Source: Shewanella maritima
GTDB lineage: Bacteria; Pseudomonadota; Gammaproteobacteria; Enterobacterales; Shewanellaceae
NCBI RefSeq assembly: GCF_004295345.1
Contig: NZ_CP036200.1
Span: 744,001-808,000, forward strand
DNA length: 64,000 nucleotides
Direction: 5' to 3'
Numbering within the stretch: position 1 is the stretch's first letter; each line of letters starts with the position of its first letter. Shown piece after piece: positions 1 through 64,000 of this stretch. The translations under genes and the position numbers were made by a program. Under the pieces are notes generated by a model. The model saw only the letters and a list, made by a program, of their open reading frames with translations, was not told the DNA's origin and did no database searches.

Positions 1-592
1 TATGATCGCCATCGCCAAGCCAGCGAACCTCAACCCCTTCCCTTAGTGTCCACTCAGTTAACTGCTGCTTATTACCAAAGCTATCGCGCTCACCTTGAAT
101 AACCAAAGTTGGCATCGCACTGTCGTTAATGCTCGAAAGCCGTGGCTCTTTGCCTTTTGGCGGTAAAAATGGGTAACCCAAACAAATTACATGACTAATT
201 TTGCTAGTAATATCTGTGAGTTCAGGAGTTAAACCATGCTCGTTTGACATCAAGATAGACGACATACGCCCGCCCATTGACTTACCAAGCAACACGATAC
301 GTTTAGGGGCAAGTTTACCAAGCTTGATTAACTGCTCAACATGGGCGAGTACCGACTCATAATGAGCAAGCAGTTTAGGCGCGCGCTCAGGTGGGCGACG
401 CTTACCATCTGCCATATTGTTTTGCATATACATGAAGTTGAAACGCAGCACTTGAAAGCGCCGTGCAACCAAGCGCTCAGCCATTGATTGCATAAACTCA
501 TGGTGCATATTGGCACCCGCGCCATGGGCGAATATTATCAGCGTGTCGCTAATCTCTCCCTGAAGTACATAATCTTTGGCAAGCTCGGTCAT
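1..592 (-). CDS. Alpha/beta-fold hydrolase, KANL3/Tex30 type (C-terminus cut by window edge)
   Basis: This frame is open from an ATG at 592 to the left edge, so the C-terminal end lies outside. The translation has the alpha/beta-hydrolase layout: an oxyanion-type IFAHGAGANM near residue 20, the nucleophile elbow LLGKSMGGRM near residue 100, a strand leading to QGERDSFG (probable acid residue), and GDGDH at the edge, which supplies the probable catalytic His. This order matches the small cytoplasmic COG3571/KANL3-Tex30 hydrolases, whose substrate is not known. The gene lies downstream of gcvA on the same strand with a gap of 63 bases, so the two may share a transcript. Assignment to the fold is secure; a physiological role cannot be given. 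Confidence 0.85.
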   Translation of the reverse strand, partial: MTELAKDYVLQGEISDTLIIFAHGAGANMHHEFMQSMAERLVARRFQVLRFNFMYMQNNMADGKRRPPERAPKLLAHYESVLAHVEQLIKLGKLAPKRIVLLGKSMGGRMSSILMSNEHGLTPELTDITSKISHVICLGYPFLPPKGKEPRLSSINDSAMPTLVIQGERDSFGNKQQLTEWTLREGVEVRWLGDGDH

Positions 593-655
593 TATTGTTT
601 GTTCTCTACTACTTTTATTTACTGCTGCACTGTAACGCTAATGCAATGAAACTGC

Positions 656-1567
656 TTAACCCGCAAGTAAATCACTGCGCGATTCTTCAGCAAACATATC
701 AACCATCCACTCTCTAAATGCCGATACTTTACCAAGCTCAGAATGGCTCTGCTGACACACGAGGTAATAGGCATCTTTACTGACCAACACTTCAGAAAAA
801 GGACATACCAAACGCCCGGCTTTAATGTCAGGCCTTGCCAGTACGCTATACCCTAGTGCGATACCCTGACCATGGGTGGCAGCTTGCAGCACTAATGAAG
901 AGTGAGAAAAAATTGGGCCTTGATTGACATTAATGTCGGTAATATCACATTGCCTAAACCAGGCCTGCCAGTCATGACGACTAGAGTCATGTAATAAGGT
1001 GTGATGCTTTAAATCTTTTGGCTCATTTAACGGCTTAGGGCCGTTGAGTAACAAAGGTGAGCACACAGGAATAAGCACTTCGTTTCTGAGCTTATCAGCG
1101 CGCAGTCCAGGCCAGTTGCCTTGGCCATAATAAATTGCCACGTCTACATCATCAGTCAGTGCACCTGTATCGCTATCAACAGCTTTAATGCGCACATCAA
1201 TATCTGGATTCTTTTCACTAAACTGCGATAGCCGTGGTACCAGCCACTGAATAGCAAAACTAGGCGACATGCTTACGGTTAGTGAGCCGACTGCACTGCG
1301 CGCGAGCAGCCTGTCAGTCGCCTCACCAAGCTGAACAAAGATATCTTTAATATCGAGAAAGTAGCTTTGCCCCTCTTCTGTTAACAATAATGATCTATTT
1401 TTACGTCTGAACAGCTTTAACCCTAGAAAATCTTCTAATGCTTTTATCTGGTGACTTACCGCAGCCTGGGTTACAAATAACTCTTCTGCAGCACGCGTAA
1501 AGCTTAAGTGGCGGGCTGCTGCTTCAAATGCTTTGACTGCATTTAACGGTGGTAAGCGTCTAGACAT
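656..1567 (-). CDS. gcvA: LysR-type regulator of the glycine cleavage system, GcvA-like
   Basis: A 303-residue LysR-family regulator. The N-terminal winged helix-turn-helix (residues 1-65) contains RAAEELFVTQAAVSHQIK and LGLKLFRR, nearly identical to Escherichia coli GcvA as I remember it. The rest is a periplasmic-binding-like effector domain (about 90-295) with the GcvA-like stretches DVDVAIYYGQGNWPGLR and QGPIFSHSSLVLQAA. GcvA switches gcvTHP on or off with glycine and purine status. In enterobacteria the divergent neighbour is the sRNA GcvB; here the divergent neighbour is a small secreted protein and no recognisable GcvB seed was seen. The ATG at 1567 agrees with the family start. Other GcvA-like paralogs exist, so the exact regulon is an inference. 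Confidence 0.88.
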   Translation of the reverse strand: MSRRLPPLNAVKAFEAAARHLSFTRAAEELFVTQAAVSHQIKALEDFLGLKLFRRKNRSLLLTEEGQSYFLDIKDIFVQLGEATDRLLARSAVGSLTVSMSPSFAIQWLVPRLSQFSEKNPDIDVRIKAVDSDTGALTDDVDVAIYYGQGNWPGLRADKLRNEVLIPVCSPLLLNGPKPLNEPKDLKHHTLLHDSSRHDWQAWFRQCDITDINVNQGPIFSHSSLVLQAATHGQGIALGYSVLARPDIKAGRLVCPFSEVLVSKDAYYLVCQQSHSELGKVSAFREWMVDMFAEESRSDLLAG

Positions 1568-1744
1568 AGTGATCTATCTCGTATTTTTTAATTAGTTTTT
1601 CTTATGATTATTGTTATTTTTTGTCGTTTGTAAAGAACACTGTGTTCGTGCAAAATTTAATCATCAAATTTTGGCGAGTTGGACAACCTCTAAGACGTGA
1701 ATGGGAGTGTCCGACACTACCTTTTTGTTTGGAGAATCACACTT

Positions 1745-1975
1745 ATGTTCAACCCAAAATCACTTATTGTTGCCATGTTACTCGCAGGCTTTACTGCACA
1801 AGCTAGCGCTGTAGAAGTTGCCAGCTTAGAGCTTGAAGATTTACAAGCGTCAATCCACGCTGAACTATTGCAAGACATGGAAAACATTCACCAGCAAGCA
1901 CTAGTTGACACCAACGAGCACCTACTGACTGACACTAAAACTGAAGTCAGCGACAATGATAGTGTCTCTGAATAA
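1745..1975 (+). CDS. Small secreted acidic protein of unknown function
   Basis: A 76-residue protein starting at the ATG at 1745, chosen over an in-frame GTG-type start at 1697 because GGAG lies at 1731-1734, ten bases upstream, and because the protein then begins with a clean signal peptide (MFNPKSLIVAMLLAGFTAQA, cleavage expected after ASA near residue 22). The mature part of about 54 residues is acidic and helical-looking, without cysteines or a known motif. It is divergent from gcvA across 177 bases and is followed by a strong terminator at 2060, so it is probably a single-gene transcript. I do not recognise the family. GcvA could control it from the shared spacer, but no operator was identified. 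Confidence 0.65.
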   Translation: MFNPKSLIVAMLLAGFTAQASAVEVASLELEDLQASIHAELLQDMENIHQQALVDTNEHLLTDTKTEVSDNDSVSE

Positions 1976-2059
1976 CTAGATGACTTAAGTTAGCGCTATC
2001 GAACTAGTTTGCACAAAGTCTGATAAGACTATCTAAATTATCAGCGTTCATAAACACAA

Positions 2060-2083
2060 AACCGCCAATTGGCGGTTTTTTTA
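2060..2083 (+). terminator. Rho-independent terminator after the small secreted protein
   Basis: ACCGCC-AATT-GGCGGT forms a six-pair GC stem followed by a run of T. It lies about 85 bases after the stop at 1975. The A-run on the left also makes it partly bidirectional. Confidence 0.8.
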
Positions 2084-2107
2084 TATTTATTACAATTAAT
2101 ACATGGA

Positions 2108-2136
2108 TAAAAACAAAGCGCCATCGAGGCGCTTTG
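2108..2136 (-). terminator. Rho-independent terminator after thiI
   Basis: On the minus strand CAAAGCGCC, a five-base loop and GGCGCTTTG form a nine-pair stem followed by TTTTTA. It lies about 50 bases beyond the thiI stop. Confidence 0.8.
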
Positions 2137-2187
2137 CTAGTAAAAACATCTCAGTCCAGACATCTAAGTCCAGAGCAAAAATCCAAG

Positions 2188-3642
2188 TTAAGGGCGATAA
2201 ACCTTAACGTTGGTATAGCCTTGCTCGATTAAGTAAAGTGCTTGCAGTTTACTCATCACACCACGGTCACAGTACAACAGGTAAGTTTTTGACTGGTCTA
2301 AATCGCCAAACTTGGTAGCAAGCTTAAAGAATGGAATGGTTTCCACCTCACAGCCATCTATCTCTAAAGGCGATTGCTCTTCCTCTTCTGGTGCGCGCAC
2401 ATCAATTACGACTTCGCCAGATTGGATGTCTTGTACTGTTTCAGTTTCGGTTACTTGTTGATCCATTTCAGTTTCAATATTTCGAATATCCATTACTACA
2501 GCAGACTCAACCACTTTGTCGATGAGATCTTCTGAGAACTTTTGCTCTTCAGCTTCAATCTTAGATAATACCGCTTTTACGGTCGGCTTTTGTGAGATCA
2601 CGCCGCAATATTCAGGAATAGACTTGGCAAAATCTTCAGTACCGATATCACGGCTAATGTTAATAATGTCTTGCTTATCCATCGCGATCAGTGGACGCAT
2701 GATGACGGTATCAGTGCAGCGGTCAATCACGTTAAGGTTAGTCAAGGTTTGACTAGAAACTTGACCTAAGCTTTCACCCGTCACCAAAGCTTGAATACCG
2801 TATTTTTCAGCAATTTTTGCCGCAACGCGCATCATCACACGTTTTAAGATAACACCCATTTGCCCGTTATCAATGCGCTCAAGAATTTCTTCAACTACTG
2901 GCTCAAATGGCACAGAGATGAAACGCACCTTGTGCGACTCGCCGTATTTCTTCCATAAGTGGAAAGCTACCTGCTTAACACCAATCTCGTGTTGAGTGCC
3001 ACCTAAATTAAAGAAACAGTAATGGGTGCGAGCACCCTTTTTAATGAACTGGAAGCTAGAAACACCAGAGTCAAAGCCCCCAGAAATCAGTGACAGCACA
3101 TCTTCTTGTGTCGCCATTGGGAAACCACCTAAACCTTCAATGCGGCGCTCAACCATGTAAAGCTTGTCTTGATCGATTTCAAGGTTAACCGTCATATCAG
3201 GATTTTTAAGCTTAACGCCAGCCGCTTCAGTAAACTGATTTAAGCCACCACCAACATAACGCTCAACTTCAATCGAATTAAAGTCATGCTTACCTGTACG
3301 TTTTACGCGCACGCAGAAAGTTTTACCCGCTAGCTCATCACGATACTTTGGCAAAACTTGCTGATAGATATCATCAATCGACTCGAACGGAGACTCGCTC
3401 ACCTGAATTACATGAGCAATACCCGGAATACATGACATGCGCTCAGCAAACGCTTCATGCAAATGTGGCTTGTCTGCTGGTGCTAATACTAAAATCCTAT
3501 CGTACTGACGCTGAACCTTGGCATCTTCGTCAATCTTTTTAAGCACATTGCGAATGTTAGTTTCGAGCATTTTAGTAAATCGCATTCTCACCGATTTACT
3601 CTTCATCATGATTTCAGGATATAGCTTAACAATAAACTTCAT
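2188..3642 (-). CDS. thiI: tRNA 4-thiouridine synthase / thiamine sulfurtransferase ThiI
   Basis: Full-length ThiI of 484 residues. It adenylates and thiolates U8 of tRNA using persulfide sulfur from IscS, and passes sulfur into the thiazole of thiamine. Domains in order are NFLD/ferredoxin-like and THUMP (about 1-165), the ATP pyrophosphatase domain with the PP-loop [10 protein letters not shown] near residue 180, a conserved PEYCGVIS cysteine near 345, and a C-terminal rhodanese domain with catalytic Cys458 in YCDRGVMS. The frame extends 15 residues upstream, but [11 protein letters not shown] matches the E. coli start, so the ATG at 3642 is chosen. Its ribosome site is weak. The gene is monocistronic, with its own terminator and a long upstream spacer. 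Confidence 0.96.
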
Positions 3643-3990
3643 TGGTTTTTCCGCAGGCATAAATACAAAAGCTTTCCAGTCAAACATCCATTGACAAGAA
3701 AGCTTTCCATTATGCTAAAAATAGTTAATAAGTAGTCGGCTATTAGTTAGCAACCAAAGCTGGTTGAATAACTAATAAGCACAGCAAAATCAGCTTTTTA
3801 AATGCACTTTCATCGAGCTGCTTTTACAATTTAAAGTGCGTAAATGATAATCAAAAGTACGTTTTATCCGGTAGTAGCTGCAGCCACAACCCGCCCAAAT
3901 TCGATAGATAAAAGCGCTTTAAAAAGCTCCGATTCCGCCAAAGCGGCGAGATTATAGCAAAAAGCACTTATAAACGAAAACCAGTGCTAA
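3643..3990. other. thiI upstream region with a possible promoter
   Basis: No coding frame is convincing in these 348 bases. On the minus strand a perfect TATAAT lies at 3951-3956 with only a poor -35 upstream. If used, it would give a thiI leader of about 300 bases, starting with a CCGC/GCGG mini-hairpin. No known riboswitch pattern, including the TPP box, was recognised. Confidence 0.3.
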
Positions 3991-3992
3991 TA

Positions 3993-4016
3993 AAAAGACC
4001 ATCAAATGATGGTCTC
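3993..4016 (-). terminator. Rho-independent terminator after pomB
   Basis: Read on the minus strand, GACCATCA and TGATGGTC form an eight-pair stem with a tiny loop, followed by TTTTTATTA. It lies about 35 bases after the pomB stop. Confidence 0.8.
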
Positions 4017-4049
4017 GGTTTCGTATCAAAGCGCGCTAACTGAAGAGCG

Positions 4050-4976
4050 TTACTGGCCAACAGTGATTTCGTCAGACTCCATTGGCTTGCCTTGCTCAAT
4101 GGCAATTTCTACGCGGCGATTACGAGCGCGGCTTTGATTAGAATTGTTATCGACGAGCGGTTTGTTTGACGCCTCACCCACGACTTTCATACGCCTCTCA
4201 TCAAAACCTTCAACCTGCATTAACTCATGGGCGACCGCCACTGCACGTTTAGATGATAAATCCCAGTTTGAACTATAAAGCTCATTATTAATATGTGCGC
4301 CATCTGTATGCCCAGATACCGTGATGATCCCCGGCACATCTTTGAGTAGCTCACCAATTGAGCGGACAATCGGTTTAAATTTAGGTTGTAAGAAACCCGA
4401 GCCTGAAGCGAATGAGCCCTTCTCACGGATACGAATAATAATTTGCTGACCTAATGACTCGATCTCAATCGCGCCATCAACAATCTCTTCGTTAAGTTGC
4501 TCGGCCATCTTTTTGACCTGCTCATTAATATTCTCTTGTGAAGAGGCAGCATCTTTCTTTACAGCTTCTGCAGTTTGCTGCGCCGTGGCAGCGGCATTAC
4601 CACCACGTTGCTCGCCCGATTGTTTCTGCACACCACCAGCACTTGATTCATCACCGGCTTGATACTCAATAGTTTGCTGAGTCATTTCATTAGTTTGCTG
4701 ATTGATAATTTCAATCGGGGTTGGGTCTGGTTTACCCGGCCTAAACTCCAGCGCAATTACCGAGGTACCTTTAGGAATGTCTTTTACTTCTACCTTATTC
4801 TGCACACCAAATGCATACTTCATTGAACCTGCAATCTGCTTGAACTTCATCACGTCCATTTCAGAGAACGCCAGTAGCAGCACGAAAAAGCACATCAGCA
4901 GCGACATTAAGTCAGCAAAAGTCGCTAGCCATAACGGCGCGCCTGGTGGTGGACAATCGCACTTAGGTTTAGCCAT
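4050..4976 (-). CDS. pomB: Sodium-type flagellar stator protein PomB (MotB family)
   Basis: A 308-residue MotB/PomB stator subunit that anchors the ion channel to peptidoglycan. The short cytoplasmic N-terminus leads into one membrane helix (about 15-38) carrying the channel aspartate, Asp22 in TFADLMSLL. A linker rich in Gln, Ala and Glu follows, then an OmpA-like peptidoglycan-binding domain (about 175-300) with ITVSGHTDGAHINNE and the arginine-rich RARNRRVEI. The CFFVLLLAFSEMD helix end and the PomA partner type point to Na+ rather than H+ driving, which is an inference. Its ATG is three bases after the pomA stop, so the two are translated as a pair. A terminator at 3993 closes the operon. 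Confidence 0.93.
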   Translation of the reverse strand: MAKPKCDCPPPGAPLWLATFADLMSLLMCFFVLLLAFSEMDVMKFKQIAGSMKYAFGVQNKVEVKDIPKGTSVIALEFRPGKPDPTPIEIINQQTNEMTQQTIEYQAGDESSAGGVQKQSGEQRGGNAAATAQQTAEAVKKDAASSQENINEQVKKMAEQLNEEIVDGAIEIESLGQQIIIRIREKGSFASGSGFLQPKFKPIVRSIGELLKDVPGIITVSGHTDGAHINNELYSSNWDLSSKRAVAVAHELMQVEGFDERRMKVVGEASNKPLVDNNSNQSRARNRRVEIAIEQGKPMESDEITVGQ

Positions 4977-4979
4977 GGG

Positions 4980-5747
4980 CTATTCCCCGTCCGTAGTATC
5001 GATTTGACGAGATTTTTCAGCAAGGTAGTTCTTCAAGAAGCCTTCAATCACACGCGGGTTTTGACCATCTTGAATAGCTAGAACCGCATCCATAATCAAA
5101 TTACGGTTGAGCAGCTCTTCTTTCATACGCAGCTCTAGCTTATCAGCCATAGGAATCGCAATCATATTGGCGATCATCGCACCATAAAGTGTAGTTAAAA
5201 GTGCTACCGCCATTGATGGACCAATGGTTTTTGGGTCATCCATGCTTGAAAGCATGGCAACCAGACCGACAAGTGTACCAATCATACCCATAGCAGGGGC
5301 AACATCACCCATGGCCTTAAAAATACTGACACCGAGTTTGTGACGGTCTTCAGTCAACATTATGTCTTTTTCTAGTGCATTGCGTACCACCTCACCATCA
5401 TGGCCATCCACCAGCATATCTACCGCTTTTTGCATAAAACTGTTGGTAATTTGTGCTTCCTCAAGCGCAAGGAAGCCACCTTTACGAGCTGCGTCAGCCA
5501 TGTTGACTGACTGCTCAATCAAGTCTTCAGGTTTATCAATTTTAAACATGAAGGCTTTCATACCAATTTTAATGGCGCCGAAAAATTGCTTGAGATTGAA
5601 CTTCATCAAAACCACAAACAGCGAGCCCATGAATACAATCAAGATTGACGCGACATCGACGAAAATACCGATACCACCACTGGTCGCCATCGCACCGAGT
5701 ACGAATGCGAACGCACCAATTATTCCTATAAGGGTCGCTAAATCCAC
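4980..5747 (-). CDS. pomA: Sodium-type flagellar stator protein PomA (MotA family)
   Basis: A 255-residue inner-membrane stator subunit with four membrane segments (about 5-22, 28-48, 150-170, 180-200). Features of the PomA/LafT side of the family are MDLATLIGIIGAFAFVLGAM at the start, the Pro-containing helix GDVAPAMGMIGTLVGLVAML and the cytoplasmic loop between helices 2 and 3 that contacts FliG. The start codon is GTG at 5747, preceded by GAGGAG at a six-base spacing. It forms an operon with pomB and is preceded by a FliA-like promoter about 175 bases upstream, consistent with late-class flagellar expression. Confidence 0.94.
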   Translation of the reverse strand: MDLATLIGIIGAFAFVLGAMATSGGIGIFVDVASILIVFMGSLFVVLMKFNLKQFFGAIKIGMKAFMFKIDKPEDLIEQSVNMADAARKGGFLALEEAQITNSFMQKAVDMLVDGHDGEVVRNALEKDIMLTEDRHKLGVSIFKAMGDVAPAMGMIGTLVGLVAMLSSMDDPKTIGPSMAVALLTTLYGAMIANMIAIPMADKLELRMKEELLNRNLIMDAVLAIQDGQNPRVIEGFLKNYLAEKSRQIDTTDGE

Positions 5748-5927
5748 AATATCTCCTCAACCTGAGCTTATACTTCTAATCTGCCTTGATCATGTTGCTA
5801 ATGAATACCGCATACAGCGCTATCTGTGACTGTTGTAATAATCAACGTATCCCACACTCAACAGTATTCAGTTTTACGCTGCTGATTTGAATTCTATTTT
5901 AGGCTAACAAACAGGTATTACAATTAC

Positions 5928-5954
5928 TTATCGGTAAGATGCGAGGCAAGTTTA
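5928..5954 (-). promoter_or_regulatory. Sigma-28 (FliA) promoter for pomAB
   Basis: On the minus strand TAAACTTG, an 11-base spacer and ACCGATAA match the FliA consensus TAAAGTTT-N11-GCCGATAA at 13 of 16 positions with exact spacing. It reads toward pomA, leaving a leader of roughly 170 bases. Late flagellar genes use this class of promoter. Confidence 0.7.
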
Positions 5955-6026
5955 GAACTAATTAGCGCTTTGTCATAAAAGTTTCTAAATAAAGCGTGTC
6001 CTTGTGCAAATATCCGCCGACTTAAT

Positions 6027-6053
6027 TTGACCACAAGTCGTTGCTGATATACC
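6027..6053 (+). promoter_or_regulatory. Possible sigma-70 promoter for xseB-ispA-dxs
   Basis: TTGACC at 6027 and TATACC at 6048 are separated by 15 bases, slightly short, and lie just ahead of the GTG start of xseB. The rest of the 5748-6085 spacer shows only the pomA promoter on the other strand. Confidence 0.4.
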
Positions 6054-6085
6054 TTGTCACACGCTGAACTTAAGGGAAAATTATC

Positions 6086-6319
6086 GTGGCCAAAAAGTTA
6101 GAAAGCCTCAGTTTTGAGCAGGCTATTTCAGAGCTAGAACAAATCGTTGACAACTTAGAGCAAGGTGATGTTGCCCTTGATGACGCACTGAAACAATTTG
6201 AGCGAGGCATCAAGCTAGTTCGCCAAAGCCAAACTAAGCTTGATCAAGCCCAGCAAAAAGTCTCTATTCTTTTAGATGACGACAGTCAGCTACAAACATT
6301 TGAGCCTGACAGCGAATAA
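6086..6319 (+). CDS. xseB: Exodeoxyribonuclease VII small subunit
   Basis: A 77-residue, mostly helical protein that matches XseB over its whole length, with the family signature [20 protein letters not shown] and [16 protein letters not shown]. Several small subunits bind the large subunit XseA to form exonuclease VII, which degrades single-stranded DNA from both ends. The start is GTG at 6086 with TAAGGG upstream. As in most gammaproteobacteria it heads the operon with ispA and dxs; ispA begins 57 bases downstream. Confidence 0.93.
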
Positions 6320-6376
6320 TCTAACGCGACTAGCAAGCGCATCCATAGTTAGCAATTTAACACGGCAAGGTTTTCA

Positions 6377-7276
6377 GTGGATACTTCCTCACTTCCTCTT
6401 TCTGAGGCGATTAAGCATTACCAAACTCGAGTTGATGCCATTTTGGCAGAGACTATCGATCAACTCGACGACTCAGCTTCACACTTAAAAGCAGCCATGC
6501 GCCACGGCGCGCTAATTGGCGGCAAACGCATCAGACCATTTCTAGTTTACTCTGTTGGCGAAATGCTTGGCGCTAAACTTGAGCAACTTGATAGCGCAGC
6601 CGCAGCCATTGAGTGCATTCACGCCTACTCTCTTATCCATGATGATTTACCGGCAATGGATGATGACGAGCTACGCCGCGGCAAGCCAACCGTACATATC
6701 GCCTTCGATGAGGCGACAGCAATTCTAGCGGGTGACGCGCTGCAAACCTTAGCATTTGAGCTCATTAGCGAACCCAATTCTCAACTGGCACCAGCTCAGC
6801 AATTAGCTATGGTTAAAGCCCTAGCAAGAGCCTCTGGCTATGTGGGTATGTGTGGTGGTCAAGCAATTGATCTGAGCTCAACAGACAAGCGTATTGATTT
6901 AACAAGACTGACAGAATTACACAATAAGAAAACCGGCGCCCTCATCAGCTGCGCTATTGAACTTGCCCTTATTGCCGCCAGTGCCAGTGAGCTAGAACAA
7001 ACCGCCATGACTGAGTATGGTCAAGCACTCGGTTTAGCATTTCAGGTGCAAGATGACATCCTTGATATTACCGCCAGCACTGAAGAGCTTGGTAAGCCAC
7101 AAGGCAGTGACGAGCAATCAAACAAGAGTACCTTCCCTAAATTAATGGGACTAGAGGGTGCCGAAAACTGTGCTAAGCAACTTGTTGAAGATGCACTATC
7201 AGCGCTGACTAATTTGCCTTACAATAGCCAGTTAATTAAAAATTTCGCCCGCTATATTGTCGAGCGTAGATTATAA
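6377..7276 (+). CDS. ispA: Farnesyl diphosphate synthase (geranyltranstransferase)
   Basis: A 299-residue trans-isoprenyl diphosphate synthase that condenses isopentenyl diphosphate with dimethylallyl and geranyl diphosphate to give farnesyl diphosphate, the precursor of undecaprenyl diphosphate and quinone tails. It shows GGKRIRP (48-54), the first aspartate-rich motif DDLPAMDDD (89-97) and the second, QDDILD, near residue 228. The length matches E. coli IspA. The start is GTG at 6377 with AAGG nearby. It sits between xseB and dxs, 20 bases before dxs, so isoprenoid supply genes are co-transcribed. Confidence 0.94.
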
Positions 7277-7296
7277 AAAGAGCAGAACTTCCCAAT

Positions 7297-9171
7297 ATGA
7301 GCTTTGATCATAGCCAATATCCAGTGCTAGCCCGTGCTAATACACCGGAAGACTTAAAACAGATCCCACAAAGCCAGTTAACGCAGCTGTCTGATGAGTT
7401 GCGACAGTTTTTACTGCAATCTGTGGGCGCATCAAGCGGACACTTTGCCTCAGGACTAGGCACAGTCGAGCTTACCGTGGCCCTGCATTACGTCTATAAC
7501 ACCCCTTTCGACCGCTTGGTTTGGGATGTCGGTCATCAGGCCTACCCACACAAAATTCTAACCAACCGCCGTGAGCAGATGCATACCATTCGTCAAAAGA
7601 ACGGCTTGCACCCTTTTCCATGGCGCGAAGAAAGCGAATACGACACCTTTAGCGTTGGCCACTCAGGCACATCAATCAGCGCAGCCTTAGGTATGGCTGT
7701 GGCGGCTGAGCGTGAAGGAAAAGGCCGTAAAGTGGTCTCTGTGATTGGCGATGGCGCGCTTACTGGCGGCATGGTGTTTGAAGCCTTGAATCATGCAGGC
7801 GATCTGCATGACGACATGCTCGTGGTACTCAACGATAATGAAATGTCAATTTCGGAAAACGTGGGCGCACTGAACAATCACCTCGCGCAACTGATGTCAG
7901 GCCGCTTCTACACCACTATTCGCGAAAACTCTAAACGCGCGCTCAAAGATATGCCAGTTCTGAAAGAAATGGCTAAGCGTACCGAAGAGCATTTAAAAGG
8001 CATGGTGGTGCCTGGCACCTTATTTGAAGAGCTTGGCTTTAACTATATCGGCCCGATTGATGGCCACGATGTAAACGGTTTGGTGGATACCTTGCGTAAT
8101 ATGCGCAACTTAAAAGGCCCGCAATTCCTGCACATTATGACCAAAAAAGGCCGCGGTTATGAGCCTGCTGAAAAAGATCCAATCGGCTGGCACGCAGTAC
8201 CTAAGTTCGACCCATCGCAATTTAAAAAGCCTGCCACTAAACCTGGCTTACCCACCTTTTCACAAGTGTTTGGTAAATTCCTTTGCGACATGGCGGCAAC
8301 CGACAACAAGTTAATGGCAATTACCCCAGCAATGCGTGAAGGCTCAGGCATGGTGGAGTTTTCACAGAAATTCCCTAAGCAATATTTTGACGCAGCCATT
8401 GCTGAGCAGCACGCGGTAACCTTAGGTGCTGGCTTTGCGGTAGAAGGCTTAAATGCAATTGTGGCGATTTACTCGACCTTCTTGCAACGTGGCTACGATC
8501 AGCTTATTCATGACGTTGCACTGCAAAAACTGCCGGTACTATTTGCTATTGACCGCGGCGGCATTGTAGGCGCAGATGGTCCAACCCACCAAGGAGCGTT
8601 TGATTTAAGCTTTATGCGCTGCATTCCAAATATGGTAATTATGGCGCCATCTGATGAAAACGAATGTCGCCAAATGCTATACACTGGCCACATGTATCAA
8701 GATGGCCCATGTGCCGTGCGCTATCCTCGCGGCAGTGCAACAGGTGCTGAGCAAGTTGAGCAAATGACGGCAATTGAAATCGGTAAAGGTGTGCTAAGAC
8801 GCCAAAGCGAGGCTAAAAAAGTTGCCATGCTTAACTTTGGTACCACGCTTGCGGCAACGTTAGCTGCTGCCGAGCAGTTAGATGCCTCGGTTGCTGATAT
8901 GCGCTTTGTTAAGCCAATTGACGAAGCGTTAGTGCTTGAGCTCGCTAACAGCCATGACGTTATTGTTACCATAGAAGAAAACGCCATTATGGGCGGCGCC
9001 GGCTCTGGCGTTCTGGAGTTATTGCAAAAGCATAAAATCACCAAGCCAGTGCTACAAATTGGTCTGCCAGATGAGTTCATTAAGCACGGTGCTCCAAATG
9101 AGATTATCGCAGAGCTTGAACTTGATGCTGCGGGTATTGAAAAACAAGTTCGTGCTTATTTAGCTAAGTAA
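7297..9171 (+). CDS. dxs: 1-deoxy-D-xylulose-5-phosphate synthase
   Basis: A 624-residue thiamine diphosphate enzyme joining pyruvate and glyceraldehyde 3-phosphate to form DXP, the first step of the MEP isoprenoid pathway and also a precursor of thiamine and pyridoxal. The N-terminal domain has [11 protein letters not shown] and the ThDP/Mg motif [18 protein letters not shown] near residues 152-169. The middle domain has [13 protein letters not shown], with the catalytic Glu, and [15 protein letters not shown]; a C-terminal transketolase-like domain follows. Length and motifs are complete. It is the last gene of xseB-ispA-dxs and is followed by a terminator at 9221. Confidence 0.96.
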
Positions 9172-9220
9172 AAAAGTAGATAAATAGCGAGCTGGGTAGC
9201 GAACCGCTACCTATGTTTAT

Positions 9221-9249
9221 AAGGCCCTAGCATTATGCTGGGGCTTTTT
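9221..9249 (+). terminator. Rho-independent terminator after dxs
   Basis: GCCCTAGC, a short AT loop and GCTGGGGC form a GC-rich stem with one G-T pair, followed by TTTTTC. Confidence 0.7.
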
Positions 9250-9397
9250 CGTTTATGAAGGTGAAAAATGCCTTACCTAACCAGCTGAAGCTATACCTAA
9301 AGCATTGAGTTAATCTTTAGCGCTGCCAGAACAGGAAACACTGGAATTTTCAGGCCAAGCCTAATCGAATGATAACCACCTATGCTTTGAGGCTGAA

Positions 9398-9428
9398 AAC
9401 AAAAAACCGAGCCTAAGCTCGGTTTTTC
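9398..9428 (-). terminator. Terminator after grpE (symmetrical, may act on both strands)
   Basis: AAAACCGAGC and GCTCGGTTTT flank a four-base loop, giving a perfect stem with T-runs on both strands. It lies 26 bases beyond the grpE stop. Confidence 0.75.
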
Positions 9429-9453
9429 ACTCAATCATAAATGCCCTAGCAAA

Positions 9454-10074
9454 TTATGCTTGGGTATCTACACTGCCGCCACCTTGTGACACCATTACCA
9501 TTGCTGGGCGCAATAGGCGGTCATTTAGCAGGTAACCTTTTTGCATTACCATCATCACCTTGTTCGCAGGGAACTCAGCACTTGGCTGCATACCGATAGC
9601 CTGGTGATGATCTGGGTTAAAGTCTTCACCTTGTGGGTCAACTTGTTTCACACCAAACTTTTCAACGGTAGTTAAGAAACCTTTCATGGTTAGCTCAACA
9701 CCCTCATGGATAGCTTTGGTTGCTTCATCATCAGCACTGGTGCCTTGAAGCGCGCGCTCCATATTGTCGATAACAGGTAGTAGCTCGTTAGCGAACTTTT
9801 CTAAAGCAAACTTACGTGCTTTTTCAACATCTTGTGCCGCACGAGTACGGATATTTTGTGTTTCCGCCGCTGCACGTAGCTCTACGTCTTTACGCTCAGC
9901 AAGCTGCGCTTGAGTCTCTGCAAGCTGTTGCTCTAACTCTTCGATACGGAAATTAGCTTGAGTTAATTCATCCGTTACGCTCTCGACTGTGGCTTCACCC
10001 GTCTCAACTTCTACTTCAGTTGCTACCACTTCTTCTACTTGCTCCTGAGAGGCAGTGTTTGACTCGTTGCTCAT
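9454..10074 (-). CDS. grpE: Nucleotide exchange factor GrpE for DnaK
   Basis: A 206-residue GrpE. It releases ADP from DnaK and so sets the chaperone cycle. The acidic N-terminus (1-45) and long helix (45-95, heptad-like [18 protein letters not shown]) form the dimer stalk. The beta-wing domain (about 140-200) holds [13 protein letters not shown] and [25 protein letters not shown] two codons upstream is open, but GGAG sits five bases before the ATG at 10074 and would abut the GTG, so the ATG is chosen. A sigma-32 promoter lies about 110 bases upstream and a terminator follows. It is divergent from nadK, as in many gammaproteobacteria. Confidence 0.95.
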
Positions 10075-10178
10075 TTTCACTCCAGCTAAAAATGCTCTTT
10101 TAAAAATTCATTCAATAATACCTGAGATATTCGCCAGACTCTGAGGTCGAACACTCACACATTAGGCTAGTTTGGGTA

Positions 10179-10210
10179 TATTATGGGGATCAATTTTACG
10201 CTTTCAAGGC
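10179..10210 (-). promoter_or_regulatory. Sigma-32 heat-shock promoter for grpE
   Basis: On the minus strand CCTTGAAA and CCCCATAA lie about 13 bases apart, a close match to the heat-shock consensus CTTGAAA / CCCCATnT. It faces grpE. This fits the known RpoH control of grpE. Confidence 0.85.
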
Positions 10211-10232
10211 TTTAGGCCAATCAAATTCATTT

Positions 10233-11111
10233 ATGAGCAAAAAGTTTCAAACCATTGGATTAATAGGTAAGCCTCACCATAAAGGTACCAACCTTACCTT
10301 AAAGCGTCTGCATCACTGGCTTTCTATGCAAGACTATAAGGTCATCGTTGAGCAGAGAGTTGCTATGGAACTTGGTAGCAATGTTGAATCAATGGACTTA
10401 TTGGAGATGGGTAAGCTGTGCGATCTTGCCGTTGTAGTAGGTGGTGACGGCAATATGCTTGGCGCGGCTCGCGTGCTTGCTCGCTTTGATGTTGCGGTAA
10501 TTGGCGTAAACCGCGGTAATCTTGGATTTCTAACCGACCTACCTCCTGATGGCTTTGAAGACACACTCGCAAAAGTACTCGAAGGCGAGTTTGAAACCGA
10601 GCACCGCTTTTTACTTGAAGCTGAGGTGCATCGCCATGGCAAAATTACCTCTAGCAATACTGCTGTTAACGAAGCCGTACTTCACCCTGGCAAAATTGCC
10701 CACATGATCCAATTTGAGGTCTATATCGATGAGCAATTTATGTACAGCCAACGAGCTGATGGCATGATTGTCTCCACCCCAACAGGCTCAACTGCCTACT
10801 CGCTTTCTGCAGGCGGCGCGATATTAACTCCAAATCTGCAAGCGATGATCTTAGTGCCGATGTTCCCACATACGTTATCGTGTCGACCTATCGTGGTTGA
10901 TGCCTGCAGCACGATTAAGCTTGTCGTATCACCAAACAATGGTGAAAACCTTGAGGTCAGCTGTGATGGCCATGTGCACCTCGCGGTCCTGCCGGGCGAT
11001 GAAATCATTATTCGCCGCTCTGAAGAGCGCCTAAGACTCATTCACCCTAAAGGTCATAACTACTTCCATGTATTGCGCAACAAACTTGGCTGGGGTTCTA
11101 AGCTATTTTAA
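10233..11111 (+). CDS. nadK: NAD kinase (ATP-dependent)
   Basis: A 292-residue NAD kinase that phosphorylates NAD+ to NADP+ in the cytosol, the only route to NADP. The diagnostic GGDGN motif lies at residues 70-74 ([14 protein letters not shown]). The conserved [38 protein letters not shown] and CDGH blocks follow in the usual order. The length equals that of the E. coli enzyme. The ATG at 10233 gives the family N-terminus [14 protein letters not shown]. It is divergent from grpE. No terminator is obvious downstream. Confidence 0.96.
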
Positions 11112-11278
11112 GACTATTTTAGGATTTGTTAGCTAGCATCGAATCGCTTCACCCACTTGAGTACCTATAAAGGTATACAAGGTGTTTTACGGCAATATGG
11201 GCCGATAAGCAATAATTCTAACTAAAATCACTTTTATAACTTTTTTACCTAGTTAGCTGATTAAAGCCAGCATAACCA

Positions 11279-11297
11279 GCGTGATCGAGATCACATT
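11279..11297 (+). promoter_or_regulatory. CRP-binding site upstream of lldP
   Basis: GTGATCGAGATCACA matches the CRP core TGTGA-N6-TCACA at nine of ten positions, with the preferred ATCGAGAT-like centre. It is centred about 200 bases before the lldP start. The rest of the 11112-11486 spacer is AT-rich, and I see no gene and no certain -35/-10 pair in it. Confidence 0.7.
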
Positions 11298-11486
11298 GAA
11301 TAAGGAGCAGAATCGAGTTACTTCACACTTTACTAATGTTGCATAGTTGAAACAATTTCGAATGATCTTGATCAATTTATTAATAAGGCAAATGTCGTCT
11401 ATTACATGCACCTTTTGACTCGGTAACCTTTTATTAACCGTCGTCAAAAAACAAATACCCTTAAATGTACTCAAATAGAGGTACGT

Positions 11487-13151
11487 ATGACTACAATACA
11501 ACTTCTAGCAAGCCTAACACCTGTGATCAGTGTACTGGTGTTCTTAGTATTGCTAAAACTTCCTGCTTCAAAGGCTATGCCAATTTCTATGGTGGCAACA
11601 GCACTCGCAGCAGTATTTGTATGGCAGATGGACAGCGGCTTTTTAGCTGCATCTGTCGTTGAAGGTTTACTCTCCGCCCTTACCCCACTAAGCATTATCT
11701 TTGGTGCTGTTTTCTTACTAAATACCCTTAAATACTCAGGCGCCATGGATACTATCCGCGCCGGCTTTACCAATATTAGTAGCGACGCTCGTGTGCAGGT
11801 CATTATTATTTGTTGGCTGTTTGGTTCATTTATTGAAGGCTCTGCTGGTTTTGGTACTCCTGCAGCCATCGGCGCGCCCTTGCTAGTGCTGCTGGGTGTT
11901 CCACCTATTGCAGCAGCAGTTGTGGCATTAATCGCTGACTCTACCTCTGTATCATTCGGCGCAATTGGCTTACCAGTGCTATTTGGTATGGAGCAAGGTC
12001 TAACCGAAGGTGGCGTCAACATGGCCGCGGCGCAAATTGCCGAGCATGGTGGCAGTTTTGCCGACTTTGCCCAATATATTGCAATGCACATGATCACCAT
12101 CGATCTGATCACAGGCTCTTTGCTGCCACTGGTACTAGTGTGTGTGTTAACCGGCTTCTTTGGCAAAAACAAATCCTTTAAAGAAGGCCTTGAAATTTGG
12201 AAGTTTGCCCTATTCTCAGGCTTAGCCTTTACCGTACCAGCTTGGTTAATTAACTATTTCGCCGGCCCTGAATTCCCGTCTGTCATTGGCGCACTGGTTG
12301 GTATGGCAATTGTTATTCCAGTAGCGAAAAAAGGTTACTTATTACCAGAGAAAGCCTGGAACGATTTCGAGAAAACTGCTGAAGATGACAACAGCGACAC
12401 CAAAGCCTTTGCTGGTAATCCTGGAACTGAGGTTAAATTCAGTCAGGTAGCAGCATGGTCTCCATACATCATTATGGCAGCACTGCTAGTGTTATCTCGT
12501 GTAATCGAACCATTTAAAAGCTTCCTAACCAGCTTTAACATCAGCTGGACCAATCTATTAGGCACAGAGCTTAAAGCGGGTTTTGCGACCTTCTACGCGC
12601 CAGGCATTTTCTTCGTGGTGGTATGTTTAGTTGGCTTTGTACTGTTTAAAATGAACAGTAAAAGCATCAAACAGTCGTTCACGACTTCTTGTAGCTCTAT
12701 GTTGCCAACCATTATCTCCCTGGGTGCGTCAGTACCTATGGTGAAAATCTTCCTTAACTCAGGCCAAAATGATGCAGGTCTTGAGTCTATGCCCGTTGCA
12801 CTTGCAGATTTACTCGCTTCATCAATGGGCGCAATTTGGGCGTGGATGGCGCCAGTTGTGGGTATTTTCGGTGCCTTCTTATCTGGCTCTGCCACCTTCT
12901 CAAACATGATGTTCTCAGGCCTTCAGTATTCTGTTGCTGACAATATCGGCATGAACCATGCCCTAGTGCTCGCCCTGCAAGGAATTGGTGCTAATGCTGG
13001 CAACATGATGTGTGTGATGAACGTAGTGGCTGCTGCAACCGTTGTGGGAATGGCCGGCCGCGAATCTGAAATCATCCGTAAAACCATGCCGGTTGCACTT
13101 CTCTATGCATTTACTGCCGGCACAATTGCAATGATTTGGGGTGGTTTCTAA
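11487..13151 (+). CDS. lldP: Lactate permease, LctP/LldP family
   Basis: A 554-residue inner-membrane transporter of the lactate permease family, with about 13 hydrophobic segments. Conserved signatures are [21 protein letters not shown] near residue 112 and [15 protein letters not shown] near residue 470, and the C-terminus matches family length. It takes up lactate, and probably glycolate, with protons; Shewanella species use the homolog next to Dld-II as the main lactate importer. The ATG at 11487 follows AGAGGTA. The dehydrogenase gene starts 123 bases downstream on the same strand, so import and oxidation are likely one transcription unit, probably activated by CRP. Confidence 0.92.
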
Positions 13152-13179
13152 CTAACGCCTACACTTATAGATATGTCGT

Positions 13180-13207
13180 GCAACTAGTCATTGATGAGGC
13201 TAGTTGC
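13180..13207 (+). other. Hairpin between lldP and dld-II
   Basis: GCAACTAG and CTAGTTGC form a perfect eight-pair stem around a 12-base loop. No clean T-run follows, so it is more likely a 3'-end protector or partial attenuator than a terminator. Confidence 0.45.
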
Positions 13208-13274
13208 TAAAACTTTGTTTGAGTCGAATCTAAGTGCCGTTTGACTCAAAATCACACCTGTATTGAGAAAAACT

Positions 13275-16079
13275 ATGTCGATTAATTATCAAACCGTCAT
13301 GGATGAGCTTGTAGTTGTACTTGGTAAGGATGCCGTAAGTAACGATCCAGTGCGCCGTTTCGCCTGGTCTACCGATGCAAGCTATTTTCGAATCGTGCCA
13401 GAAATTGTGGTGCATGCCGATAATGTAGAGCAAGTAAAACAAACACTAACCATTGCCCGTAACCATCAAGCGCCTGTCACTTACCGTGCTGCTGGTACCA
13501 GCCTTTCAGGCCAAGCTATTGGTGAAGGCATCTTGCTAATCTTAGGTCACGATGGCTTTAGAAAAATTGAAATTAGTGATGATGCAAACCTAGTAACACT
13601 TGGTACCGCTGTAATTGGCGCTGATGCCAACGCAGCGCTCAAACCGCTTAACAAAAAAATTGGTCCAGACCCAGCAACTTTATCTGCCTGTAAAATTGGC
13701 GGTATTGTTGCCAACAATGCCTCTGGTATGTGCTGTGGCACCGCGCAAAATTCCTATCAAACCATCAAGTCAGCCAAACTAGTATTTGCTGATGGCACAG
13801 AGTTGGATACAGGCTGTGAGCAATCAAAAGCCGCGTTTGCAGCAAGCAATGGTGACATGCTCAAATCATTGGCTGACCTTGCGCAGATGACGCAAAACAA
13901 TCCGACCTTAGCCGCGCGTATTAACAAGAAGTTCGCTATCAAAAACACCACTGGCTACTCAATCAATGCCTTAGTGGATTACAGCGAACCGTTTGACTTA
14001 ATTAACCACTTAATTGTGGGCTCTGAAGGTACACTCGCCTTTGTTAATGAGGTGACCTACCACACGGTAGAAGAAGCTAAATGCAAGGCATCTGCCCTAG
14101 CGGTATTTTTCAACATGGAAGATGCGGCAAAAGCGGTGCCGCCATTAGACATCCACGAAGTGGCAGCTGTAGAGCTGCTTGACTGGGCATCGATTAAAGC
14201 AGTAACCGGCAAGCCAGGCATGCCTGAGTGGTTATCTGAGCTACCACAAGGCGCAGCAATTTTGCTTATCGAATGCCGCGCTAACGATAGCGAAACCTTG
14301 AATAACTACACTCAAACTGTAGTTGAGAAAATTGCCCACATTCAAACAGAGCGTCCAATTGAATTTAGTGATGACCCTGCGGTATTTGGTGAATACTGGG
14401 CAATGCGCTCAGGGCTATTCCCAATTATTGGTGGCGAGCGTGCAAAAGGCACCTCAGTCATCATTGAAGATGTAGCGTTTGAACTACCGCACCTTGCACA
14501 AGCTGCCGCAGACTTAACCGAACTATTCCACAAACACGGCTACCCAGAAGGCGTGATTTATGGTCACGCTCTAGCAGGTAACTTCCACTTCATCATTACG
14601 CCAACTTTCTCGAGTGAAGCTGACATTCAGCGCTTCCACGACTTTATGCAAGATGTGGCTGAGATGGTAATCAACAAATACGACGGCTCAATGAAAGCCG
14701 AGCATGGTACTGGCCGTGCTGTGGCACCGTTTGTTGAAATGGAATGGGGTGCAGATGCTTACACCTTGATGAAGCAAATCAAGCACATCTTTGACCCAAC
14801 GAACTTACTAAACCCTGGCGTCATTTTAAATGACGATACCGAAATTCACGTTAAAAACATCAAGCCATGCCCAGTGGTTGATGACTATGTTGACCGCTGT
14901 ATTGAGTGTGGTTTCTGTGAAAAGACCTGCCCTACATCGGCGTTAAACTTCTCGCCGCGCCAACGTATTGCGACCCTTCGTGAAATTGAACGTCTAGAGC
15001 AAAGTGGTGATAAGCAAGCCGCGGAGCAAATGCGCGCAGATGCTAAGTATGATGTGATTGATACCTGCGCCGCTTGTCAGCTGTGTACCATTGCCTGCCC
15101 TGTCGATAACTCTATGGGTAATTTAGTACGCAAACTGCGCACGCCATACATCACCACGACAGAGCAAAAGGTATTGGACTTCCAAGCCAAGCACTTTGGC
15201 GCGGTTAATCAGGTGATCAGCACAGGTTTCGATGCGCTCGATATTATCCACAAAGTCACTGGCGATGGCGTCACTAAAGCCATTATGGATGTTGGCCGTA
15301 AGGTATCTAAAGAAGTCCCTTACTGGAACCCTGATTTCCCTAAAGGCGGCAAGCTAGCGAAAACTGCGCCAGTAGACCCAAGCAAACCAAGCGTGGTTTA
15401 CTTCCCAGCTTGTGGCGGTCGTACATTTGGTCCAACGCCAAAAGATCCGGATAATCGAACGCTACCAGAAGTGGTAGTGACCTTACTTGAACGTAGCGGC
15501 TACAACGTCATCACCCCAGATAACACGCGCAGCCTGTGTTGCGGTCAAATGTGGGAGTCAAAGGGCGACTTTAAAAACGCCGATGCTAAACGCGATGAGT
15601 TGATTGATGCGCTAGCTGAGCTATCTGACAACGGCAAAGTGCCTGTAGTTGTCGATGCACTATCTTGTACCTACCGCGCCCTAACAGGCAACCCTAAGGT
15701 CGAGCTGCTGGACTTGGTTGAGTTTATGCATGATGAGTTGCTGCCAAAAATGCAAATCACTAAGAAGTCGAGCATTACTCTGCATCAAGGCTGTAGTGCC
15801 CGTAAGATGAAGCTTGAGCCGAAACTGCAAGGTATTGCAGAGGCTTGCGCTGAGCAAATCGTTGAGCCAGAAGGCGTTTATTGTTGTGGTTACGCCGGTG
15901 AGAAAGGTTTGTATAAGCCTGAAATTAACGCCAGCGCCCTGCGAAATATTAAAAAGCTAATCCCTACTGAAACGAAAGAAGGTTATTACGCTAACCGTAT
16001 GTGTGAAGTGGGTTTAACTCAGCACAGCGGCATTCCATATCGCCACCTGGTGTATCTACTGGAAGAGTGTACGCGTTAA
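13275..16079 (+). CDS. dld: FAD/Fe-S D-lactate dehydrogenase, Dld-II type
   Basis: A 934-residue respiratory flavoenzyme resembling S. oneidensis Dld-II. Order of parts: FAD-binding PCMH domain (about 40-270, with YRAAGTSLSGQA), FAD-oxidase C-terminal cap (about 290-530, with HGTGRAVAPF), two 4Fe-4S cysteine clusters beginning at residue 542 (CIECGFCEKTCP, then CAACQLCTIACP), and two CCG-type domains with CCGQMWESKG near 755 and CCGYAGEKG near 870. It oxidises D-lactate to pyruvate and feeds electrons to quinone at the inner membrane. A TTG four codons upstream is open, but the ATG at 13275 follows GAGA and matches relatives. The lldEFG genes usual downstream in Shewanella are missing; a terminator follows instead. 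Confidence 0.93.
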   Translation: MSINYQTVMDELVVVLGKDAVSNDPVRRFAWSTDASYFRIVPEIVVHADNVEQVKQTLTIARNHQAPVTYRAAGTSLSGQAIGEGILLILGHDGFRKIEISDDANLVTLGTAVIGADANAALKPLNKKIGPDPATLSACKIGGIVANNASGMCCGTAQNSYQTIKSAKLVFADGTELDTGCEQSKAAFAASNGDMLKSLADLAQMTQNNPTLAARINKKFAIKNTTGYSINALVDYSEPFDLINHLIVGSEGTLAFVNEVTYHTVEEAKCKASALAVFFNMEDAAKAVPPLDIHEVAAVELLDWASIKAVTGKPGMPEWLSELPQGAAILLIECRANDSETLNNYTQTVVEKIAHIQTERPIEFSDDPAVFGEYWAMRSGLFPIIGGERAKGTSVIIEDVAFELPHLAQAAADLTELFHKHGYPEGVIYGHALAGNFHFIITPTFSSEADIQRFHDFMQDVAEMVINKYDGSMKAEHGTGRAVAPFVEMEWGADAYTLMKQIKHIFDPTNLLNPGVILNDDTEIHVKNIKPCPVVDDYVDRCIECGFCEKTCPTSALNFSPRQRIATLREIERLEQSGDKQAAEQMRADAKYDVIDTCAACQLCTIACPVDNSMGNLVRKLRTPYITTTEQKVLDFQAKHFGAVNQVISTGFDALDIIHKVTGDGVTKAIMDVGRKVSKEVPYWNPDFPKGGKLAKTAPVDPSKPSVVYFPACGGRTFGPTPKDPDNRTLPEVVVTLLERSGYNVITPDNTRSLCCGQMWESKGDFKNADAKRDELIDALAELSDNGKVPVVVDALSCTYRALTGNPKVELLDLVEFMHDELLPKMQITKKSSITLHQGCSARKMKLEPKLQGIAEACAEQIVEPEGVYCCGYAGEKGLYKPEINASALRNIKKLIPTETKEGYYANRMCEVGLTQHSGIPYRHLVYLLEECTR

Positions 16080-16109
16080 CTAAGCCTAGTCTTGCTTTAA
16101 CTCAATAAC

Positions 16110-16145
16110 AAAACAGCCGCTTGAGCAATCAAGCGGCTGTTTTAT
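16110..16145 (+). terminator. Rho-independent terminator after dld-II
   Basis: ACAGCCGCTTGA and TCAAGCGGCTGT form a perfect 12-pair stem with a GCAA tetraloop, followed by TTTTATT. Confidence 0.9.
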
Positions 16146-16261
16146 TCTTAGGTTAATTTAGGCTGGTATACTTTGCGGCTCTATTAGTAACCAAAAAACT
16201 GAATGCAACTAAAACGCAGCATTGTTTAGCCAAATATAAGGCACTAAGCAAGCCGCGCTAC

Positions 16262-17281
16262 TCACAAGGATTGTTGCTGTAAAAACTTCCACTGCCGAGT
16301 TTCTAGAAAGTAGGCGGTAGCGATCATATAAACACTGGTTAAGACCAACTGTACAATTCTAACCCACATGTTATTGCCTATATCGCCACTACTCATGAGT
16401 GTGTTACCGAGTAAAACTAATACCGTCGAAAACGCTGTGGCATAAACAGCGCCTTTACTTGGTTCAGTATAGATTTTTGTTGAAATAATCAGCGCCAAAA
16501 ATGTAATGAAAATCACGTAGAAACCAAGAGTCGCATTAAGACCTAAGATAACAAAAGCCACAACGGCGATCGCACCACCTATAGCGTTGCTTAAAACTAA
16601 AAAAGAACTCAATTTGACGGAATTTTCTTTGGTTATCATAAGCGAGAACACAGCGATAAACATCATAGTAAGTAGTGCTTGAGAGATTTGAAAAACGAAA
16701 AAGAAACAAACAACAGGAAATGAAATCAGCATTGCTCTAACTGTGGTATACCACCTCTGGTTAGTGGTTAGCATAGGAGCTGGTTCAGCCGTTCGTTCAC
16801 TAACATCAGGCATCAATATATGCATCAATGCGAATATTGCTACCGCAACAACTCCAGACACAGCTAGACCAAACGCCAGGAACAATGATGCTGATGGACT
16901 CGACATTGCGACAAAAGGTAGCATCAAAACGGCAATAATAAGCATGGTCGCAAACAAATTCCATTTAGGGTTAGTAAATAAGAAATACCCCCAAAGCATC
17001 ATCAAACCAACAAGGCACATTAAAGCTACGGGATACTCCGTAATCCCCCCAGATAAAACAAGACCTAAAGCCATGGTCACAATCATGGCTATCAATAACT
17101 CATAAACGGTTGCCCAGTTATATGTTGGCTTATCTAACAAGAACTTTGCTGTAAATACTGGAGCGACGAATGCCAACGGCCAGTCGATCCATGCAGCTAG
17201 AAATACCGCAAGCCCAACTCCAAAGGCATAGCGAAAAATGCTAAGTTCGAGTTGTCTTTGTGTTTGAGCGTTATCTTGCAT
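16262..17281 (-). CDS. DUF2955 membrane protein, FUSC-like efflux partner
   Basis: A 339-residue polytopic membrane protein with about ten hydrophobic helices in two five-helix halves (about 15-155 and 185-330), separated by a short hydrophilic loop near 160-180. The pattern matches DUF2955, a relative of the FUSC/AaeB group of aromatic-acid efflux proteins. Its ATG overlaps the end of the upstream HlyD-family gene by 11 bases, so the two are translationally coupled. Together they should form an inner-membrane pump plus periplasmic adaptor. No outer-membrane channel gene is present. The substrate is unknown. Confidence 0.8.
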   Translation of the reverse strand: MQDNAQTQRQLELSIFRYAFGVGLAVFLAAWIDWPLAFVAPVFTAKFLLDKPTYNWATVYELLIAMIVTMALGLVLSGGITEYPVALMCLVGLMMLWGYFLFTNPKWNLFATMLIIAVLMLPFVAMSSPSASLFLAFGLAVSGVVAVAIFALMHILMPDVSERTAEPAPMLTTNQRWYTTVRAMLISFPVVCFFFVFQISQALLTMMFIAVFSLMITKENSVKLSSFLVLSNAIGGAIAVVAFVILGLNATLGFYVIFITFLALIISTKIYTEPSKGAVYATAFSTVLVLLGNTLMSSGDIGNNMWVRIVQLVLTSVYMIATAYFLETRQWKFLQQQSL

Positions 17282-18428
17282 ACGACAAATAACTCACAAC
17301 GCGGATCCAAAACTTACCCAATGTGTTGAAGAACCAATTATCGTCGGTATAAACGATGACATCTGCTTGACCGCCTATTCTCAGCACACCTTTAGCTTCG
17401 TTACGCTCAAACTCTATAGTGATTGGTAACATTTGCGTTTGCCTTAACCAACCGGTTTGGGTAGAGGCTTCAGCAAGTTTTCCTGCCTGATTGCTTTGAC
17501 CCCAATCTATTCCCCAGTCGACACTCGACACCTTGCCTTTAATTATTTTTCCAGGCGCAAAGTCTAATGCTATTTCAACAGGATCGCCGACTTTTACATT
17601 TCCAAGGCTATTTTCCCTAAAATAAGCTTCCACCCACAGGCTTTCAGTTGACACAAAAGTCATTAAAGGCTGCCCCACCGAGGCATAAAACCCTTCAGAC
17701 AAACTAAAGTTAGAAACACCACCGTCTGTTGGCGCCTTTATCACACATCGTTCTAAATTAAGGTGTGCTTGTTCTAATGCTAACAGTGCAGACTTAACCT
17801 GAGTGTTTTCCTCACCATCACTGCCTAGTTGCTGCTTAGCTCTCTCTAAATCAGCCTCGGCGTTTAGTACATTCGCCCTTGCCGCAGCCAACTTTGCTCT
17901 TGCATCGTCCGCCTCAGCATTTGAAATAACGCCTCTTTCTGACATCGCGAGCAAACGCTTAGTTTGTAGCTCTATCGCTTCTTTTTCTACGTTTGCACTA
18001 GTCAATCGAGCTTGAGCAGACGCAATACTCGCAGTCTGTGCTCCAACTTGTTGCCCGGCAAGCTCAAGGCTCTGCTTTGCTTGAGCAACAGCAATTTCAT
18101 AATCTGCGGGGTTTAGCTTAACTAATACGTCACCACGATTAATAAGCTGGTTAGGCTGAACAAGAATGTCCATCACTTGTCCCGATACCTGTGGCTTAAT
18201 CGGCACAACGTAACCCTTGATACGAGCATTGTCAGTGATAGGAATTATGCGATCAGCGATCATACTAAACACAATCATCACGCCAATCAGCAAGAGTAAA
18301 TAGTTCGTGAGCTTACGAACTTTTTCTGGCTTCTGTGCAATAGCTTCAGCGTCTTTACCTTGCTCTATAACATCTGATCCAGATTCTGCTTCTGAGAGGT
18401 TAGCTAATTCGCTACTTTTTTCTTTCAT
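17271..18428 (-). CDS. HlyD/EmrA-family periplasmic adaptor (membrane fusion protein)
   Basis: A 385-residue membrane fusion protein. It has a cytoplasmic N-tail, one membrane helix at about 41-58, a barrel-sandwich/lipoyl segment (KPQVSGQVMDILVQPNQLI near 83), a long alpha-hairpin rich in Ala and Gln (about 115-220), and a second lipoyl half plus beta-barrel (IKAPTDGGVSNFSLSEGF onward). The relatives are EmrA, AaeA and YibH. It carries substrate from the paired DUF2955 pump across the periplasm. A palindromic operator-like site lies 19 bases before its ATG, suggesting control by a local repressor, but no intact regulator gene is adjacent. Confidence 0.88.
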   Translation of the reverse strand: MKEKSSELANLSEAESGSDVIEQGKDAEAIAQKPEKVRKLTNYLLLLIGVMIVFSMIADRIIPITDNARIKGYVVPIKPQVSGQVMDILVQPNQLINRGDVLVKLNPADYEIAVAQAKQSLELAGQQVGAQTASIASAQARLTSANVEKEAIELQTKRLLAMSERGVISNAEADDARAKLAAARANVLNAEADLERAKQQLGSDGEENTQVKSALLALEQAHLNLERCVIKAPTDGGVSNFSLSEGFYASVGQPLMTFVSTESLWVEAYFRENSLGNVKVGDPVEIALDFAPGKIIKGKVSSVDWGIDWGQSNQAGKLAEASTQTGWLRQTQMLPITIEFERNEAKGVLRIGGQADVIVYTDDNWFFNTLGKFWIRVVSYLSYAR

Positions 18429-18446
18429 AAAATCAGCCTAAAAAAA

Positions 18447-18465
18447 TTGATTTATCATTAATCAA
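18447..18465. promoter_or_regulatory. Operator-like palindrome before the efflux pair
   Basis: TTGATTTATCATTAATCAA is a 19-base imperfect palindrome with TTGATT/AATCAA arms. It is placed just upstream of the HlyD-family start. Arm spacing is wrong for FNR, so a MarR-, TetR- or LysR-type site is likelier. Confidence 0.5.
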
Positions 18466-18575
18466 TAGATGAACTTGCACGAAATAACAATCTTGATAGT
18501 AACTAGCCAATATGAAACTAGGGGCTACAATAAAATTCGTGTTATCAAAGCATTAGTTCCAAAGGAAAGTATATC

Positions 18576-18647
18576 GTGAACCTACGGGATATGAGTAATA
18601 GGCAGCGAAGGATTCTTGATTTCCTAAATAAGAACAACACTCAATAA
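18576..18647 (+). pseudogene. 23-codon stub, perhaps the start of a lost regulator
   Basis: A GTG at 18576 has AAGGAAAG seven bases upstream and opens a 23-residue peptide containing MSNRQRRILDFLNKNN. That resembles the first helix of winged-helix regulators. The frame then stops and no continuation in other frames was recognised. It is divergent from the HlyD/DUF2955 pair, where a regulator would be expected. It could equally be a chance ORF or a leader peptide. Confidence 0.3.
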
Positions 18648-18821
18648 CATAAGCAAACAGTATAGCTGACAGGCAAGATTTTATTTAAACACACAATAAA
18701 ACTATGCCTTAGTTGTAATTTTGAAATCTAACTATTGCCTTAGGACTGCGTAATTCCAAAGGAGCTGGCTATGCAAGATGAGTCTATGCTGCCGCAAAAC
18801 AACCTATCGTGGTGACAATAT

Positions 18822-19025
18822 TTACCTGAACTGATAACTGTTTTTTACCATTGAGGTAGAACCTATTTCATTCACCATCTGCGGCCAATATTCAGGCAAT
18901 ACATGTGCGTTTCTATTAGTGTAGTGATTAGTGGCAGTTAACTGCATTGAACCATCCAATGCAGTAGATGGTTCAAAATTGAAAGGAAAAGTACCAAAAG
19001 CTAGAAGTACGCAACAAACTGAAAC
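18822..19025 (-). pseudogene. Open fragment without a credible start, probably decayed
   Basis: The minus strand is open for 67 codons ending at a TAA at 18822. The first part looks like a hydrophobic export signal (CCVLLAFGTFPFNFEPSTA) and the rest reads like ordinary protein (HVLPEYWPQMVNEIGS). No ATG or GTG precedes the hydrophobic part, and the internal ATG at 18947 lacks a ribosome site. I do not recognise the parent family. Confidence 0.3.
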
Positions 19026-19060
19026 TTAACTTTAAGCCAGCTGGTGACACAGTGTTATGA

Positions 19061-20287
19061 CTAATGCCCGCCGACACAGGTTAGCAAACTTTGCTCAAGC
19101 TCCTTGTCATCGAGAGGTTTATCGCTGATCAGCTCGATACGCGAGTCTAGCGCATCATCAATCTCAGACAGTGACAAAGCGCCATCAGCGTAATTCACCC
19201 CAAGAATACCGTCATAGGTAATGACCACCGCTTTAAAACGCAGCACATCAGCTTGCTTTAGGCGTTCAACCCAAGACATAACGCGCTCAAAGCCAAAGCT
19301 TACTTCTGGCGAAAACACCCAACCGATGCTCGCAAACTCGCCTTGCTGCTGAGAAAAACGGTGGAAGATTTCACCTTGCCAGTCGAACTCAGCAAGCTCT
19401 GTTGGGGCCACTGCATTACTGGGCTTGAATAGGCTAATATCCTGATGACTTGGCACCTGCAACAACTTTGGCTTAACCTGCGGTACACGTTTGGCAAAGG
19501 CACTAGGCTGATTTAATAGGTCATAAATCTGCTCAAAACCACTTTGCAACTGCACATCATTAACCAGATGACTGGCAAATTGCCCGTCGGTACTCACAAC
19601 GTTTTCTGCATCAACGCGGTACAAGTCACTACTCAGTAATTGCTGCGTAGCGCCGCAGCCAATACTGTCTAACCATTGACTTAGCTGCGCGGCCTCATCT
19701 GCTTGGTACAGACTGTCTTTACTAACCAAAATACAATCCGCCACTTTGGCTTGGTCGATAAATATCTCATGGCTGGTATAACGCTCGTCAGCCACTTTGC
19801 GGGCATCTACCAAGGTAATCACGTTGCCAAGGGAAATAATCGGCTTAAAGAACTCGTTTTGCAGGGTTTGCAGGATCTCTTTGGGATGCCCAAGCCCTGT
19901 GGGCTCAATCAAAATTCTATCTGGCTTGGCTTGTTGGATAAGCTGATTAATTGCCACTTGCGCAGGCAAACCCGCCGCGCAGCATAAACAGCCGCCGGGC
20001 ACTTGCTTAATCGCCACCTGTCCTTGATTAGTATTTGCTTGCTGCGCTTTAGTTTGAGAGCTTCCGGTTTGAGCACTTCCGTTTTGGCTGTTGATGATAT
20101 GGGAACTGCCTGTTTTCTTACAAGCTAACAGCTCTGCGTCGATACCGACTTGGCCAAACTCATTAACCAGCACTGCCCAGGTTTCGCCCTCGGGTCGATT
20201 CGCCAATAATTGCTGGATTAGCGTGGTTTTACCCACACCTAAAAAACCGGTAATCACATTGGTTTTAATTGTTTTTGCTATGCGCAT
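19061..20287 (-). CDS. CobW/COG0523-family GTPase, putative metal chaperone
   Basis: A 408-residue G3E GTPase. It has Walker A GFLGVGKT (14-21), the switch region VLVNEFGQVGID, the metal-binding CLCC at residues 100-103 (GGCLCCAAG), a Walker B-like RILIEPTGLGHP, and a C-terminal CobW domain from about residue 300. Members load zinc or other metals onto target proteins; the E. coli relatives are YjiA and YeiR, of 318-328 residues. This protein is longer, partly from a low-complexity insert of about 35 residues rich in Gln, Ser, Asn and Thr (57-91) just before the CLCC motif. The start at 20287 gives the expected Walker A distance. rhlE lies upstream on the same strand, with a gap of 70 bases. 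Confidence 0.88.
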   Translation of the reverse strand: MRIAKTIKTNVITGFLGVGKTTLIQQLLANRPEGETWAVLVNEFGQVGIDAELLACKKTGSSHIINSQNGSAQTGSSQTKAQQANTNQGQVAIKQVPGGCLCCAAGLPAQVAINQLIQQAKPDRILIEPTGLGHPKEILQTLQNEFFKPIISLGNVITLVDARKVADERYTSHEIFIDQAKVADCILVSKDSLYQADEAAQLSQWLDSIGCGATQQLLSSDLYRVDAENVVSTDGQFASHLVNDVQLQSGFEQIYDLLNQPSAFAKRVPQVKPKLLQVPSHQDISLFKPSNAVAPTELAEFDWQGEIFHRFSQQQGEFASIGWVFSPEVSFGFERVMSWVERLKQADVLRFKAVVITYDGILGVNYADGALSLSEIDDALDSRIELISDKPLDDKELEQSLLTCVGGH

Positions 20288-20357
20288 GACATCCCTTTAG
20301 TCATAAGCTCTTCTTTGAAACTAATCATTAATTTTAGCTGCAAATACGCATTAGTCT

Positions 20358-21761
20358 CTAGCCTTTGTTAGATGCGTATTTGCCTTGACGACTAGGCTTA
20401 CTTTTTCCTTTGCTAGCTGCGCCACTTTTACCATTACTAGCTGCGCTACCAGAGCGATTTGTTTTATTACCTGAAGCAAACTTGCCTTTTTTGCCGTGCG
20501 TGTGTTTAGTACCTTTAAACTTACCGTTCTTACCCGATGAACTTTTACCGCTCGCCCTTTTACCTACAGCACTGCTATCTAAATTTAATTCACGATACCT
20601 TGCAGGCATAGGCGCGCCAGGCTCATAGCCTTTTGGAATAACAACCGGAATAGTTTGTTCTATTAAAGCTTCAATTTCAGCAAATTTAGATTTTTCTTGT
20701 TCACTGAAAAAAGTCATGGCTTCACCTGATAAGCCTGCGCGACCGGTGCGACCTACGCGGTGAACAAAGTCTTCTAGCTCTTCAGGCAATTCAAAGTTAA
20801 TCACCCTTGGCAGCGCTTCAATATCGATGCCGCGGGCAGCTAAATCAGTGGCAACAAGTGCCCGAATTTTGCCTGCTTTAAATTCATCTAATGCGCGATT
20901 GCGTGCACCCTGAGTTTTATCACCATGAAACACAGCGGCGCTGATACCATCAAGTTTTAGCTCAGACACTAAAAACTCTGCCGACTCTTTACTGCTGACA
21001 AAAACCATCGATTGCTGCCAATTGTATTTACCAATTAGCTCAGACAACAACTCAGCTTTACGACGTTTATCAAGCTTAAATGCCTTATGAGTAATTTGTT
21101 TAGTGGTCGCTTCACTTTTAATGTTCACTAAGGCGGGTTGTTCAAGCATATTCTTGGCAAGCTGCTCCACCGCTTGAGAATAAGTCGCCGAAAACATCAT
21201 GGTTTGATGCTGCAGGTTGACTAAACGGCGCACCTTTTCGATATCTTTAACAAAGCCCATGTCTAACATACGGTCTGCTTCATCAATAACCAGATGCACC
21301 ACTTGCGATAGATCTAACTGATATTGACCAACAATGTCGAATAAGCGTCCAGGGGTTGCCACCAAAATATCAATGCCTTGCGCTAATGCTTTGCGCTGCG
21401 GGTTAATACTCGCACCACCATAAACTGCCAGTGAGCGATAAGGAAGATGCTTGCCATAATCACTAAAGCACTGCTGAATTTGAATCGCTAACTCACGGGT
21501 TGGCGTCATCACCAACACCCGCACGGCTCGGCCATGACTTAGCTCAGTTTGCTGGGCAACATCGTTCACTTCAAGCTGCTGCAGAGTCGACAACGCAAAT
21601 GCAGCGGTTTTACCCGTGCCAGTTTCAGCGCTTGCCAACACATCTTGTCCGTCAACAGCAACAGGAATAACGCGCTGCTGTACTGGCGTGGGCTGCTGGT
21701 AACCCACTTCTTCAATGGCTTTTAAGATGGTTGGCGATAAAGGCAAAGATTGAAACGACAT
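20358..21761 (-). CDS. rhlE: DEAD-box RNA helicase, RhlE type
   Basis: A 467-residue ATP-dependent RNA helicase. Motifs in order: Q motif QQPTPVQQRVIP (22-33), motif I AETGTGKT (45-52), PTRELAIQ, DEAD box VIDEADRMLDMGF, SAT (MFSATYSQ), VFHGDKTQ, ATDLAARGID and HRVGRTGRAG. The C-terminal 70 residues are basic and rich in Gly, Ser and Lys, a typical RNA-binding tail. RhlE-type helicases work in ribosome assembly and RNA decay with RNase E. The ATG at 21761 gives the family start MSFQSLPLSP. Exact orthology among RhlE paralogs is uncertain. Confidence 0.9.
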   Translation of the reverse strand: MSFQSLPLSPTILKAIEEVGYQQPTPVQQRVIPVAVDGQDVLASAETGTGKTAAFALSTLQQLEVNDVAQQTELSHGRAVRVLVMTPTRELAIQIQQCFSDYGKHLPYRSLAVYGGASINPQRKALAQGIDILVATPGRLFDIVGQYQLDLSQVVHLVIDEADRMLDMGFVKDIEKVRRLVNLQHQTMMFSATYSQAVEQLAKNMLEQPALVNIKSEATTKQITHKAFKLDKRRKAELLSELIGKYNWQQSMVFVSSKESAEFLVSELKLDGISAAVFHGDKTQGARNRALDEFKAGKIRALVATDLAARGIDIEALPRVINFELPEELEDFVHRVGRTGRAGLSGEAMTFFSEQEKSKFAEIEALIEQTIPVVIPKGYEPGAPMPARYRELNLDSSAVGKRASGKSSSGKNGKFKGTKHTHGKKGKFASGNKTNRSGSAASNGKSGAASKGKSKPSRQGKYASNKG

Positions 21762-22042
21762 GCATCAGACTCGATAAAAAATACAAAGGGTTATTGTAAC
21801 GGGTTCTGCTGGGTAACTTCAGCTTTAAGGCAAATTATTTGCACGATTAAATCAATAGCGAACAGGGGTAACTTTAAAATATAACTTCAAGCAACCTTGA
21901 GGTAACAATTTGTATCCAAACGTGTTTTGTGAATTGAAGCACAAACCTAACTCAGGCAACATTTGCCCAACACTTTTTGCAGCTGTTCATGACGGTGTGA
22001 AAAGTGCTCACTTATTTCCTGCAGTTATGGATAACATCACCA

Positions 22043-22687
22043 ATGAAAACTCAAACAATAACAACTAGTTTACCCTTAAAAACCTGCTTATCGCTTGCGC
22101 TTATCGGCCTGCTTACAGCTTGTGGTGGCTCAGATTCAAGCGACCCTGAGCCGCAACCAGTAGTGTTAAGCATCGATCACTGCTTTGTTATGTCAACCAC
22201 TGAGGGCGACATGACATTAGGTATCGACACCACTAACACCCCAATTACTGGTCAAAACTTTATCGACTATGTTGAAGATGGCTTTTACGATGGTACGATT
22301 TTCCATCGCATCGTTAATAACTTCGTCAACCAAGGCGGTGGATTAACAGCAGACTACAGCTTTAAAACCACCAATGACCCAATCAAAAATGAATCAAGCG
22401 TTGGTCTCAAGAATGAGCGTGGCACCATAGCGATGGCGCGCACTCAGTCGCTTGACTCAGCAACAGCGCAGTTTTTCTTTAATATTCACGACAATGCAAA
22501 CCTCGACTATCCAAGCCAAGGCGGCTACGCCGTATTCGGTAAGATCTTAGAAGGAATTGAGATCATGGATATGATGAATGCTGTGACAACGGAAACCAAG
22601 ACAATTGGTGAGTTCAGCTTTCAAGACGCCCCAGTGGATAATATTGTCATTAACTCTGTGACAGCAACAACTTGCCCGGCAAACTAG
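22043..22687 (+). CDS. Lipoprotein cyclophilin-type peptidyl-prolyl isomerase
   Basis: A 214-residue protein. The frame is open 13 codons upstream, but the ATG at 22043 gives a proper lipoprotein signal: MKTQT, a hydrophobic stretch, then lipobox LTAC with Cys27, followed by GGSDSS. The cyclophilin fold is clear from FHRIVNNFVNQGG, GTIAMARTQSLDSATAQFFF and AVFGKILEGIEIMD. The catalytic Arg of the FHRI motif and the QFF motif are kept. It should catalyse prolyl isomerisation in the periplasm while anchored by lipid; the residue after Cys is Gly, so outer-membrane sorting is likely. A ribosome site is not obvious. Confidence 0.88.
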   Translation: MKTQTITTSLPLKTCLSLALIGLLTACGGSDSSDPEPQPVVLSIDHCFVMSTTEGDMTLGIDTTNTPITGQNFIDYVEDGFYDGTIFHRIVNNFVNQGGGLTADYSFKTTNDPIKNESSVGLKNERGTIAMARTQSLDSATAQFFFNIHDNANLDYPSQGGYAVFGKILEGIEIMDMMNAVTTETKTIGEFSFQDAPVDNIVINSVTATTCPAN

Positions 22688-22743
22688 TCTATTTAACCTG
22701 AGGTCGGGGTAAGGAAGTGTCGATAGCTATCTTGAACAGTGCT

Positions 22744-22880
22744 ATACCAAGATTAATGTTTCTAGCGAGATAGTTTTGTTTAGTTCAAGGCGGAGCTGCG
22801 CGTCAATAGCTAGTCTATTGCAAGTGGCTTCAACACAGAAATAACCAAAACTAGCCGTTAGAAACCGTTTTATTATCCCG
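22744..22880. repeat. Imperfect palindromic element, divergent from the other two copies
   Basis: The element starts with ATACCAA. GTTTCTAGCGAGATAGTTTT (22758) pairs imperfectly with the complement of AAAACTAGCCGTTAGAAAC (22847-22865), and CAATAG-CTAGT-CTATTG lies at the centre. It resembles a second subtype of dispersed Shewanella palindromes. The 22688-23165 spacer holds no gene. Confidence 0.45.
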
Positions 22881-23165
22881 AATTCAGGTTAATTACTACG
22901 CATAACTAGTTTATAGTTTCATACCAGTGATTCTCGCTGGATAAACCGTCAAACAGCAATACATTGTCTATGCCAGAATCGAGGTTCTGGCATTTTTTAT
23001 GCGCAAAAATGCCATATGGTTAACAAATTACAACCAATTACCTCTAAAGTGATAATCTGGCAACAATTGTTAGCACTAGATCACACTCTCCAACGCCGTA
23101 GCCTGCTAATTTTAATTCAGATTTGAAATTTTAAAACATTAAATTGAAACTTTAGAGAGGCACTT

Positions 23166-24314
23166 ATGGCAGCTAAATTCTTTATTCCAAGCGTAAACAT
23201 TCTTGGTCAAGACAGCGTGAACGAAGCCATTAACGACATCAAAGCGCTAGGCTTTGCCAAAGCACTTATTGTGACCGACAAACCACTCGTTGATATTGGG
23301 TTGGTGGCAAACGTGGTTGATAAACTACAAACTCAAGGTATTGAGTCAGTTATTTTTGACGGCGTTCAACCAAACCCAACAACCGGTAACGTTAATGCCG
23401 GTCTTGAGCTTTTAAACACCAACAAATGTGACTTCGTGATCTCACTTGGCGGCGGCTCACCTCATGACTGCGCCAAAGGCATTGCGCTCGTTGCAACCAA
23501 TGGTGGCGAAATTAAAGACTACGAAGGTGTAGACGTTTCAAGCAAACCGCAACTTCCATTGGTAGCCATTAATACAACTGCCGGCACCGCAAGTGAAATG
23601 ACCCGTTTCTGCATCATTACCGATGAAGAGCGCCATATCAAAATGGCAATTGTAGACAAAAACACCACACCTATTTTGTCGGTGAATGATCCAGAGTTGA
23701 TGCTCGAAAAACCTAAAGCACTAACAGCGGCAACCGGTATGGATGCACTAACTCACGCAGTAGAGGCTTATGTGTCGATCGCAGCAAACCCTATTACTGA
23801 CGCCTGTGCAATCAAAGCGATTGAGCTAATCCAAGCTAACCTAGTTAATGCGGTGAATAAGGGCGATGATATTAATGCACGCGAGCAGATGGCTTACGCT
23901 CAATTCTTAGCGGGTATGGCATTTAACAACGCAAGCCTTGGTTATGTGCATGCAATGGCGCACCAGTTAGGCGGGTTCTATGACCTACCACACGGCGTAT
24001 GTAACGCGGTATTACTGCCACATGTTCAAGAGTACAACGCCCAAGTTGTCCCTGCACGCCTTAAAGATGTAGCAATTGCTATGGGGCAAAATGTAGCAGG
24101 CTTAACTGATGAGCAAGGTGCACAAGCAGCAATTGAAGCGATTCGCACGCTATCTGCTGCAGTAAGCATTCCTGCAAACTTAACTGAGTTGGGTGTAAAA
24201 GCAGAGGACATTCCAACGCTTGCTGACAATGCACTTAAAGATGCTTGCGGTCTAACCAACCCTAAACAGGCAACCCACGAAGAGATTTGTGCCATCTTTA
24301 CAGCAGCGCTTTAA
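23166..24314 (+). CDS. Iron-containing alcohol dehydrogenase, AdhB/YiaY type
   Basis: A 382-residue group III (iron) alcohol dehydrogenase, closest by eye to Zymomonas Adh2 and E. coli YiaY. The NAD-binding half has [16 protein letters not shown] near residue 96 and [14 protein letters not shown]. The metal-binding half has [14 protein letters not shown] and [19 protein letters not shown], giving the Asp and three His iron ligands. It interconverts alcohols and aldehydes with NAD(H), probably ethanol and acetaldehyde. The ATG at 23166 follows AGAGAGGC. A possible CRP half-site (TTAGCACTAGATCACA) lies about 90 bases upstream. A strong terminator follows, so it is monocistronic. Confidence 0.93.
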
Positions 24315-24361
24315 TGCTCGCTGACTAAGCACAGCTTATTGTCTAGAGTGAGCACAAAGGT

Positions 24362-24390
24362 TAAAAAGAGAGCTTCGGCTCTCTTTTTTA
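24362..24390 (+). terminator. Rho-independent terminator after the alcohol dehydrogenase
   Basis: AAAAAGAGAGC-TTCG-GCTCTCTTTTTT has a stable UUCG tetraloop and T-run, 50 bases after the stop. Confidence 0.9.
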
Positions 24391-24760
24391 TTGGCGCTTG
24401 TTTATTAGCCCTTTTAACTTGCTCTATATCTAGCGTCACAGCGCAGCACTCAGGTTTACTAAGTGAATATCAATTTAGCTCTGAGCCAGGCAATTCAGCC
24501 TGCAACAAGCATTTAGGTGATAGAAATGAGAGAGCTAAAAGAAAAATGACGAGAGATTGAGGGACAGAAAATCAAACACTTCAACCTTATATTAAGCGCC
24601 TTTTTAGTATTAATCACAAGTGGTTAATTACAAATATTGGTATTTAAATTCGTCTTTGTTAATTAATGGTAGCTAGCTCTAAATATTGCTCGCTAACTTT
24701 GACGCTTTCAAAATTTAACGACTATGATGAAGTTAATTCAATCGCAATAGGTAGGTACCA
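24391..24760. other. AT-rich spacer without a supported gene
   Basis: A short frame with a hydrophobic stretch crosses the terminator into this spacer, but it lacks a credible start. Nothing else is recognised before the hypothetical gene at 24761, which has AGGTAGG just ahead of its ATG. Confidence 0.4.
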
Positions 24761-25126
24761 ATGACTGCTATTACCCATGTTTACAACTACACTGTTCGCT
24801 GCCCGCATTACAAAGATAAAGACCAACCAGCAAGCTGGCTTAACCATATCGAAATCAATAACTCTTCTGAGATTGCCCTTAATCGCATCACCAAATGGCA
24901 TAACAACTCTGGCACTAAGTTAGGCGAAGTAGAGAATTTTATTATTCGCAAGGCTGACAATGAAGAAGCCTACTTTGTAGTACAAAGTAATCGCCTGCCT
25001 CACGATGGTCATTCACTGGTTACCTTTAAAATCTTCCTCGACGACTGCTGTAAAGACGCTGATCCAATTGAAATTACCCACCACCTAGTTAGCGATTACA
25101 AAAACCGTATTGCTAAGGTAGCGTAA
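24761..25126 (+). CDS. Conserved-looking cytoplasmic protein of unknown function
   Basis: A 121-residue protein with no signal peptide or membrane segment. It begins MTAITHVYNYTVRCPHYKDK and looks like a compact alpha/beta domain. There are three cysteines, two adjacent near the C-terminus (FLDDCCKDADP), and several His residues in the second half. I do not recognise the family. The reading frame is credible: the ATG follows AGGTAGG, codon use resembles that of its neighbours, and a strong terminator lies 80 bases downstream. It stands alone between two terminators, so context gives no hint of its role. Confidence 0.65.
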   Translation: MTAITHVYNYTVRCPHYKDKDQPASWLNHIEINNSSEIALNRITKWHNNSGTKLGEVENFIIRKADNEEAYFVVQSNRLPHDGHSLVTFKIFLDDCCKDADPIEITHHLVSDYKNRIAKVA

Positions 25127-25206
25127 CAATAGTTGGCTTAAGAGCATGTTACGTAACTAAACGCGGCTTATTAACAGCAAACTTGTCAGTCTTAAGCCTA
25201 AATCAA

Positions 25207-25238
25207 AAAAAGCTCGCTAATATAAGCGAGCTTTTTCG
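25207..25238 (+). terminator. Rho-independent terminator
   Basis: AAAGCTCGCT, a short AT loop and AGCGAGCTTTTT form a perfect stem with T-run, about 80 bases after the hypothetical gene. Confidence 0.85.
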
Positions 25239-25280
25239 TTGAACTGGTACTAAGTCTATTATCAAGCTTTCAGTACAGTA

Positions 25281-25442
25281 ATACCAATTGGGATAAATGA
25301 GTGATCAGATATTACGCATGAAAAATCGTTTAGAACAAGGCAGAAATTGCAGTTAGCTAGTTGCTCTACCTACAAAATTTCTAACGAAGTTATAAACGAT
25401 TTTAACCAGTAAGAATGATCACATTCTTATGCTAATTGGTAT
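25281..25442. repeat. Dispersed palindromic repeat, copy A
   Basis: A 162-base imperfect palindrome bounded by ATACCAATT and AATTGGTAT. Inner arms AAAATCGTTTAGAA and TTATAAACGATTTT are complementary. Its reverse complement shares long blocks with the element at 32574, such as GTGATCATTCTTACTGGTTA. It ends two bases from the ltaE stop. Confidence 0.8.
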
Positions 25443-25444
25443 GA

Positions 25445-26461
25445 TTAGCAAAGCGCTTGTTTGAGCGCATCAACAAACTGTCTCACACCTTGCTCGCTAA
25501 TATCTTTGTGAGTAACTAAACGCAGCTTTTTCGCCACGCTAAACACAAAGCCTTGCTTGGCTAGCTCTGCAGCAAGTTGCTTAAGCGGCTTGTTACCCTG
25601 CGCTTCACCTAAATAATCACAATAAACCATGTTAGTTTGTACTGGCTCGACATTGAACTCATCCATTTCAGCAAGCAAACTCGCAAGTAAGCGTGCATTA
25701 GCGTGGTCTTCAGCTAAGCGGTCAACTTGTTCAGTGAGTGCTAGCTTACCTGCAGCGGCTAGCACACCTGCTTGCCTCATGCCACCACCAAGCATTTTAC
25801 GCCAGCGAGTGGCCTTGTTAATCAGCCTTTCATCCCCAAGCAAAATTGAGCCTACCGGCGCGCACAAACCTTTAGATAAGCAAATTGAAACAGAGTCAAA
25901 ATACTGAGTGATATTGGCGATACTCGTTCCTTGTGCGACAGCCGCATTAGCTACGCGGGCACCATCAAGGTGGATCTTTAAATTATGGTTAAACGCCAAT
26001 TGCTGCGCGTTAGCTAAATACTCTTGAGGCAGCACTTTACCGCCGATGGTGTTTTCTAAACTCAGTAAGCGCGTTTGCGCAAAATGAATATCCTTGGGCT
26101 TAATCGCTTGTTCAATATCGCTCAGTAAAATGCTGCCATCAGCCTGGTTAGTTAACGGCTGAGGTTGAATACTGCCAAGCACTGCAGCACCGCCACCTTC
26201 AAACATATAGTTGTGCGCTTGCTGACCACAAATGTACTCATCACCACGCTCACAATGAGCCATTAACGCCAATAAGTTCGCTTGCGTGCCCGAGCATACA
26301 AATAACGCACTATCAAAACCAAACATATCAGCAGCAAAGTCTTGCAGCTCATTCACCGTTGGGTCGTCACCATAAACATCATCTCCTACCTCTGCACTTG
26401 CCATGGCCTGACGCATAGCTTGAGTTGGCATGGTTACGGTATCGCTTCTGAAATCGAACAT
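25445..26461 (-). CDS. ltaE: Low-specificity L-threonine aldolase
   Basis: A 338-residue PLP enzyme of fold type I that splits L-threonine and L-allo-threonine into glycine and acetaldehyde. Signatures are FDFRSDTVTMPTQAMRQAM at the start, GDDVYGDDPTVNELQ, His83 (which stacks on the cofactor in the family), HLDGARVANA with the Asp and Arg that bind PLP, and Lys197 in SICLSKGLCAPVGS as the Schiff-base residue. The length matches E. coli LtaE. Glycine produced here could link to GcvA-controlled metabolism, but the genes are far apart. A palindromic repeat directly abuts its 3' end and may act as the transcript end. Confidence 0.94.
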   Translation of the reverse strand: MFDFRSDTVTMPTQAMRQAMASAEVGDDVYGDDPTVNELQDFAADMFGFDSALFVCSGTQANLLALMAHCERGDEYICGQQAHNYMFEGGGAAVLGSIQPQPLTNQADGSILLSDIEQAIKPKDIHFAQTRLLSLENTIGGKVLPQEYLANAQQLAFNHNLKIHLDGARVANAAVAQGTSIANITQYFDSVSICLSKGLCAPVGSILLGDERLINKATRWRKMLGGGMRQAGVLAAAGKLALTEQVDRLAEDHANARLLASLLAEMDEFNVEPVQTNMVYCDYLGEAQGNKPLKQLAAELAKQGFVFSVAKKLRLVTHKDISEQGVRQFVDALKQALC

Positions 26462-26556
26462 CTTCTGTTACCTGGTGTGTTGGATTATTTGGCCGCTATC
26501 ATAACCTCTCTTCAAATGCTTGTACCTGTTGGCGCCCCAATTTAGTGATAAACGGA

Positions 26557-26587
26557 CATAAAAAAACCAGCCGAAGCTGGTTTTTCA
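26557..26587 (-). terminator. Rho-independent terminator after mscS
   Basis: AAAAACCAGC-CGAA-GCTGGTTTTT is a perfect stem with T-runs on both strands. It lies 13 bases from the mscS stop. Confidence 0.85.
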
Positions 26588-26599
26588 TCATTACTGAAT

Positions 26600-27424
26600 T
26601 TACTGAGCTGGAAGCTCTTTTACATTCAAATCCATTTGTGGGAATGGGATTTCAATGCTGGCTTCATCTAGTGCATTTTTGATTTGCTCTAGTAATTCAA
26701 AGTGTGCTGGCCAGTAATCAGAGGTTTTCACCCATGGGCGCACAACAAAGTTAATTGAGCAATCTGCTAACTCACCTAATGCAACAGTGTAAGCAGGATC
26801 TTTTAGCACGTATTGGTTGTTGTCTAATACCGCTGAAATCACTTGCTTAGTTTTGGCGATATCAGAGGTGTAACCCACACCAATGACTAAATCAACGCGG
26901 CGATTCTCTTGAGCACTGTAGTTAACAATGGTGCCATCCATCATTGCTGAGTTTGGCGCAATAATGGTTTTGTTGTCGCCAGTACGAAGCTTGGTAGAGA
27001 AGATAGTAATTTCATCAACTACGCCGGCAACGCCAGCCGCCTCAACAAAATCACCTACGCGGCAAGGACGGAAGATAACCATAAGTACACCGGCTGCAAA
27101 GTTAGATAGCGAGCCCTGAAGCGCTAAACCAACGGCTAAACCAGCCGCACCAATGACCGCAACAAGCGACGCGGTTTGTACGCCAATTTGCCCTAGTGCT
27201 GCAATAACGGTAAATACAAACACTAAGCCCCAAACCAAGTTTGCGACAAACGAGGCTACCGTTTTGTCGATACCACGGTTTGTCATGAGTTTGTCTGTCA
27301 AACGTTTGAACACGCCAGCAAAGTATTTACCCACTACAAAGATAACAATCGCGGCAAGTAGTTTTAGACCATAAGTGGCCACAAACACTGGCGCTTGTTC
27401 TAATAAACCTTGAAGGTTTTCCAT
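26600..27424 (-). CDS. mscS: Small-conductance mechanosensitive channel MscS
   Basis: A 274-residue MscS-family channel. Three membrane helices lie at about 15-40, 55-80 and 85-112. The third is the pore helix with the Gly/Ala-rich VIGAAGLAVGLALQGSLSNFAAG. A cytoplasmic beta domain with FRPCRVGDFVEAAG and PNSAMMDGTIVNYS and a C-terminal alpha/beta vestibule follow. The heptameric channel opens under membrane tension to release solutes on hypo-osmotic shock. Size and motifs match E. coli MscS (286 residues). The OmpA-like gene lies 26 bases upstream on the same strand, so the two may be co-transcribed. Confidence 0.94.
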   Translation of the reverse strand: MENLQGLLEQAPVFVATYGLKLLAAIVIFVVGKYFAGVFKRLTDKLMTNRGIDKTVASFVANLVWGLVFVFTVIAALGQIGVQTASLVAVIGAAGLAVGLALQGSLSNFAAGVLMVIFRPCRVGDFVEAAGVAGVVDEITIFSTKLRTGDNKTIIAPNSAMMDGTIVNYSAQENRRVDLVIGVGYTSDIAKTKQVISAVLDNNQYVLKDPAYTVALGELADCSINFVVRPWVKTSDYWPAHFELLEQIKNALDEASIEIPFPQMDLNVKELPAQ

Positions 27425-27450
27425 TGTCTTACTCCCTTAAAATAGCAGAA

Positions 27451-28230
27451 TCATTCTGCCGAAATTACAAACTCTACCCGTCGATTAAGCAATCGACCTT
27501 GTGCAGTATCATTGCTGGCTACGCTGCGTTTATCCGCTAAACCTACGACATTCACCTTGTCAAAATTAATACTTGTCGCTTCTGCCATTAAGGCGTTCTT
27601 GACGGCGACTGCTCGCGCCAATGACAAATTCATATTTACCGAATCACTTCCGCTAGTATCGGTATGCCCTTCAATGCTTAGGCTAAAACCTTTCGGCAAA
27701 GACTCCACAACCACCAGCAGTTTATACAAACTCGGCCACTGCGTTGCTGACACCTTATTCTCTCCAACGCCAAAATAAACAGGTGCTAACAAGTTGTTAA
27801 GGCAAGTAAATTCTTCAGAATTTAAACCCGCCTTCTCCGCACATGCCTGAACTTGCTGTTTTATCTCGTTAGCAAGTGCTGACTTCATTTTGCTGCTTGC
27901 TTGGTCTGGGCGGTTATCATCAAGTAAGGCATCTTGAGCCACTGCTTGCTTGGCGGATTGTTTAAGCGCACTAGCTAGCGCTACATCGTCTGGGTCTTGA
28001 CAACCGTTTGCCATCACCACGACATTTGCAGGCGAATCTGGGCAAGCATCTTTTTTATCAGGCACCCCGTCTTTGTCAGTGTCTTGCCAAGCTGCGCTTG
28101 CAGAAAAAGCGACAAGCAATGCAAACAGTAAAATGACACGTGCTGCAGCCCTGATAGCTAAATCAAGCAACTTGCCGTTTGAGACGCGAAAAAGGCCTAC
28201 CTGATCACAGCTAAAAATATTTACCTTCAT
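27451..28230 (-). CDS. OmpA-family protein with a thrombospondin type-3 calcium motif
   Basis: A 259-residue envelope protein. The start at 28230 is supported by GGTAGAGGT upstream, but gives an unusually long signal peptide: about 30 polar residues before the hydrophobic core ILLFALLVAFSASA. The mature protein begins with an Asp-rich TSP3-type calcium loop (DTDKDGVPDKKDACPDSP). An Ala/Gln-rich helical segment follows, then an OmpA-like peptidoglycan-binding domain (about 165-255) with SLSIEGHTDTSGSD and NRRVEF. No beta-barrel is present, so it is probably a periplasmic protein tethered to the cell wall. It precedes mscS, which may reflect envelope or osmotic function, though this is only suggestive. 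Confidence 0.85.
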   Translation of the reverse strand: MKVNIFSCDQVGLFRVSNGKLLDLAIRAAARVILLFALLVAFSASAAWQDTDKDGVPDKKDACPDSPANVVVMANGCQDPDDVALASALKQSAKQAVAQDALLDDNRPDQASSKMKSALANEIKQQVQACAEKAGLNSEEFTCLNNLLAPVYFGVGENKVSATQWPSLYKLLVVVESLPKGFSLSIEGHTDTSGSDSVNMNLSLARAVAVKNALMAEATSINFDKVNVVGLADKRSVASNDTAQGRLLNRRVEFVISAE

Positions 28231-28877
28231 GTTTTACCTCTACCGACAAGGTTTTAAGCAACACACAGGCGCGTTCACTGTGTAAATAAAAGCTTAAGTG
28301 AGTGTCAAACAGGTAAGAGATAGTTAACTTTGGCAATATTGTAAACATTTGTTAATGATATGCAAAAGCAATTTAAGATTTACATACGAATGGCGTTCTC
28401 TTACCCGAATTAGCCGATGCCCCATCATTATTGATCTGGTTCGACTTATTTTATATCGGCGAGCAGCTGGATAACTGTACTCACAAAAATGTGGTTATTG
28501 AGCCCCTACTCACTCAAAAAATCAAAGTGGTGTAAGTTTGGGATTAGTGCGCGTCTAACAACAAGTAAAAGGCTGACTAAAGTAGGATAAACGTGACAAG
28601 TTATTTACATCTAATTTGCATGTCTTATCGCCTGCTAACCGCATTAGCATTGACTTTACCGCCATTAAAAGGGTATATAAGGTTAACTTTTTAATGTTTG
28701 ACGGTGTATCGACACCGAAAAGAAGTTATTTAATATAAAAAATAAACAATTAAGCGCGCTTTTTTGAATAGTTAACTTTGATTTACATTTTGTTACGAGT
28801 TCATCAACAGCCGCATTTTGCAAACAATTTCTGCAAAGTTTTTTGCAGGCAATCACAAGCTTAAGGTGGAAGACTTA
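28231..28877. other. Long spacer with a coding-like remnant
   Basis: No complete gene is seen. The plus strand is open from 28377 to a stop at 28533 and reads like protein (PELADAPSLLIWFDLFYI), but has no ATG or GTG start. It is probably the decayed tail of a lost gene. A promoter candidate for the peptide transporter lies at 28650-28679. Confidence 0.35.
28650..28679 (+). promoter_or_regulatory. Possible sigma-70 promoter for the peptide transporter
   Basis: TTGACT and TATATA are 18 bases apart and face the transporter gene, leaving a leader of about 190 bases. Confidence 0.45.
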
Positions 28878-30383
28878 ATGAGTGAAGCAAAAGCGCCGGG
28901 CACTATGCTTGGGCATCCAAAAGGATTGTTCCTTTTATTCACAACAGAATTATGGGAACGTTTTAGTTACTACGCAATGCGTGCAATCTTGGTACTTTAT
29001 TTGGTTGATAAAGTACAGTCGGAAGGCGGTAGTGGTCTAGGTTGGACCCAAGCCGATGCACTATCCCTATACGGTACCTTTACCGGTCTTGTTTACTTAA
29101 CTCCCCTCATCGGTGGCTGGTTAGCCGACAACATTCTTGGTCAACGTAAAGCTATCTATATTGGTGGCTTCTTAATGGCAGCAGGTCAATTTACTCTGGC
29201 TGCACCACACAGCTGGTTCCCTGGCTTAGAAACGACTCTGTTCTATATTGGTCTAGGTACACTGATCATTGGTAACGGCCTATTTAAGCCAAACATTTCG
29301 ACCATGGTTGGTGATCTATACGAAGAAGGCGATCATCGCCGTGATGGTGCATTCACCATCTTCTACATGGGTATTAACGTTGGTGCTGCGCTGTCTGGCT
29401 TCATCGTAGCTTGGGCTTACACTTCATTCGGTCACACAGCTATGGTTGACGGCCAAGAAGTGATGATCAACAACTGGCAAGCTGGTTTCTTCTGTGCAGG
29501 TGTTGGTATGGTGCTATCACTGATCATCCAGTTCATGTTCGCTCAAAAACTACTTGGTGACATCGGTACTATTCCGGCTGCTAAGCTTGAGAAGCAAAAG
29601 AACGAAGCGAAAGGTGAAGTTCGCAAAGAGCCACTTACCAAAGTAGAGCGTGACCGCATTAAAGTAATCATGGTAATGGGTCTATTTACCATTATCTTCT
29701 GGGCTGGCTTCGAGCAAGCTGGTGGTCTAATGAACCTGTTCACCAACGATTTTACTGACCGTATGATTGGTGGTTGGGAAGTACCAACGACTTACTTCCA
29801 GTCTCTTAACGCTATCTTCATTGTAATTTTCGCGCCTGTTATCGCATCTATCTGGATCCGCTTAGGTAAGAACGAGCCAAACTCACCTGTTAAGTTTGCG
29901 CTAGGTCTATTCCTACTTGCTGTTGGTTTCCTATTCATGATCGGTGCTGTACTAGAGATGGGTGGCGACGCAAATGCTAAGTCAAGCATGTGGTGGTTAG
30001 TGGGTGCATACTTCTTCCACACCATGGGTGAGCTATGTTTATCTCCAATTGGTCTATCAATGGTAACTAAACTTGCTCCTCTGCGTATTGCATCACTACT
30101 GATGGGTGCTTGGTTCCTATTCATCGCGGCAGCGAACAAGATTGGTGGTCTAGTTGGCTCACTCATCGGTCACGGCGGCGAGAAAGAAGAACAACTCGCT
30201 AACGCGATGGCAATCTTCTCAGGTATTGCGATTACAGCGACTATTTCAGGTATCATCTTGTACTTCATGGCTGATAAGCTAGTTGACTGGATGCACGGCG
30301 CTGAAGGTCACGCTGAGTCTGAAGAAGAAATGCTAGAAGAAGAGATTGCTGTTACAGCTGAACATGAAGCAATCAAGCGTTAA
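28878..30383 (+). CDS. POT-family proton-coupled di-/tripeptide transporter
   Basis: A 501-residue major facilitator of the POT/PTR2 family. The frame extends 20 codons upstream, but AAGGTGGA lies seven bases before the ATG at 28878, and MSEAKAPGTMLGHPKGLFLL gives the usual cytoplasmic N-terminus. Helix 1 carries the proton-coupling ExxER motif in ELWERFSYY. GGWLADNILGQRKAIYIGG and FTIFYMGINVGAALSGF are PTR2 signatures. Fourteen helices are expected, with the charged cytoplasmic loop near 235-255. It looks like the structurally studied S. oneidensis PepT-So2, from memory. It imports small peptides using the proton gradient. A terminator follows. Confidence 0.92.
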   Translation: MSEAKAPGTMLGHPKGLFLLFTTELWERFSYYAMRAILVLYLVDKVQSEGGSGLGWTQADALSLYGTFTGLVYLTPLIGGWLADNILGQRKAIYIGGFLMAAGQFTLAAPHSWFPGLETTLFYIGLGTLIIGNGLFKPNISTMVGDLYEEGDHRRDGAFTIFYMGINVGAALSGFIVAWAYTSFGHTAMVDGQEVMINNWQAGFFCAGVGMVLSLIIQFMFAQKLLGDIGTIPAAKLEKQKNEAKGEVRKEPLTKVERDRIKVIMVMGLFTIIFWAGFEQAGGLMNLFTNDFTDRMIGGWEVPTTYFQSLNAIFIVIFAPVIASIWIRLGKNEPNSPVKFALGLFLLAVGFLFMIGAVLEMGGDANAKSSMWWLVGAYFFHTMGELCLSPIGLSMVTKLAPLRIASLLMGAWFLFIAAANKIGGLVGSLIGHGGEKEEQLANAMAIFSGIAITATISGIILYFMADKLVDWMHGAEGHAESEEEMLEEEIAVTAEHEAIKR

Positions 30384-30478
30384 TTCTAAGCTTATACGTT
30401 TGCTAGTAGCATGAGTAGTTAGCTGCATGAACAGCTCGTTACATAGCTAGCCACTACACAGACAACTAGCCAAAACTA

Positions 30479-30507
30479 AAAAATCCCCTTAATTGGGGAT
30501 TTTTTGT
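30479..30507 (+). terminator. Rho-independent terminator after the peptide transporter
   Basis: AAATCCCC-TTAA-TTGGGGATTTTTTG forms a stable stem with T-run. Confidence 0.8.
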
Positions 30508-30562
30508 ACCTGTAATTCAGGTTATTTCAAAAGGATGAGTCAAGCGGCCAACGCTACAATCG

Positions 30563-31684
30563 CTATTCACACTCTAGCTGAATAAAGCCACCAGCCTTAG
30601 TGCTAGCGTCAAATACTAACCCTTCAAACTTATTCTCAAGCAGTGCCTGTTTATGCTCCGGCAAATAGGTCGCAATACAAAGCTGCTCGCCTAGGGCTAA
30701 ATGACGCGATAAAACCTTTGGCGCCTTCCAGGTAGGAAAGCCTATCGGGTCGGTTTCAGAAATGGCAAGCGGTGCTAAACCTGTTGGATTACGAAGGTAA
30801 CTCCTTAACCCTTTGCCAGATTGTGCAATGGCAACACGATATTCAGACAAATCTAGGCTAACGTAGATAATATCCATCAAGATATGTAACCCAGAGCTCG
30901 CCAAGCGCTCATTGAGGTATTCAAGCATTTTAGACGGTTGAATGAGCACTTCACTTTGGTCATTACGAAACAGCTTTAATTGCTGATTGACAAAGCTTCT
31001 AAGCAGCACGCAGCCAAATGCTGCGCTGTTATCCTCTGGCATAAAGTGCGCCATATACAGCACTAGGTGCTCGTCGCCCACCATGGTAGAGTCAATAAAA
31101 AACGCACTGACATCGCTATTTTTATACAAGGTGTAATTAATCAGCGCATTAGGGTATTCAACGCTTGAGGACGGAAATAACTGCTGCTGCACACTTTTAG
31201 CGGCCTCAGCGCTTTGCTCTAGCAATAGCAAATTGTCATTGAGCTCTTGATAAGAAAGCTCAATCAGCTCTGTGCTATGGGGCGCAATAGCCTGCTCTAC
31301 CGGCTTAGAACCGGTAAGTAGTGCTTGCTCTACCGCTTGCTCGATAATAAACAGATCTGCGACGGGCTTAACCAGATAGTCGCTGGCACCAATGCGCAGC
31401 GCCTCTACGACGTCAGACATGGCATCATTACCAGAGATAACAATTGAAGGAATAGCGGGGTCGATATCGACCATCTGCCTAAGCATTTCTAAACCATCAA
31501 CAATGGGCATGCTTAAATCTGCAATGACGATATCATAATGTTCTTGGGTGAACAGTTGCACGCCCTGCTCACCATTACTTGCTTGCTTAACTGATGCACC
31601 CTGAGAAGATAAAAAATCAGCGACTAGTTGACGAAAAACTGGGTCATCTTCCACTAAAAGTACAGCAATATCTGTTAGTGCCAT
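30563..31684 (-). CDS. Response regulator with PP2C-like output domain, RssB-like
   Basis: A 373-residue protein. The receiver domain (1-120) has the acidic pocket VEDDP (11-15), phospho-acceptor Asp56 in VIADLSMPIVDG and the conserved Lys in DYLVKPV. A helical linker follows, then a PP2C/SpoIIE-like domain (about 170-370). There FFIDSTMVGDEHLVLYMAHF occupies the place of the catalytic DxxG-type motifs but looks degenerate. This layout is that of E. coli RssB, the adaptor that delivers sigma-S to ClpXP; other PP2C regulators such as CrsR are alternatives. The ATG at 31684 is chosen over a TTG at 31690 because of GGGAG at the right distance. It lies 39 bases after mlaA, and its ribosome site is inside a hairpin. 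Confidence 0.78.
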   Translation of the reverse strand: MALTDIAVLLVEDDPVFRQLVADFLSSQGASVKQASNGEQGVQLFTQEHYDIVIADLSMPIVDGLEMLRQMVDIDPAIPSIVISGNDAMSDVVEALRIGASDYLVKPVADLFIIEQAVEQALLTGSKPVEQAIAPHSTELIELSYQELNDNLLLLEQSAEAAKSVQQQLFPSSSVEYPNALINYTLYKNSDVSAFFIDSTMVGDEHLVLYMAHFMPEDNSAAFGCVLLRSFVNQQLKLFRNDQSEVLIQPSKMLEYLNERLASSGLHILMDIIYVSLDLSEYRVAIAQSGKGLRSYLRNPTGLAPLAISETDPIGFPTWKAPKVLSRHLALGEQLCIATYLPEHKQALLENKFEGLVFDASTKAGGFIQLECE

Positions 31685-31690
31685 AAACAA

Positions 31691-31711
31691 CTCCCAGACT
31701 TAGTCAGGGAG
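31691..31711 (-). promoter_or_regulatory. Hairpin covering the ribosome-binding site of the rssB-like gene
   Basis: On the minus strand CTCCC and GAC pair with GTC and GGGAG, with one mismatch and a three-base loop. The second arm is the GGGAG Shine-Dalgarno of the downstream gene, so the folded mRNA would hide it. There is no T-run, so it is not a typical terminator. Confidence 0.6.
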
Positions 31712-31723
31712 TGGCTTCTCTGA

Positions 31724-32536
31724 CTAATCTAGCTCGTCCATATACTCATCTAATAATTCGTCTTCTTCGTAGTCTGAAGGGACAATACCGTCATGAACTT
31801 TGTAATCCATGTGCTGTAAGTAAGCTTCTTTTACAAAGGTATATGGGTCGAGCGCATTATCTAATAATCTTTCTTGATCGATTGCTGCTGCGCGTTTGTG
31901 TAGGCTTTTTAAGCCCCACTTTAAAACTGATTGCCAAAAAGTAAACTCCGACAAAGGAAAGTATAGACCATCCACCCAATCTGTTGTGAGTTCGCGCGTT
32001 ACATAAGGACCAAAGAAAGGTGCCATAAAGTAAGGACCGTTGGGAACGCCATAATAACCAAGCACTTCGTTAAAGTCATCTTGTTTACGAGAAAGTCCCA
32101 TCATATCAGCAACATCCACCACACCTAGCAGGCCGATAGTCGTGTTGATAGTAAAGCGTCCACCTGCGTTGGCAGCCCAGCCCCACTTACCCTGAAGCGC
32201 ATTGTTAACCATGGAACTTGGCTCTTCAAAGTTAAGTACAAAGTTATTTACGCCACTTTTTACCGGCATTGGTACATAGTCCTTGTAGCCATGGGCGACA
32301 GGGCGAAACAGGTATTTATCAAAATACTGATAGTTGAGGTGCCACATAGCGCGGTTAAAACCTTCAAACGGATCGCGCTCGTCGTTATAAACGACTTCAA
32401 CCATAGGCTCTTGTTCATCTTGTGTGGTATGTGCAGGAGGAAGGCTGCTTGGAAAAGCCGCTAAAGAGTGACTAAACAAGGCAGTACTGGCACACAAAAC
32501 AGTGAAAAAAGGAAGTAACGTCCTTACATACTTCAT
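31724..32536 (-). CDS. mlaA: MlaA (VacJ) family phospholipid-transport protein
   Basis: A 270-residue MlaA/VacJ-family protein. With OmpC and MlaBCDEF, MlaA removes phospholipids from the outer leaflet of the outer membrane. Family blocks are DPFEGFNRAMWHLNYQYFDK, FVLNFEEPSSMVNNALQGK, GRFTINTTIGLLGVVDVAD and LGYYGVPNGPYFMAPFFGP. The ATG at 32536 is preferred over one six bases upstream because AAGAG then has proper spacing. The N-terminus has a signal peptide but no acceptable lipobox: the only Cys is in TVLCAST inside the hydrophobic core, so cleavage after SLA is likelier. An acidic C-terminal tail ends in DELD. The rssB-like gene follows 39 bases on. Confidence 0.9.
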   Translation of the reverse strand: MKYVRTLLPFFTVLCASTALFSHSLAAFPSSLPPAHTTQDEQEPMVEVVYNDERDPFEGFNRAMWHLNYQYFDKYLFRPVAHGYKDYVPMPVKSGVNNFVLNFEEPSSMVNNALQGKWGWAANAGGRFTINTTIGLLGVVDVADMMGLSRKQDDFNEVLGYYGVPNGPYFMAPFFGPYVTRELTTDWVDGLYFPLSEFTFWQSVLKWGLKSLHKRAAAIDQERLLDNALDPYTFVKEAYLQHMDYKVHDGIVPSDYEEDELLDEYMDELD

Positions 32537-32573
32537 ATACATCTCTTACTATCTAAACTTAGGATAGGAATTG

Positions 32574-32747
32574 ATACCAACCAACACAACTAAGTGATCA
32601 TTCTTACTGGTTATTTTTATTGGTGAAAATGGCTTATAACTTTTAGAAATTTGGAAGTTAGGCTCACTAACTAATTGCAATTTCTGCCGCGTTATAAGCG
32701 ATTTTTCCGGCGTAATCTCTGGTCACTTTATCTATCTAAGTTGGTAT
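32574..32747. repeat. Dispersed palindromic repeat, copy B
   Basis: A 174-base element bounded by ATACCAA and TTGGTAT. It matches the reverse complement of copy A at 25281 block by block: GTGATCATTCTTACTGGTTA, TTATAACTT, TAGAAATTT, GCAATTTCTGCC, GCGTAAT. It lies just upstream of mlaA. Confidence 0.8.
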
Positions 32748-33061
32748 TAACCAAACGTCACTGCATCGTTAAATTGACATTCTGGTGAACACACTGTAAC
32801 TCTCGAACTATAGTGCTAATGCTAAGGTGTGGCTAAAAGCCAAGGCTTAGCTATAAAGCAAGCACTAAAGCAAATGCAATGGCTCTCAAGCAATGAACGC
32901 CTAAGCCGATAATAATTGAGAACAACGCAGTGATTTTGCTAGCAAGCATACTGCTTAGTTGGCAACAAACAAAACAAATATTTGTAAAACTTCATAAACA
33001 ATTGGCCTTGGTAATATCTCATAGCTATATCAAGGGTGATATTGGATAACACGATAACCTT
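32748..33061. other. Spacer before the FliK-like gene
   Basis: No gene, clear promoter or structure was recognised in these 314 bases. The FliK-like ATG at 33062 has only a weak ribosome site. Confidence 0.3.
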
Positions 33062-35863
33062 ATGAACTCAGCTCGGACGTCACCAGTAAATAGCAAGTCT
33101 GATGTCAGCACGTCAGAGCAAACCAATGGCGCGCGCACAAACCTTGTTACTTCAGGTAAGCCTGATCAGTTAAGCAAGCAGCAAGCTCAAGTTAATAGTG
33201 AACGGACACCTAATAGTGAGCAACGCCAATCAAAGCAATCTGTTAGTCAACAAACTCAAGCACAAACACAACAAGCACAAGCCAGCAAAGTAACGCCACC
33301 CGATGCAACTACCAACTCTGCTCATGCCTCAAATAGACAACACGGCGTCGATACTCGAGCCTTGAGCTCCAATGCTCAACGTGTTGAAGTACAAGTGCAA
33401 AACCTAGAGCAATTAAATCGTTTAGATAAGCAACTAGCACTAGCTAAAACCGTCGAAGTGGCTATCACTCAAGCAAAGCCTCAACCTACTGCTAAGTTGA
33501 CAACTCAGCTATCTACTCAGTCTAACGCTCAACCTAATACCCAAAACAATCCAACCATCACAGTTCAAAGTAATAGTCAGCAATCACAAACTAATTCAAA
33601 CTCGTTCGCACAAGCCGTGGTTTCGATTTCAGGGAACACCCTGTCGGCAGAATTGTCGCAGTCTCAAGCGAAACAATTGCATCAAGCCGGGCAAGTTGTA
33701 ATAACACAGGCGCAATCTAAAGCGTTACTCACCGAGTTAGCCAAGCTTGCAGTAGCAGCATCAAGCCCCGATTCCTTAAAATTAGATGCAATAAAACAAG
33801 CGGCAATAGCTGAATCAAACCAAGCCACGAGTGCACAGCAGACAAAGCTCGCAAGTCAGCTCATTTTGTTAGCTCAGAGTATGCAAATAAAAATGCCGCA
33901 AGCACTGCAGCAACTAGCACAGCAAAATGGCGTTTCAGATACACAGCTTGCCAACCTAGCATCACGCTCACAGGGCTACCCGCTACCTACAAGCCAAATT
34001 CAACAGCAGCAGATGCAATTTGCTGATGGACCGAAAATTCAGCTTGATAGTCAACCTAGAATAAGTGGTGGCGAATACCTGGCAAAAATTGTGAGCCACG
34101 GCGATAAACTCGCACTGCAACTAACAAAAATTCTTGGCTCAATTGATGTTGAACTGTCACCTAAAACGCAATCGAACATAACCACAGCTAAACACAATGA
34201 TGTCGTCATAGCCAAGCTAGAGCCGGCACGAATCTTGGGGCAAATGCTAAAAAAACTTGATGCTACACCGCTTAATGATGCTCAAAACGTAAAGCAAAGT
34301 ACCGGCTCGAATTCACCATCAAGTACAGTGAATCAAGAAGCTACTAAAACGGCGATGCAACCAAGCGCATTGACTCAACAAACAAATTTATCATCATCAG
34401 CTACTTCCGCCACAAGTTCGTCGACATCTAGCCCTTTAAACAGCGAAATGGCAGAGCTGGCAAAGCAAGCAGCAAAGGCTCTCACCGAAGGTAAAATCAC
34501 AGCTGACAGCACCAAACTGAAACACTCTGCAGAGTTATTAAGTCAATCAGCAAAAAGCGATGCAACTTCAACTAAAGCTGAAGTTGTTCTAACTAAACCA
34601 GAACTTGCGCCAACTAAAGCTGATGTCGCGAGAGCACAAGCAGTCCAACTACAGAGCGGTCAATCAAAACAAGTTTTAGCCTCGACAATTCAAGGCGACT
34701 TAGTGAGTAGCAAGGGCGCAGAAGCGAGCTCTTCGAAAGCAATGACTAACCCAGGTCAAACTGGAATTAACTCAACAGGAACAGCTAGTAACTCAGCAAG
34801 TACAGTGCAGGCAAACCTTGATGGAGTAAAAGCCAAAGAAACAGCTCAACAGCAATCAGCAGTACCAAATAAGCTAGCAAGTGAGTTTAAAGGCGAATCG
34901 ATAAAGTCCGCTCAAGTTGATGCAAAGGCGCTAACTTCACAACTAAATGCTGCAGCCCAACAAGACAAATCAATTCTGGGGCAAGCACCAAAGCAGGTTA
35001 ATACTAAGACCGAGAGCGCCGAGGTCATGTCGCCGCTCAAAGTATTGTCTAAAGCACTATCAAAAGCAGGAGCTATGACGGCAACAGAAGCTCAGCCGAG
35101 TGTAAAAGTGAGTCTTGCCAACGAGCTACTTAAACTCTTACCTCAGCTATCTCCGAAACCACTCACGACGCTTGCAGAGCCAAAACAACTACAAGCAGAG
35201 CTTATGGGATTAGCATCGATTCAGCTCAGTCAACCCGCGGTTCACAGCACGCCGCTTATCACAGGTAGCGCCATTACCACGTTATTTCAGGTACTTTTAG
35301 GCGTGCGTGCAAACAATAGCAACACTAAGTTGTCACCAAAACTTGCCGCCCATGTACAAAAGCTACAACAAACTGCATTAAGTCGATTAGCTACCAGCAG
35401 CGGCTTATTGGCGGGACTAGACAAATCAAGCACCTTAGAATCACTCGGTCAACTCGCCCAAAGCCTAAACGTATACCAACAAGCGAGTGGTGAAGCCAAT
35501 CAAGCTGCCACCTGGTATTTTGCCCTGCCCTATATAATTAATAACAAACAGGAGCAATTTGAGGGTAAGTTTGAACAGGAGCTGGACGAGCAACAGCAGA
35601 AAAAAGGTTGGCGCTTACAACTAAAATTTAATCTTTCTCAAGGCGCTATCGTATTTGCTGCACACAAACATGGCGAGCAGTTTGACCTTAAAATTCAGGC
35701 GAGTAATCAATCCACAATAGATAAAGTGGCTAACTTTGAAGAGGCGCTCACGCAGAAGATAAACGACATAGGCTTTAACTTAAATAGCATTAAAACCGAA
35801 GTGGCTTCAATCCCGCCAACGCTATTACCTGGCGACCATTTTTTAGTAAAAACAATGGCGTAA
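33062..35863 (+). CDS. Large FliK-like (hook-length control type) protein
   Basis: A 933-residue protein. About 680 residues are low-complexity Gln/Ser/Thr/Ala/Lys with few hydrophobic residues. The last 120 fold normally (GWRLQLKFNLSQGAIVFAAH onward to PPTLLPGDHFLVKTMA) and resemble the C-terminal domain of FliK/YlqG-type proteins. There is no signal peptide or membrane helix, as expected for a protein exported by or interacting with a flagellar-type III system. It is followed 63 bases later by an FhlB protein, a pairing also known in Bacillus (ylqG-ylqH). It is not in a flagellar operon, so a strict hook-ruler role is doubtful. The FliK link rests on the C-terminus, length and neighbour. 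Confidence 0.7.
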   Translation: MNSARTSPVNSKSDVSTSEQTNGARTNLVTSGKPDQLSKQQAQVNSERTPNSEQRQSKQSVSQQTQAQTQQAQASKVTPPDATTNSAHASNRQHGVDTRALSSNAQRVEVQVQNLEQLNRLDKQLALAKTVEVAITQAKPQPTAKLTTQLSTQSNAQPNTQNNPTITVQSNSQQSQTNSNSFAQAVVSISGNTLSAELSQSQAKQLHQAGQVVITQAQSKALLTELAKLAVAASSPDSLKLDAIKQAAIAESNQATSAQQTKLASQLILLAQSMQIKMPQALQQLAQQNGVSDTQLANLASRSQGYPLPTSQIQQQQMQFADGPKIQLDSQPRISGGEYLAKIVSHGDKLALQLTKILGSIDVELSPKTQSNITTAKHNDVVIAKLEPARILGQMLKKLDATPLNDAQNVKQSTGSNSPSSTVNQEATKTAMQPSALTQQTNLSSSATSATSSSTSSPLNSEMAELAKQAAKALTEGKITADSTKLKHSAELLSQSAKSDATSTKAEVVLTKPELAPTKADVARAQAVQLQSGQSKQVLASTIQGDLVSSKGAEASSSKAMTNPGQTGINSTGTASNSASTVQANLDGVKAKETAQQQSAVPNKLASEFKGESIKSAQVDAKALTSQLNAAAQQDKSILGQAPKQVNTKTESAEVMSPLKVLSKALSKAGAMTATEAQPSVKVSLANELLKLLPQLSPKPLTTLAEPKQLQAELMGLASIQLSQPAVHSTPLITGSAITTLFQVLLGVRANNSNTKLSPKLAAHVQKLQQTALSRLATSSGLLAGLDKSSTLESLGQLAQSLNVYQQASGEANQAATWYFALPYIINNKQEQFEGKFEQELDEQQQKKGWRLQLKFNLSQGAIVFAAHKHGEQFDLKIQASNQSTIDKVANFEEALTQKINDIGFNLNSIKTEVASIPPTLLPGDHFLVKTMA

Positions 35864-35926
35864 ACGTTAATCAAGCATCTAAAACTAAACATTGAACGTA
35901 CGATACGGACACAAGAGCTGAAATGA

Positions 35927-36241
35927 ATGAGCGAAGATAAACAACCACTAAAGAAGCAAGCCGTCGCATTAAGCTTTGATGGCAAGAATGCGCCTAAGGT
36001 CAGTGCAAAAGGTGAAGACCTTTTGGCTGAGGAGATTATTGCCGTTGCCAAAGAGGCTGGTGTATACATCCATCAAGATGAACACTTGAGCAACTTTTTG
36101 CAGATGCTAGAGCTAGGCGAAGACATTCCCAAAGAGTTGTACTTACTCATCGCAGAGCTTATCTCTTTTGTTTATATGCTCGATGGAAAATTCCCAGAGC
36201 AATGGAATAACCTGCATAACAAGATTGTTGAGCAGGCTTGA
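35927..36241 (+). CDS. FhlB: stand-alone FlhB C-terminal-domain protein
   Basis: A 104-residue protein resembling the cytoplasmic domain of FlhB, the switch subunit of the flagellar export gate. It has AVALSFDGKNAPKVSAKGED, LLAEEIIAVAKEAGVYIHQD and IPKELYLLIAELISFVYML, which align with FlhB after its NPTH autocleavage site. The NPTH motif itself and the membrane part are absent, as in the FhlB/YlqH group. In other bacteria such proteins can partly replace the FlhB domain. An ATG four bases upstream opens only five codons, so the ATG at 35927 is the start. It is paired with the FliK-like gene. Confidence 0.85.
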   Translation: MSEDKQPLKKQAVALSFDGKNAPKVSAKGEDLLAEEIIAVAKEAGVYIHQDEHLSNFLQMLELGEDIPKELYLLIAELISFVYMLDGKFPEQWNNLHNKIVEQA

Positions 36242-36247
36242 ACCTAT

Positions 36248-36487
36248 TTAGCGGCCTTTGTCATGATATTTGACAGCCACTACCTCGCAATAAGACAGTA
36301 ACTCTCGATAGCATGCAGCAAACGCTTGCCTAGCGACTTCATCTCCATAATCAATGCGAATATGCTCGGGTTTGTAGCACATTCGCTTTACAAAGTTAAT
36401 CATATCTTTCTGAGCTGCATGAGGAGAATAACCACTGAACGTATGTACACCCGCCTTAATATCAATACGCTGTTGTTCAATAGTCAC
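36248..36487 (-). pseudogene. C-terminal remnant of an MBL-fold RNA exonuclease (RMMBL domain)
   Basis: A GTG-started 79-residue frame whose sequence IKAGVHTFSGYSPHAAQKDM, followed by INFVKRM and IRIDYGDEVARQAF, matches the C-terminal zinc-dependent RNA-metabolising domain of beta-CASP metallo-beta-lactamase exonucleases. Those proteins are normally about 450 residues and carry the catalytic HxHxDH motif, which is absent here. In-frame sequence just upstream still reads like the parent for some codons, then hits stops. So this is probably the tail left after deletion, at the border between core genes and the polysaccharide region. Residual expression as a small protein cannot be excluded. Confidence 0.65.
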
Positions 36488-36880
36488 GTAACATTTATCA
36501 ATACAATAGCTACAAAATCCAATCTATGACATTGCACTAAAGCAGGTCAACTGATTAGCTTAACTCAAGCCTAAACAATATCTATAACTATTCACAAGTT
36601 AAGTGAATAAAGCTTAGTTAATACATTCTCATCATCCCCTCAGTCAATTTGTATCAATAACTCGCAACTGTCCATGATTTTACAGCAGTACCATGGATTA
36701 ACTCGTTAAATATACTGTTTGCTATGATAGTATTTATTTTGAGTGCAAATTTGATGGACCAAATTGTACCTTTGCATACCAAATAGCTTAGGTTTAATCT
36801 CCCTCCATCAAATTAATTCCTTATTATGTTTATCCAACCGCAATACATTAGGTGTATTGGGTTAACTGAGATGAGTTTTC
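36488..36880. other. Spacer at the edge of the polysaccharide region
   Basis: The left end continues the decayed exonuclease gene. The remainder is AT-rich. No JUMPstart/ops element was found. TATGAT near 36722 could be a -10 for wzi, but no good -35 is seen. The wzi ATG follows TGAGATGAG. Confidence 0.3.
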
Positions 36881-38346
36881 ATGAAACTAAAATTGCTTGC
36901 TGGAATAACCTTACTCACCAGTTTCACCGCACAGTCAGCTTGGTGGGTAGAGCCAACAGACTTACCACTTAGAGCAGACATTCAACTACTTGCAGATACA
37001 GGTGTCATCACTCAACCTGTCACCACCTACCCTTTAATGTGGTCTGCAATAAAAAAGGATTTAGATAAAGCCGCAAACACATCAATGACAGTGCGACAAA
37101 AAGATGCTTATGCACGCGTGATGAGAGCATACAGTAAGGATCATCAACCTACATCGGTGAGCATAGGGTTAGCTGGTGCAAACGAAACAGCACGTTTTAT
37201 TGGTTACGGTAATGACTACCGAGATAAAGCGGAAATTAAAGTAAATGCTGAAGTAACTAAAGAATGGTTCAGCGGCCGATTAGCGGCAAGCTATCACCAT
37301 GACCCAATCGACGGTAATAAATCACGTTTAGACAATAGCTTTGCTGCAGTAAAACTCGGAAACTGGATTGTCACCGGCGGCGCGGTACAAAAATATTGGG
37401 GGCCAGGTTGGGACTCAGGTTTAATCCAGACCAATAATGCTCGTCCTCTGCCAGGTATTACACTGTCTCGAAATGACAGCAACGCCTTTGAAACACCATG
37501 GCTTAGCTGGGCTGGCCCTTGGACATTCACTACAAGCTTTAGCAAGATGGAAAGCGATCGATATGTACCGAACGCTCGTCATTGGGGAGCTCGAGGCACT
37601 CTTCGTCCGCTTACTCAACTTGAAGTCGGTTTTTCGTGGACCATGCAGTGGGGTGGCGATGGTTACGGAAATAGCTTAAGTGATTGGTGGAACGGCTTGT
37701 TTAATGGCGGTGTAAGCGAGGGCGACGTTAAGAACGGCCAGGAAAATATGTTAGCTGGCTATGACTTTAGGTGGTCTGACACAGCCTGGGGATCCCTTAC
37801 GGTATCTATTACGAACGTATACATGAAGATTATCATAACGAAAAGCACAAACTTATTAATGCATCAAATATGGGGGGCGTTGATTTCTACTTTGCTGAAA
37901 TTGATACCCGTTTATTTGTAGAGTACACCGACACTACCGCATCATGTGGGCTGTCAGATAAAATTTATAACTGTATGTACGAGCACGGATTTTATAAGAG
38001 CGGATACCGCTATTACGGCCGCAGCATAGGCACGACTTATGATAATGACTCACGCGTACTGGTACTAGGTGGTATCACCCGTTTACAAAATGGTCAAAGC
38101 CTAACAACTAAGCTACGCTGGGCTAAATTAAACCTAGATAGTTCTGATGTAGCAGCACCTGGCGGCAATCCTGTCTCCCCAGGTAAGTACGAAATGCTTT
38201 ATCAACTAGATGCAAGCTATCATCGCCCTTTCTATGATGGCAAGCTCAAAGTCGGTGGCACTGTTGGCTATAGCACTTATCCAGAGGCAACTGATAGCAG
38301 TGACTGGGAAACAACCGTTTATGCAGGTTGGGAGCGCAAATTTTAA
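36881..38346 (+). pseudogene. wzi: Capsule assembly protein Wzi, interrupted by a frameshift
   Basis: Two overlapping frames make one Wzi-like outer-membrane protein of about 488 residues, the normal family length. The first frame has a signal peptide (MKLKLLAGITLLTSFTAQSA) and Wzi blocks such as TGGAVQKYWGPGWDSGLI and ETPWLSWAGPW. After WSDTAW the frame changes: reading on from GGGG at 37788-37791 with one extra base gives IPYGIYYERIHEDYHNEKHK and continues to the WERKF terminus, ending in an aromatic residue as outer-membrane proteins do. A single G seems lost. It may be a true mutation, a phase-variable run or a sequencing error. Wzi anchors capsule to the cell surface. It lies convergent to the glycan cluster. 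Confidence 0.85.
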
Positions 38347-38373
38347 TACATAAGTAACAATCGACATTAAAAA

Positions 38374-38413
38374 TAAAAGACCTTGCTTTGTTTTAATGCA
38401 AGGTCTTTTATTT
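38374..38413. terminator. Bidirectional terminator between wzi and galU
   Basis: AAAAGACCTTGC and GCAAGGTCTTTT form a perfect 12-pair stem with T-runs on both strands, between the convergent genes. Confidence 0.85.
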
Positions 38414-38441
38414 TACTATCAGATAAAGCTTGAAAGATAAG

Positions 38442-39329
38442 CTAATAGTTTTTGATAATATCGCTGATACTTTTCTTAAACTCTGCGCCAAGCTTTTTGT
38501 CACGAATGCCATATTCTACAAATGCCTTTAAATAGCCTAGCTTGTCGCCACAGTCGTGCGACTCGCCAGACATTTTGAAAGCTTCAACAGTATCTTGCTC
38601 AATCAGCATGTCAATCGCATCCGTTAACTGAATCTCATCGCCTGCACCTGCTGGGGTTTTAGCTAATAACGGCCAAATTTTCTCCGATAAAACATAACGA
38701 CCAACCACAGCTAAATCTGATGGAGCATCTTCAATGGCAGGCTTTTCAACCATGCTGTGAATCACAGCTGAATCACCTTTGCCAAGCTCGGCACCATTAC
38801 AATCAGCAATACCGTATTTATTGACTTCTTCCTTAGGTACTGGAGAAACCATAATCTGACTAGCACCAGACTCATTAAAGCGTGACATCATCGCGGCTAA
38901 GTTTTCTGTTTTTTGACAAGCTGAATAGCTGGCAAGTAGAACATCAGGTAGTACAACGGCAAAAGGGTTATTGCCGATACAAGGCTTAGCACATAGCACT
39001 GCATGCCCTAACCCTTTCGCTTCACCTTGACGTACATGCAAAATAGTCACATCTTTCGGGCATATAGATTGAACTTCTTCTAAAAGCTGCCTTTTAACAC
39101 GCTTTTCAAGAATAGATTCAAGCTCAAAAGATTTATCAAAGTGGTTCTCAATCGCATTTTTACTGGCATGTGTTACCAATACAATCTGTTTTGCCCCGGC
39201 CGCAACACATTCATCAACAATGTATTGAATCAAAGGCTTATCCACCAACGGAAGCATTTCCTTTGGAATGGCTTTGGTCGCCGGTAGCATGCGCGTTCCT
39301 AGCCCTGCTACGGGAATAACTACTTTCAT
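38442..39329 (-). CDS. galU: UTP-glucose-1-phosphate uridylyltransferase
   Basis: A 295-residue GalU making UDP-glucose from UTP and glucose 1-phosphate, the precursor for UDP-glucuronate, UDP-galactose and many glycans. The nucleotide-binding start [35 protein letters not shown], and the later YGIADCNG and [19 protein letters not shown] blocks are all present. It is the last gene of the minus-strand glycan run, 32 bases after the epimerase gene. UDP-glucose dehydrogenase, needed to link it to the epimerase-like neighbour, is not in the window. Confidence 0.95.
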
Positions 39330-39361
39330 AATAATCCTTTGTATTAACTATAAAAAATACT

Positions 39362-40384
39362 TTATTGTTTATGGTAATAAGATAAATACCAATCGACAAA
39401 ACATTTTACTCCCTCGCTAAAGCTAACGCTTGGGCTAAAGCCGGTCATCTCTCTCAGTGGCTCCGTATCAGCCCAAGTAGTGAGTAACTCTCCCTTTTGC
39501 ATCGGTAACATACGTTTCTTAGCTTGCTTACCTAACACCTTTTCAATCTCAGCAACAAAATCCATTAAACTAACAGGGTTACCACTACCAATGTTATATA
39601 CCTGGTAGGGAGATGAACTGTGGGCAATAGACTCGGTATACATGGCTTGCTTGGTATCCCAAGCGCTATTTTCGACTGGAGGGTGCTCAAGGACAGTCAT
39701 CAAACCATCAATGATATCGTCAATATAAGTAAAGTCGCGGCTTAACTGGCCATGATTATAAATATCAATGGTATCTCCAGCGAGAATAGCCTTGGTAAAC
39801 TTAAACAACGCCATATCAGGCCTTCCCCACGGGCCATAAACAGTAAAGAAACGCAGCCCAGTTGTGGGTAACTGGTATAAATGAGAATAGCTATGGGCCA
39901 TTAACTCATTGGATTTTTTAGTCGCCGCATAAAGAGATAACGGGTGGTCTACATTGTCAGCCGTAGAATACGGTGTTTGTGAATTTAAGCCATATACAGA
40001 GCTTGAAGATGCATAGACCAAATGCTCGATACGATTTCTTTTGCATGCTTCGAGAACAGAGAAAAACCCCATCATATTGGCGTTCATATACGAATGAGGG
40101 TCTTCTAAAGAGTGCCTAACACCGGCTTGTGCTGCTAAATGAATAACGGCGTCAAAGTTGTATTGTGCAAAAATTTGTTGTAATGGCTGGATATCTGCAA
40201 TATCCAGTTGTTCAAAATGAAACTCCGTTTGCTCACCAATCCACTTCAAGCGATTTAATTTGAGCTCTACATCATAATATTGATTGAGATTGTCGACACC
40301 TACTACGCTATGCCCCTCAGCGAGGAGTCTTTTTACTGCATGCGAACCAATAAATCCTGCAGCGCCCGTTACTAATACTTTCAT
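39362..40384 (-). CDS. NAD-dependent sugar epimerase, UDP-glucuronate 4-epimerase-like
   Basis: A 340-residue extended short-chain dehydrogenase. The NAD-binding GAAGFIGSH lies at residues 7-15. DNLNQYYDVELKLNRL, HLAAQAGVRHSLEDPHSY, the Ser-rich YASSSSVYG, the catalytic YAATK and YGPWGRPDMALFKFTKAI are typical of CapI/WbnF-type enzymes that interconvert UDP-glucuronate and UDP-galacturonate. It is placed between the DHH gene and galU in the same direction, so it likely supplies an acidic sugar for the cluster's glycan. Substrate is assigned by similarity only. Confidence 0.85.
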   Translation of the reverse strand: MKVLVTGAAGFIGSHAVKRLLAEGHSVVGVDNLNQYYDVELKLNRLKWIGEQTEFHFEQLDIADIQPLQQIFAQYNFDAVIHLAAQAGVRHSLEDPHSYMNANMMGFFSVLEACKRNRIEHLVYASSSSVYGLNSQTPYSTADNVDHPLSLYAATKKSNELMAHSYSHLYQLPTTGLRFFTVYGPWGRPDMALFKFTKAILAGDTIDIYNHGQLSRDFTYIDDIIDGLMTVLEHPPVENSAWDTKQAMYTESIAHSSSPYQVYNIGSGNPVSLMDFVAEIEKVLGKQAKKRMLPMQKGELLTTWADTEPLREMTGFSPSVSFSEGVKCFVDWYLSYYHKQ

Positions 40385-40441
40385 GTACCGCCTTAATTTA
40401 TTGGGCTTAAAGAATAATCCGTAATTCTACCAAAACTACTA

Positions 40442-41407
40442 TTAATGTTTGCTGTAATAGTCTTCTGTAATATCGATAAACCGTTGTACGTGATCTGCTT
40501 CCAATCGATTGATGCCTGCAGCACCAGCTCGCCCACCACCGGTTAGAAATTGATTACATATATCTCCAGCTCCACACTTATTATTGAGTGGTGCGCGCAG
40601 AGAAACTAAATAGCTATTATCTGCATTCGGAGTTAACACAGCATGTGCACGCTCAGGGGCTTGGTTTGCCAATAGGTTACCATATACACCGCTAATACGC
40701 TTTGACCAAGTTTCATTTGGTAAATGTATTAATGTTAATAACTTCCCTTGATAACTCGGCTTCACAGAGTTAGCTGAAGCTAAATCACGTTCATACGCAG
40801 CCTTAAGTTTGTAATACGGTGAATCTGACGCTTCAAAAACGTCAAACGGCGATGAATACTTGTACAACGCCTGATACAAATCGGCTGGTGAAAAGTGCAA
40901 GTCAGCTAATTCAGCGCCATAACCATTGTAATTTATGAGTATACCCAACTCTTTCAAACGTAGTTTTTGCTCTTGGCTCAAACCCGCAGCTTCCGCTAGT
41001 TGATCAGCTTTGGCAATAAGGTTATCGCCATAAGCTGCTGTAATTGCCCAAGCATGATACTTGCCACCTAGAAGCTTATCAATAATTAGCGCGGTACAAG
41101 TATTCGCATCTAAATCAATATGTGCATCAAGGCTTTTTGATTCAGGGATACTGCCAGAGCGATGGTGATCGGCGTAAAACACATTTGCGCCATTATTTAA
41201 CGCTTGCTCCAGTGCTACACAATTCTTTTCCATTGAAATATCCAACACAGTGACACGGTCACCCTCGCTCGCATCAACCTGTTGAAGCAATGTAATGTCA
41301 CGTTTAACACCTGTGATCAGAACTGACTGTTTCGGCTCGTTAAGGCGCAATTGAATCAGAGAGATAATGCCGTCTGCATCTCCATTAAAAACATCAAAAT
41401 GAGTCAT
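40442..41407 (-). CDS. DHH-family phosphoesterase, candidate PAP phosphatase of the sulfation locus
   Basis: A 321-residue DHH-superfamily protein. Visible motifs are FNGDADGIISLIQLRL near residue 6 (metal-binding Asp residues), VTVLDISM, the DHH box YADHHRSG near residue 80, and a late GGGRAGAAG, the position of the DHHA1 glycine motif. Relatives such as NrnA hydrolyse nanoRNA and 3'-phosphoadenosine 5'-phosphate (PAP). It starts three bases after cysC, so it is co-translated with the PAPS-making kinase. I infer that it removes PAP left by the sulfotransferases, a job done by CysQ elsewhere. The fold is clear; the substrate is an inference. Confidence 0.72.
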   Translation of the reverse strand: MTHFDVFNGDADGIISLIQLRLNEPKQSVLITGVKRDITLLQQVDASEGDRVTVLDISMEKNCVALEQALNNGANVFYADHHRSGSIPESKSLDAHIDLDANTCTALIIDKLLGGKYHAWAITAAYGDNLIAKADQLAEAAGLSQEQKLRLKELGILINYNGYGAELADLHFSPADLYQALYKYSSPFDVFEASDSPYYKLKAAYERDLASANSVKPSYQGKLLTLIHLPNETWSKRISGVYGNLLANQAPERAHAVLTPNADNSYLVSLRAPLNNKCGAGDICNQFLTGGGRAGAAGINRLEADHVQRFIDITEDYYSKH

Positions 41408-41410
41408 GTT

Positions 41411-42052
41411 CTACCTACTTAAATATCCATATTCACGTAAATATTCAACTACAAGCTCTGCACATTGCTTCACAGATTTATCAGCCGTATTCACTATAAT
41501 TTCAGGGCTTAACGGAGCTTCGTAACTCGAGTCAATTCCGGTGAAGTTCTTAATTTCACCTGCACGGGCTTTTTTATACAAGCCTTTGGGATCGCGTTGC
41601 TCACAGACCTCTAGCGGTGTATCGATAAATACTTCAATAAACTGGCCTGAGCTTAGCTGCTTTCTGACCATATCCCTATCTTGAGTAAAAGGTGAAATGA
41701 ATGCTGTTGAAACAATCAAACCCGCATCCACAAACAACTTTGAAACCTCTCCAATGCGACGAATGTTCTCGACTCTATCGACATCAGAAAAAGACAAGTC
41801 ACCATTGAGGCCATGACGCACGTTATCACCATCCAAAACGTAGGTTTTACAACCGGAGTCATGTAATAACTTGTCCACTGCATTAGCAACGGTTGACTTG
41901 CCTGAGCCACTTAAACCAGTGAACCACAACACAGCTGATTTATGTCCATTGGCACGCACCCGTTCATCATGAGTAACGCTTGCTTGATGCCAAACAACAT
42001 CGCTCGATTTATCACCAGTAACGTCAACTTGTTTGTAAGGGGATTGAGACAT
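41411..42052 (-). CDS. cysC: Adenylylsulfate (APS) kinase
   Basis: A 213-residue APS kinase that phosphorylates APS at the 3' position to form PAPS. The P-loop GLSGSGKS is at residues 46-53. [49 protein letters not shown] and [20 protein letters not shown] follow as in E. coli CysC. It is a separate protein, not fused to CysN. It is followed after three bases by the DHH gene and preceded by an SLC13 transporter. PAPS can serve assimilation or sulfotransferases; two sulfotransferase genes lie upstream in the same run. Confidence 0.95.
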
Positions 42053-42080
42053 ACATAAACCTATATATTTAAATCTATTT

Positions 42081-43808
42081 TTAAAACGGGAAAAAGTAAG
42101 GAACAGAAACTATCACTATCAATCCATAAACAATGCTGACAGGCAGTCCAACTTTCACAAAGTCCCCTAGTCTATAGTTACCTGAGTTGTATACCATAAG
42201 GTTAGTTTGGTAACCGTATGGGCTGACAAAGCTACCACTTGCAGCAAAAGCTACAGTCATGACAAATGGCATAACATCCACGCCAAAGCCTAATGCTAAA
42301 CTGTACGCGATGGGGAACATCAATGCCGCAGCTGCATTGTTGGTCACAAGCTCTGTCATTAACCAGGTAATCAAATAAACGGCAATTAGCGCTAAATACA
42401 CATGTTGCTCGCTAAAAGCCCCATTAGCTAGTGTACTAATAGATTCTGCTACACCTGCGTTAACTAAAGCGTGCGACAACAGAATTGCCGAAGACACCAC
42501 TAACCAAATATCAATAGGGAGTCGCCTAATAATTTCATTAACATTAAGTGATTGGGTAAAAATAAGTCCACCAAGCAAAATAATTAACCCTTCTAGCAAG
42601 TCAATCAAACCAACGGATGCACTCACAATCATTGCCGCAAAACCAAAGGTTGCCAACCAAGCACGCCAACCACTCAACCGCGTTTCAGTCTCGACACCAC
42701 TTAACAGGATGAAGTTTTTACTGAGATTACGACGAGACTTAAAATCATCACCTACGGCAAGCACCAAAAAGTCACCGGCTTTGATTTTGACCTCGCCTAA
42801 CTTACCTGATACCTGTTCTCCATCACGCCTAATCGCCACTACTGCTGCATCAAACAAAGCTCTGAAACCTACTTGCTTTAATGTTCTCCAAACTAAAATG
42901 CTTTCATGGCGGACAACAACTTCAGTTAAGTTAGAGTCTTTTAAATCACTCTGGTGGGCAAAGGTTTCTAAGCCGCTAAATTGTTGTAATTGAGCCAGCT
43001 TTGTTATATCACCACTAAAAATTAACCGATCATTTTCTTGTAATGTTTCGCTTGGGTAAACAGGACTGATCAGCCTCCCATCGCGAACAAGCTCCACTAG
43101 GAACAATGACTCTAAATGTCGTAGTCCATTAGATTCTACCGTTTTTCCTATTAACTCAGAGTCTGAGGTGACTTTAGCATCGATAAAATAGCCTTGCTCA
43201 CCTTCAGTTTGTTGGTGCGTATTTGGTAAATACCTGACAAAAAAGCCCAGTATAGAGCCGCAAACAACAACCAACATGATACCAATTGCGGTAAAGGCAA
43301 AAAAATCAATAGACTTACCTGTCGCATCAATATAAAGGCTATTTACAATCAAGTTGGTAGAAGTACCAATAAGAGTAAGCGTTCCACCTAGGATGGCCGC
43401 ATATGATAACGGCAGTAGCAGCTTGCTAGCATAGTGGTGTGGGTTATTTCGAATCGGAGATAAAAGCGTCGCAACAACAGCGGTGTTATTTAAAAATGCA
43501 GAACATACTGCAGTAGTTGAAAACAACCTAACGAAAGTTTTGGCATAACTAGGAACGATGATTTTTGCGGCAATCGTTCTGAGCGCTCTGGTTTTCTCAA
43601 TCGCGAATGAGCAAATAATTAATAAAATTAACGTGACTAACCCCGGGTTTGCAATACTGGTGATCAGTTGTTCTTTGGAAACCAAGCCAAAAGTTATCAA
43701 TGATAGGAATGTCACTCCGAATACTGCCGCAGGTCGATTTTGAAACCTGAGCAACCCAACAATTGTGAGCGTAAAAATCGTGGTAGTTATAATGGCTTGT
43801 GGAGACAT
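42081..43808 (-). CDS. SLC13-family transporter with TrkA-C domains, probable sulfate importer
   Basis: A 575-residue membrane protein. It has an N-terminal set of helices with the DASS/SLC13-like [15 protein letters not shown] and [19 protein letters not shown], a soluble central part (about 200-370) made of two TrkA-C/RCK-C-like units ([20 protein letters not shown], then [15 protein letters not shown]), and a second helix set with [20 protein letters not shown]. This arrangement is common in transporters encoded next to cysDNC in marine bacteria and cyanobacteria, where sodium-coupled sulfate uptake is proposed. Its place between cysN and cysC supports sulfate as substrate. A terminator-like hairpin separates it from cysN. 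Confidence 0.85.
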
Positions 43809-43827
43809 AGACTCATCGATACACTTA

Positions 43828-43867
43828 TAAAAACAAAAGGCTGCACTGCATCTCGCAGAACAGCCCT
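43828..43867 (-). terminator. Internal terminator/attenuator between cysN and the transporter
   Basis: On the minus strand GGCTG-tt-CTGC, a five-base loop and GCAG-tg-CAGCC form a stem with an internal mismatch, followed by TTTTGTTTTT. Partial readthrough would lower expression of the distal genes. Confidence 0.65.
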
Positions 43868-43897
43868 AATTTATACATATGCTTCAATTAATAGCAA

Positions 43898-45304
43898 TCA
43901 GCTAATAACTTTTGCTCCCCAATGTGGGAAGTGTTTACGCACAAGCGCATTTAATTCAATTTCAAACTCCGAATGTTCTTTTTTATGGGTAATATCTTTA
44001 TCATCGAGGGCATTACGGATCATACCGGCACCTACTGTTACATTGCTTAGTCTATCGATAATAATAAATGCACCCGTTGAACGATTAACCTTATATGAAT
44101 CAAATTGAATCTCTTCATTTAAAGCAAAACGACAACTTCCCATTTCATTCAATGCAAGATATGAAGAATTTGAAACCTCAAGCGTGTTTACATCCACACG
44201 ATTATTGACCTTCTCAACATAGCCATAAACCGACTTACTACCGACCTTGATTACATATTCTCGGTCTACCTGCAGAGCTTCTTCAGCCATCCATACTACG
44301 TCGGCATCAAAACTATTGCTTGAATAAGGAAGTTGATGCGGACGAACCAGCATGTCACCGCGACTGATATCAATTTCATCTTCAAGGGTAATAGTAACTG
44401 CCATTCCTTCATAAGCTTTCTCTAGCTGACCATCAAAGGTGACTATCGACTGCACTTTACTTTCTTTACCAGAAGGAAGCGTACGAATTGTATCACCAAC
44501 GCGGATATCGCCTGATGCAACTGTGCCACAAAAACCACGAAAATCGAGGTTTGGACGATTAACGTACTGCACCTGCATTCTGAATGTACTTGATTTATCA
44601 CGATTGACTGAAACTGTATTCAGCAATTTCATCATTGTCGAGCCAGGGTACCAAGGCATGTTGTCGCTCTCGTTGACAACATTGTCACCTTTAAGCGCAG
44701 AAATCGGTACAAACCGAATATCATCAAACTCTAAAGATTCAGCGAACTCTCGATAATCTTTCTTAATTGCTTGATAAACACCTTGATCGTAATTGACGAC
44801 GTCCATTTTATTGATGGCGATGATCACATGTTTAATGCCTAACTGCGAACATATGAAGCTGTGACGACGCGTCTGGACTTGCACACCATGGCGAGCGTCA
44901 ATCAAGATAATAGCTAAATCTGCTGTTGAAGCGCCCGTGGCCATATTACGAGTGTACTGCTCATGACCTGGAGTATCAGCGATAATAAATTTACGCTGCT
45001 CCGTAGCAAAATAGCGATAAGCCACATCGATAGTAATTCCCTGCTCACGTTCAGACTGCAAACCGTCAACCAGTAAAGATAAGTCAAAGGACTCATCTGT
45101 AGTGTTAAAGCGTTTAGAGTCTTTTTCGATAGCAGCCATTTGGTCTTCAAAAATCATCTTGCTATCAAACAGCAAGCGCCCAATTAGCGTTGACTTACCA
45201 TCATCAACACTGCCGCAAGTTAAAATTCGCAGCAGATCTTTATTTTCATGTACCTTTAGGTAGGCTTCGATATCAGAAGCAATAAGTGACGTACTATTCG
45301 ACAT
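43898..45304 (-). CDS. cysN: Sulfate adenylyltransferase GTPase subunit
   Basis: A 468-residue EF-Tu-like GTPase subunit of ATP sulfurylase; GTP hydrolysis drives formation of APS by CysD. G1 GSVDDGKS is at residues 31-38, with switch [19 protein letters not shown]3 [12 protein letters not shown] and G4 NKMD. The domain 2-3 beta barrels follow, including [16 protein letters not shown]. It ends without a fused APS kinase, consistent with the separate cysC. It lies 69 bases after cysD. Whether this is the only copy in the genome or a second, glycan-dedicated one cannot be told here. Confidence 0.95.
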
Positions 45305-45373
45305 CGTTAAATCCTTTAAATCTTTACAACAGGCTGAGAGACTATATAAGTCGTTTCTAACAAGAAAAAAGAG

Positions 45374-46282
45374 CTAGAAGTAACCTTCCATTTTCTTCTT
45401 CTCCATAGAACCTGCAGAGTCATTATCAATCACACGACCTTGCCGCTCTGAAGTGGTACACAACAACATTTCTTGAATAATTTCCGGAAGGGTCTGTGCA
45501 ACAGACTCAACGGCACCGGTAAGTGGATAACAGCCTAACGTTCTAAAGCGAACCATCTTAGGTTGTGCGACTTCTCCCACCTCAAGTTCCATACGGTCAT
45601 CATCAACCATAATTAGGGTACCGTCGCGCTCTACAACTGGGCGTTCTTTGGCGAGGTATAAAGAAGGAATTTCAATGTTTTCCAAGTAAATGTATTGCCA
45701 GATATCTAGCTCAGTCCAATTCGATAAAGGAAATACGCGAATACTCTCACCTTTATCAACTTTACTATTATAGATATTCCATAATTCTGGACGTTGATTT
45801 TTAGGATCCCAGCGGTGCTTACTATCACGAAATGAATATACACGCTCTTTCGCGCGAGACTTTTCTTCATCTCTACGCGCACCACCAAAAGCAGCATCAA
45901 AGCCATGCATGTCTAGGGCTTGTTTTAAGCCTTCAGTTTTCATGATATCAGTGTGCTTCGCACTACCATGAGTAAAAGGGCTGATATTCATTTCTAAGCC
46001 GCGAGGGTTTTTGTGGACGATTAAGTCAAAACCATACTTCTTTGCCATGTTATCTCTAAACTGGATCATTTCTTTAAATTTCCAGTTGGTATCAACATGC
46101 AACAAAGGAAAAGGAATTTTTCCTGGATAAAAGGCTTTGCGTGCTAAGTGAAGCAACACAGAAGAGTCTTTACCTACAGAGTAAAGCATTACAGGGTTAT
46201 CAAACTCTGCTGCGACTTCTCGCATAATATGAATTGATTCAGCCTCAAGCGCTCGTAGGTGAGTTAACCTTTCTTCGTTCAT
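45374..46282 (-). CDS. cysD: Sulfate adenylyltransferase catalytic subunit
   Basis: A 302-residue CysD, the N-type ATP pyrophosphatase that makes APS from ATP and sulfate. The PP-loop YSVGKDSSV (residues 34-42), [55 protein letters not shown] and the C-terminal [16 protein letters not shown] match E. coli CysD, including its length. The frame extends upstream to a TTG, but [20 protein letters not shown] fits the family start at the ATG, 46282. It follows a 154-base gap after the glycosyltransferases, so a promoter may lie there, though none is clear. Confidence 0.96.
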
Positions 46283-46436
46283 AACAGTTTCGAGTTTCCC
46301 AAAATAAAATCGTTTATTGCTCAATCACACAATCAAGATATGCTGTTCTAAGCTCAAACAATACCACTTCCGACTTGGTTATTCATTACTTACTTAGCTA
46401 AAAAAATAAAAATATATAACCAAATGACATATAAGA

Positions 46437-47306
46437 CTAGCGCCGATTTGTGGCGTACGAGCCAGAAATACCTTTCAGTCCGTCAACTAAGCCATAAAGC
46501 ATATAACGGATCCTATCTAGCCTATTTTGTTGCATTGTGCTATTCAGAAAAAACCTAACGGGAATAAGCCCAAGACATCTAACTTTCCAATACAAGGGAA
46601 CATAAGAGCGTCTGCTGAGCAGTAAGATATTTCTAAATTGATAGTAGAGCCTAATTGGCGAGCCAACTTTATAGGTAACGCCAATGAATTTACTGCGTGA
46701 GTCACCTAAACGATGTACCATTTCTATCTTCTTGGCTTTAGCGATTTGCAACCCCATATCTCGGGCCCGCCAACACCATTCATGATCTACGCCATCAATA
46801 AAGAGTTTCTCGTCCTTAAAGCCTATTTGATCCAAGAAACCCAAATCGATAAGCATCCCAGAAGCGATAATCTGCGTTACACCGACGAGTTCCTCATACT
46901 CAAACACTTCTCTTTGAATAAGCGAGCGCTCGGTTTTATTAGTAAAACTACAACTGATACTAGGGCCAATGGCGGCAATATCTTGCTTCAGGCTTTTAGA
47001 GGCCATCATTAAACTTGATAATCTAAAAACAAAATCCGTAGTAATTTGACTGTCTTGGTCAAGCAACAAACCATATTCACAGCCGATAGAAAGTAGATAA
47101 CGCAAACCGTGATTATGTGCTGCAGCTATCCCTAAATTTGCAGGAAAATGCATGTACTCATAATGTTCGATTACTTTTGAAAAATCATGAGCTTTAGGGC
47201 TATTATCAACAATCACCACATGCTCAGTTTGATTATATACCCTAGTTAGCAAGCGTTCCGCTAATGCTAAGTCAGGATTGTAAACAACAATAATTGCGCC
47301 AATCAT
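46437..47306 (-). CDS. Glycosyltransferase family 2, rhamnosyltransferase-like
   Basis: A 289-residue GT2 enzyme. The GT-A nucleotide-binding fold begins IGAIIVVYNPD. VIVDNSP and the metal-binding LLLDQDSQI mark the donor site, and FIDGVDHEWCWRARDMG is typical of rhamnosyltransferases of O-antigen and capsule loci. There is no membrane helix at the N-terminus, so it should act at the cytoplasmic face of the inner membrane on lipid-linked sugar. It begins three bases after the preceding glycosyltransferase stop. Donor and acceptor cannot be read from sequence. Confidence 0.85.
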   Translation of the reverse strand: MIGAIIVVYNPDLALAERLLTRVYNQTEHVVIVDNSPKAHDFSKVIEHYEYMHFPANLGIAAAHNHGLRYLLSIGCEYGLLLDQDSQITTDFVFRLSSLMMASKSLKQDIAAIGPSISCSFTNKTERSLIQREVFEYEELVGVTQIIASGMLIDLGFLDQIGFKDEKLFIDGVDHEWCWRARDMGLQIAKAKKIEMVHRLGDSRSKFIGVTYKVGSPIRLYYQFRNILLLSRRSYVPLYWKVRCLGLIPVRFFLNSTMQQNRLDRIRYMLYGLVDGLKGISGSYATNRR

Positions 47307-47309
47307 AAT

Positions 47310-48209
47310 TTAATTATTCTTTTTCATTTTCATCAAGCGCCTATCTAAAAAATACGCCCACTTTATTATAAATCCGGGCATCATACGTAAGGTTAATACC
47401 ATAGTTGCGTATGTCAGATTAACAACACTCACTTGATTAAGTAAACGCATCGCCATTAAGCGAGCCTTAAACTCGTTGATAGACTTTCCTCTGCCACGAC
47501 GTTTATAAAAACCATTGATGCGACGAAAGTGAAGCAATGGTTCTTTCACATTTGCAAACTTATAGCCTGCAGCCGCGAGTTCAACCCATAGGAAATAATC
47601 TTGAGTATTTAGCATATGCCCTAAATACCGATGCCCTTGTTCGAATACCTTATAACGTATAGCGACTGTAGGATGATTAATAGGACAACGTCTAGCTAAC
47701 GATTTTATAAGCGCCGTATGCTTTTTTGGTAAATGCCGAACTCCTACGCGATTCTCATTTTCATCAACTTCCCACAATGCACTACCTAGCACGTCAACAT
47801 CAGCATGGGAGTCAAGCAGTTCCACCTGCTTTTCAAAGCGATGAGGTACAGATATGTCGTCAGCATCCATTCTAAAGAAGTAGTCAGGTTGATGCGGTTG
47901 AACAAAATCAATCACAAAATTCATACAGCGAGCTAAGCCAATGTTACTTTGTGAATGAACCAGCACCACTGACGATTCAGACAACTCGAGTGTAGCTAAA
48001 TACTTAGACACTTGCTCATCGACATTACCATCAATAACAACTACATATAAACACGGGGGCAATGTTTGCTGCAAAATACTGTCAACAGCACGTTTTATCC
48101 ACTCAAACTTGTCTTGTTTATAGACTGACATCCCACAAACAGTTTTAAGCTTACTTGGAATTGGATTTGAAGCTTGTACCACAAACTGCTTATCATCATT
48201 ATCTATCAT
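47310..48209 (-). CDS. Glycosyltransferase family 2, AmsE-like
   Basis: A 299-residue GT2 enzyme. It has MSVYKQDKFEWIKRAVDSIL near residue 27, VVVIDGN, the acidic metal site FFRMDADDISVPHRFEKQ, and CPINHPTVAIR, as in AmsE-type exopolysaccharide transferases. The ATG directly abuts the TAG stop of the upstream glycosyltransferase, so the two are translationally coupled. The C-terminal tail is basic and may touch the membrane. Sugar specificity is unknown. Confidence 0.85.
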   Translation of the reverse strand: MIDNDDKQFVVQASNPIPSKLKTVCGMSVYKQDKFEWIKRAVDSILQQTLPPCLYVVVIDGNVDEQVSKYLATLELSESSVVLVHSQSNIGLARCMNFVIDFVQPHQPDYFFRMDADDISVPHRFEKQVELLDSHADVDVLGSALWEVDENENRVGVRHLPKKHTALIKSLARRCPINHPTVAIRYKVFEQGHRYLGHMLNTQDYFLWVELAAAGYKFANVKEPLLHFRRINGFYKRRGRGKSINEFKARLMAMRLLNQVSVVNLTYATMVLTLRMMPGFIIKWAYFLDRRLMKMKKNN

Positions 48210-50039
48210 CTATCTAACTTCATCCTTACGAGTTGGATTTTGGCTACACAATCGATCCTTGTAATGTCCACAAGTATACCGATCGTTTATTGAAAAGTTC
48301 TCTTTTTGTTTAGTTAAATGAGGGTGGTACATTGGATCCCGCTCAACATACTCCTCCCAACGCCCTTTCAAGTAGTTCAACTCTCGTTGAAACCTTTTCT
48401 GTTTGCTTGTTGTATCTTCTCCACCTCGGCTAACCGATTCGTGGTGAAAAAGCACAGCCTCTGCACAAAAAAGGTTTCTTACTCCTAACTGAAGCACTTT
48501 TAAGCAAAAATCAACATCATTAAATGCAACCGCAAGGTTTAATTCATCTAACCCACCGACAGCTTCGTAATGAGACTTCTTAGCGATGAGACAAGCCGCG
48601 GTGACAGCGCTGACATTATGGGTACAAACCAACCTATTTTGATAGCCAGGATGTTCACCAGGAAAGTGCTTATGTGCGTGAGCTGCAACCCCGCTTGAGC
48701 CACCGCAGCCTAAAATGACACCTGCGTGCTGCACAGTGCCATTAGAGTAGAGTAGTTTTGCTCCTACACAACCTATATCTGGGCGTATTACTTGCCGAAC
48801 AAGTTGCTCTAGCCAGTCTGCTGAAATGACTTCGACATCATTGTTAACTAACGCAACGACGTCTCCCGCAGCATGTTTTACAGCAAAATTATTTATCGCT
48901 GAATAATTAAAAGCATGAGGGTATTCAATAACGGTAATCTTAGGCTGTTCAGAAAGGCGCTTAAAGTAACTAATACTTTCAGGGTCATCAGAATTGTTAT
49001 CGACTAAGATAATCTCAAAGTTCTGATAACTGGTTTTAACAAGAATCGAGTCAATACAGGACTTAACTAACGCCTTGGCATTGTGGGTAGGAATAATAAT
49101 CGAGACTAACGGCTGAGAGCTTAACGGCCAATTCAGCGTGATACTAGAAGCTTGCTTGTTACAGTGTAATAATTCAGCGTGACCATGGAATGTATGCTCA
49201 AGTGAACTCACCCCGGCAGACATATCAAATGCTTGGCGCTGAGCAAGCAACACCCAAGGTATGTGGTGAATATCGCCACTTCGTCGATTTAAACCTAAAT
49301 GACAAACAAAAGCTGCAATACTGTGGCTTGTAACTTGGTTTGAAATAGAACTAAAACTCTCAAGTGCCTTACACCATAGACCAGTATTTACGTAACCATT
49401 ACTGTATTGAAAATCGGGATTAAAATCAGGCTTAAAATCAGGTTCTAACCATTGGTTGTTAGAAGCAAGATAAATACAAGTATCTACATACGCAAATTGA
49501 CTATGTTCAGTATTATCGACTAAGGCCAATAGACATCGCGGGTCAAGGGTATCTCCACTATTAATAATAAAAATAGGCTCGTTAAATAAGCTAGGCTCAC
49601 AATCATTTAATCGAGTGACAAAATAGCATTCTAGGTTAAATTTCGACGTGTATAGCTCAAGCTCTGATGTGCACGACCGTGTGCCCCAAAAAATGACGCT
49701 TCCATTGAAGCCTAGTAATTTTGAGATGCTATCTAGCGTTGCTGATATAAGGTCTTCTTGCCCATCTGGGACGCATATTAAAATGTTGCAATCAAAATCA
49801 GTGAGTGGTTTTGAAATGAGCTCATTAAGCTGTGTATTCTGCCAATTCAAATAGCGATGAAAGCGCTCTTGATCTTGGTCAAGTTCAACTGCAGACATAG
49901 GCTTAGCGACAATATTTGATAACTTAACATGTAACGCTCTAAGGGCTGCTATTTTTTTAAGTTCAGCTTTAATGCGCTCGGGAAGCAAGCTCAGCACACT
50001 GCCTACAACTTTAGAGATAAAGCACTTTAAGTCAGACAA
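48210..50039 (-). CDS. Large glycosyltransferase family 2 protein with an extra N-terminal domain
   Basis: A 609-residue protein. Residues 1-300 are a weakly conserved N-terminal domain with remnants of a GT-A-like fold (ILICVPDGQEDLISATLDSI, FIINSGDTLDPRCLLALVDN). Residues 305-590 are a clear GT2 domain: PLVSIIIPTHNAKALVKSCI, ILVDNNSDD, VVALVNNDVEVISADWLEQL, AFNDVDFCLKVLQLG. Similar two-part GT2 proteins extend capsule or O-antigen chains. The start is a TTG at 50039 with AGAGAG upstream; the alternative GTG frame stops at once. An 89-base gap separates it from the SCP2-like gene upstream. Confidence 0.82.
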   Translation of the reverse strand: MSDLKCFISKVVGSVLSLLPERIKAELKKIAALRALHVKLSNIVAKPMSAVELDQDQERFHRYLNWQNTQLNELISKPLTDFDCNILICVPDGQEDLISATLDSISKLLGFNGSVIFWGTRSCTSELELYTSKFNLECYFVTRLNDCEPSLFNEPIFIINSGDTLDPRCLLALVDNTEHSQFAYVDTCIYLASNNQWLEPDFKPDFNPDFQYSNGYVNTGLWCKALESFSSISNQVTSHSIAAFVCHLGLNRRSGDIHHIPWVLLAQRQAFDMSAGVSSLEHTFHGHAELLHCNKQASSITLNWPLSSQPLVSIIIPTHNAKALVKSCIDSILVKTSYQNFEIILVDNNSDDPESISYFKRLSEQPKITVIEYPHAFNYSAINNFAVKHAAGDVVALVNNDVEVISADWLEQLVRQVIRPDIGCVGAKLLYSNGTVQHAGVILGCGGSSGVAAHAHKHFPGEHPGYQNRLVCTHNVSAVTAACLIAKKSHYEAVGGLDELNLAVAFNDVDFCLKVLQLGVRNLFCAEAVLFHHESVSRGGEDTTSKQKRFQRELNYLKGRWEEYVERDPMYHPHLTKQKENFSINDRYTCGHYKDRLCSQNPTRKDEVR

Positions 50040-50128
50040 TGTATTTCACTCTCTTTAAATTTAAATACGTATTGCATGTAACGGTTATAAGCCTTAGCAC
50101 TTGTTGCATAAGCTAGCGTGAAGGCGTA

Positions 50129-50737
50129 TTAACGAAGCTGGGCTTGATATTCTTTAACTTTTCTATTGATATGAGAGCCACTAGGTCTAGCTTGTTGAGC
50201 AACAAGCATTAATCTTAGTGCTTGTTGCGTATCCTTTTTTTGCACACTAATAGCAGAATCTCGAATAAAGTCTATATCTTCATCACACTCGATATCACTC
50301 ACCGAAACTGTTGCTAAATCAATCCTAGGTTCAGGTTTTATATGTAAAAATGAGCAACAACGAGAGACTAAACGATCTAAATGTGGTTGAGATACAGATT
50401 TGACTGCTTTCTTAAATACTTGTGCTTTAGCTGCATCACCTTCAACATGTATACAGCCATCATCTATCGCTGTCTGGAGTACACTTTTTCGTCGGCATTC
50501 AAGTAATTTTTCTAGGGTGAATGACACTGTTAGCGGGTGCTGTTCGCCCTGGCTCTGTTCAGTCTTAGTCACAGGTACCAGCCAAGACACGTTAAAATCT
50601 TGTAAATTTAATCTGACGTGGCTGCCCACTTCAATTTTTTCATTCGCAAACACAAAGTGCCATGCTTTTTCTAGTGCTTTAAGTTGAAGTCGATTAGGAA
50701 TAATTTTTAAGGCGGCTGAAATTAATCTTTTTCTCAT
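50129..50737 (-). CDS. SCP2/UbiT-like domain protein in the glycan cluster
   Basis: A 202-residue cytoplasmic protein. Residues 1-125 follow the SCP2 sterol-carrier pattern seen in UbiT/UbiJ: NRLQLKALEKAWHFVFANEK, VRLNLQDFNVSWLVPV, VSFTLEKLLECRR and GCIHVEGDAAKAQVFKKAV. The last 50 residues (DIDFIRDSAISVQKKDTQ and LMLVAQQARPSGSHINRK) look like a TPR-type helix pair seen at the end of some capsule-locus proteins. SCP2 domains bind lipids; UbiT helps oxygen-independent ubiquinone synthesis. Here, between sulfotransferases and glycosyltransferases, binding a lipid-linked glycan is possible. The similarity is from memory and modest. Confidence 0.55.
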   Translation of the reverse strand: MRKRLISAALKIIPNRLQLKALEKAWHFVFANEKIEVGSHVRLNLQDFNVSWLVPVTKTEQSQGEQHPLTVSFTLEKLLECRRKSVLQTAIDDGCIHVEGDAAKAQVFKKAVKSVSQPHLDRLVSRCCSFLHIKPEPRIDLATVSVSDIECDEDIDFIRDSAISVQKKDTQQALRLMLVAQQARPSGSHINRKVKEYQAQLR

Positions 50738-50757
50738 CTATGTGGCCTACATTTAAC

Positions 50758-51741
50758 TTAAATTTCGACAGACATAACATCAGCATATAACTTCTTGATA
50801 AAGTCACTATCTGACTGTAATTCCACAGTTGGAAGCGCAAACACTTTCGCAGGTAAAACAAACGAATCATCATAATTGACGATGTTAGCGTCAAACTCTT
50901 TATGAAAGTTCGCCTTTAACCTGTTAAGCACGAAGGTATCCGCTATCGACACCTTATCCTCCCAAGCAGGTAAGTTATCGATTTTTTTTCTTACTGCAGC
51001 TTCATTGTTTAAATACTTGAAAAACCTAGCCCTTAACCGCTTTGATTGCGCATTCGTACCTGTCTTCTTACTATGGTATCGATTTAACAACCTTAAAACT
51101 TCGATAATTTTCTTATTTGGAGCCTGATTAATCACTTGATTGTTATAACAATAACCCGTGTCATCAATTTGATATAACGCCAAAACCAACTCAACTAAAT
51201 CTTGGTTATCAGATTTAGCAATATCATAGTCGACAACGGCAATATATTGCTTACCAAAAACCTTTGCATACTTAAGCAAGATACCAGTGTCACCAAGGCA
51301 GCTACTTACAAAGGGCCTTAATAAGTGCTCTAACGCGTAGTCTTGCCATACTTGCACATTGCCGTGTTTAATAGACTCTGACCAACTCGATATCAACTTC
51401 TCATCAGCTCGCCTGTATACGTAAAGAATATGGACTTCAAAGCATTTATTAACAACATCGTGAAGCTTTTGAATTTGCTGTTGGTTTAAACGATCAAAAT
51501 TCTCAGATGATAACAAAATATTGCTATTGAGTGCCTTTAACCTCTCGGTGTAGTGTTCAAGCTGATCATAGTCACCGTTTAGCAACCAATTAACAAAAGG
51601 GTGGTGTCCATACTGAAGAATTTCATCGTCTGGATAAGTCCAACCTTTTGATGAAAGATAGGCAGTGTTTTCAAGAAGGCTTTTCTGGATATAAGTTGAC
51701 GCGGTCTTATGCGGTCCAATATGCAAGACTAGTTTTTTCAT
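50758..51741 (-). CDS. Sulfotransferase-like P-loop protein
   Basis: A 327-residue protein with a sulfotransferase 5'-phosphosulfate loop at residues 9-18 (GPHKTASTYI) after a first beta strand (KKLVLHI). LYVYRRADEKLISSWSESIK near 107 corresponds to the 3'-phosphate-binding segment (Arg, Ser). The rest is less conserved, as in bacterial capsule and Stf0-unlike sulfotransferases. It should transfer sulfate from PAPS to a hydroxyl of a glycan. It lies 11 bases after the other sulfotransferase gene and in the same run as cysDNC, so donor and enzyme are encoded together. Confidence 0.75.
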   Translation of the reverse strand: MKKLVLHIGPHKTASTYIQKSLLENTAYLSSKGWTYPDDEILQYGHHPFVNWLLNGDYDQLEHYTERLKALNSNILLSSENFDRLNQQQIQKLHDVVNKCFEVHILYVYRRADEKLISSWSESIKHGNVQVWQDYALEHLLRPFVSSCLGDTGILLKYAKVFGKQYIAVVDYDIAKSDNQDLVELVLALYQIDDTGYCYNNQVINQAPNKKIIEVLRLLNRYHSKKTGTNAQSKRLRARFFKYLNNEAAVRKKIDNLPAWEDKVSIADTFVLNRLKANFHKEFDANIVNYDDSFVLPAKVFALPTVELQSDSDFIKKLYADVMSVEI

Positions 51742-51752
51742 TACATTTAACC

Positions 51753-52550
51753 TTAAGCCAACTTAGGTTTAGCAAATAATGACATCACCTTCTCACTAAG
51801 CTCTTGTCCTAGTGTGCCACTAATAACCTGATCTATCTTATTAACCACATTTGCTTCTAACCCGACTTGGCTTGAAGTGCCGCCAACTTTATGATGTAAA
51901 GTCTCAACCATAGTAGTAGTCAGTTTTACACCTGCAAAACTTGCAACTTTTTCCATTTCGCTCATTGACTTAACTTCGTCGACAAAGTCTTCGTGGGCAA
52001 TCACAATTGCACCTAACCGTTCAATTTTTGCTGTATCAATGAAATCTTTCATATTATTAGCCCAAAATCGAATCGGTTGATACGGGTCATTGAAACTTTG
52101 GTGGAAGTCCGTAGATAACAACGACTCATAAACTTCATAAGGGTTGCGATAGTGAAAAATGATCTTGCAATCAGGAAATAAGGTTTTCATCATCTCAGCG
52201 TGCTGATAAGCATTTTGCCTAACTTCTTTAAACCCCCAACGACGCTTGCCATATTGCGCTAACTGACCGCCATAAGTCGTGTTAAAAAATGCTCTATAGC
52301 CTTCTAGCAACTGCTGTGATTTAGGGTTTAGTACAGGGATCCAAGCCTTTTGAAACCCCAACTCCTCCAAAGACGTATGCTGCCATTCAACTGCTTTAAA
52401 ATGAGCAACAGACTTGGTAAATGCATTATGAAAAGGCAGCAAGTAATTTGGCTCCCCCCAAATCAGTAAATCATCAGAGGTATTTAAAAAGCGCTGAATT
52501 AACGTACTACCTGTTCTCCAACAAGCTGAAAATATAAAAACTTGACTCAC
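51753..52550 (-). CDS. Sulfotransferase family protein
   Basis: A 265-residue PAPS-dependent sulfotransferase. The 5'-phosphosulfate-binding loop is CWRTGSTLIQ at residues 10-19. KRRWGFKEVRQNAYQHAEMM and the 3'-phosphate-binding IIFHYRNPYEVYESLL segment follow near residue 130. The start is GTG at 52550 with AGAGG five bases upstream. No signal peptide or membrane helix is seen, so it acts in the cytosol before glycan export. The acceptor is unknown; the neighbouring GT2-GT4 protein and epimerase make an acidic capsule-like glycan the best guess. Confidence 0.85.
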   Translation of the reverse strand: MSQVFIFSACWRTGSTLIQRFLNTSDDLLIWGEPNYLLPFHNAFTKSVAHFKAVEWQHTSLEELGFQKAWIPVLNPKSQQLLEGYRAFFNTTYGGQLAQYGKRRWGFKEVRQNAYQHAEMMKTLFPDCKIIFHYRNPYEVYESLLSTDFHQSFNDPYQPIRFWANNMKDFIDTAKIERLGAIVIAHEDFVDEVKSMSEMEKVASFAGVKLTTTMVETLHHKVGGTSSQVGLEANVVNKIDQVISGTLGQELSEKVMSLFAKPKLA

Positions 52551-52566
52551 AAAAACCTCTTAATAC

Positions 52567-54747
52567 TTAAAAAACACGTTTAATATGCTCTGCAACAGCA
52601 CCCCGTGAAAAATTATCTATAAACAATTGCTGTTGCTGCGACATCTGTCGTTGCCAATCTTGTTCATTCATGACTAATTTCGCTACCTGATCAGCGAATT
52701 TCTGTGGGGTATTACTAGCAACCAGTCCGTAATCAGCGGCATTTATACCCTCTAAGCCAATTGCAGTCGACACCACTGGGGTTCCATAAAACAAAGATTC
52801 AACTAGCTTGCCTTTAACGCCTGCACCATGCAGCAAGGGCAAAATGTTAACTGACACCTTTCTATAAAGTGTTGCTAACTCTTCATCAGATACAAAGCCA
52901 TGAATGATAACGGTATCTGAACCGTATGCTTTGATTGCATCTGGCATCTTGCTGCCAACAATATGAAAGCAAATATCAGGGAGTCTTTGCTGCACGAAAG
53001 GCCAAACACTCTCCAAAAACCACAGTACGCCCTCTTCGTTTGGCGCGTGTCCAAAGCCACCAACAAACAATAAATCTTGGCGCTTTGCAAAAGGGAGCTG
53101 AGAGTCTGGACTACTGGGCTTGTCATACACAAACAAAGGTACCTGCTGTATGTCGCTTTTTAGATTTAAAGCATCTAAGTAGGCCTTTTCATCATGAGAA
53201 AAGGTTAATCCAACATCAACAGAGTCAAATATGTCCAATTCGACTCCTTTCCAATGTTGTGCCTCTTGTTTGGTTTTCTCACAACTTGAAATTTCAGCCG
53301 CTCTAGCGAGACGCCAATGATGCAAGTCATGGCATTGATACACTAACTTAGCAGCGCTATGCTGTTTAATAAAAGGTAAGTACTTGGGCGCAATGTGTGG
53401 ACGATGAAAATACACTACATCGATAAAGCTCTGGTGCTCTAAAAACCAACCTCGCCAGTTTTCGGCGTAGTGACCACCATATAACACCTCCACCCCCATG
53501 GACTCGAGCACCTGAGTATAAGGTTGGTGCGGATAAAAGTTATCGCCGATGAACTTTACGTTGTAGCCTGCGTCAACGAAGAACTTTACATACATGAAGG
53601 TTGAACGAGAACCTGCATCTTGATCATACCAAGGCACGTAATGATCAATGAGCAAAATCGACTTTTTATTTCGACTACGATCTCTGGCAACAAAACCACC
53701 TTGCCCATTTGCAGAGTGTTCTGTCCTTAAAATATTGTGCCATTTCTCTCGAAACTTCTTTTGATTTGTAACTTGGTACGCTTTCAATCCAGAAGCGGTG
53801 TTAGTGCCGTGGCTTTTACCTTCAAAGTGGGTTACGACAGATTGAGGTTGAAAAACAGTTTTATACCCTAAATCACGCAGTGCAAAACAAAAGTCTGTAT
53901 CTTCATAATATGCTGGTGCGTATCGAGTATCAAAGCCTTCTAGTTGATGCCAGCAGGTAGCTCGGATCAGAACACTGGCACCAGAAATATAATCGACCTC
54001 TTTATAATAATTATACTCGGGCAAACTAGGGTTGCGGCCATTACCATAATTCCACGCGGAACCATCTCTCCAGACGATACCACCAGCTTCCTGCAATGTC
54101 CCATCGGGATACACCAGCTTTGAGCCAACAATTCCAATATCATCATCGCGCTTGATAGTGCTAAGTAAACTCGACAACCAGTGCTCGTGTACAACAGTGT
54201 CATTATTTAAAAGGACGATGAAATCACCAACAGCATGCTTAGCTGCAAAGTTACAGTTTTTCAAGAACCCCTGATTTTCTTCAGGCCGAACAATCTTAGC
54301 ATTGGGCAGGTGCCGCTGAGCATTTATGGTTTCATCTGTCGAGCAATCGTCAGCAACAATCACCTCAAAACTTACCCCTTCAACATTTTCAATAATTGAA
54401 TGAATACATCTAACCGTGTAATCCCATTGGTTATACACAGGGACAATTATCGAAACTTCGATGTCATCAAATGTAGGAATATTAAGTGGTAATGTAACTT
54501 CAAACTCAGAAACGTCACTTACTATGAGGTCAGGGCAAACGTTATCCTCAGAGTCATTCCAACTCTGTGGAGGTGTGCCTCCTAACTTTTGATAGCGTTT
54601 CAGTTGCCAAAATCGTTTAGCTCGAGCAATTACAGCACCAGGAGACTCAGTTATCAGCAATCTTACTAGGGTTTTGACACGGCTATACGAAATCAACTTA
54701 ACCGCAAAGCTCAGCTTGTTAGCCCAAGCTTTAAGTGTTTTATACAA
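52567..54747 (-). CDS. Bifunctional GT2-GT4 glycosyltransferase
   Basis: A 726-residue two-domain glycosyltransferase. The N-terminal GT2 domain (about 95-345) has VSIIVPVYNQWDYTVRCIHS, VIVADDCSTDET, IVLLNNDTVVHEHWLSSLLS and YYEDTDFCFALRDLGYKT. The C-terminal GT4 domain (about 365-720) has LLFVGGFGHAPNEEGVLWFL, CFHIVGS and VKGKLVESLFYGTPVVSTAI with the donor-binding Glu. Such fusions add two sugars in turn in capsule, O-antigen or glycoprotein pathways. It lies 11 bases after the coiled-coil protein gene and 16 before the sulfotransferase. Confidence 0.88.
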   Translation of the reverse strand: MYKTLKAWANKLSFAVKLISYSRVKTLVRLLITESPGAVIARAKRFWQLKRYQKLGGTPPQSWNDSEDNVCPDLIVSDVSEFEVTLPLNIPTFDDIEVSIIVPVYNQWDYTVRCIHSIIENVEGVSFEVIVADDCSTDETINAQRHLPNAKIVRPEENQGFLKNCNFAAKHAVGDFIVLLNNDTVVHEHWLSSLLSTIKRDDDIGIVGSKLVYPDGTLQEAGGIVWRDGSAWNYGNGRNPSLPEYNYYKEVDYISGASVLIRATCWHQLEGFDTRYAPAYYEDTDFCFALRDLGYKTVFQPQSVVTHFEGKSHGTNTASGLKAYQVTNQKKFREKWHNILRTEHSANGQGGFVARDRSRNKKSILLIDHYVPWYDQDAGSRSTFMYVKFFVDAGYNVKFIGDNFYPHQPYTQVLESMGVEVLYGGHYAENWRGWFLEHQSFIDVVYFHRPHIAPKYLPFIKQHSAAKLVYQCHDLHHWRLARAAEISSCEKTKQEAQHWKGVELDIFDSVDVGLTFSHDEKAYLDALNLKSDIQQVPLFVYDKPSSPDSQLPFAKRQDLLFVGGFGHAPNEEGVLWFLESVWPFVQQRLPDICFHIVGSKMPDAIKAYGSDTVIIHGFVSDEELATLYRKVSVNILPLLHGAGVKGKLVESLFYGTPVVSTAIGLEGINAADYGLVASNTPQKFADQVAKLVMNEQDWQRQMSQQQQLFIDNFSRGAVAEHIKRVF

Positions 54748-54758
54748 ACCGCAACCTA

Positions 54759-55523
54759 TTATCTAAATGAGAAAAAACGCTTCTTTTTCTTTTCTGGCTC
54801 ATTGAACTCTACAATATTAATGGCAATACCAAGCTTACGTTCATCAGGTGATTTACCCAGTTCTTGAGGAGAAAAGGTATTTGGAAGTTGTACTGCAACT
54901 TTAGTCTCATCTACCTTACCTTTAGATTCAGGTATTTCAGCGACTAGGCAATCTAATGTTCCATCAAATTCAATTTTGCTCGATACAACATTCCCATCGA
55001 CCAAAACTTTGATGTCTTGCTTCATGTCCTCTTTAATTAAGCTCACTAAACGAACCTTAATTTGCATTGGTTGCTCTCGCGAAATCAAAGCTTTAAAATT
55101 GGTTATGGGATTGCTTTTCGTCCAGCAGTAACTTAACCCCGTGTCAGTAAGTTCTGCTTTGTCCATATTGGTATTAGTAGCGAAGTGTTGAGTATTAAGA
55201 ATCACTTTTTTGGATAAATTTGGCAATGCAGCTGGTTGGCTTCGAGAGCCTTGAACTTCAATAGTATTGGTTAATTGATCACCAACACTGCGATTAACAG
55301 GTAGCTCAGACGCTAATACAGTTTCCACAATTTGCATTCTAGCGTTTAACTTTGCAAGGTGCTCTGAAACTCGTTCAATGAGAGCTTCTGTACTATCACC
55401 TTCGCTTCTTGATACGTGCTGAGTGATATCTTTTCTTAACTGAGCCGACTCATTAGCGACCATGGCTTTGAAGTGTTTAATATCTGACAAAATACGTTCA
55501 TTGTCTTTGTGTGCACGTTTCAT
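54759..55523 (-). CDS. Coiled-coil plus beta-domain protein of unknown function
   Basis: A 254-residue soluble protein. Residues 1-70 are helical with heptad-like spacing (ILSDIKHFKAMVANESAQLR, VSEHLAKLNARMQIVETVLA). Residues 105-245 look like a beta-sandwich (GLSYCWTKSNPITNFKALIS, IKVLVDGNVVSSKIEFDGTL), similar in feel to carbohydrate-related beta domains. The C-terminus is very basic (KKKKRFFSFR) and could contact membrane or nucleotide-sugar enzymes. AAGGACAACAA precedes the ATG. It is transcribed just ahead of the GT2-GT4 gene. I do not recognise a family; a scaffold or chain-length role would be a guess. Confidence 0.65.
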   Translation of the reverse strand: MKRAHKDNERILSDIKHFKAMVANESAQLRKDITQHVSRSEGDSTEALIERVSEHLAKLNARMQIVETVLASELPVNRSVGDQLTNTIEVQGSRSQPAALPNLSKKVILNTQHFATNTNMDKAELTDTGLSYCWTKSNPITNFKALISREQPMQIKVRLVSLIKEDMKQDIKVLVDGNVVSSKIEFDGTLDCLVAEIPESKGKVDETKVAVQLPNTFSPQELGKSPDERKLGIAINIVEFNEPEKKKKRFFSFR

Positions 55524-55592
55524 TTGTTGTCCTTGTAACTTAGATTTTTATCAATTCTATTATTGAGCAACCGCTGTAATTCGCCGCTGGAG

Positions 55593-56042
55593 TTATTCAA
55601 TATACCATTTAGAATGTAGATGAACGTCAGAAGAAGACTTCATTTCATTTTTAGTAAACCAACGGTACTGATTGTGCTGTTTCTCCGGTAATGATTCAAT
55701 ATCAATATCGACAATGATCTTGTATCCGATAACCACATAATGTGTCGACACCTCAGTTCCAAAAACATAATCATCATAGAAGTGTTCGTAAGGCCCCAAG
55801 CAATGAGCTTGCTGACGAGTAGCCTCAACCCCAAGTTCTTCAACACACAATCTTAAAAAAGCATCATCTAGCTTCTCATTTTTGCGAATTCTTCCGCCGG
55901 GTACGAACCAATACCCTTTAGCCGGGCGGTTATTTCTATGGCCAAGCAATACTGCGCCATTAGAGTTTTCTACCACTAAATCAATGGATATTAGCGGGGT
56001 AGATTCAATTACCGTTTCGAATGTATCTTTATCTAAAAACAT
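55593..56042 (-). CDS. gmm: GDP-mannose mannosyl hydrolase (Nudix family)
   Basis: A 149-residue Nudix-type hydrolase that splits GDP-mannose or GDP-glucose into GDP and the free sugar. MFLDKDTFETVIESTPLISI, GYWFVPGGRIRKNE and HFYDDYVFGTEVSTHYVVIG match E. coli Gmm, and the Nudix helix FLRLCVEELG has the altered form of this subfamily. The ATG at 56042 follows AGGTG; an in-frame TTG one codon upstream is less likely. Genes of this kind sit in O-antigen and capsule loci and may control GDP-mannose levels. It is the first gene of the minus-strand glycan run. Confidence 0.9.
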   Translation of the reverse strand: MFLDKDTFETVIESTPLISIDLVVENSNGAVLLGHRNNRPAKGYWFVPGGRIRKNEKLDDAFLRLCVEELGVEATRQQAHCLGPYEHFYDDYVFGTEVSTHYVVIGYKIIVDIDIESLPEKQHNQYRWFTKNEMKSSSDVHLHSKWYIE

Positions 56043-56370
56043 CAAACACCTATGAAATAGTTCACTGCTTTGTATTAATCGCTATGGGCCCGGCGTTTAC
56101 ATGGAAAAATTGAGGAGGGCTAGAAGAAAAGAGCTTTGCTGTTAGTTGGCTGCAGTACATTAAAAATACAACTCCTGCTTTTCTAATCCATTAAGAATTT
56201 ATCTCTCCATAAGTCGTGCAACATGATAACTAAGCCAATGAAAACCAACAAGCTAATTGTGGTAAAAAGACAGTTATGGGTTATGAATACTCGATAGGTT
56301 TAAGGGAGCGGTTTCTCCCAACATCGAACAGCGGCTTTGAACTCCTATGGACTTACATTTTACAATGCTA
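56043..56370. other. Spacer upstream of the glycan cluster
   Basis: No gene, clear promoter, JUMPstart or ops element was recognised on the minus strand. The DUF255 gene ends at 56371 without an obvious terminator. Confidence 0.3.
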
Positions 56371-58590
56371 TTACCTCACAGTCCCCAGTAGATATACTTT
56401 TTCAGGTAACAAGCACAATGAATCTGAGCATGCTTGAAGCTGTATAGAGACAATGGAAGGTTGCTGCACTGCGGTATAGTCCGAAACAATCACCTCAAAT
56501 TTATTTTCAAATAAATTTAATGGCACTTCGTCAAACGCTAAGTGCTTCTTTAGTGACTCAGGAAAAACAATACTTAACGGAATATTCTGTTGTTGAGGTG
56601 TATCGACTTCAACAACCGTAGCTAAGTAGCGCTTGTTACTAACTAGGTTAGCGTTGATATGCCAGCCAGGGTTCATTGCAAACTTAGCTACAAGGTCAGG
56701 ACCTTGCATGGACAAACTAATACGGCCATTACCGTTAGCAAATCTAGCGTAGTTAGTATGTACTCTTTTAAGCTCATTGGCTTTAAACCTAGCGTAGCTG
56801 TACTCTGAAACAAGCGTTTCTACCTCTGTCGTATCAGCAATATCAAGCTGTTTGCTAAGCTGCTTCATCGACACAGATTTTGTTTGCTTATAACCAAAAA
56901 ACAAAGCTTCCAGCACCGCTGAGCGTGTTGACGGTATTTCTTCATCGCGGTTTAAGTTCGCAACAGATGAAATGCTATCTTCATCTTTATCAAGCATCGA
57001 GACTAACTTTTCAACTAGCCAGTTAGCTCGTGTTTGCATTTTTTGATGAGTATTCGCATCACTTATCGTTTGCTCTGACAAATGGATATAAAGCAACGCA
57101 AACCAGGCCACATCTTCTGGCTGTGCGACAATAGACATACGCTGAGAGAACTCACTACGGTAAAGCGTATCTTGACGTTTAAAGGTATGCCACAGCGAAT
57201 TAGCTAACTGCCTGGCGGCGTTCAAGTAAGCTTGTTGATTAGTTGCCACATAAGCCTCAACTAATCCAACACCGTACATGCTATTCCAATTCAGCAGAAC
57301 CTTCTCATCGACTAATGGCTTATCAAGATGGCGTCGATGCTCTTTTAACGTTTCTACTTCAGGACTTTTTCGCCAATCTTGTTCGCTAATTATTGGTCTT
57401 TTGTAGCCATAAGGCACTTGATAATATGCACCTTCAACACCCGAAGATAATGCAGAAACTGCCGAAGCCAAACCAGTATCTTGTTTTAACCATTGATTAA
57501 CCCAGTCATGAGTTTGCTCAATAGCAATCCGATACTTGTCATTTAGCGTAATTGAATAGAGCTTTGCGAGTACCTTTAGCATACTCGCCTGTGTATATAG
57601 CATCTTTTCGTAATGAGGCTTTTGCCAATTACCATCAACAGCATAGCGATGAAAGCCCCCTTCAACAGCATCATAAGTTGGACTTACAATTATGGCATTT
57701 AGGTGGTCCTGAACTAACTGTAAATACTCAGGGTCAAACGTTCTTAAATACTCTTCTAATAACCCTAGGGTCCAAGGCTCACGAAAAAAACGCGGACCTG
57801 GCCTTGATTGTTCATCTGACAACGCTTTGACGGCGGCTTGATGAATACTTGGCAGAGCCTTCCGCCAGTCAGACTTGCTTGCACGAGCTAATTTATCACT
57901 AGAAATAGTCAGGAGATTTGCGGCTAATTGTTGCTCTACCCTTTTTGCAACCTGTGATACCTGCGTTGGATTGCTTTGCCACCTTCGCCCCAACCCCTTG
58001 ATAGTTTTAATGAACTTAGCTTTATCGATGTAAGAATCAACCCAAACTAGCTGACCATCTGGCGTTAATATCGCGTTTATTGGCCAGCCGGCCTCACCCT
58101 TCAGTAGTTCAAGTGCCGACTTAAAGTGACTGTCGACTAAAGGCCACTGCTCTCTGTCTACTTTGACACTGATATAACTTTCGTTGAGTAACTCAGCGAC
58201 TTCGAGACTGTCAAAGCTCTCCTGCGCCATCACATGGCACCAATGGCAAGTTGAATAACCAATTGAGATAAAAATTAGCTTACTTTTATCTGCTACCCCG
58301 CTCTTTAACTGTTCATTCCACTCAACCCAATTGATAGGCTGCAAAGCGTGAGATAATAAGTAAGGCGAATCAGAATCAATTAAATCATTAATGAAGTTAG
58401 GCGTAGTTTGCAGATTTTGAATAACCTGATTGTCAAATAACCATTGTTTTTGACTTTCGAATGATTTGATTTTTGCAGCAGAGCTTACCGCCACCACTTC
58501 TGTAGGGGTGATGACAGCAAGTAGGGTAGTAAATACCAAGCTCAAAAAAGCACAAGTTCTAAAGCTTCTACACAAAGTTTTTGTCAACAC
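56371..58590 (-). CDS. Periplasmic DUF255 thioredoxin-like protein with a DsbD-alpha-like tail
   Basis: A 739-residue protein with an N-terminal signal peptide (core FLSLVFTTLLAVITP, ending near residue 34). The DUF255/YyaL/SPATA20-type thioredoxin fold has CHWC at 115-118 (STCHWCHVMAQESF). The helical (alpha/alpha)6-like part (about 250-560) includes GGFHRYAVDGNWQKPHYEKM. The last 120 residues resemble the N-terminal domain of DsbD: PGWHINANLV and a final cysteine pair, Cys721 and Cys726 (ACSDSLCLLPEKV). It is probably a periplasmic thiol-disulfide protein. The start is GTG at 58590, overlapping the stop of the CRTAC1 gene by one base, so translation is coupled. The function is unknown. Confidence 0.8.
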   Translation of the reverse strand: MLTKTLCRSFRTCAFLSLVFTTLLAVITPTEVVAVSSAAKIKSFESQKQWLFDNQVIQNLQTTPNFINDLIDSDSPYLLSHALQPINWVEWNEQLKSGVADKSKLIFISIGYSTCHWCHVMAQESFDSLEVAELLNESYISVKVDREQWPLVDSHFKSALELLKGEAGWPINAILTPDGQLVWVDSYIDKAKFIKTIKGLGRRWQSNPTQVSQVAKRVEQQLAANLLTISSDKLARASKSDWRKALPSIHQAAVKALSDEQSRPGPRFFREPWTLGLLEEYLRTFDPEYLQLVQDHLNAIIVSPTYDAVEGGFHRYAVDGNWQKPHYEKMLYTQASMLKVLAKLYSITLNDKYRIAIEQTHDWVNQWLKQDTGLASAVSALSSGVEGAYYQVPYGYKRPIISEQDWRKSPEVETLKEHRRHLDKPLVDEKVLLNWNSMYGVGLVEAYVATNQQAYLNAARQLANSLWHTFKRQDTLYRSEFSQRMSIVAQPEDVAWFALLYIHLSEQTISDANTHQKMQTRANWLVEKLVSMLDKDEDSISSVANLNRDEEIPSTRSAVLEALFFGYKQTKSVSMKQLSKQLDIADTTEVETLVSEYSYARFKANELKRVHTNYARFANGNGRISLSMQGPDLVAKFAMNPGWHINANLVSNKRYLATVVEVDTPQQQNIPLSIVFPESLKKHLAFDEVPLNLFENKFEVIVSDYTAVQQPSIVSIQLQACSDSLCLLPEKVYLLGTVR

Positions 58591-61500
58591 TACTGCGCCT
58601 TGTAAGAGATGGTATAACTGTTGTTCGCAGCAAGTTTTTCAAAGAATGTGCGCTCACCATTTGGCCAAATAACAGTAACGCGCGCGCTGTCAGCTTTGCC
58701 CAAGCCAATATGCTGTAACTTAGGGTGAACAGACATATATCCTTGACTACCAGAGACTTGACGCCAACTGTAACCACCACTAGCGGTACCAACAAGCACC
58801 TGTGCTCCAATCGCATCACGATTAATACCGTGCTCAGGAGAACCAACTAACTTAATTTTCAACCAATTGTTAGACAGCTTTTCGGCATTATTTTCAAACA
58901 ATTTGGCAGTATCATGATAGTTGTTTAACGCGACATCGAGATCACCATCATTATCAAAATCTAGGTATGTCGCTGAGCGCGAATTAGCAATAATGTCTAT
59001 ACCACTTTGCCTAGACACATTATTTAACTTACCGTTATTGTTCAAAAAGAACACATTGCTCGCTTTGGAAGCATCAGGGAAGTGAATATTACTCACAGAC
59101 TCACCGGTAACTGGGTCGGTGTAATATGGGTTTTTGGTTGAATATACATAGTAGTCATTCATGCCATTAAGCACGTATAGGTCATCATCGCCATCATTAT
59201 CAACATCGAGGAAGTCTGCATCCCATGCCCACCCTGTCGTTGAGTAGCCTCGCCCTACTAAGTCACTTTGCTGATAAGCTAACGCGCCATGTTTATTCTT
59301 ACCTGATATAAATAAATCATTCCCTTCGACCACACGCATATTTGCCAACTTATCGGGGTTGAATTCAGCTTGGGTATCTTCGGTTGGCAGAACGTATTTT
59401 TGATCTTTATTCATGGTAACAATGTTGGAAATATACACATCCGCAAGCCCATCACGATTCAAATCGGTGAGACTAATGTTCATGGTATACGAAGGCTTGT
59501 CCGTGCCTAGCTTAGCGGCATAATCAATAAACGTTTTACCGTTACGATTGATATAATAAGCATTAACCCCAAAGTCGTTGCCGACTATTAGGTCTTGCCA
59601 GCCATCCATGTTCAGATCGGTATGGGTGACAGATTGTCCCCAACCTGTGTCATTGGCGCCTAAAGCCTCGGCAGCTTGTTCGAACTTAAAGTCACCTTTG
59701 TTAATGAATAAAACGTTTTCTCCACCGTTATCATTACGTCTCTTTAAGGTAGGCAAATCACCTTTGAGGTAATTACCAAAGTATTGGATGTAAATATCTA
59801 ATAGGCCGTCATTATTAACATCAAATGTGGTCGCTGGACCTGCAACCAGCCCTTCCCCACCTAGATTCACTTGTTTTGAAATATCGGTAAATGTGCCATC
59901 ACTATTATTGCTAAAGATCCGATGTGACTCATCCACATAGGTGATGATAATGTCCTGATCGCCGTCATTATCAAAATCCGCGATCAATGGCTGGCGTGGC
60001 TCACCATAATTTTGAGTTTGACCAAATTTAGCGCTTTTTACATCTAACCCAGATTTTGCCGTGACATCGATAAATTTATTGCCATCATTCAGAAATAGCT
60101 TATTGCCCAGGCCACTGAGCACCAATATATCAATTAAACCATCACCGTTTATGTCTTCAGCTGCTATACCACTGCCTCCAAAAGCTGGAGGAATAGTGAT
60201 AACCCCTGTACTGTTGTCTTTCTCTAAATAACTGCGTAGCTGCCTGCTTAGCCAATCAGAAGAGCGATGCTCAGCCTTAAACTGACTCACTTCTGTAATA
60301 TCATTAAAGTACTTTATCTGCTCTAGTGATTGCGTAGGCTGCGCTGAAATAATCGCTGCCCCTTCAATAACTTCAGGCTTATAAGTACCATGGTGTGCAA
60401 CACTCGCATTAATTGACTCGTAACTTTGCACTAAGGACTGCGCTGTTAAATGCTCTTTACCAAGCGCTTTTACACTGTCACCAGCGCCTCTTAGCAGCAA
60501 CACCCCATAGTGAGCAATAGCTTCGCTAATTAGCTCAGCAGCAAAAGGGTCTGCTTCTAATTGAACCTGTTGGCGAATATCAACTAAGGCTTGCTGAAAA
60601 TATTGCCAGTGAAGACCTGAGTCGCGAAAGGCGTCCATGTCGTAAGACTCAATGACAACTTGTTTAGTGTTTGGGTACTTAGGGTAAAAAATGACGTCTT
60701 CATATTCATTGACATCATGAGGCAAAATAGATGAAATCGCTTGAGCTACGTGTTGTTCTTTAATTGTGACGCCCGCATCAACATTTGCCTGTGCAGATAA
60801 ATAAAGACTGGCAGAAAACGCAATCATCGCCTCAGTAAAGTATTGTTTAAACTCAGCCTGCGCATTTTTACTCTCAGGCATTGCAGCTTTTGCAAAATAA
60901 ACCTGAAGGTTGCGGTAAAACAGTGGCTGACTGACCTCATTATACTTGTTAAATGCGGCAATCTTTTGGGCAATAACACTATCTAACACTCCGGTTGCAG
61001 ATGTTCCTTTGCTTGCGACACGAGTTTCCACTTTGCTTGGTTGAGTAATGCTCGAAAATAACGCTTTATCAACCGCAGCGATATGCGTTTTTGCGACTTG
61101 ATGGGCATTATCGTCACGAGCTAAAGCGTCAGCTTTTTTCAATAAAGTGAGAGTTAACAAATCGACAAGGCGATTAATCTCATTGGCGGCCTCATCATCT
61201 AACTGTGGCAGTTCACTGTCAAAATCTAACAACACGTCTTGCTGCACTGCCAGCATTGCTCTCAACGTATATGCCACAGAGCCATAATGTTGCTGATCGC
61301 GCTCATCAATAACTGTGATGTTATCACCCACTTCCACATTCCAGCTTGCACCCACAACACTGACTGTACGCTCAATTGAAAACAAATCACTGACAGCTGA
61401 ATCGACGTGGCTTTTATTAAGTGTAGCAACACTCTGACCAGCAACCGTTGCGGCAGCTTGCCAGATAGATTTAACCAGCTGTTTTTGAACTTCAGTTTTT

Positions 61501-61727
61501 AAATACCTTGCTTGTTCTGAAAGAGGCGTACCGTAAATCAGCCCTTCTAAACGCGTAGCTGTCGCGTGACATTTAGGATCGCGCTCAGCCTCTAGATTGC
61601 CGATTATATCAACCAGCAAGCGGGGGTCTGGCTTTGGTGGTAATTCGACTTTTGCATTTAATACACCTGGTAATGTGCCTAACGCTAAAGCAATACTTAA
61701 AACTAAGGCTTTATTATTGTTCTTCAT
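58590..61727 (-). CDS. Exported CRTAC1/UnbV-type FG-GAP repeat protein
   Basis: A 1045-residue secreted protein with a type I signal peptide (MKNNNKALVLSIALALGTLP, cleavage near NA-KV). Residues 40-500 form a largely helical domain with one early Cys (DPKCHATATRLE) and no recognised family. Residues 510-930 hold several FG-GAP/VCBS repeats with calcium-loop motifs: DINGDGLIDILVL, DFDNDGDQDIIIT, DVNNDGLLDIYIQ, DVDNDGDDDLYVL. The C-terminus is an ASPIC/UnbV domain (GINRDAIGAQVLVGTASGGY, GLGKADSARVTVIWPNGERT). It is expected in the periplasm or outside as a calcium-bound beta-propeller. The DUF255 gene overlaps its stop, implying a joint task. Confidence 0.85.
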   Translation of the reverse strand: MKNNNKALVLSIALALGTLPGVLNAKVELPPKPDPRLLVDIIGNLEAERDPKCHATATRLEGLIYGTPLSEQARYLKTEVQKQLVKSIWQAAATVAGQSVATLNKSHVDSAVSDLFSIERTVSVVGASWNVEVGDNITVIDERDQQHYGSVAYTLRAMLAVQQDVLLDFDSELPQLDDEAANEINRLVDLLTLTLLKKADALARDDNAHQVAKTHIAAVDKALFSSITQPSKVETRVASKGTSATGVLDSVIAQKIAAFNKYNEVSQPLFYRNLQVYFAKAAMPESKNAQAEFKQYFTEAMIAFSASLYLSAQANVDAGVTIKEQHVAQAISSILPHDVNEYEDVIFYPKYPNTKQVVIESYDMDAFRDSGLHWQYFQQALVDIRQQVQLEADPFAAELISEAIAHYGVLLLRGAGDSVKALGKEHLTAQSLVQSYESINASVAHHGTYKPEVIEGAAIISAQPTQSLEQIKYFNDITEVSQFKAEHRSSDWLSRQLRSYLEKDNSTGVITIPPAFGGSGIAAEDINGDGLIDILVLSGLGNKLFLNDGNKFIDVTAKSGLDVKSAKFGQTQNYGEPRQPLIADFDNDGDQDIIITYVDESHRIFSNNSDGTFTDISKQVNLGGEGLVAGPATTFDVNNDGLLDIYIQYFGNYLKGDLPTLKRRNDNGGENVLFINKGDFKFEQAAEALGANDTGWGQSVTHTDLNMDGWQDLIVGNDFGVNAYYINRNGKTFIDYAAKLGTDKPSYTMNISLTDLNRDGLADVYISNIVTMNKDQKYVLPTEDTQAEFNPDKLANMRVVEGNDLFISGKNKHGALAYQQSDLVGRGYSTTGWAWDADFLDVDNDGDDDLYVLNGMNDYYVYSTKNPYYTDPVTGESVSNIHFPDASKASNVFFLNNNGKLNNVSRQSGIDIIANSRSATYLDFDNDGDLDVALNNYHDTAKLFENNAEKLSNNWLKIKLVGSPEHGINRDAIGAQVLVGTASGGYSWRQVSGSQGYMSVHPKLQHIGLGKADSARVTVIWPNGERTFFEKLAANNSYTISYKAQ

Positions 61728-61752
61728 ACCTAAACTACGCTATTCGCTCTTC

Positions 61753-61781
61753 AAAATAATACGCCGTAGTATATACGGCGC
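61753..61781 (-). terminator. Probable terminator between the two FG-GAP genes
   Basis: On the minus strand CGCCGTA-tatac-TACGGCG is a seven-pair stem followed by TATTATTTT. The imperfect T-run makes partial termination likely. Confidence 0.55.
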
Positions 61782-61810
61782 ATTAACTTCATAAAACATT
61801 CTTATAACAA

Positions 61811-64000
61811 TTAACAGTAATATCGTCTTCGCTGATACCAACACAGCATAAGCATTAGTAGAAGTACACCTGACAGTGAACTAGCATTATCATCTCTCAC
61901 AATCGAGGTTTTAACCGTGAAACTGTTATTAGATGCATTAACGTCAAACTCTTTACTCGATACTGCGGCCACCAATTGGTAATCAATAAAGTCATCCATT
62001 ACTACAACTAATGCAATATCAACCACTTCAGACGCCTGAATCACGCCATAAGAACATACTGCGCGCGAATTAGACTGTTTAACACATTGTGTAGGAAGCT
62101 GTTCAATACGCGCTCCGCGTGACAGTTGAATGTCAACTTGCACTTCACTTGCGCTAGATGCGCTGTAATTAGTTAACTGCCAACTCAAAGGTGTTGCTTC
62201 AGAAATACGTGAGTAACTAATACCAGACGATAAAAGCCCGAGGTCAACATCCTGTCGGCCTAATGACTCAGACGCGCTCCAATACCAAATTTTTAAGCCT
62301 TCTTGTTGATCAAATACCAGCAAGTCCTGATAGCCATCATTATTCAAATCCATAAGGTCAACACTGCTAACTGAACTGGCTTTAATCACCATGCCAGTCG
62401 GAGACACAATTCCAGAATCGAGCTCCCAAATACTGACTGATGTATCAGTTTGCAGCACGAGTTCATGCACGCCATCATTATCAAAGTCACTTGCGATAAC
62501 ATCTTTAGCAAGCGGCAGAGAAATGGCATTTGACTCTGAGTTATTAGACAGCACGTCATAGATGATGCTCCACCCTGAGTCGTCTACCACTACAGCATCA
62601 AGCATTTGGTTTGCATCGAGATCAATTAGCATTAAGTTTTCAACAGACGTTGATAGACTATCTACCGCTACAACAACTAACTCTTTGCCGTCATGCGAAA
62701 CTAGCTTACTGCCGCTACCTTGTGCACTAATAATAACTTGCTCAAGGTCTTGAGATTTGACAACGTGCATTAGCACGTCAACTTGCAACTGGGTATCAGG
62801 TTGTTGTTCAGTAGCAAGTGAACTCAACTGAGCTTGATCATTGATAGCAAATACGTCAACAAATGTGTAAGTAACATCATCAGCACTGAAGCCTTGATAG
62901 ATACCTAAACCAAGCGGAGAGTAACCCGCAAACAACACTTCTTTGTCACCATCAAGGTTTAGATCGGTAATTGCGACTAATCCAGCTTGAATGTCATCAA
63001 GAGCAATTGTGCTATCAACCATATAGTTATCATCTAACAGGTATGCCGAATTACCGTTACTACCACCTGCAGTGACGACATCAATTGAGCCATCACCATT
63101 GATGTCATCAAATGCAACGCTGATAAACGGCGTCGTAATAACAATATCTGCACTAGGAATTAACTCACCAGCAGTATTGTTGAGTAGCACTTGCATCGTA
63201 TTCAGCTCTGCGAGATAAACCACTAGGTCGTCATAGCCGTCATTATTCATATCGACCACTACACCTTGAGATACATTTGCTTCTAGTAGAATATCACCAA
63301 ACTCCGTGAGCAAAGATTCTGCAAGGAGCAATGAACTCTTAGCCTCCACTGATGCCTCATTTAAATTCTCACCACTTAAAGAGAGACTTGCATCAGAGAA
63401 GCCAGCTGTTACATCGATAACTTCAAATGCATAAGTATATGATTTTGAATCATCAATCATTAACTGCTCCAGACTACAACTCAGGATGTTTGCAGAAGAT
63501 TGCTCACAATTATCTGGCAATGAATCCAAGCTAAGCGCACTATCAAACTCGATGCTCCAAGTTAGGTTGTCAGCGTGCGCAAAACCCACATTAGCAATAG
63601 TGACAATATGATTCACACTATCACCTAATGTCGCAGGTGAACGTGCAAAAAAGCTTGTTACTGAAACATCAGTATTCACCGGGCGCTCAACTTCTAGCGT
63701 AAACTCCTGAACGACATAATCTTCGATTAAGCCATCAGTCAGTCCAACTTGAATACCAAAGGTTTGCTCGCCACTATCTAACGGTGGTGTACCCACCAAT
63801 TGGTTCGACCCATTGATTGATAGCCACTCAGGGCCACTCAATAACATTAATGAAAGCTGAGCATCGGCATCAATATCGTTAATCTCAATCTGATAAACGT
63901 AATTCACTAAAGCTTGCGCGGTTAGCACGGGCTCAGAGACAAACTCAGGAACATCATTAACATTAATAACTTCAATACTGAAACTTGCCATGTCAACTTG
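61811..64000 (-). CDS. Large exported FG-GAP/cadherin-like repeat protein (N-terminus outside window)
   Basis: The frame is open to the right edge, so at least 729 residues are the C-terminal part of a bigger protein; an internal ATG at 63991 is not the start. It begins inside a cadherin-like repeat (SFSIEVINVNDVPEF) and continues with a putative-Ig domain (GPEWLSINGSNQLVGTPPL), a CARDB-like domain, and FG-GAP-type units such as DMNNDGYDDLVVYL, DINGDGSIDVVTAG, DFDNDGVHELVLQ and DLNNDGYQDLLVF. The end is a hydrophobic segment followed by RRR (SSLSGVLLLMLMLCWYQRRR), resembling a GlyGly-CTERM/rhombosortase tail but lacking the Gly pair. It is probably a surface or secreted protein. CRTAC1 lies 83 bases downstream. 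Confidence 0.85.
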   Translation of the reverse strand, partial: QVDMASFSIEVINVNDVPEFVSEPVLTAQALVNYVYQIEINDIDADAQLSLMLLSGPEWLSINGSNQLVGTPPLDSGEQTFGIQVGLTDGLIEDYVVQEFTLEVERPVNTDVSVTSFFARSPATLGDSVNHIVTIANVGFAHADNLTWSIEFDSALSLDSLPDNCEQSSANILSCSLEQLMIDDSKSYTYAFEVIDVTAGFSDASLSLSGENLNEASVEAKSSLLLAESLLTEFGDILLEANVSQGVVVDMNNDGYDDLVVYLAELNTMQVLLNNTAGELIPSADIVITTPFISVAFDDINGDGSIDVVTAGGSNGNSAYLLDDNYMVDSTIALDDIQAGLVAITDLNLDGDKEVLFAGYSPLGLGIYQGFSADDVTYTFVDVFAINDQAQLSSLATEQQPDTQLQVDVLMHVVKSQDLEQVIISAQGSGSKLVSHDGKELVVVAVDSLSTSVENLMLIDLDANQMLDAVVVDDSGWSIIYDVLSNNSESNAISLPLAKDVIASDFDNDGVHELVLQTDTSVSIWELDSGIVSPTGMVIKASSVSSVDLMDLNNDGYQDLLVFDQQEGLKIWYWSASESLGRQDVDLGLLSSGISYSRISEATPLSWQLTNYSASSASEVQVDIQLSRGARIEQLPTQCVKQSNSRAVCSYGVIQASEVVDIALVVVMDDFIDYQLVAAVSSKEFDVNASNNSFTVKTSIVRDDNASSLSGVLLLMLMLCWYQRRRYYC

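Follow-up and report, generated by a model that had tools for sequence, protein, structure and literature searches.

A Sulfate-Activation Cassette with a Putative DHH-Type PAP Phosphatase in a Surface-Glycan Region of Shewanella maritima

Introduction

Sulfated capsule clusters that contain PAPS genes have already been published for Vibrio sp. KMM 8419 and Cobetia marina KMM 1449. The CPS cluster of C. marina KMM 1449, for which a sulfated polymer was determined, is described as containing cysD, a fused cysN/cysC, the PAP phosphatase gene cysQ, a sulfate permease, a sulfotransferase, an ABC exporter, dTDP-Rha and GDP-Man genes, and the kpsSC and wcb operons, all in one cluster (PMC11766843). 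In Vibrio sp. KMM 8419, cysC, cysN, and cysD are second copies, and they accompany sulfotransferases, kps ABC export genes, and rhamnose genes (PMC11641403). Rugose colonies of Vibrio vulnificus are reported to need PAPS synthesis, for a reason that the authors leave open (PMC6113621).

The hydrolysis of PAP by DHH enzymes is known from the NrnA-type enzymes of bacteria without cysQ and from Pyrococcus yayanosii, in archaeal sulfate-assimilation clusters (PMC8268124), and archaeal DHH PAP phosphatases are encoded beside sulfate-activation genes (PMC10322725, PMC8268124). A search of the open-access literature turned up no account of a DHH gene next to cysC in Proteobacteria.

The DNA analyzed here (the window) is a stretch of 64,000 nucleotides of S. 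maritima, in which the initial annotation had described a self-contained glycan sulfation locus with a gene set that it did not recognize. The logic of this set turned out to have been published for the Vibrio and Cobetia clusters, whereas a DHH gene stands here where Cobetia has cysQ; what is new is the cassette CysD-CysN-SLC13-CysC-DHH. The region resembles that of C. marina KMM 1449 in its PAPS genes, PAP phosphatase gene and sulfate permease (both putative here), sulfotransferase, ABC exporter, and dTDP-Rha and GDP-Man genes, but here cysN and cysC are separate, WecA is present, the cysD is the only one found in the genome, and sulfation is predicted from the genes (PMC11766843). It resembles that of Vibrio sp. 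KMM 8419 in cysC, cysN, cysD, sulfotransferases, kps-type ABC export, and rhamnose genes; however, no other cysD was found here, and the main text on the Vibrio cluster does not mention a DHH gene (PMC11641403).

Results

As initially annotated, 16 genes lie on the same strand: a minus-strand run of 16 ORFs spans 38442-56045 with intergenic gaps of 0-112 bp, and the gap upstream of its first gene is 325 bp. The run and the adjacent Wzi-like gene are as follows.

36881-38346, plus strand: Wzi-like capsule-assembly gene, convergent with the run (PF14052, 191.7 bits, cut-off 30.1, on 36881-37921)
38442-39329, minus strand: GalU, UTP-glucose-1-phosphate uridylyltransferase (TIGR01099 equivalog, 377.5 bits, cut-off 326.8)
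39362-40384, minus strand: NAD-dependent nucleotide-sugar epimerase (PF01370, 200.8 bits)
40442-41407, minus strand: DHH-DHHA1 protein, proposed PAP phosphatase (motifs, predicted fold, position after CysC in relatives)
41411-42052, minus strand: CysC, APS kinase (PF01583, 233.4 bits; NF003013 subfamily, 319.7 bits, cut-off 163)
42081-43808, minus strand: SLC13-like (CitMHS + TrkA_C) permease, proposed sulfate uptake (PF03600, 152.9 bits; PF02080, 68.4 bits)
43898-45304, minus strand: CysN, sulfate adenylyltransferase subunit 1 (NF003478 equivalog, 727.8 bits, cut-off 590)
45374-46324, minus strand: CysD, sulfate adenylyltransferase subunit 2 (NF009214 equivalog, 532.3 bits, cut-off 413)
46437-47306, minus strand: GT2 glycosyltransferase (PF00535, 32.0 bits)
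47310-48209, minus strand: GT2 glycosyltransferase (PF00535, 52.2 bits)
48210-50039, minus strand: GT2 glycosyltransferase with N-terminal extension (PF00535, 74.0 bits)
50129-50737, minus strand: SCP2-like protein (PF02036, 26.8 bits, little over the cut-off of 21.3)
50758-51741, minus strand: ST1, sulfotransferase-like, without Pfam match (predicted fold)
51753-52550, minus strand: ST2, Sulfotransfer_3 family (PF13469, 52.1 bits, cut-off 27)
52567-54747, minus strand: two-domain glycosyltransferase, GT2 + GT1-type (PF00535, 100.7 bits; PF13692, 84.2 bits)
54759-55523, minus strand: 254-aa protein without family (no Pfam match)
55593-56045, minus strand: NUDIX protein, first gene of the run (PF00293, 61.6 bits)

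These Pfam and NCBIfam matches support the previously annotated SLC13 permease, cysD, cysN, cysC, nucleotide-sugar genes, and four glycosyltransferases. The epimerase, which may be of the UDP-glucuronate 4-epimerase type, reached no equivalog cut-off among the 25 NCBIfam families shown, and the TIGR00785 score of the permease was below the cut-off. For the SCP2-like protein, the protein search returned a single homologue besides itself, and there was no match among PDB sequences. The 254-aa protein and the NUDIX protein are members of the run that had not been named before.

Between 36 and 58 kb of the window, no Rfam family was found at gathering thresholds. Promoter-like sites were fewer than in shuffles (28 vs 47.9) and terminator-like sites more numerous (26 vs 14.8). 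The RfaH ops core motif, GGCGGTAG, had three matches in the window (5211, 16313, and 29025), all far from 38-57 kb, and none in L004, L012, and L013.

The two sulfotransferases of the initial annotation were both borne out, ST2 by its PF13469 score and ST1 by a confidently predicted sulfotransferase fold. The best VIA alignments of the ST1 model were to heparan sulfate sulfotransferases; weak Foldseek matches included kinase and zeta-toxin P-loop proteins, whereas VIA separated the sulfotransferases clearly. ST1-like proteins were found in nine plasmid records at 24.5-34.8% identity. A third sulfotransferase-like gene, ST3, which scored just below the PF13469 cut-off, is located outside the window, in the exporter half of the region described next.

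The 16 genes form the distal part of a larger region of surface-glycan genes. On the same strand, some 35 kb past the edge of the window (C1:843.0-846.2 kb), an ABC exporter is encoded, with PF01061, PF00005, PF02563, and SLBB all over cut-off, and GDP-fucose and mannose genes lie upstream of the run, also outside the window. The ORFs examined agree with the earlier statement that the window itself holds no exporter. The term "self-contained" fails because the export genes are elsewhere and because the sole cysD presumably also serves CysH (see below). The proposed search for Wzx/Wzy or Kps genes yielded this Kps-type ABC exporter; a Wzx/Wzy route near the locus was rejected, the genome's sole PF01943 and PF04932 matches being at C1:4.07 Mb.

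We consider it less likely that an ABC transporter of this kind exports a sulfated O-antigen or other lipid-linked glycan instead of a capsule, or that each half of the region makes a polymer of its own. These alternatives would fit the WecA equivalog that adjoins the exporter genes (393 bits to TIGR02380, cut-off 326), the plus-strand genes that stand between the two halves, and the failure to recognize KpsC/KpsS in the ORFs inspected in L004, L012, and L013. They would also fit the broken frame of the Wzi-like gene, which is interrupted between about 37793 and 37870, with two ORFs that align with residues 20-323 and 350-507 of a single relative in G013, 507 aa long. However, the exporter set includes a Poly_export/SLBB outer-membrane component, the only NCBIfam match of its permease at E 1e-30 is KpsM (albeit far under the cut-off, 107.9 vs 300 bits), and a Wzi-like gene flanks both the run and the cassette of G013.

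No CysD other than that of the run was found in the genome. The search for a second copy had been proposed in the initial annotation, which treated a lone cysDNC set, combined with unsulfated but normal glycan in sulfotransferase mutants, as the mark of ordinary assimilation next to an unrelated glycan cluster; for CysD, the former is what we found. CysH is encoded at C1:3.36 Mb, 2.6 Mb from the run. Because the genome has one CysD, the CysD of the run presumably also serves assimilation: CysH would depend on it and would draw on the same predicted PAPS pool for cysteine synthesis.

A single CysD would also suit an ordinary sulfate-assimilation cassette that came by chance to lie in a glycan cluster, supplying PAPS to CysH, with the sulfotransferase-like genes acting on a minor target or on none. 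Housekeeping cassettes of the same genus (type B, CobA-CysD-CysN-SLC13-CysC) have the same four-gene core in the same order in a clearly assimilatory setting, with CobA upstream and often cysIH nearby; the cassette of the kind found here (type A) has no glycan labels nearby in G033 and Psychromonas sp.; and no PF13469/PF03567 match was found near 12 of the 18 type-A cysD genes. We nevertheless regard this explanation as unlikely. None of the 13 fetched type-B loci had glycan labels, in contrast to 11 of the 13 fetched same-genus type-A loci; PF13469/PF03567 matches occurred within 30 kb of the remaining 6 of 18 type-A cysD genes vs 0 of 20 others. In S. maritima, the sulfotransferase-like genes are within the same tight run, with a third in the exporter half, and the published Vibrio and Cobetia clusters of this combination do yield sulfated capsules (PMC11641403, PMC11766843).

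The SLC13-like permease between CysN and CysC is kept in relatives. Type-B loci have no DHH. Within the genus, CysD identity was 79-93% for type A and 72-76% for type B, and the grouping of type-A cassettes as a single clade had weak support (72/18). Of 12 same-genus (probably Shewanella) genomes that carry a type-A cassette, 11 yielded no CobA-cysDNC copy of the ordinary kind. Alignment A2 consisted of the window and 40 of 54 other matches.

Of the DHH and SCP2-like members initially proposed, the latter passed its Pfam cut-off by a little, whereas the former scored below both of its own (DHH, 20.3 bits, cut-off 28.1; DHHA1, 23.9 bits, cut-off 25.9). In alignment A1, with 23 rows that represent the window, relatives, and loci chosen by name, the DxD, D, DHH, D, and GGGR motifs were invariant, including D10, D12, D56, D80-H81-H82, and D128, the DHH motif and putative Asp metal ligands of the protein. 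The model has a DHH + DHHA1 fold (pLDDT 95.1), and its top Foldseek PDB match (E 7.7e-14) was 8a8k, the DHH-type PAP phosphatase of Methanothermococcus thermolithotrophicus, which has the same fold and similar metal-ligand spacing and is also encoded near sulfate-activation genes (PMC10322725). The two proteins are about 15% identical, and a profile search of PDB sequences with the DHH family, taken to E 1, listed no PAP phosphatase.

The gene order in relatives, which the initial annotation had suggested comparing, showed DHH as the gene immediately following CysC in 14 of the 16 copies, with CysC-DHH gaps of -64 to 537 bp over 17 loci; ORF picking missed some DHH genes beneath overlapping ORFs (e.g., L042, L053, L056, and L059). 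CysQ holds the same place in five other families (G024, G032, G034, G037, and the second cassette of G038), and in two carriers of the cassette with DHH, G033 and Psychromonas marina, no CysQ scored over the curated cut-off. Together with the top Foldseek match, this makes it improbable that the protein is a different nucleotide hydrolase accompanying the cassette, be it a nanoRNase, a phosphodiesterase of cyclic dinucleotides or pGpG, or some other enzyme, although several observations would suit such an enzyme: the VIA list was headed by RecJ proteins; NrnA, PggH (pGpG phosphodiesterase), DhhP, and GdpP were also among the Foldseek matches; Asn8 replaces His6 of the Methanothermococcus enzyme (PMC10322725); and solitary relatives exist on Vibrio plasmids and elsewhere. 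The DHH protein is probably a PAP phosphatase able to replace CysQ, and the earlier guess that it clears PAP is strengthened by its gene position, the two carriers without CysQ, and the predicted fold.

Single-CysQ genomes made up 22 of 36 with DHH vs 3 of 71 without (Fisher 1.3e-10); one of these three, G128, is 52% complete. On a genus tree of 40 genomes (of the 53 for which the CysQ1 region had been fetched, 13 with too few neighbour genes were left out, and the fetched L144 was unused), the within-genus CysQ losses amounted to one or two clade events, and independent pairs were not significant. Therefore, the table is not used as independent evidence. The S. maritima genome itself retains two CysQ genes, which counts against DHH having taken over from CysQ.

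Discussion

There is a good probability that the run is the distal portion of a region that makes a sulfated surface glycan, most likely a capsule. Sulfate would be taken up via the SLC13-like permease, APS made by CysD/CysN, and PAPS by CysC; ST1, ST2, and probably ST3 would move sulfate onto sugars of a chain built by the glycosyltransferases of the run, and the ABC/Kps-type exporter would export the polymer. The toxic PAP by-product would be converted to AMP and phosphate by the DHH protein, the job of CysQ elsewhere, while the PAPS would be shared with CysH. From the genes we infer the polymer, its sulfation, the DHH activity, co-transcription of the run, and the making of one polymer by both halves. 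The sulfated surface glycan proposed initially is still the best interpretation of the sulfotransferase-like and PAPS genes in one run, with the Wzi-like gene, exporter, and ST3 nearby.

On balance, we also favor the view that this DHH subfamily is the PAP phosphatase of a transferable cassette, which in Shewanella moved into surface-glycan loci and took the place of the housekeeping cysDNC copy, leaving the synthesis of cysteine from sulfate to rely on a variable capsule region. This suggests that essential sulfate activation may be captured by a surface-glycan locus; such capture would link glycan genes to sulfur nutrition and make the locus hard to lose.

A testable function can thus be offered for a large family (7245 relatives at E 1e-20 among 7998 candidates scored), the members of which have vague public names, "DHH family phosphoesterase," or are called "acetyltransferase"; none was confirmed in viral contigs. 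Like the NrnA-type and P. yayanosii pApases, the protein is a DHH enzyme, with PAP hydrolysis predicted here; NrnA, which also degrades short RNA, is distant from this family in sequence (PMC8268124).

CysQ was considered, and rejected, as a component of the type-A cassettes that lack DHH in G012 and G013: a CysQ-ROK block lies close by there, and it has the same neighbours in other genomes.

A single CysD in the genome

The initial annotation described the run of 16 minus-strand genes (window 38442-56045) as a self-contained glycan sulfation locus, and gave as one part of what would refute this that its cysDNC genes be the only ones in the genome. A whole-genome search with PF01507 found three genes, the CysD of the run, CysH (at 3.36 Mb, adjoining putative CysJ, CysI, and CobA), and one protein of ~410 aa, and a CysD protein search agreed in giving one match. 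For CysD, therefore, there was no second gene in the genome searches, and CysH is predicted to depend on the CysD of the run. This outcome agrees with that part of the refutation. A self-contained supply is not supported, and the locus would instead be dual-purpose, serving both the proposed sulfation and CysH. The 409-410-aa PAPS-reductase-like protein (PF01507; fetched locus L007:5675-11430) occurs with a 207-aa partner and transposon-like genes; the two may be an IbrA/IbrB-like pair.

Two cassette arrangements

Among 40 genomes (24 of the same genus, S. maritima included in both counts), two recurring arrangements were found: type A, CysD-CysN-SLC13-CysC, in 12/24 same-genus genomes, and type B, CobA-CysD-CysN-SLC13-CysC, in 13/24. 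Both occurred together only in genome G021, and so type B was not found in 11 of the 12 type-A genomes. Of the 13 same-genus type-A loci that were fetched, 11 contained matches to the S. maritima glycan genes (G018 and G022 did not), as did 0 of 13 type-B loci. The second type-A copy in G014 has a sulfotransferase and glycan genes within the cassette itself. PF13469 or PF03567 matches lay ≤30 kb from cysD in 6/18 type A versus 0/20 others (p = 0.007, descent ignored), or in 5/17 type A with S. maritima removed (p = 0.014, descent ignored). The sole relative of the sulfotransferase-like ST1 among 1129 ORFs of the examined loci was in the type-A locus of G031 (different family; L071:2704-7250), which also has a putative arylsulfatase gene immediately upstream of CysD. 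The cassettes of G033 and a Psychromonas sp. have no glycan labels; therefore, the cassette is not dedicated to sulfation.

In the CysD+CysN tree, type A formed a single clade with weak support (72/18), and a single clade of the genus rows was rejected (AU p = 7.6e-102), which would fit either transfer or an old duplication plus loss.

The DHH protein

Type A was followed by the DHH-DHHA1 protein (DHH) in 11 of 14 same-genus copies. Among 39 relatives, 14 had DHH, in 16 copies, 14 of them downstream of CysC on the same strand (exceptions in G026 and G035), and the CysC-DHH gaps were -64 to 537 bp at the 17 loci measured. The cassette was seen in 3/24 named loci (two Psychromonas, one Colwellia) and was absent from the examined loci of Halieaceae, Granulosicoccaceae, Burkholderiales, and planctomycetes. 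DHH relatives (54-56%) also occur on three Vibrio plasmids, where no sulfur-activation genes adjoin them. Such occurrences outside the cassette count against the proposed role of DHH.

In Foldseek, the predicted DHH model (pLDDT 95.1) matched best, at E 7.7e-14, to the Methanothermococcus PAP phosphatase structure 8a8k, whereas VIA-align ranked RecJ proteins above PAP phosphatase (22.8 vs 19.7). The metal-binding residues reported for the Methanothermococcus enzyme are His6, Asp8, Asp10, Asp57, His76, His77, and Asp127 (PMC10322725). Their DHH counterparts, Asn8, Asp10, Asp12, Asp56, His81, His82, and Asp128, are similarly spaced and invariant in 23 alignment rows, although the position of His6 is Asn8 in S. 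maritima. NrnA-type DHH enzymes (in bacteria without cysQ) and a Pyrococcus enzyme are described as hydrolysing PAP (PMC8268124), and therefore provide a precedent for the proposed chemistry. Public records P0072, P0088, P0089, P0101, and P0161 label this family 'acetyltransferase', a name that finds no support in the predicted fold and motifs.

DHH is probably a PAP phosphatase that could replace CysQ, which performs this step elsewhere. A CysQ gene is immediately downstream of CysC in G024, G032, G034, and G037, as well as in the second cassette of G038. G033 and Psychromonas marina, both with cassette and DHH, had no CysQ over the TIGR01331 cut-off of 228.8 bits (best 112.5 and 111.4 bits, respectively), and when 11 named genomes with DHH were tested, CysQ over the cut-off was lacking in 5 but present in 6. 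In 107 genus genomes including S. maritima (CysQ matches at E 1e-60), a single CysQ match was found in 22/36 with DHH versus 3/71 without, but on a 40-genome tree CysQ loss changes twice and DHH eight times, and independent pairs gave nothing significant. S. maritima itself has two CysQ genes in addition to DHH, which counts against replacement.

The surface-glycan region and published clusters

The genome is 4.72 Mb on a single contig (C1), with the window at C1:744001-808000. Sugar-nucleotide, glycosyltransferase, and export genes lie upstream, beyond the window.

Genes of the upstream region
C1:817-848 kb, same strand as the run: Gmd, Fcl, ManC, and WecA, all over equivalog cut-offs
C1:817-848 kb, same strand: KdsB-type cytidylyltransferase, over subfamily cut-off
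C1:817-848 kb, same strand: UDP-glucose dehydrogenase
C1:817-848 kb, same strand: putative RmlABCD and ManB, by reading of genes
C1:817-848 kb, same strand: additional glycosyltransferases
C1:829.3-830.2 kb, same strand: third sulfotransferase-like gene, PF13469 just under cut-off
C1:843.0-844.4 kb, same strand: ABC ATPase and ABC-2 permease
within C1:817-848 kb, same strand: Poly_export/SLBB protein

The initial annotation saw no exporter in the window and proposed looking for Wzx/Wzy or Kps genes. ABC exporter genes are present at a distance of ~35 kb from the window edge. In the genome search, Wzx-like and Wzy-like matches occurred only at 4.07 Mb, none near the run. Because DsbH, ASPIC, a giant DUF11/FG-GAP protein, and two plus-strand genes separate the two halves, that the run and the exporter half form one locus is something we can only infer.

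Gene clusters for sulfated capsules that combine PAPS genes with sulfotransferases and an ABC exporter have been published for Cobetia (PMC11766843) and Vibrio (PMC11641403); according to the latter paper, PAPS genes together with sulfotransferase genes are a hallmark of the synthesis of sulfated polysaccharides. As described there, the Cobetia cluster carries cysQ, whereas the S. maritima run carries DHH, and the Vibrio cysC, cysN, and cysD are second copies, whereas S. maritima has one CysD. Neither DHH as a cassette member in Proteobacteria nor absence of the housekeeping cysDNC copy was found in the literature searched. These two features would be what is new; the cluster type itself is known.

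DsbH-type, ASPIC/UnbV FG-GAP, and giant DUF11/FG-GAP proteins are directly upstream of the run (window 56371-64000 and L004:1-9273), and the cassettes of G003, G010, and G022 are likewise flanked by ASPIC and DsbH. For the SCP2-like protein encoded between a glycosyltransferase and ST1 (window 50129-50737), a search of 5.8 billion proteins gave a single further homologue; the protein may resemble UbiT. The frame of a Wzi-like capsule gene (window 36881-38346) is broken between ~37793 and 37870, and an unbroken relative is present in G013. At L012:3281-6279, two adjoining ORFs read as pieces of an HMGL-type aldolase. They occur with HAD and KdsB-type genes, a combination that points to an acidic sugar of an unusual kind, activated with CMP.
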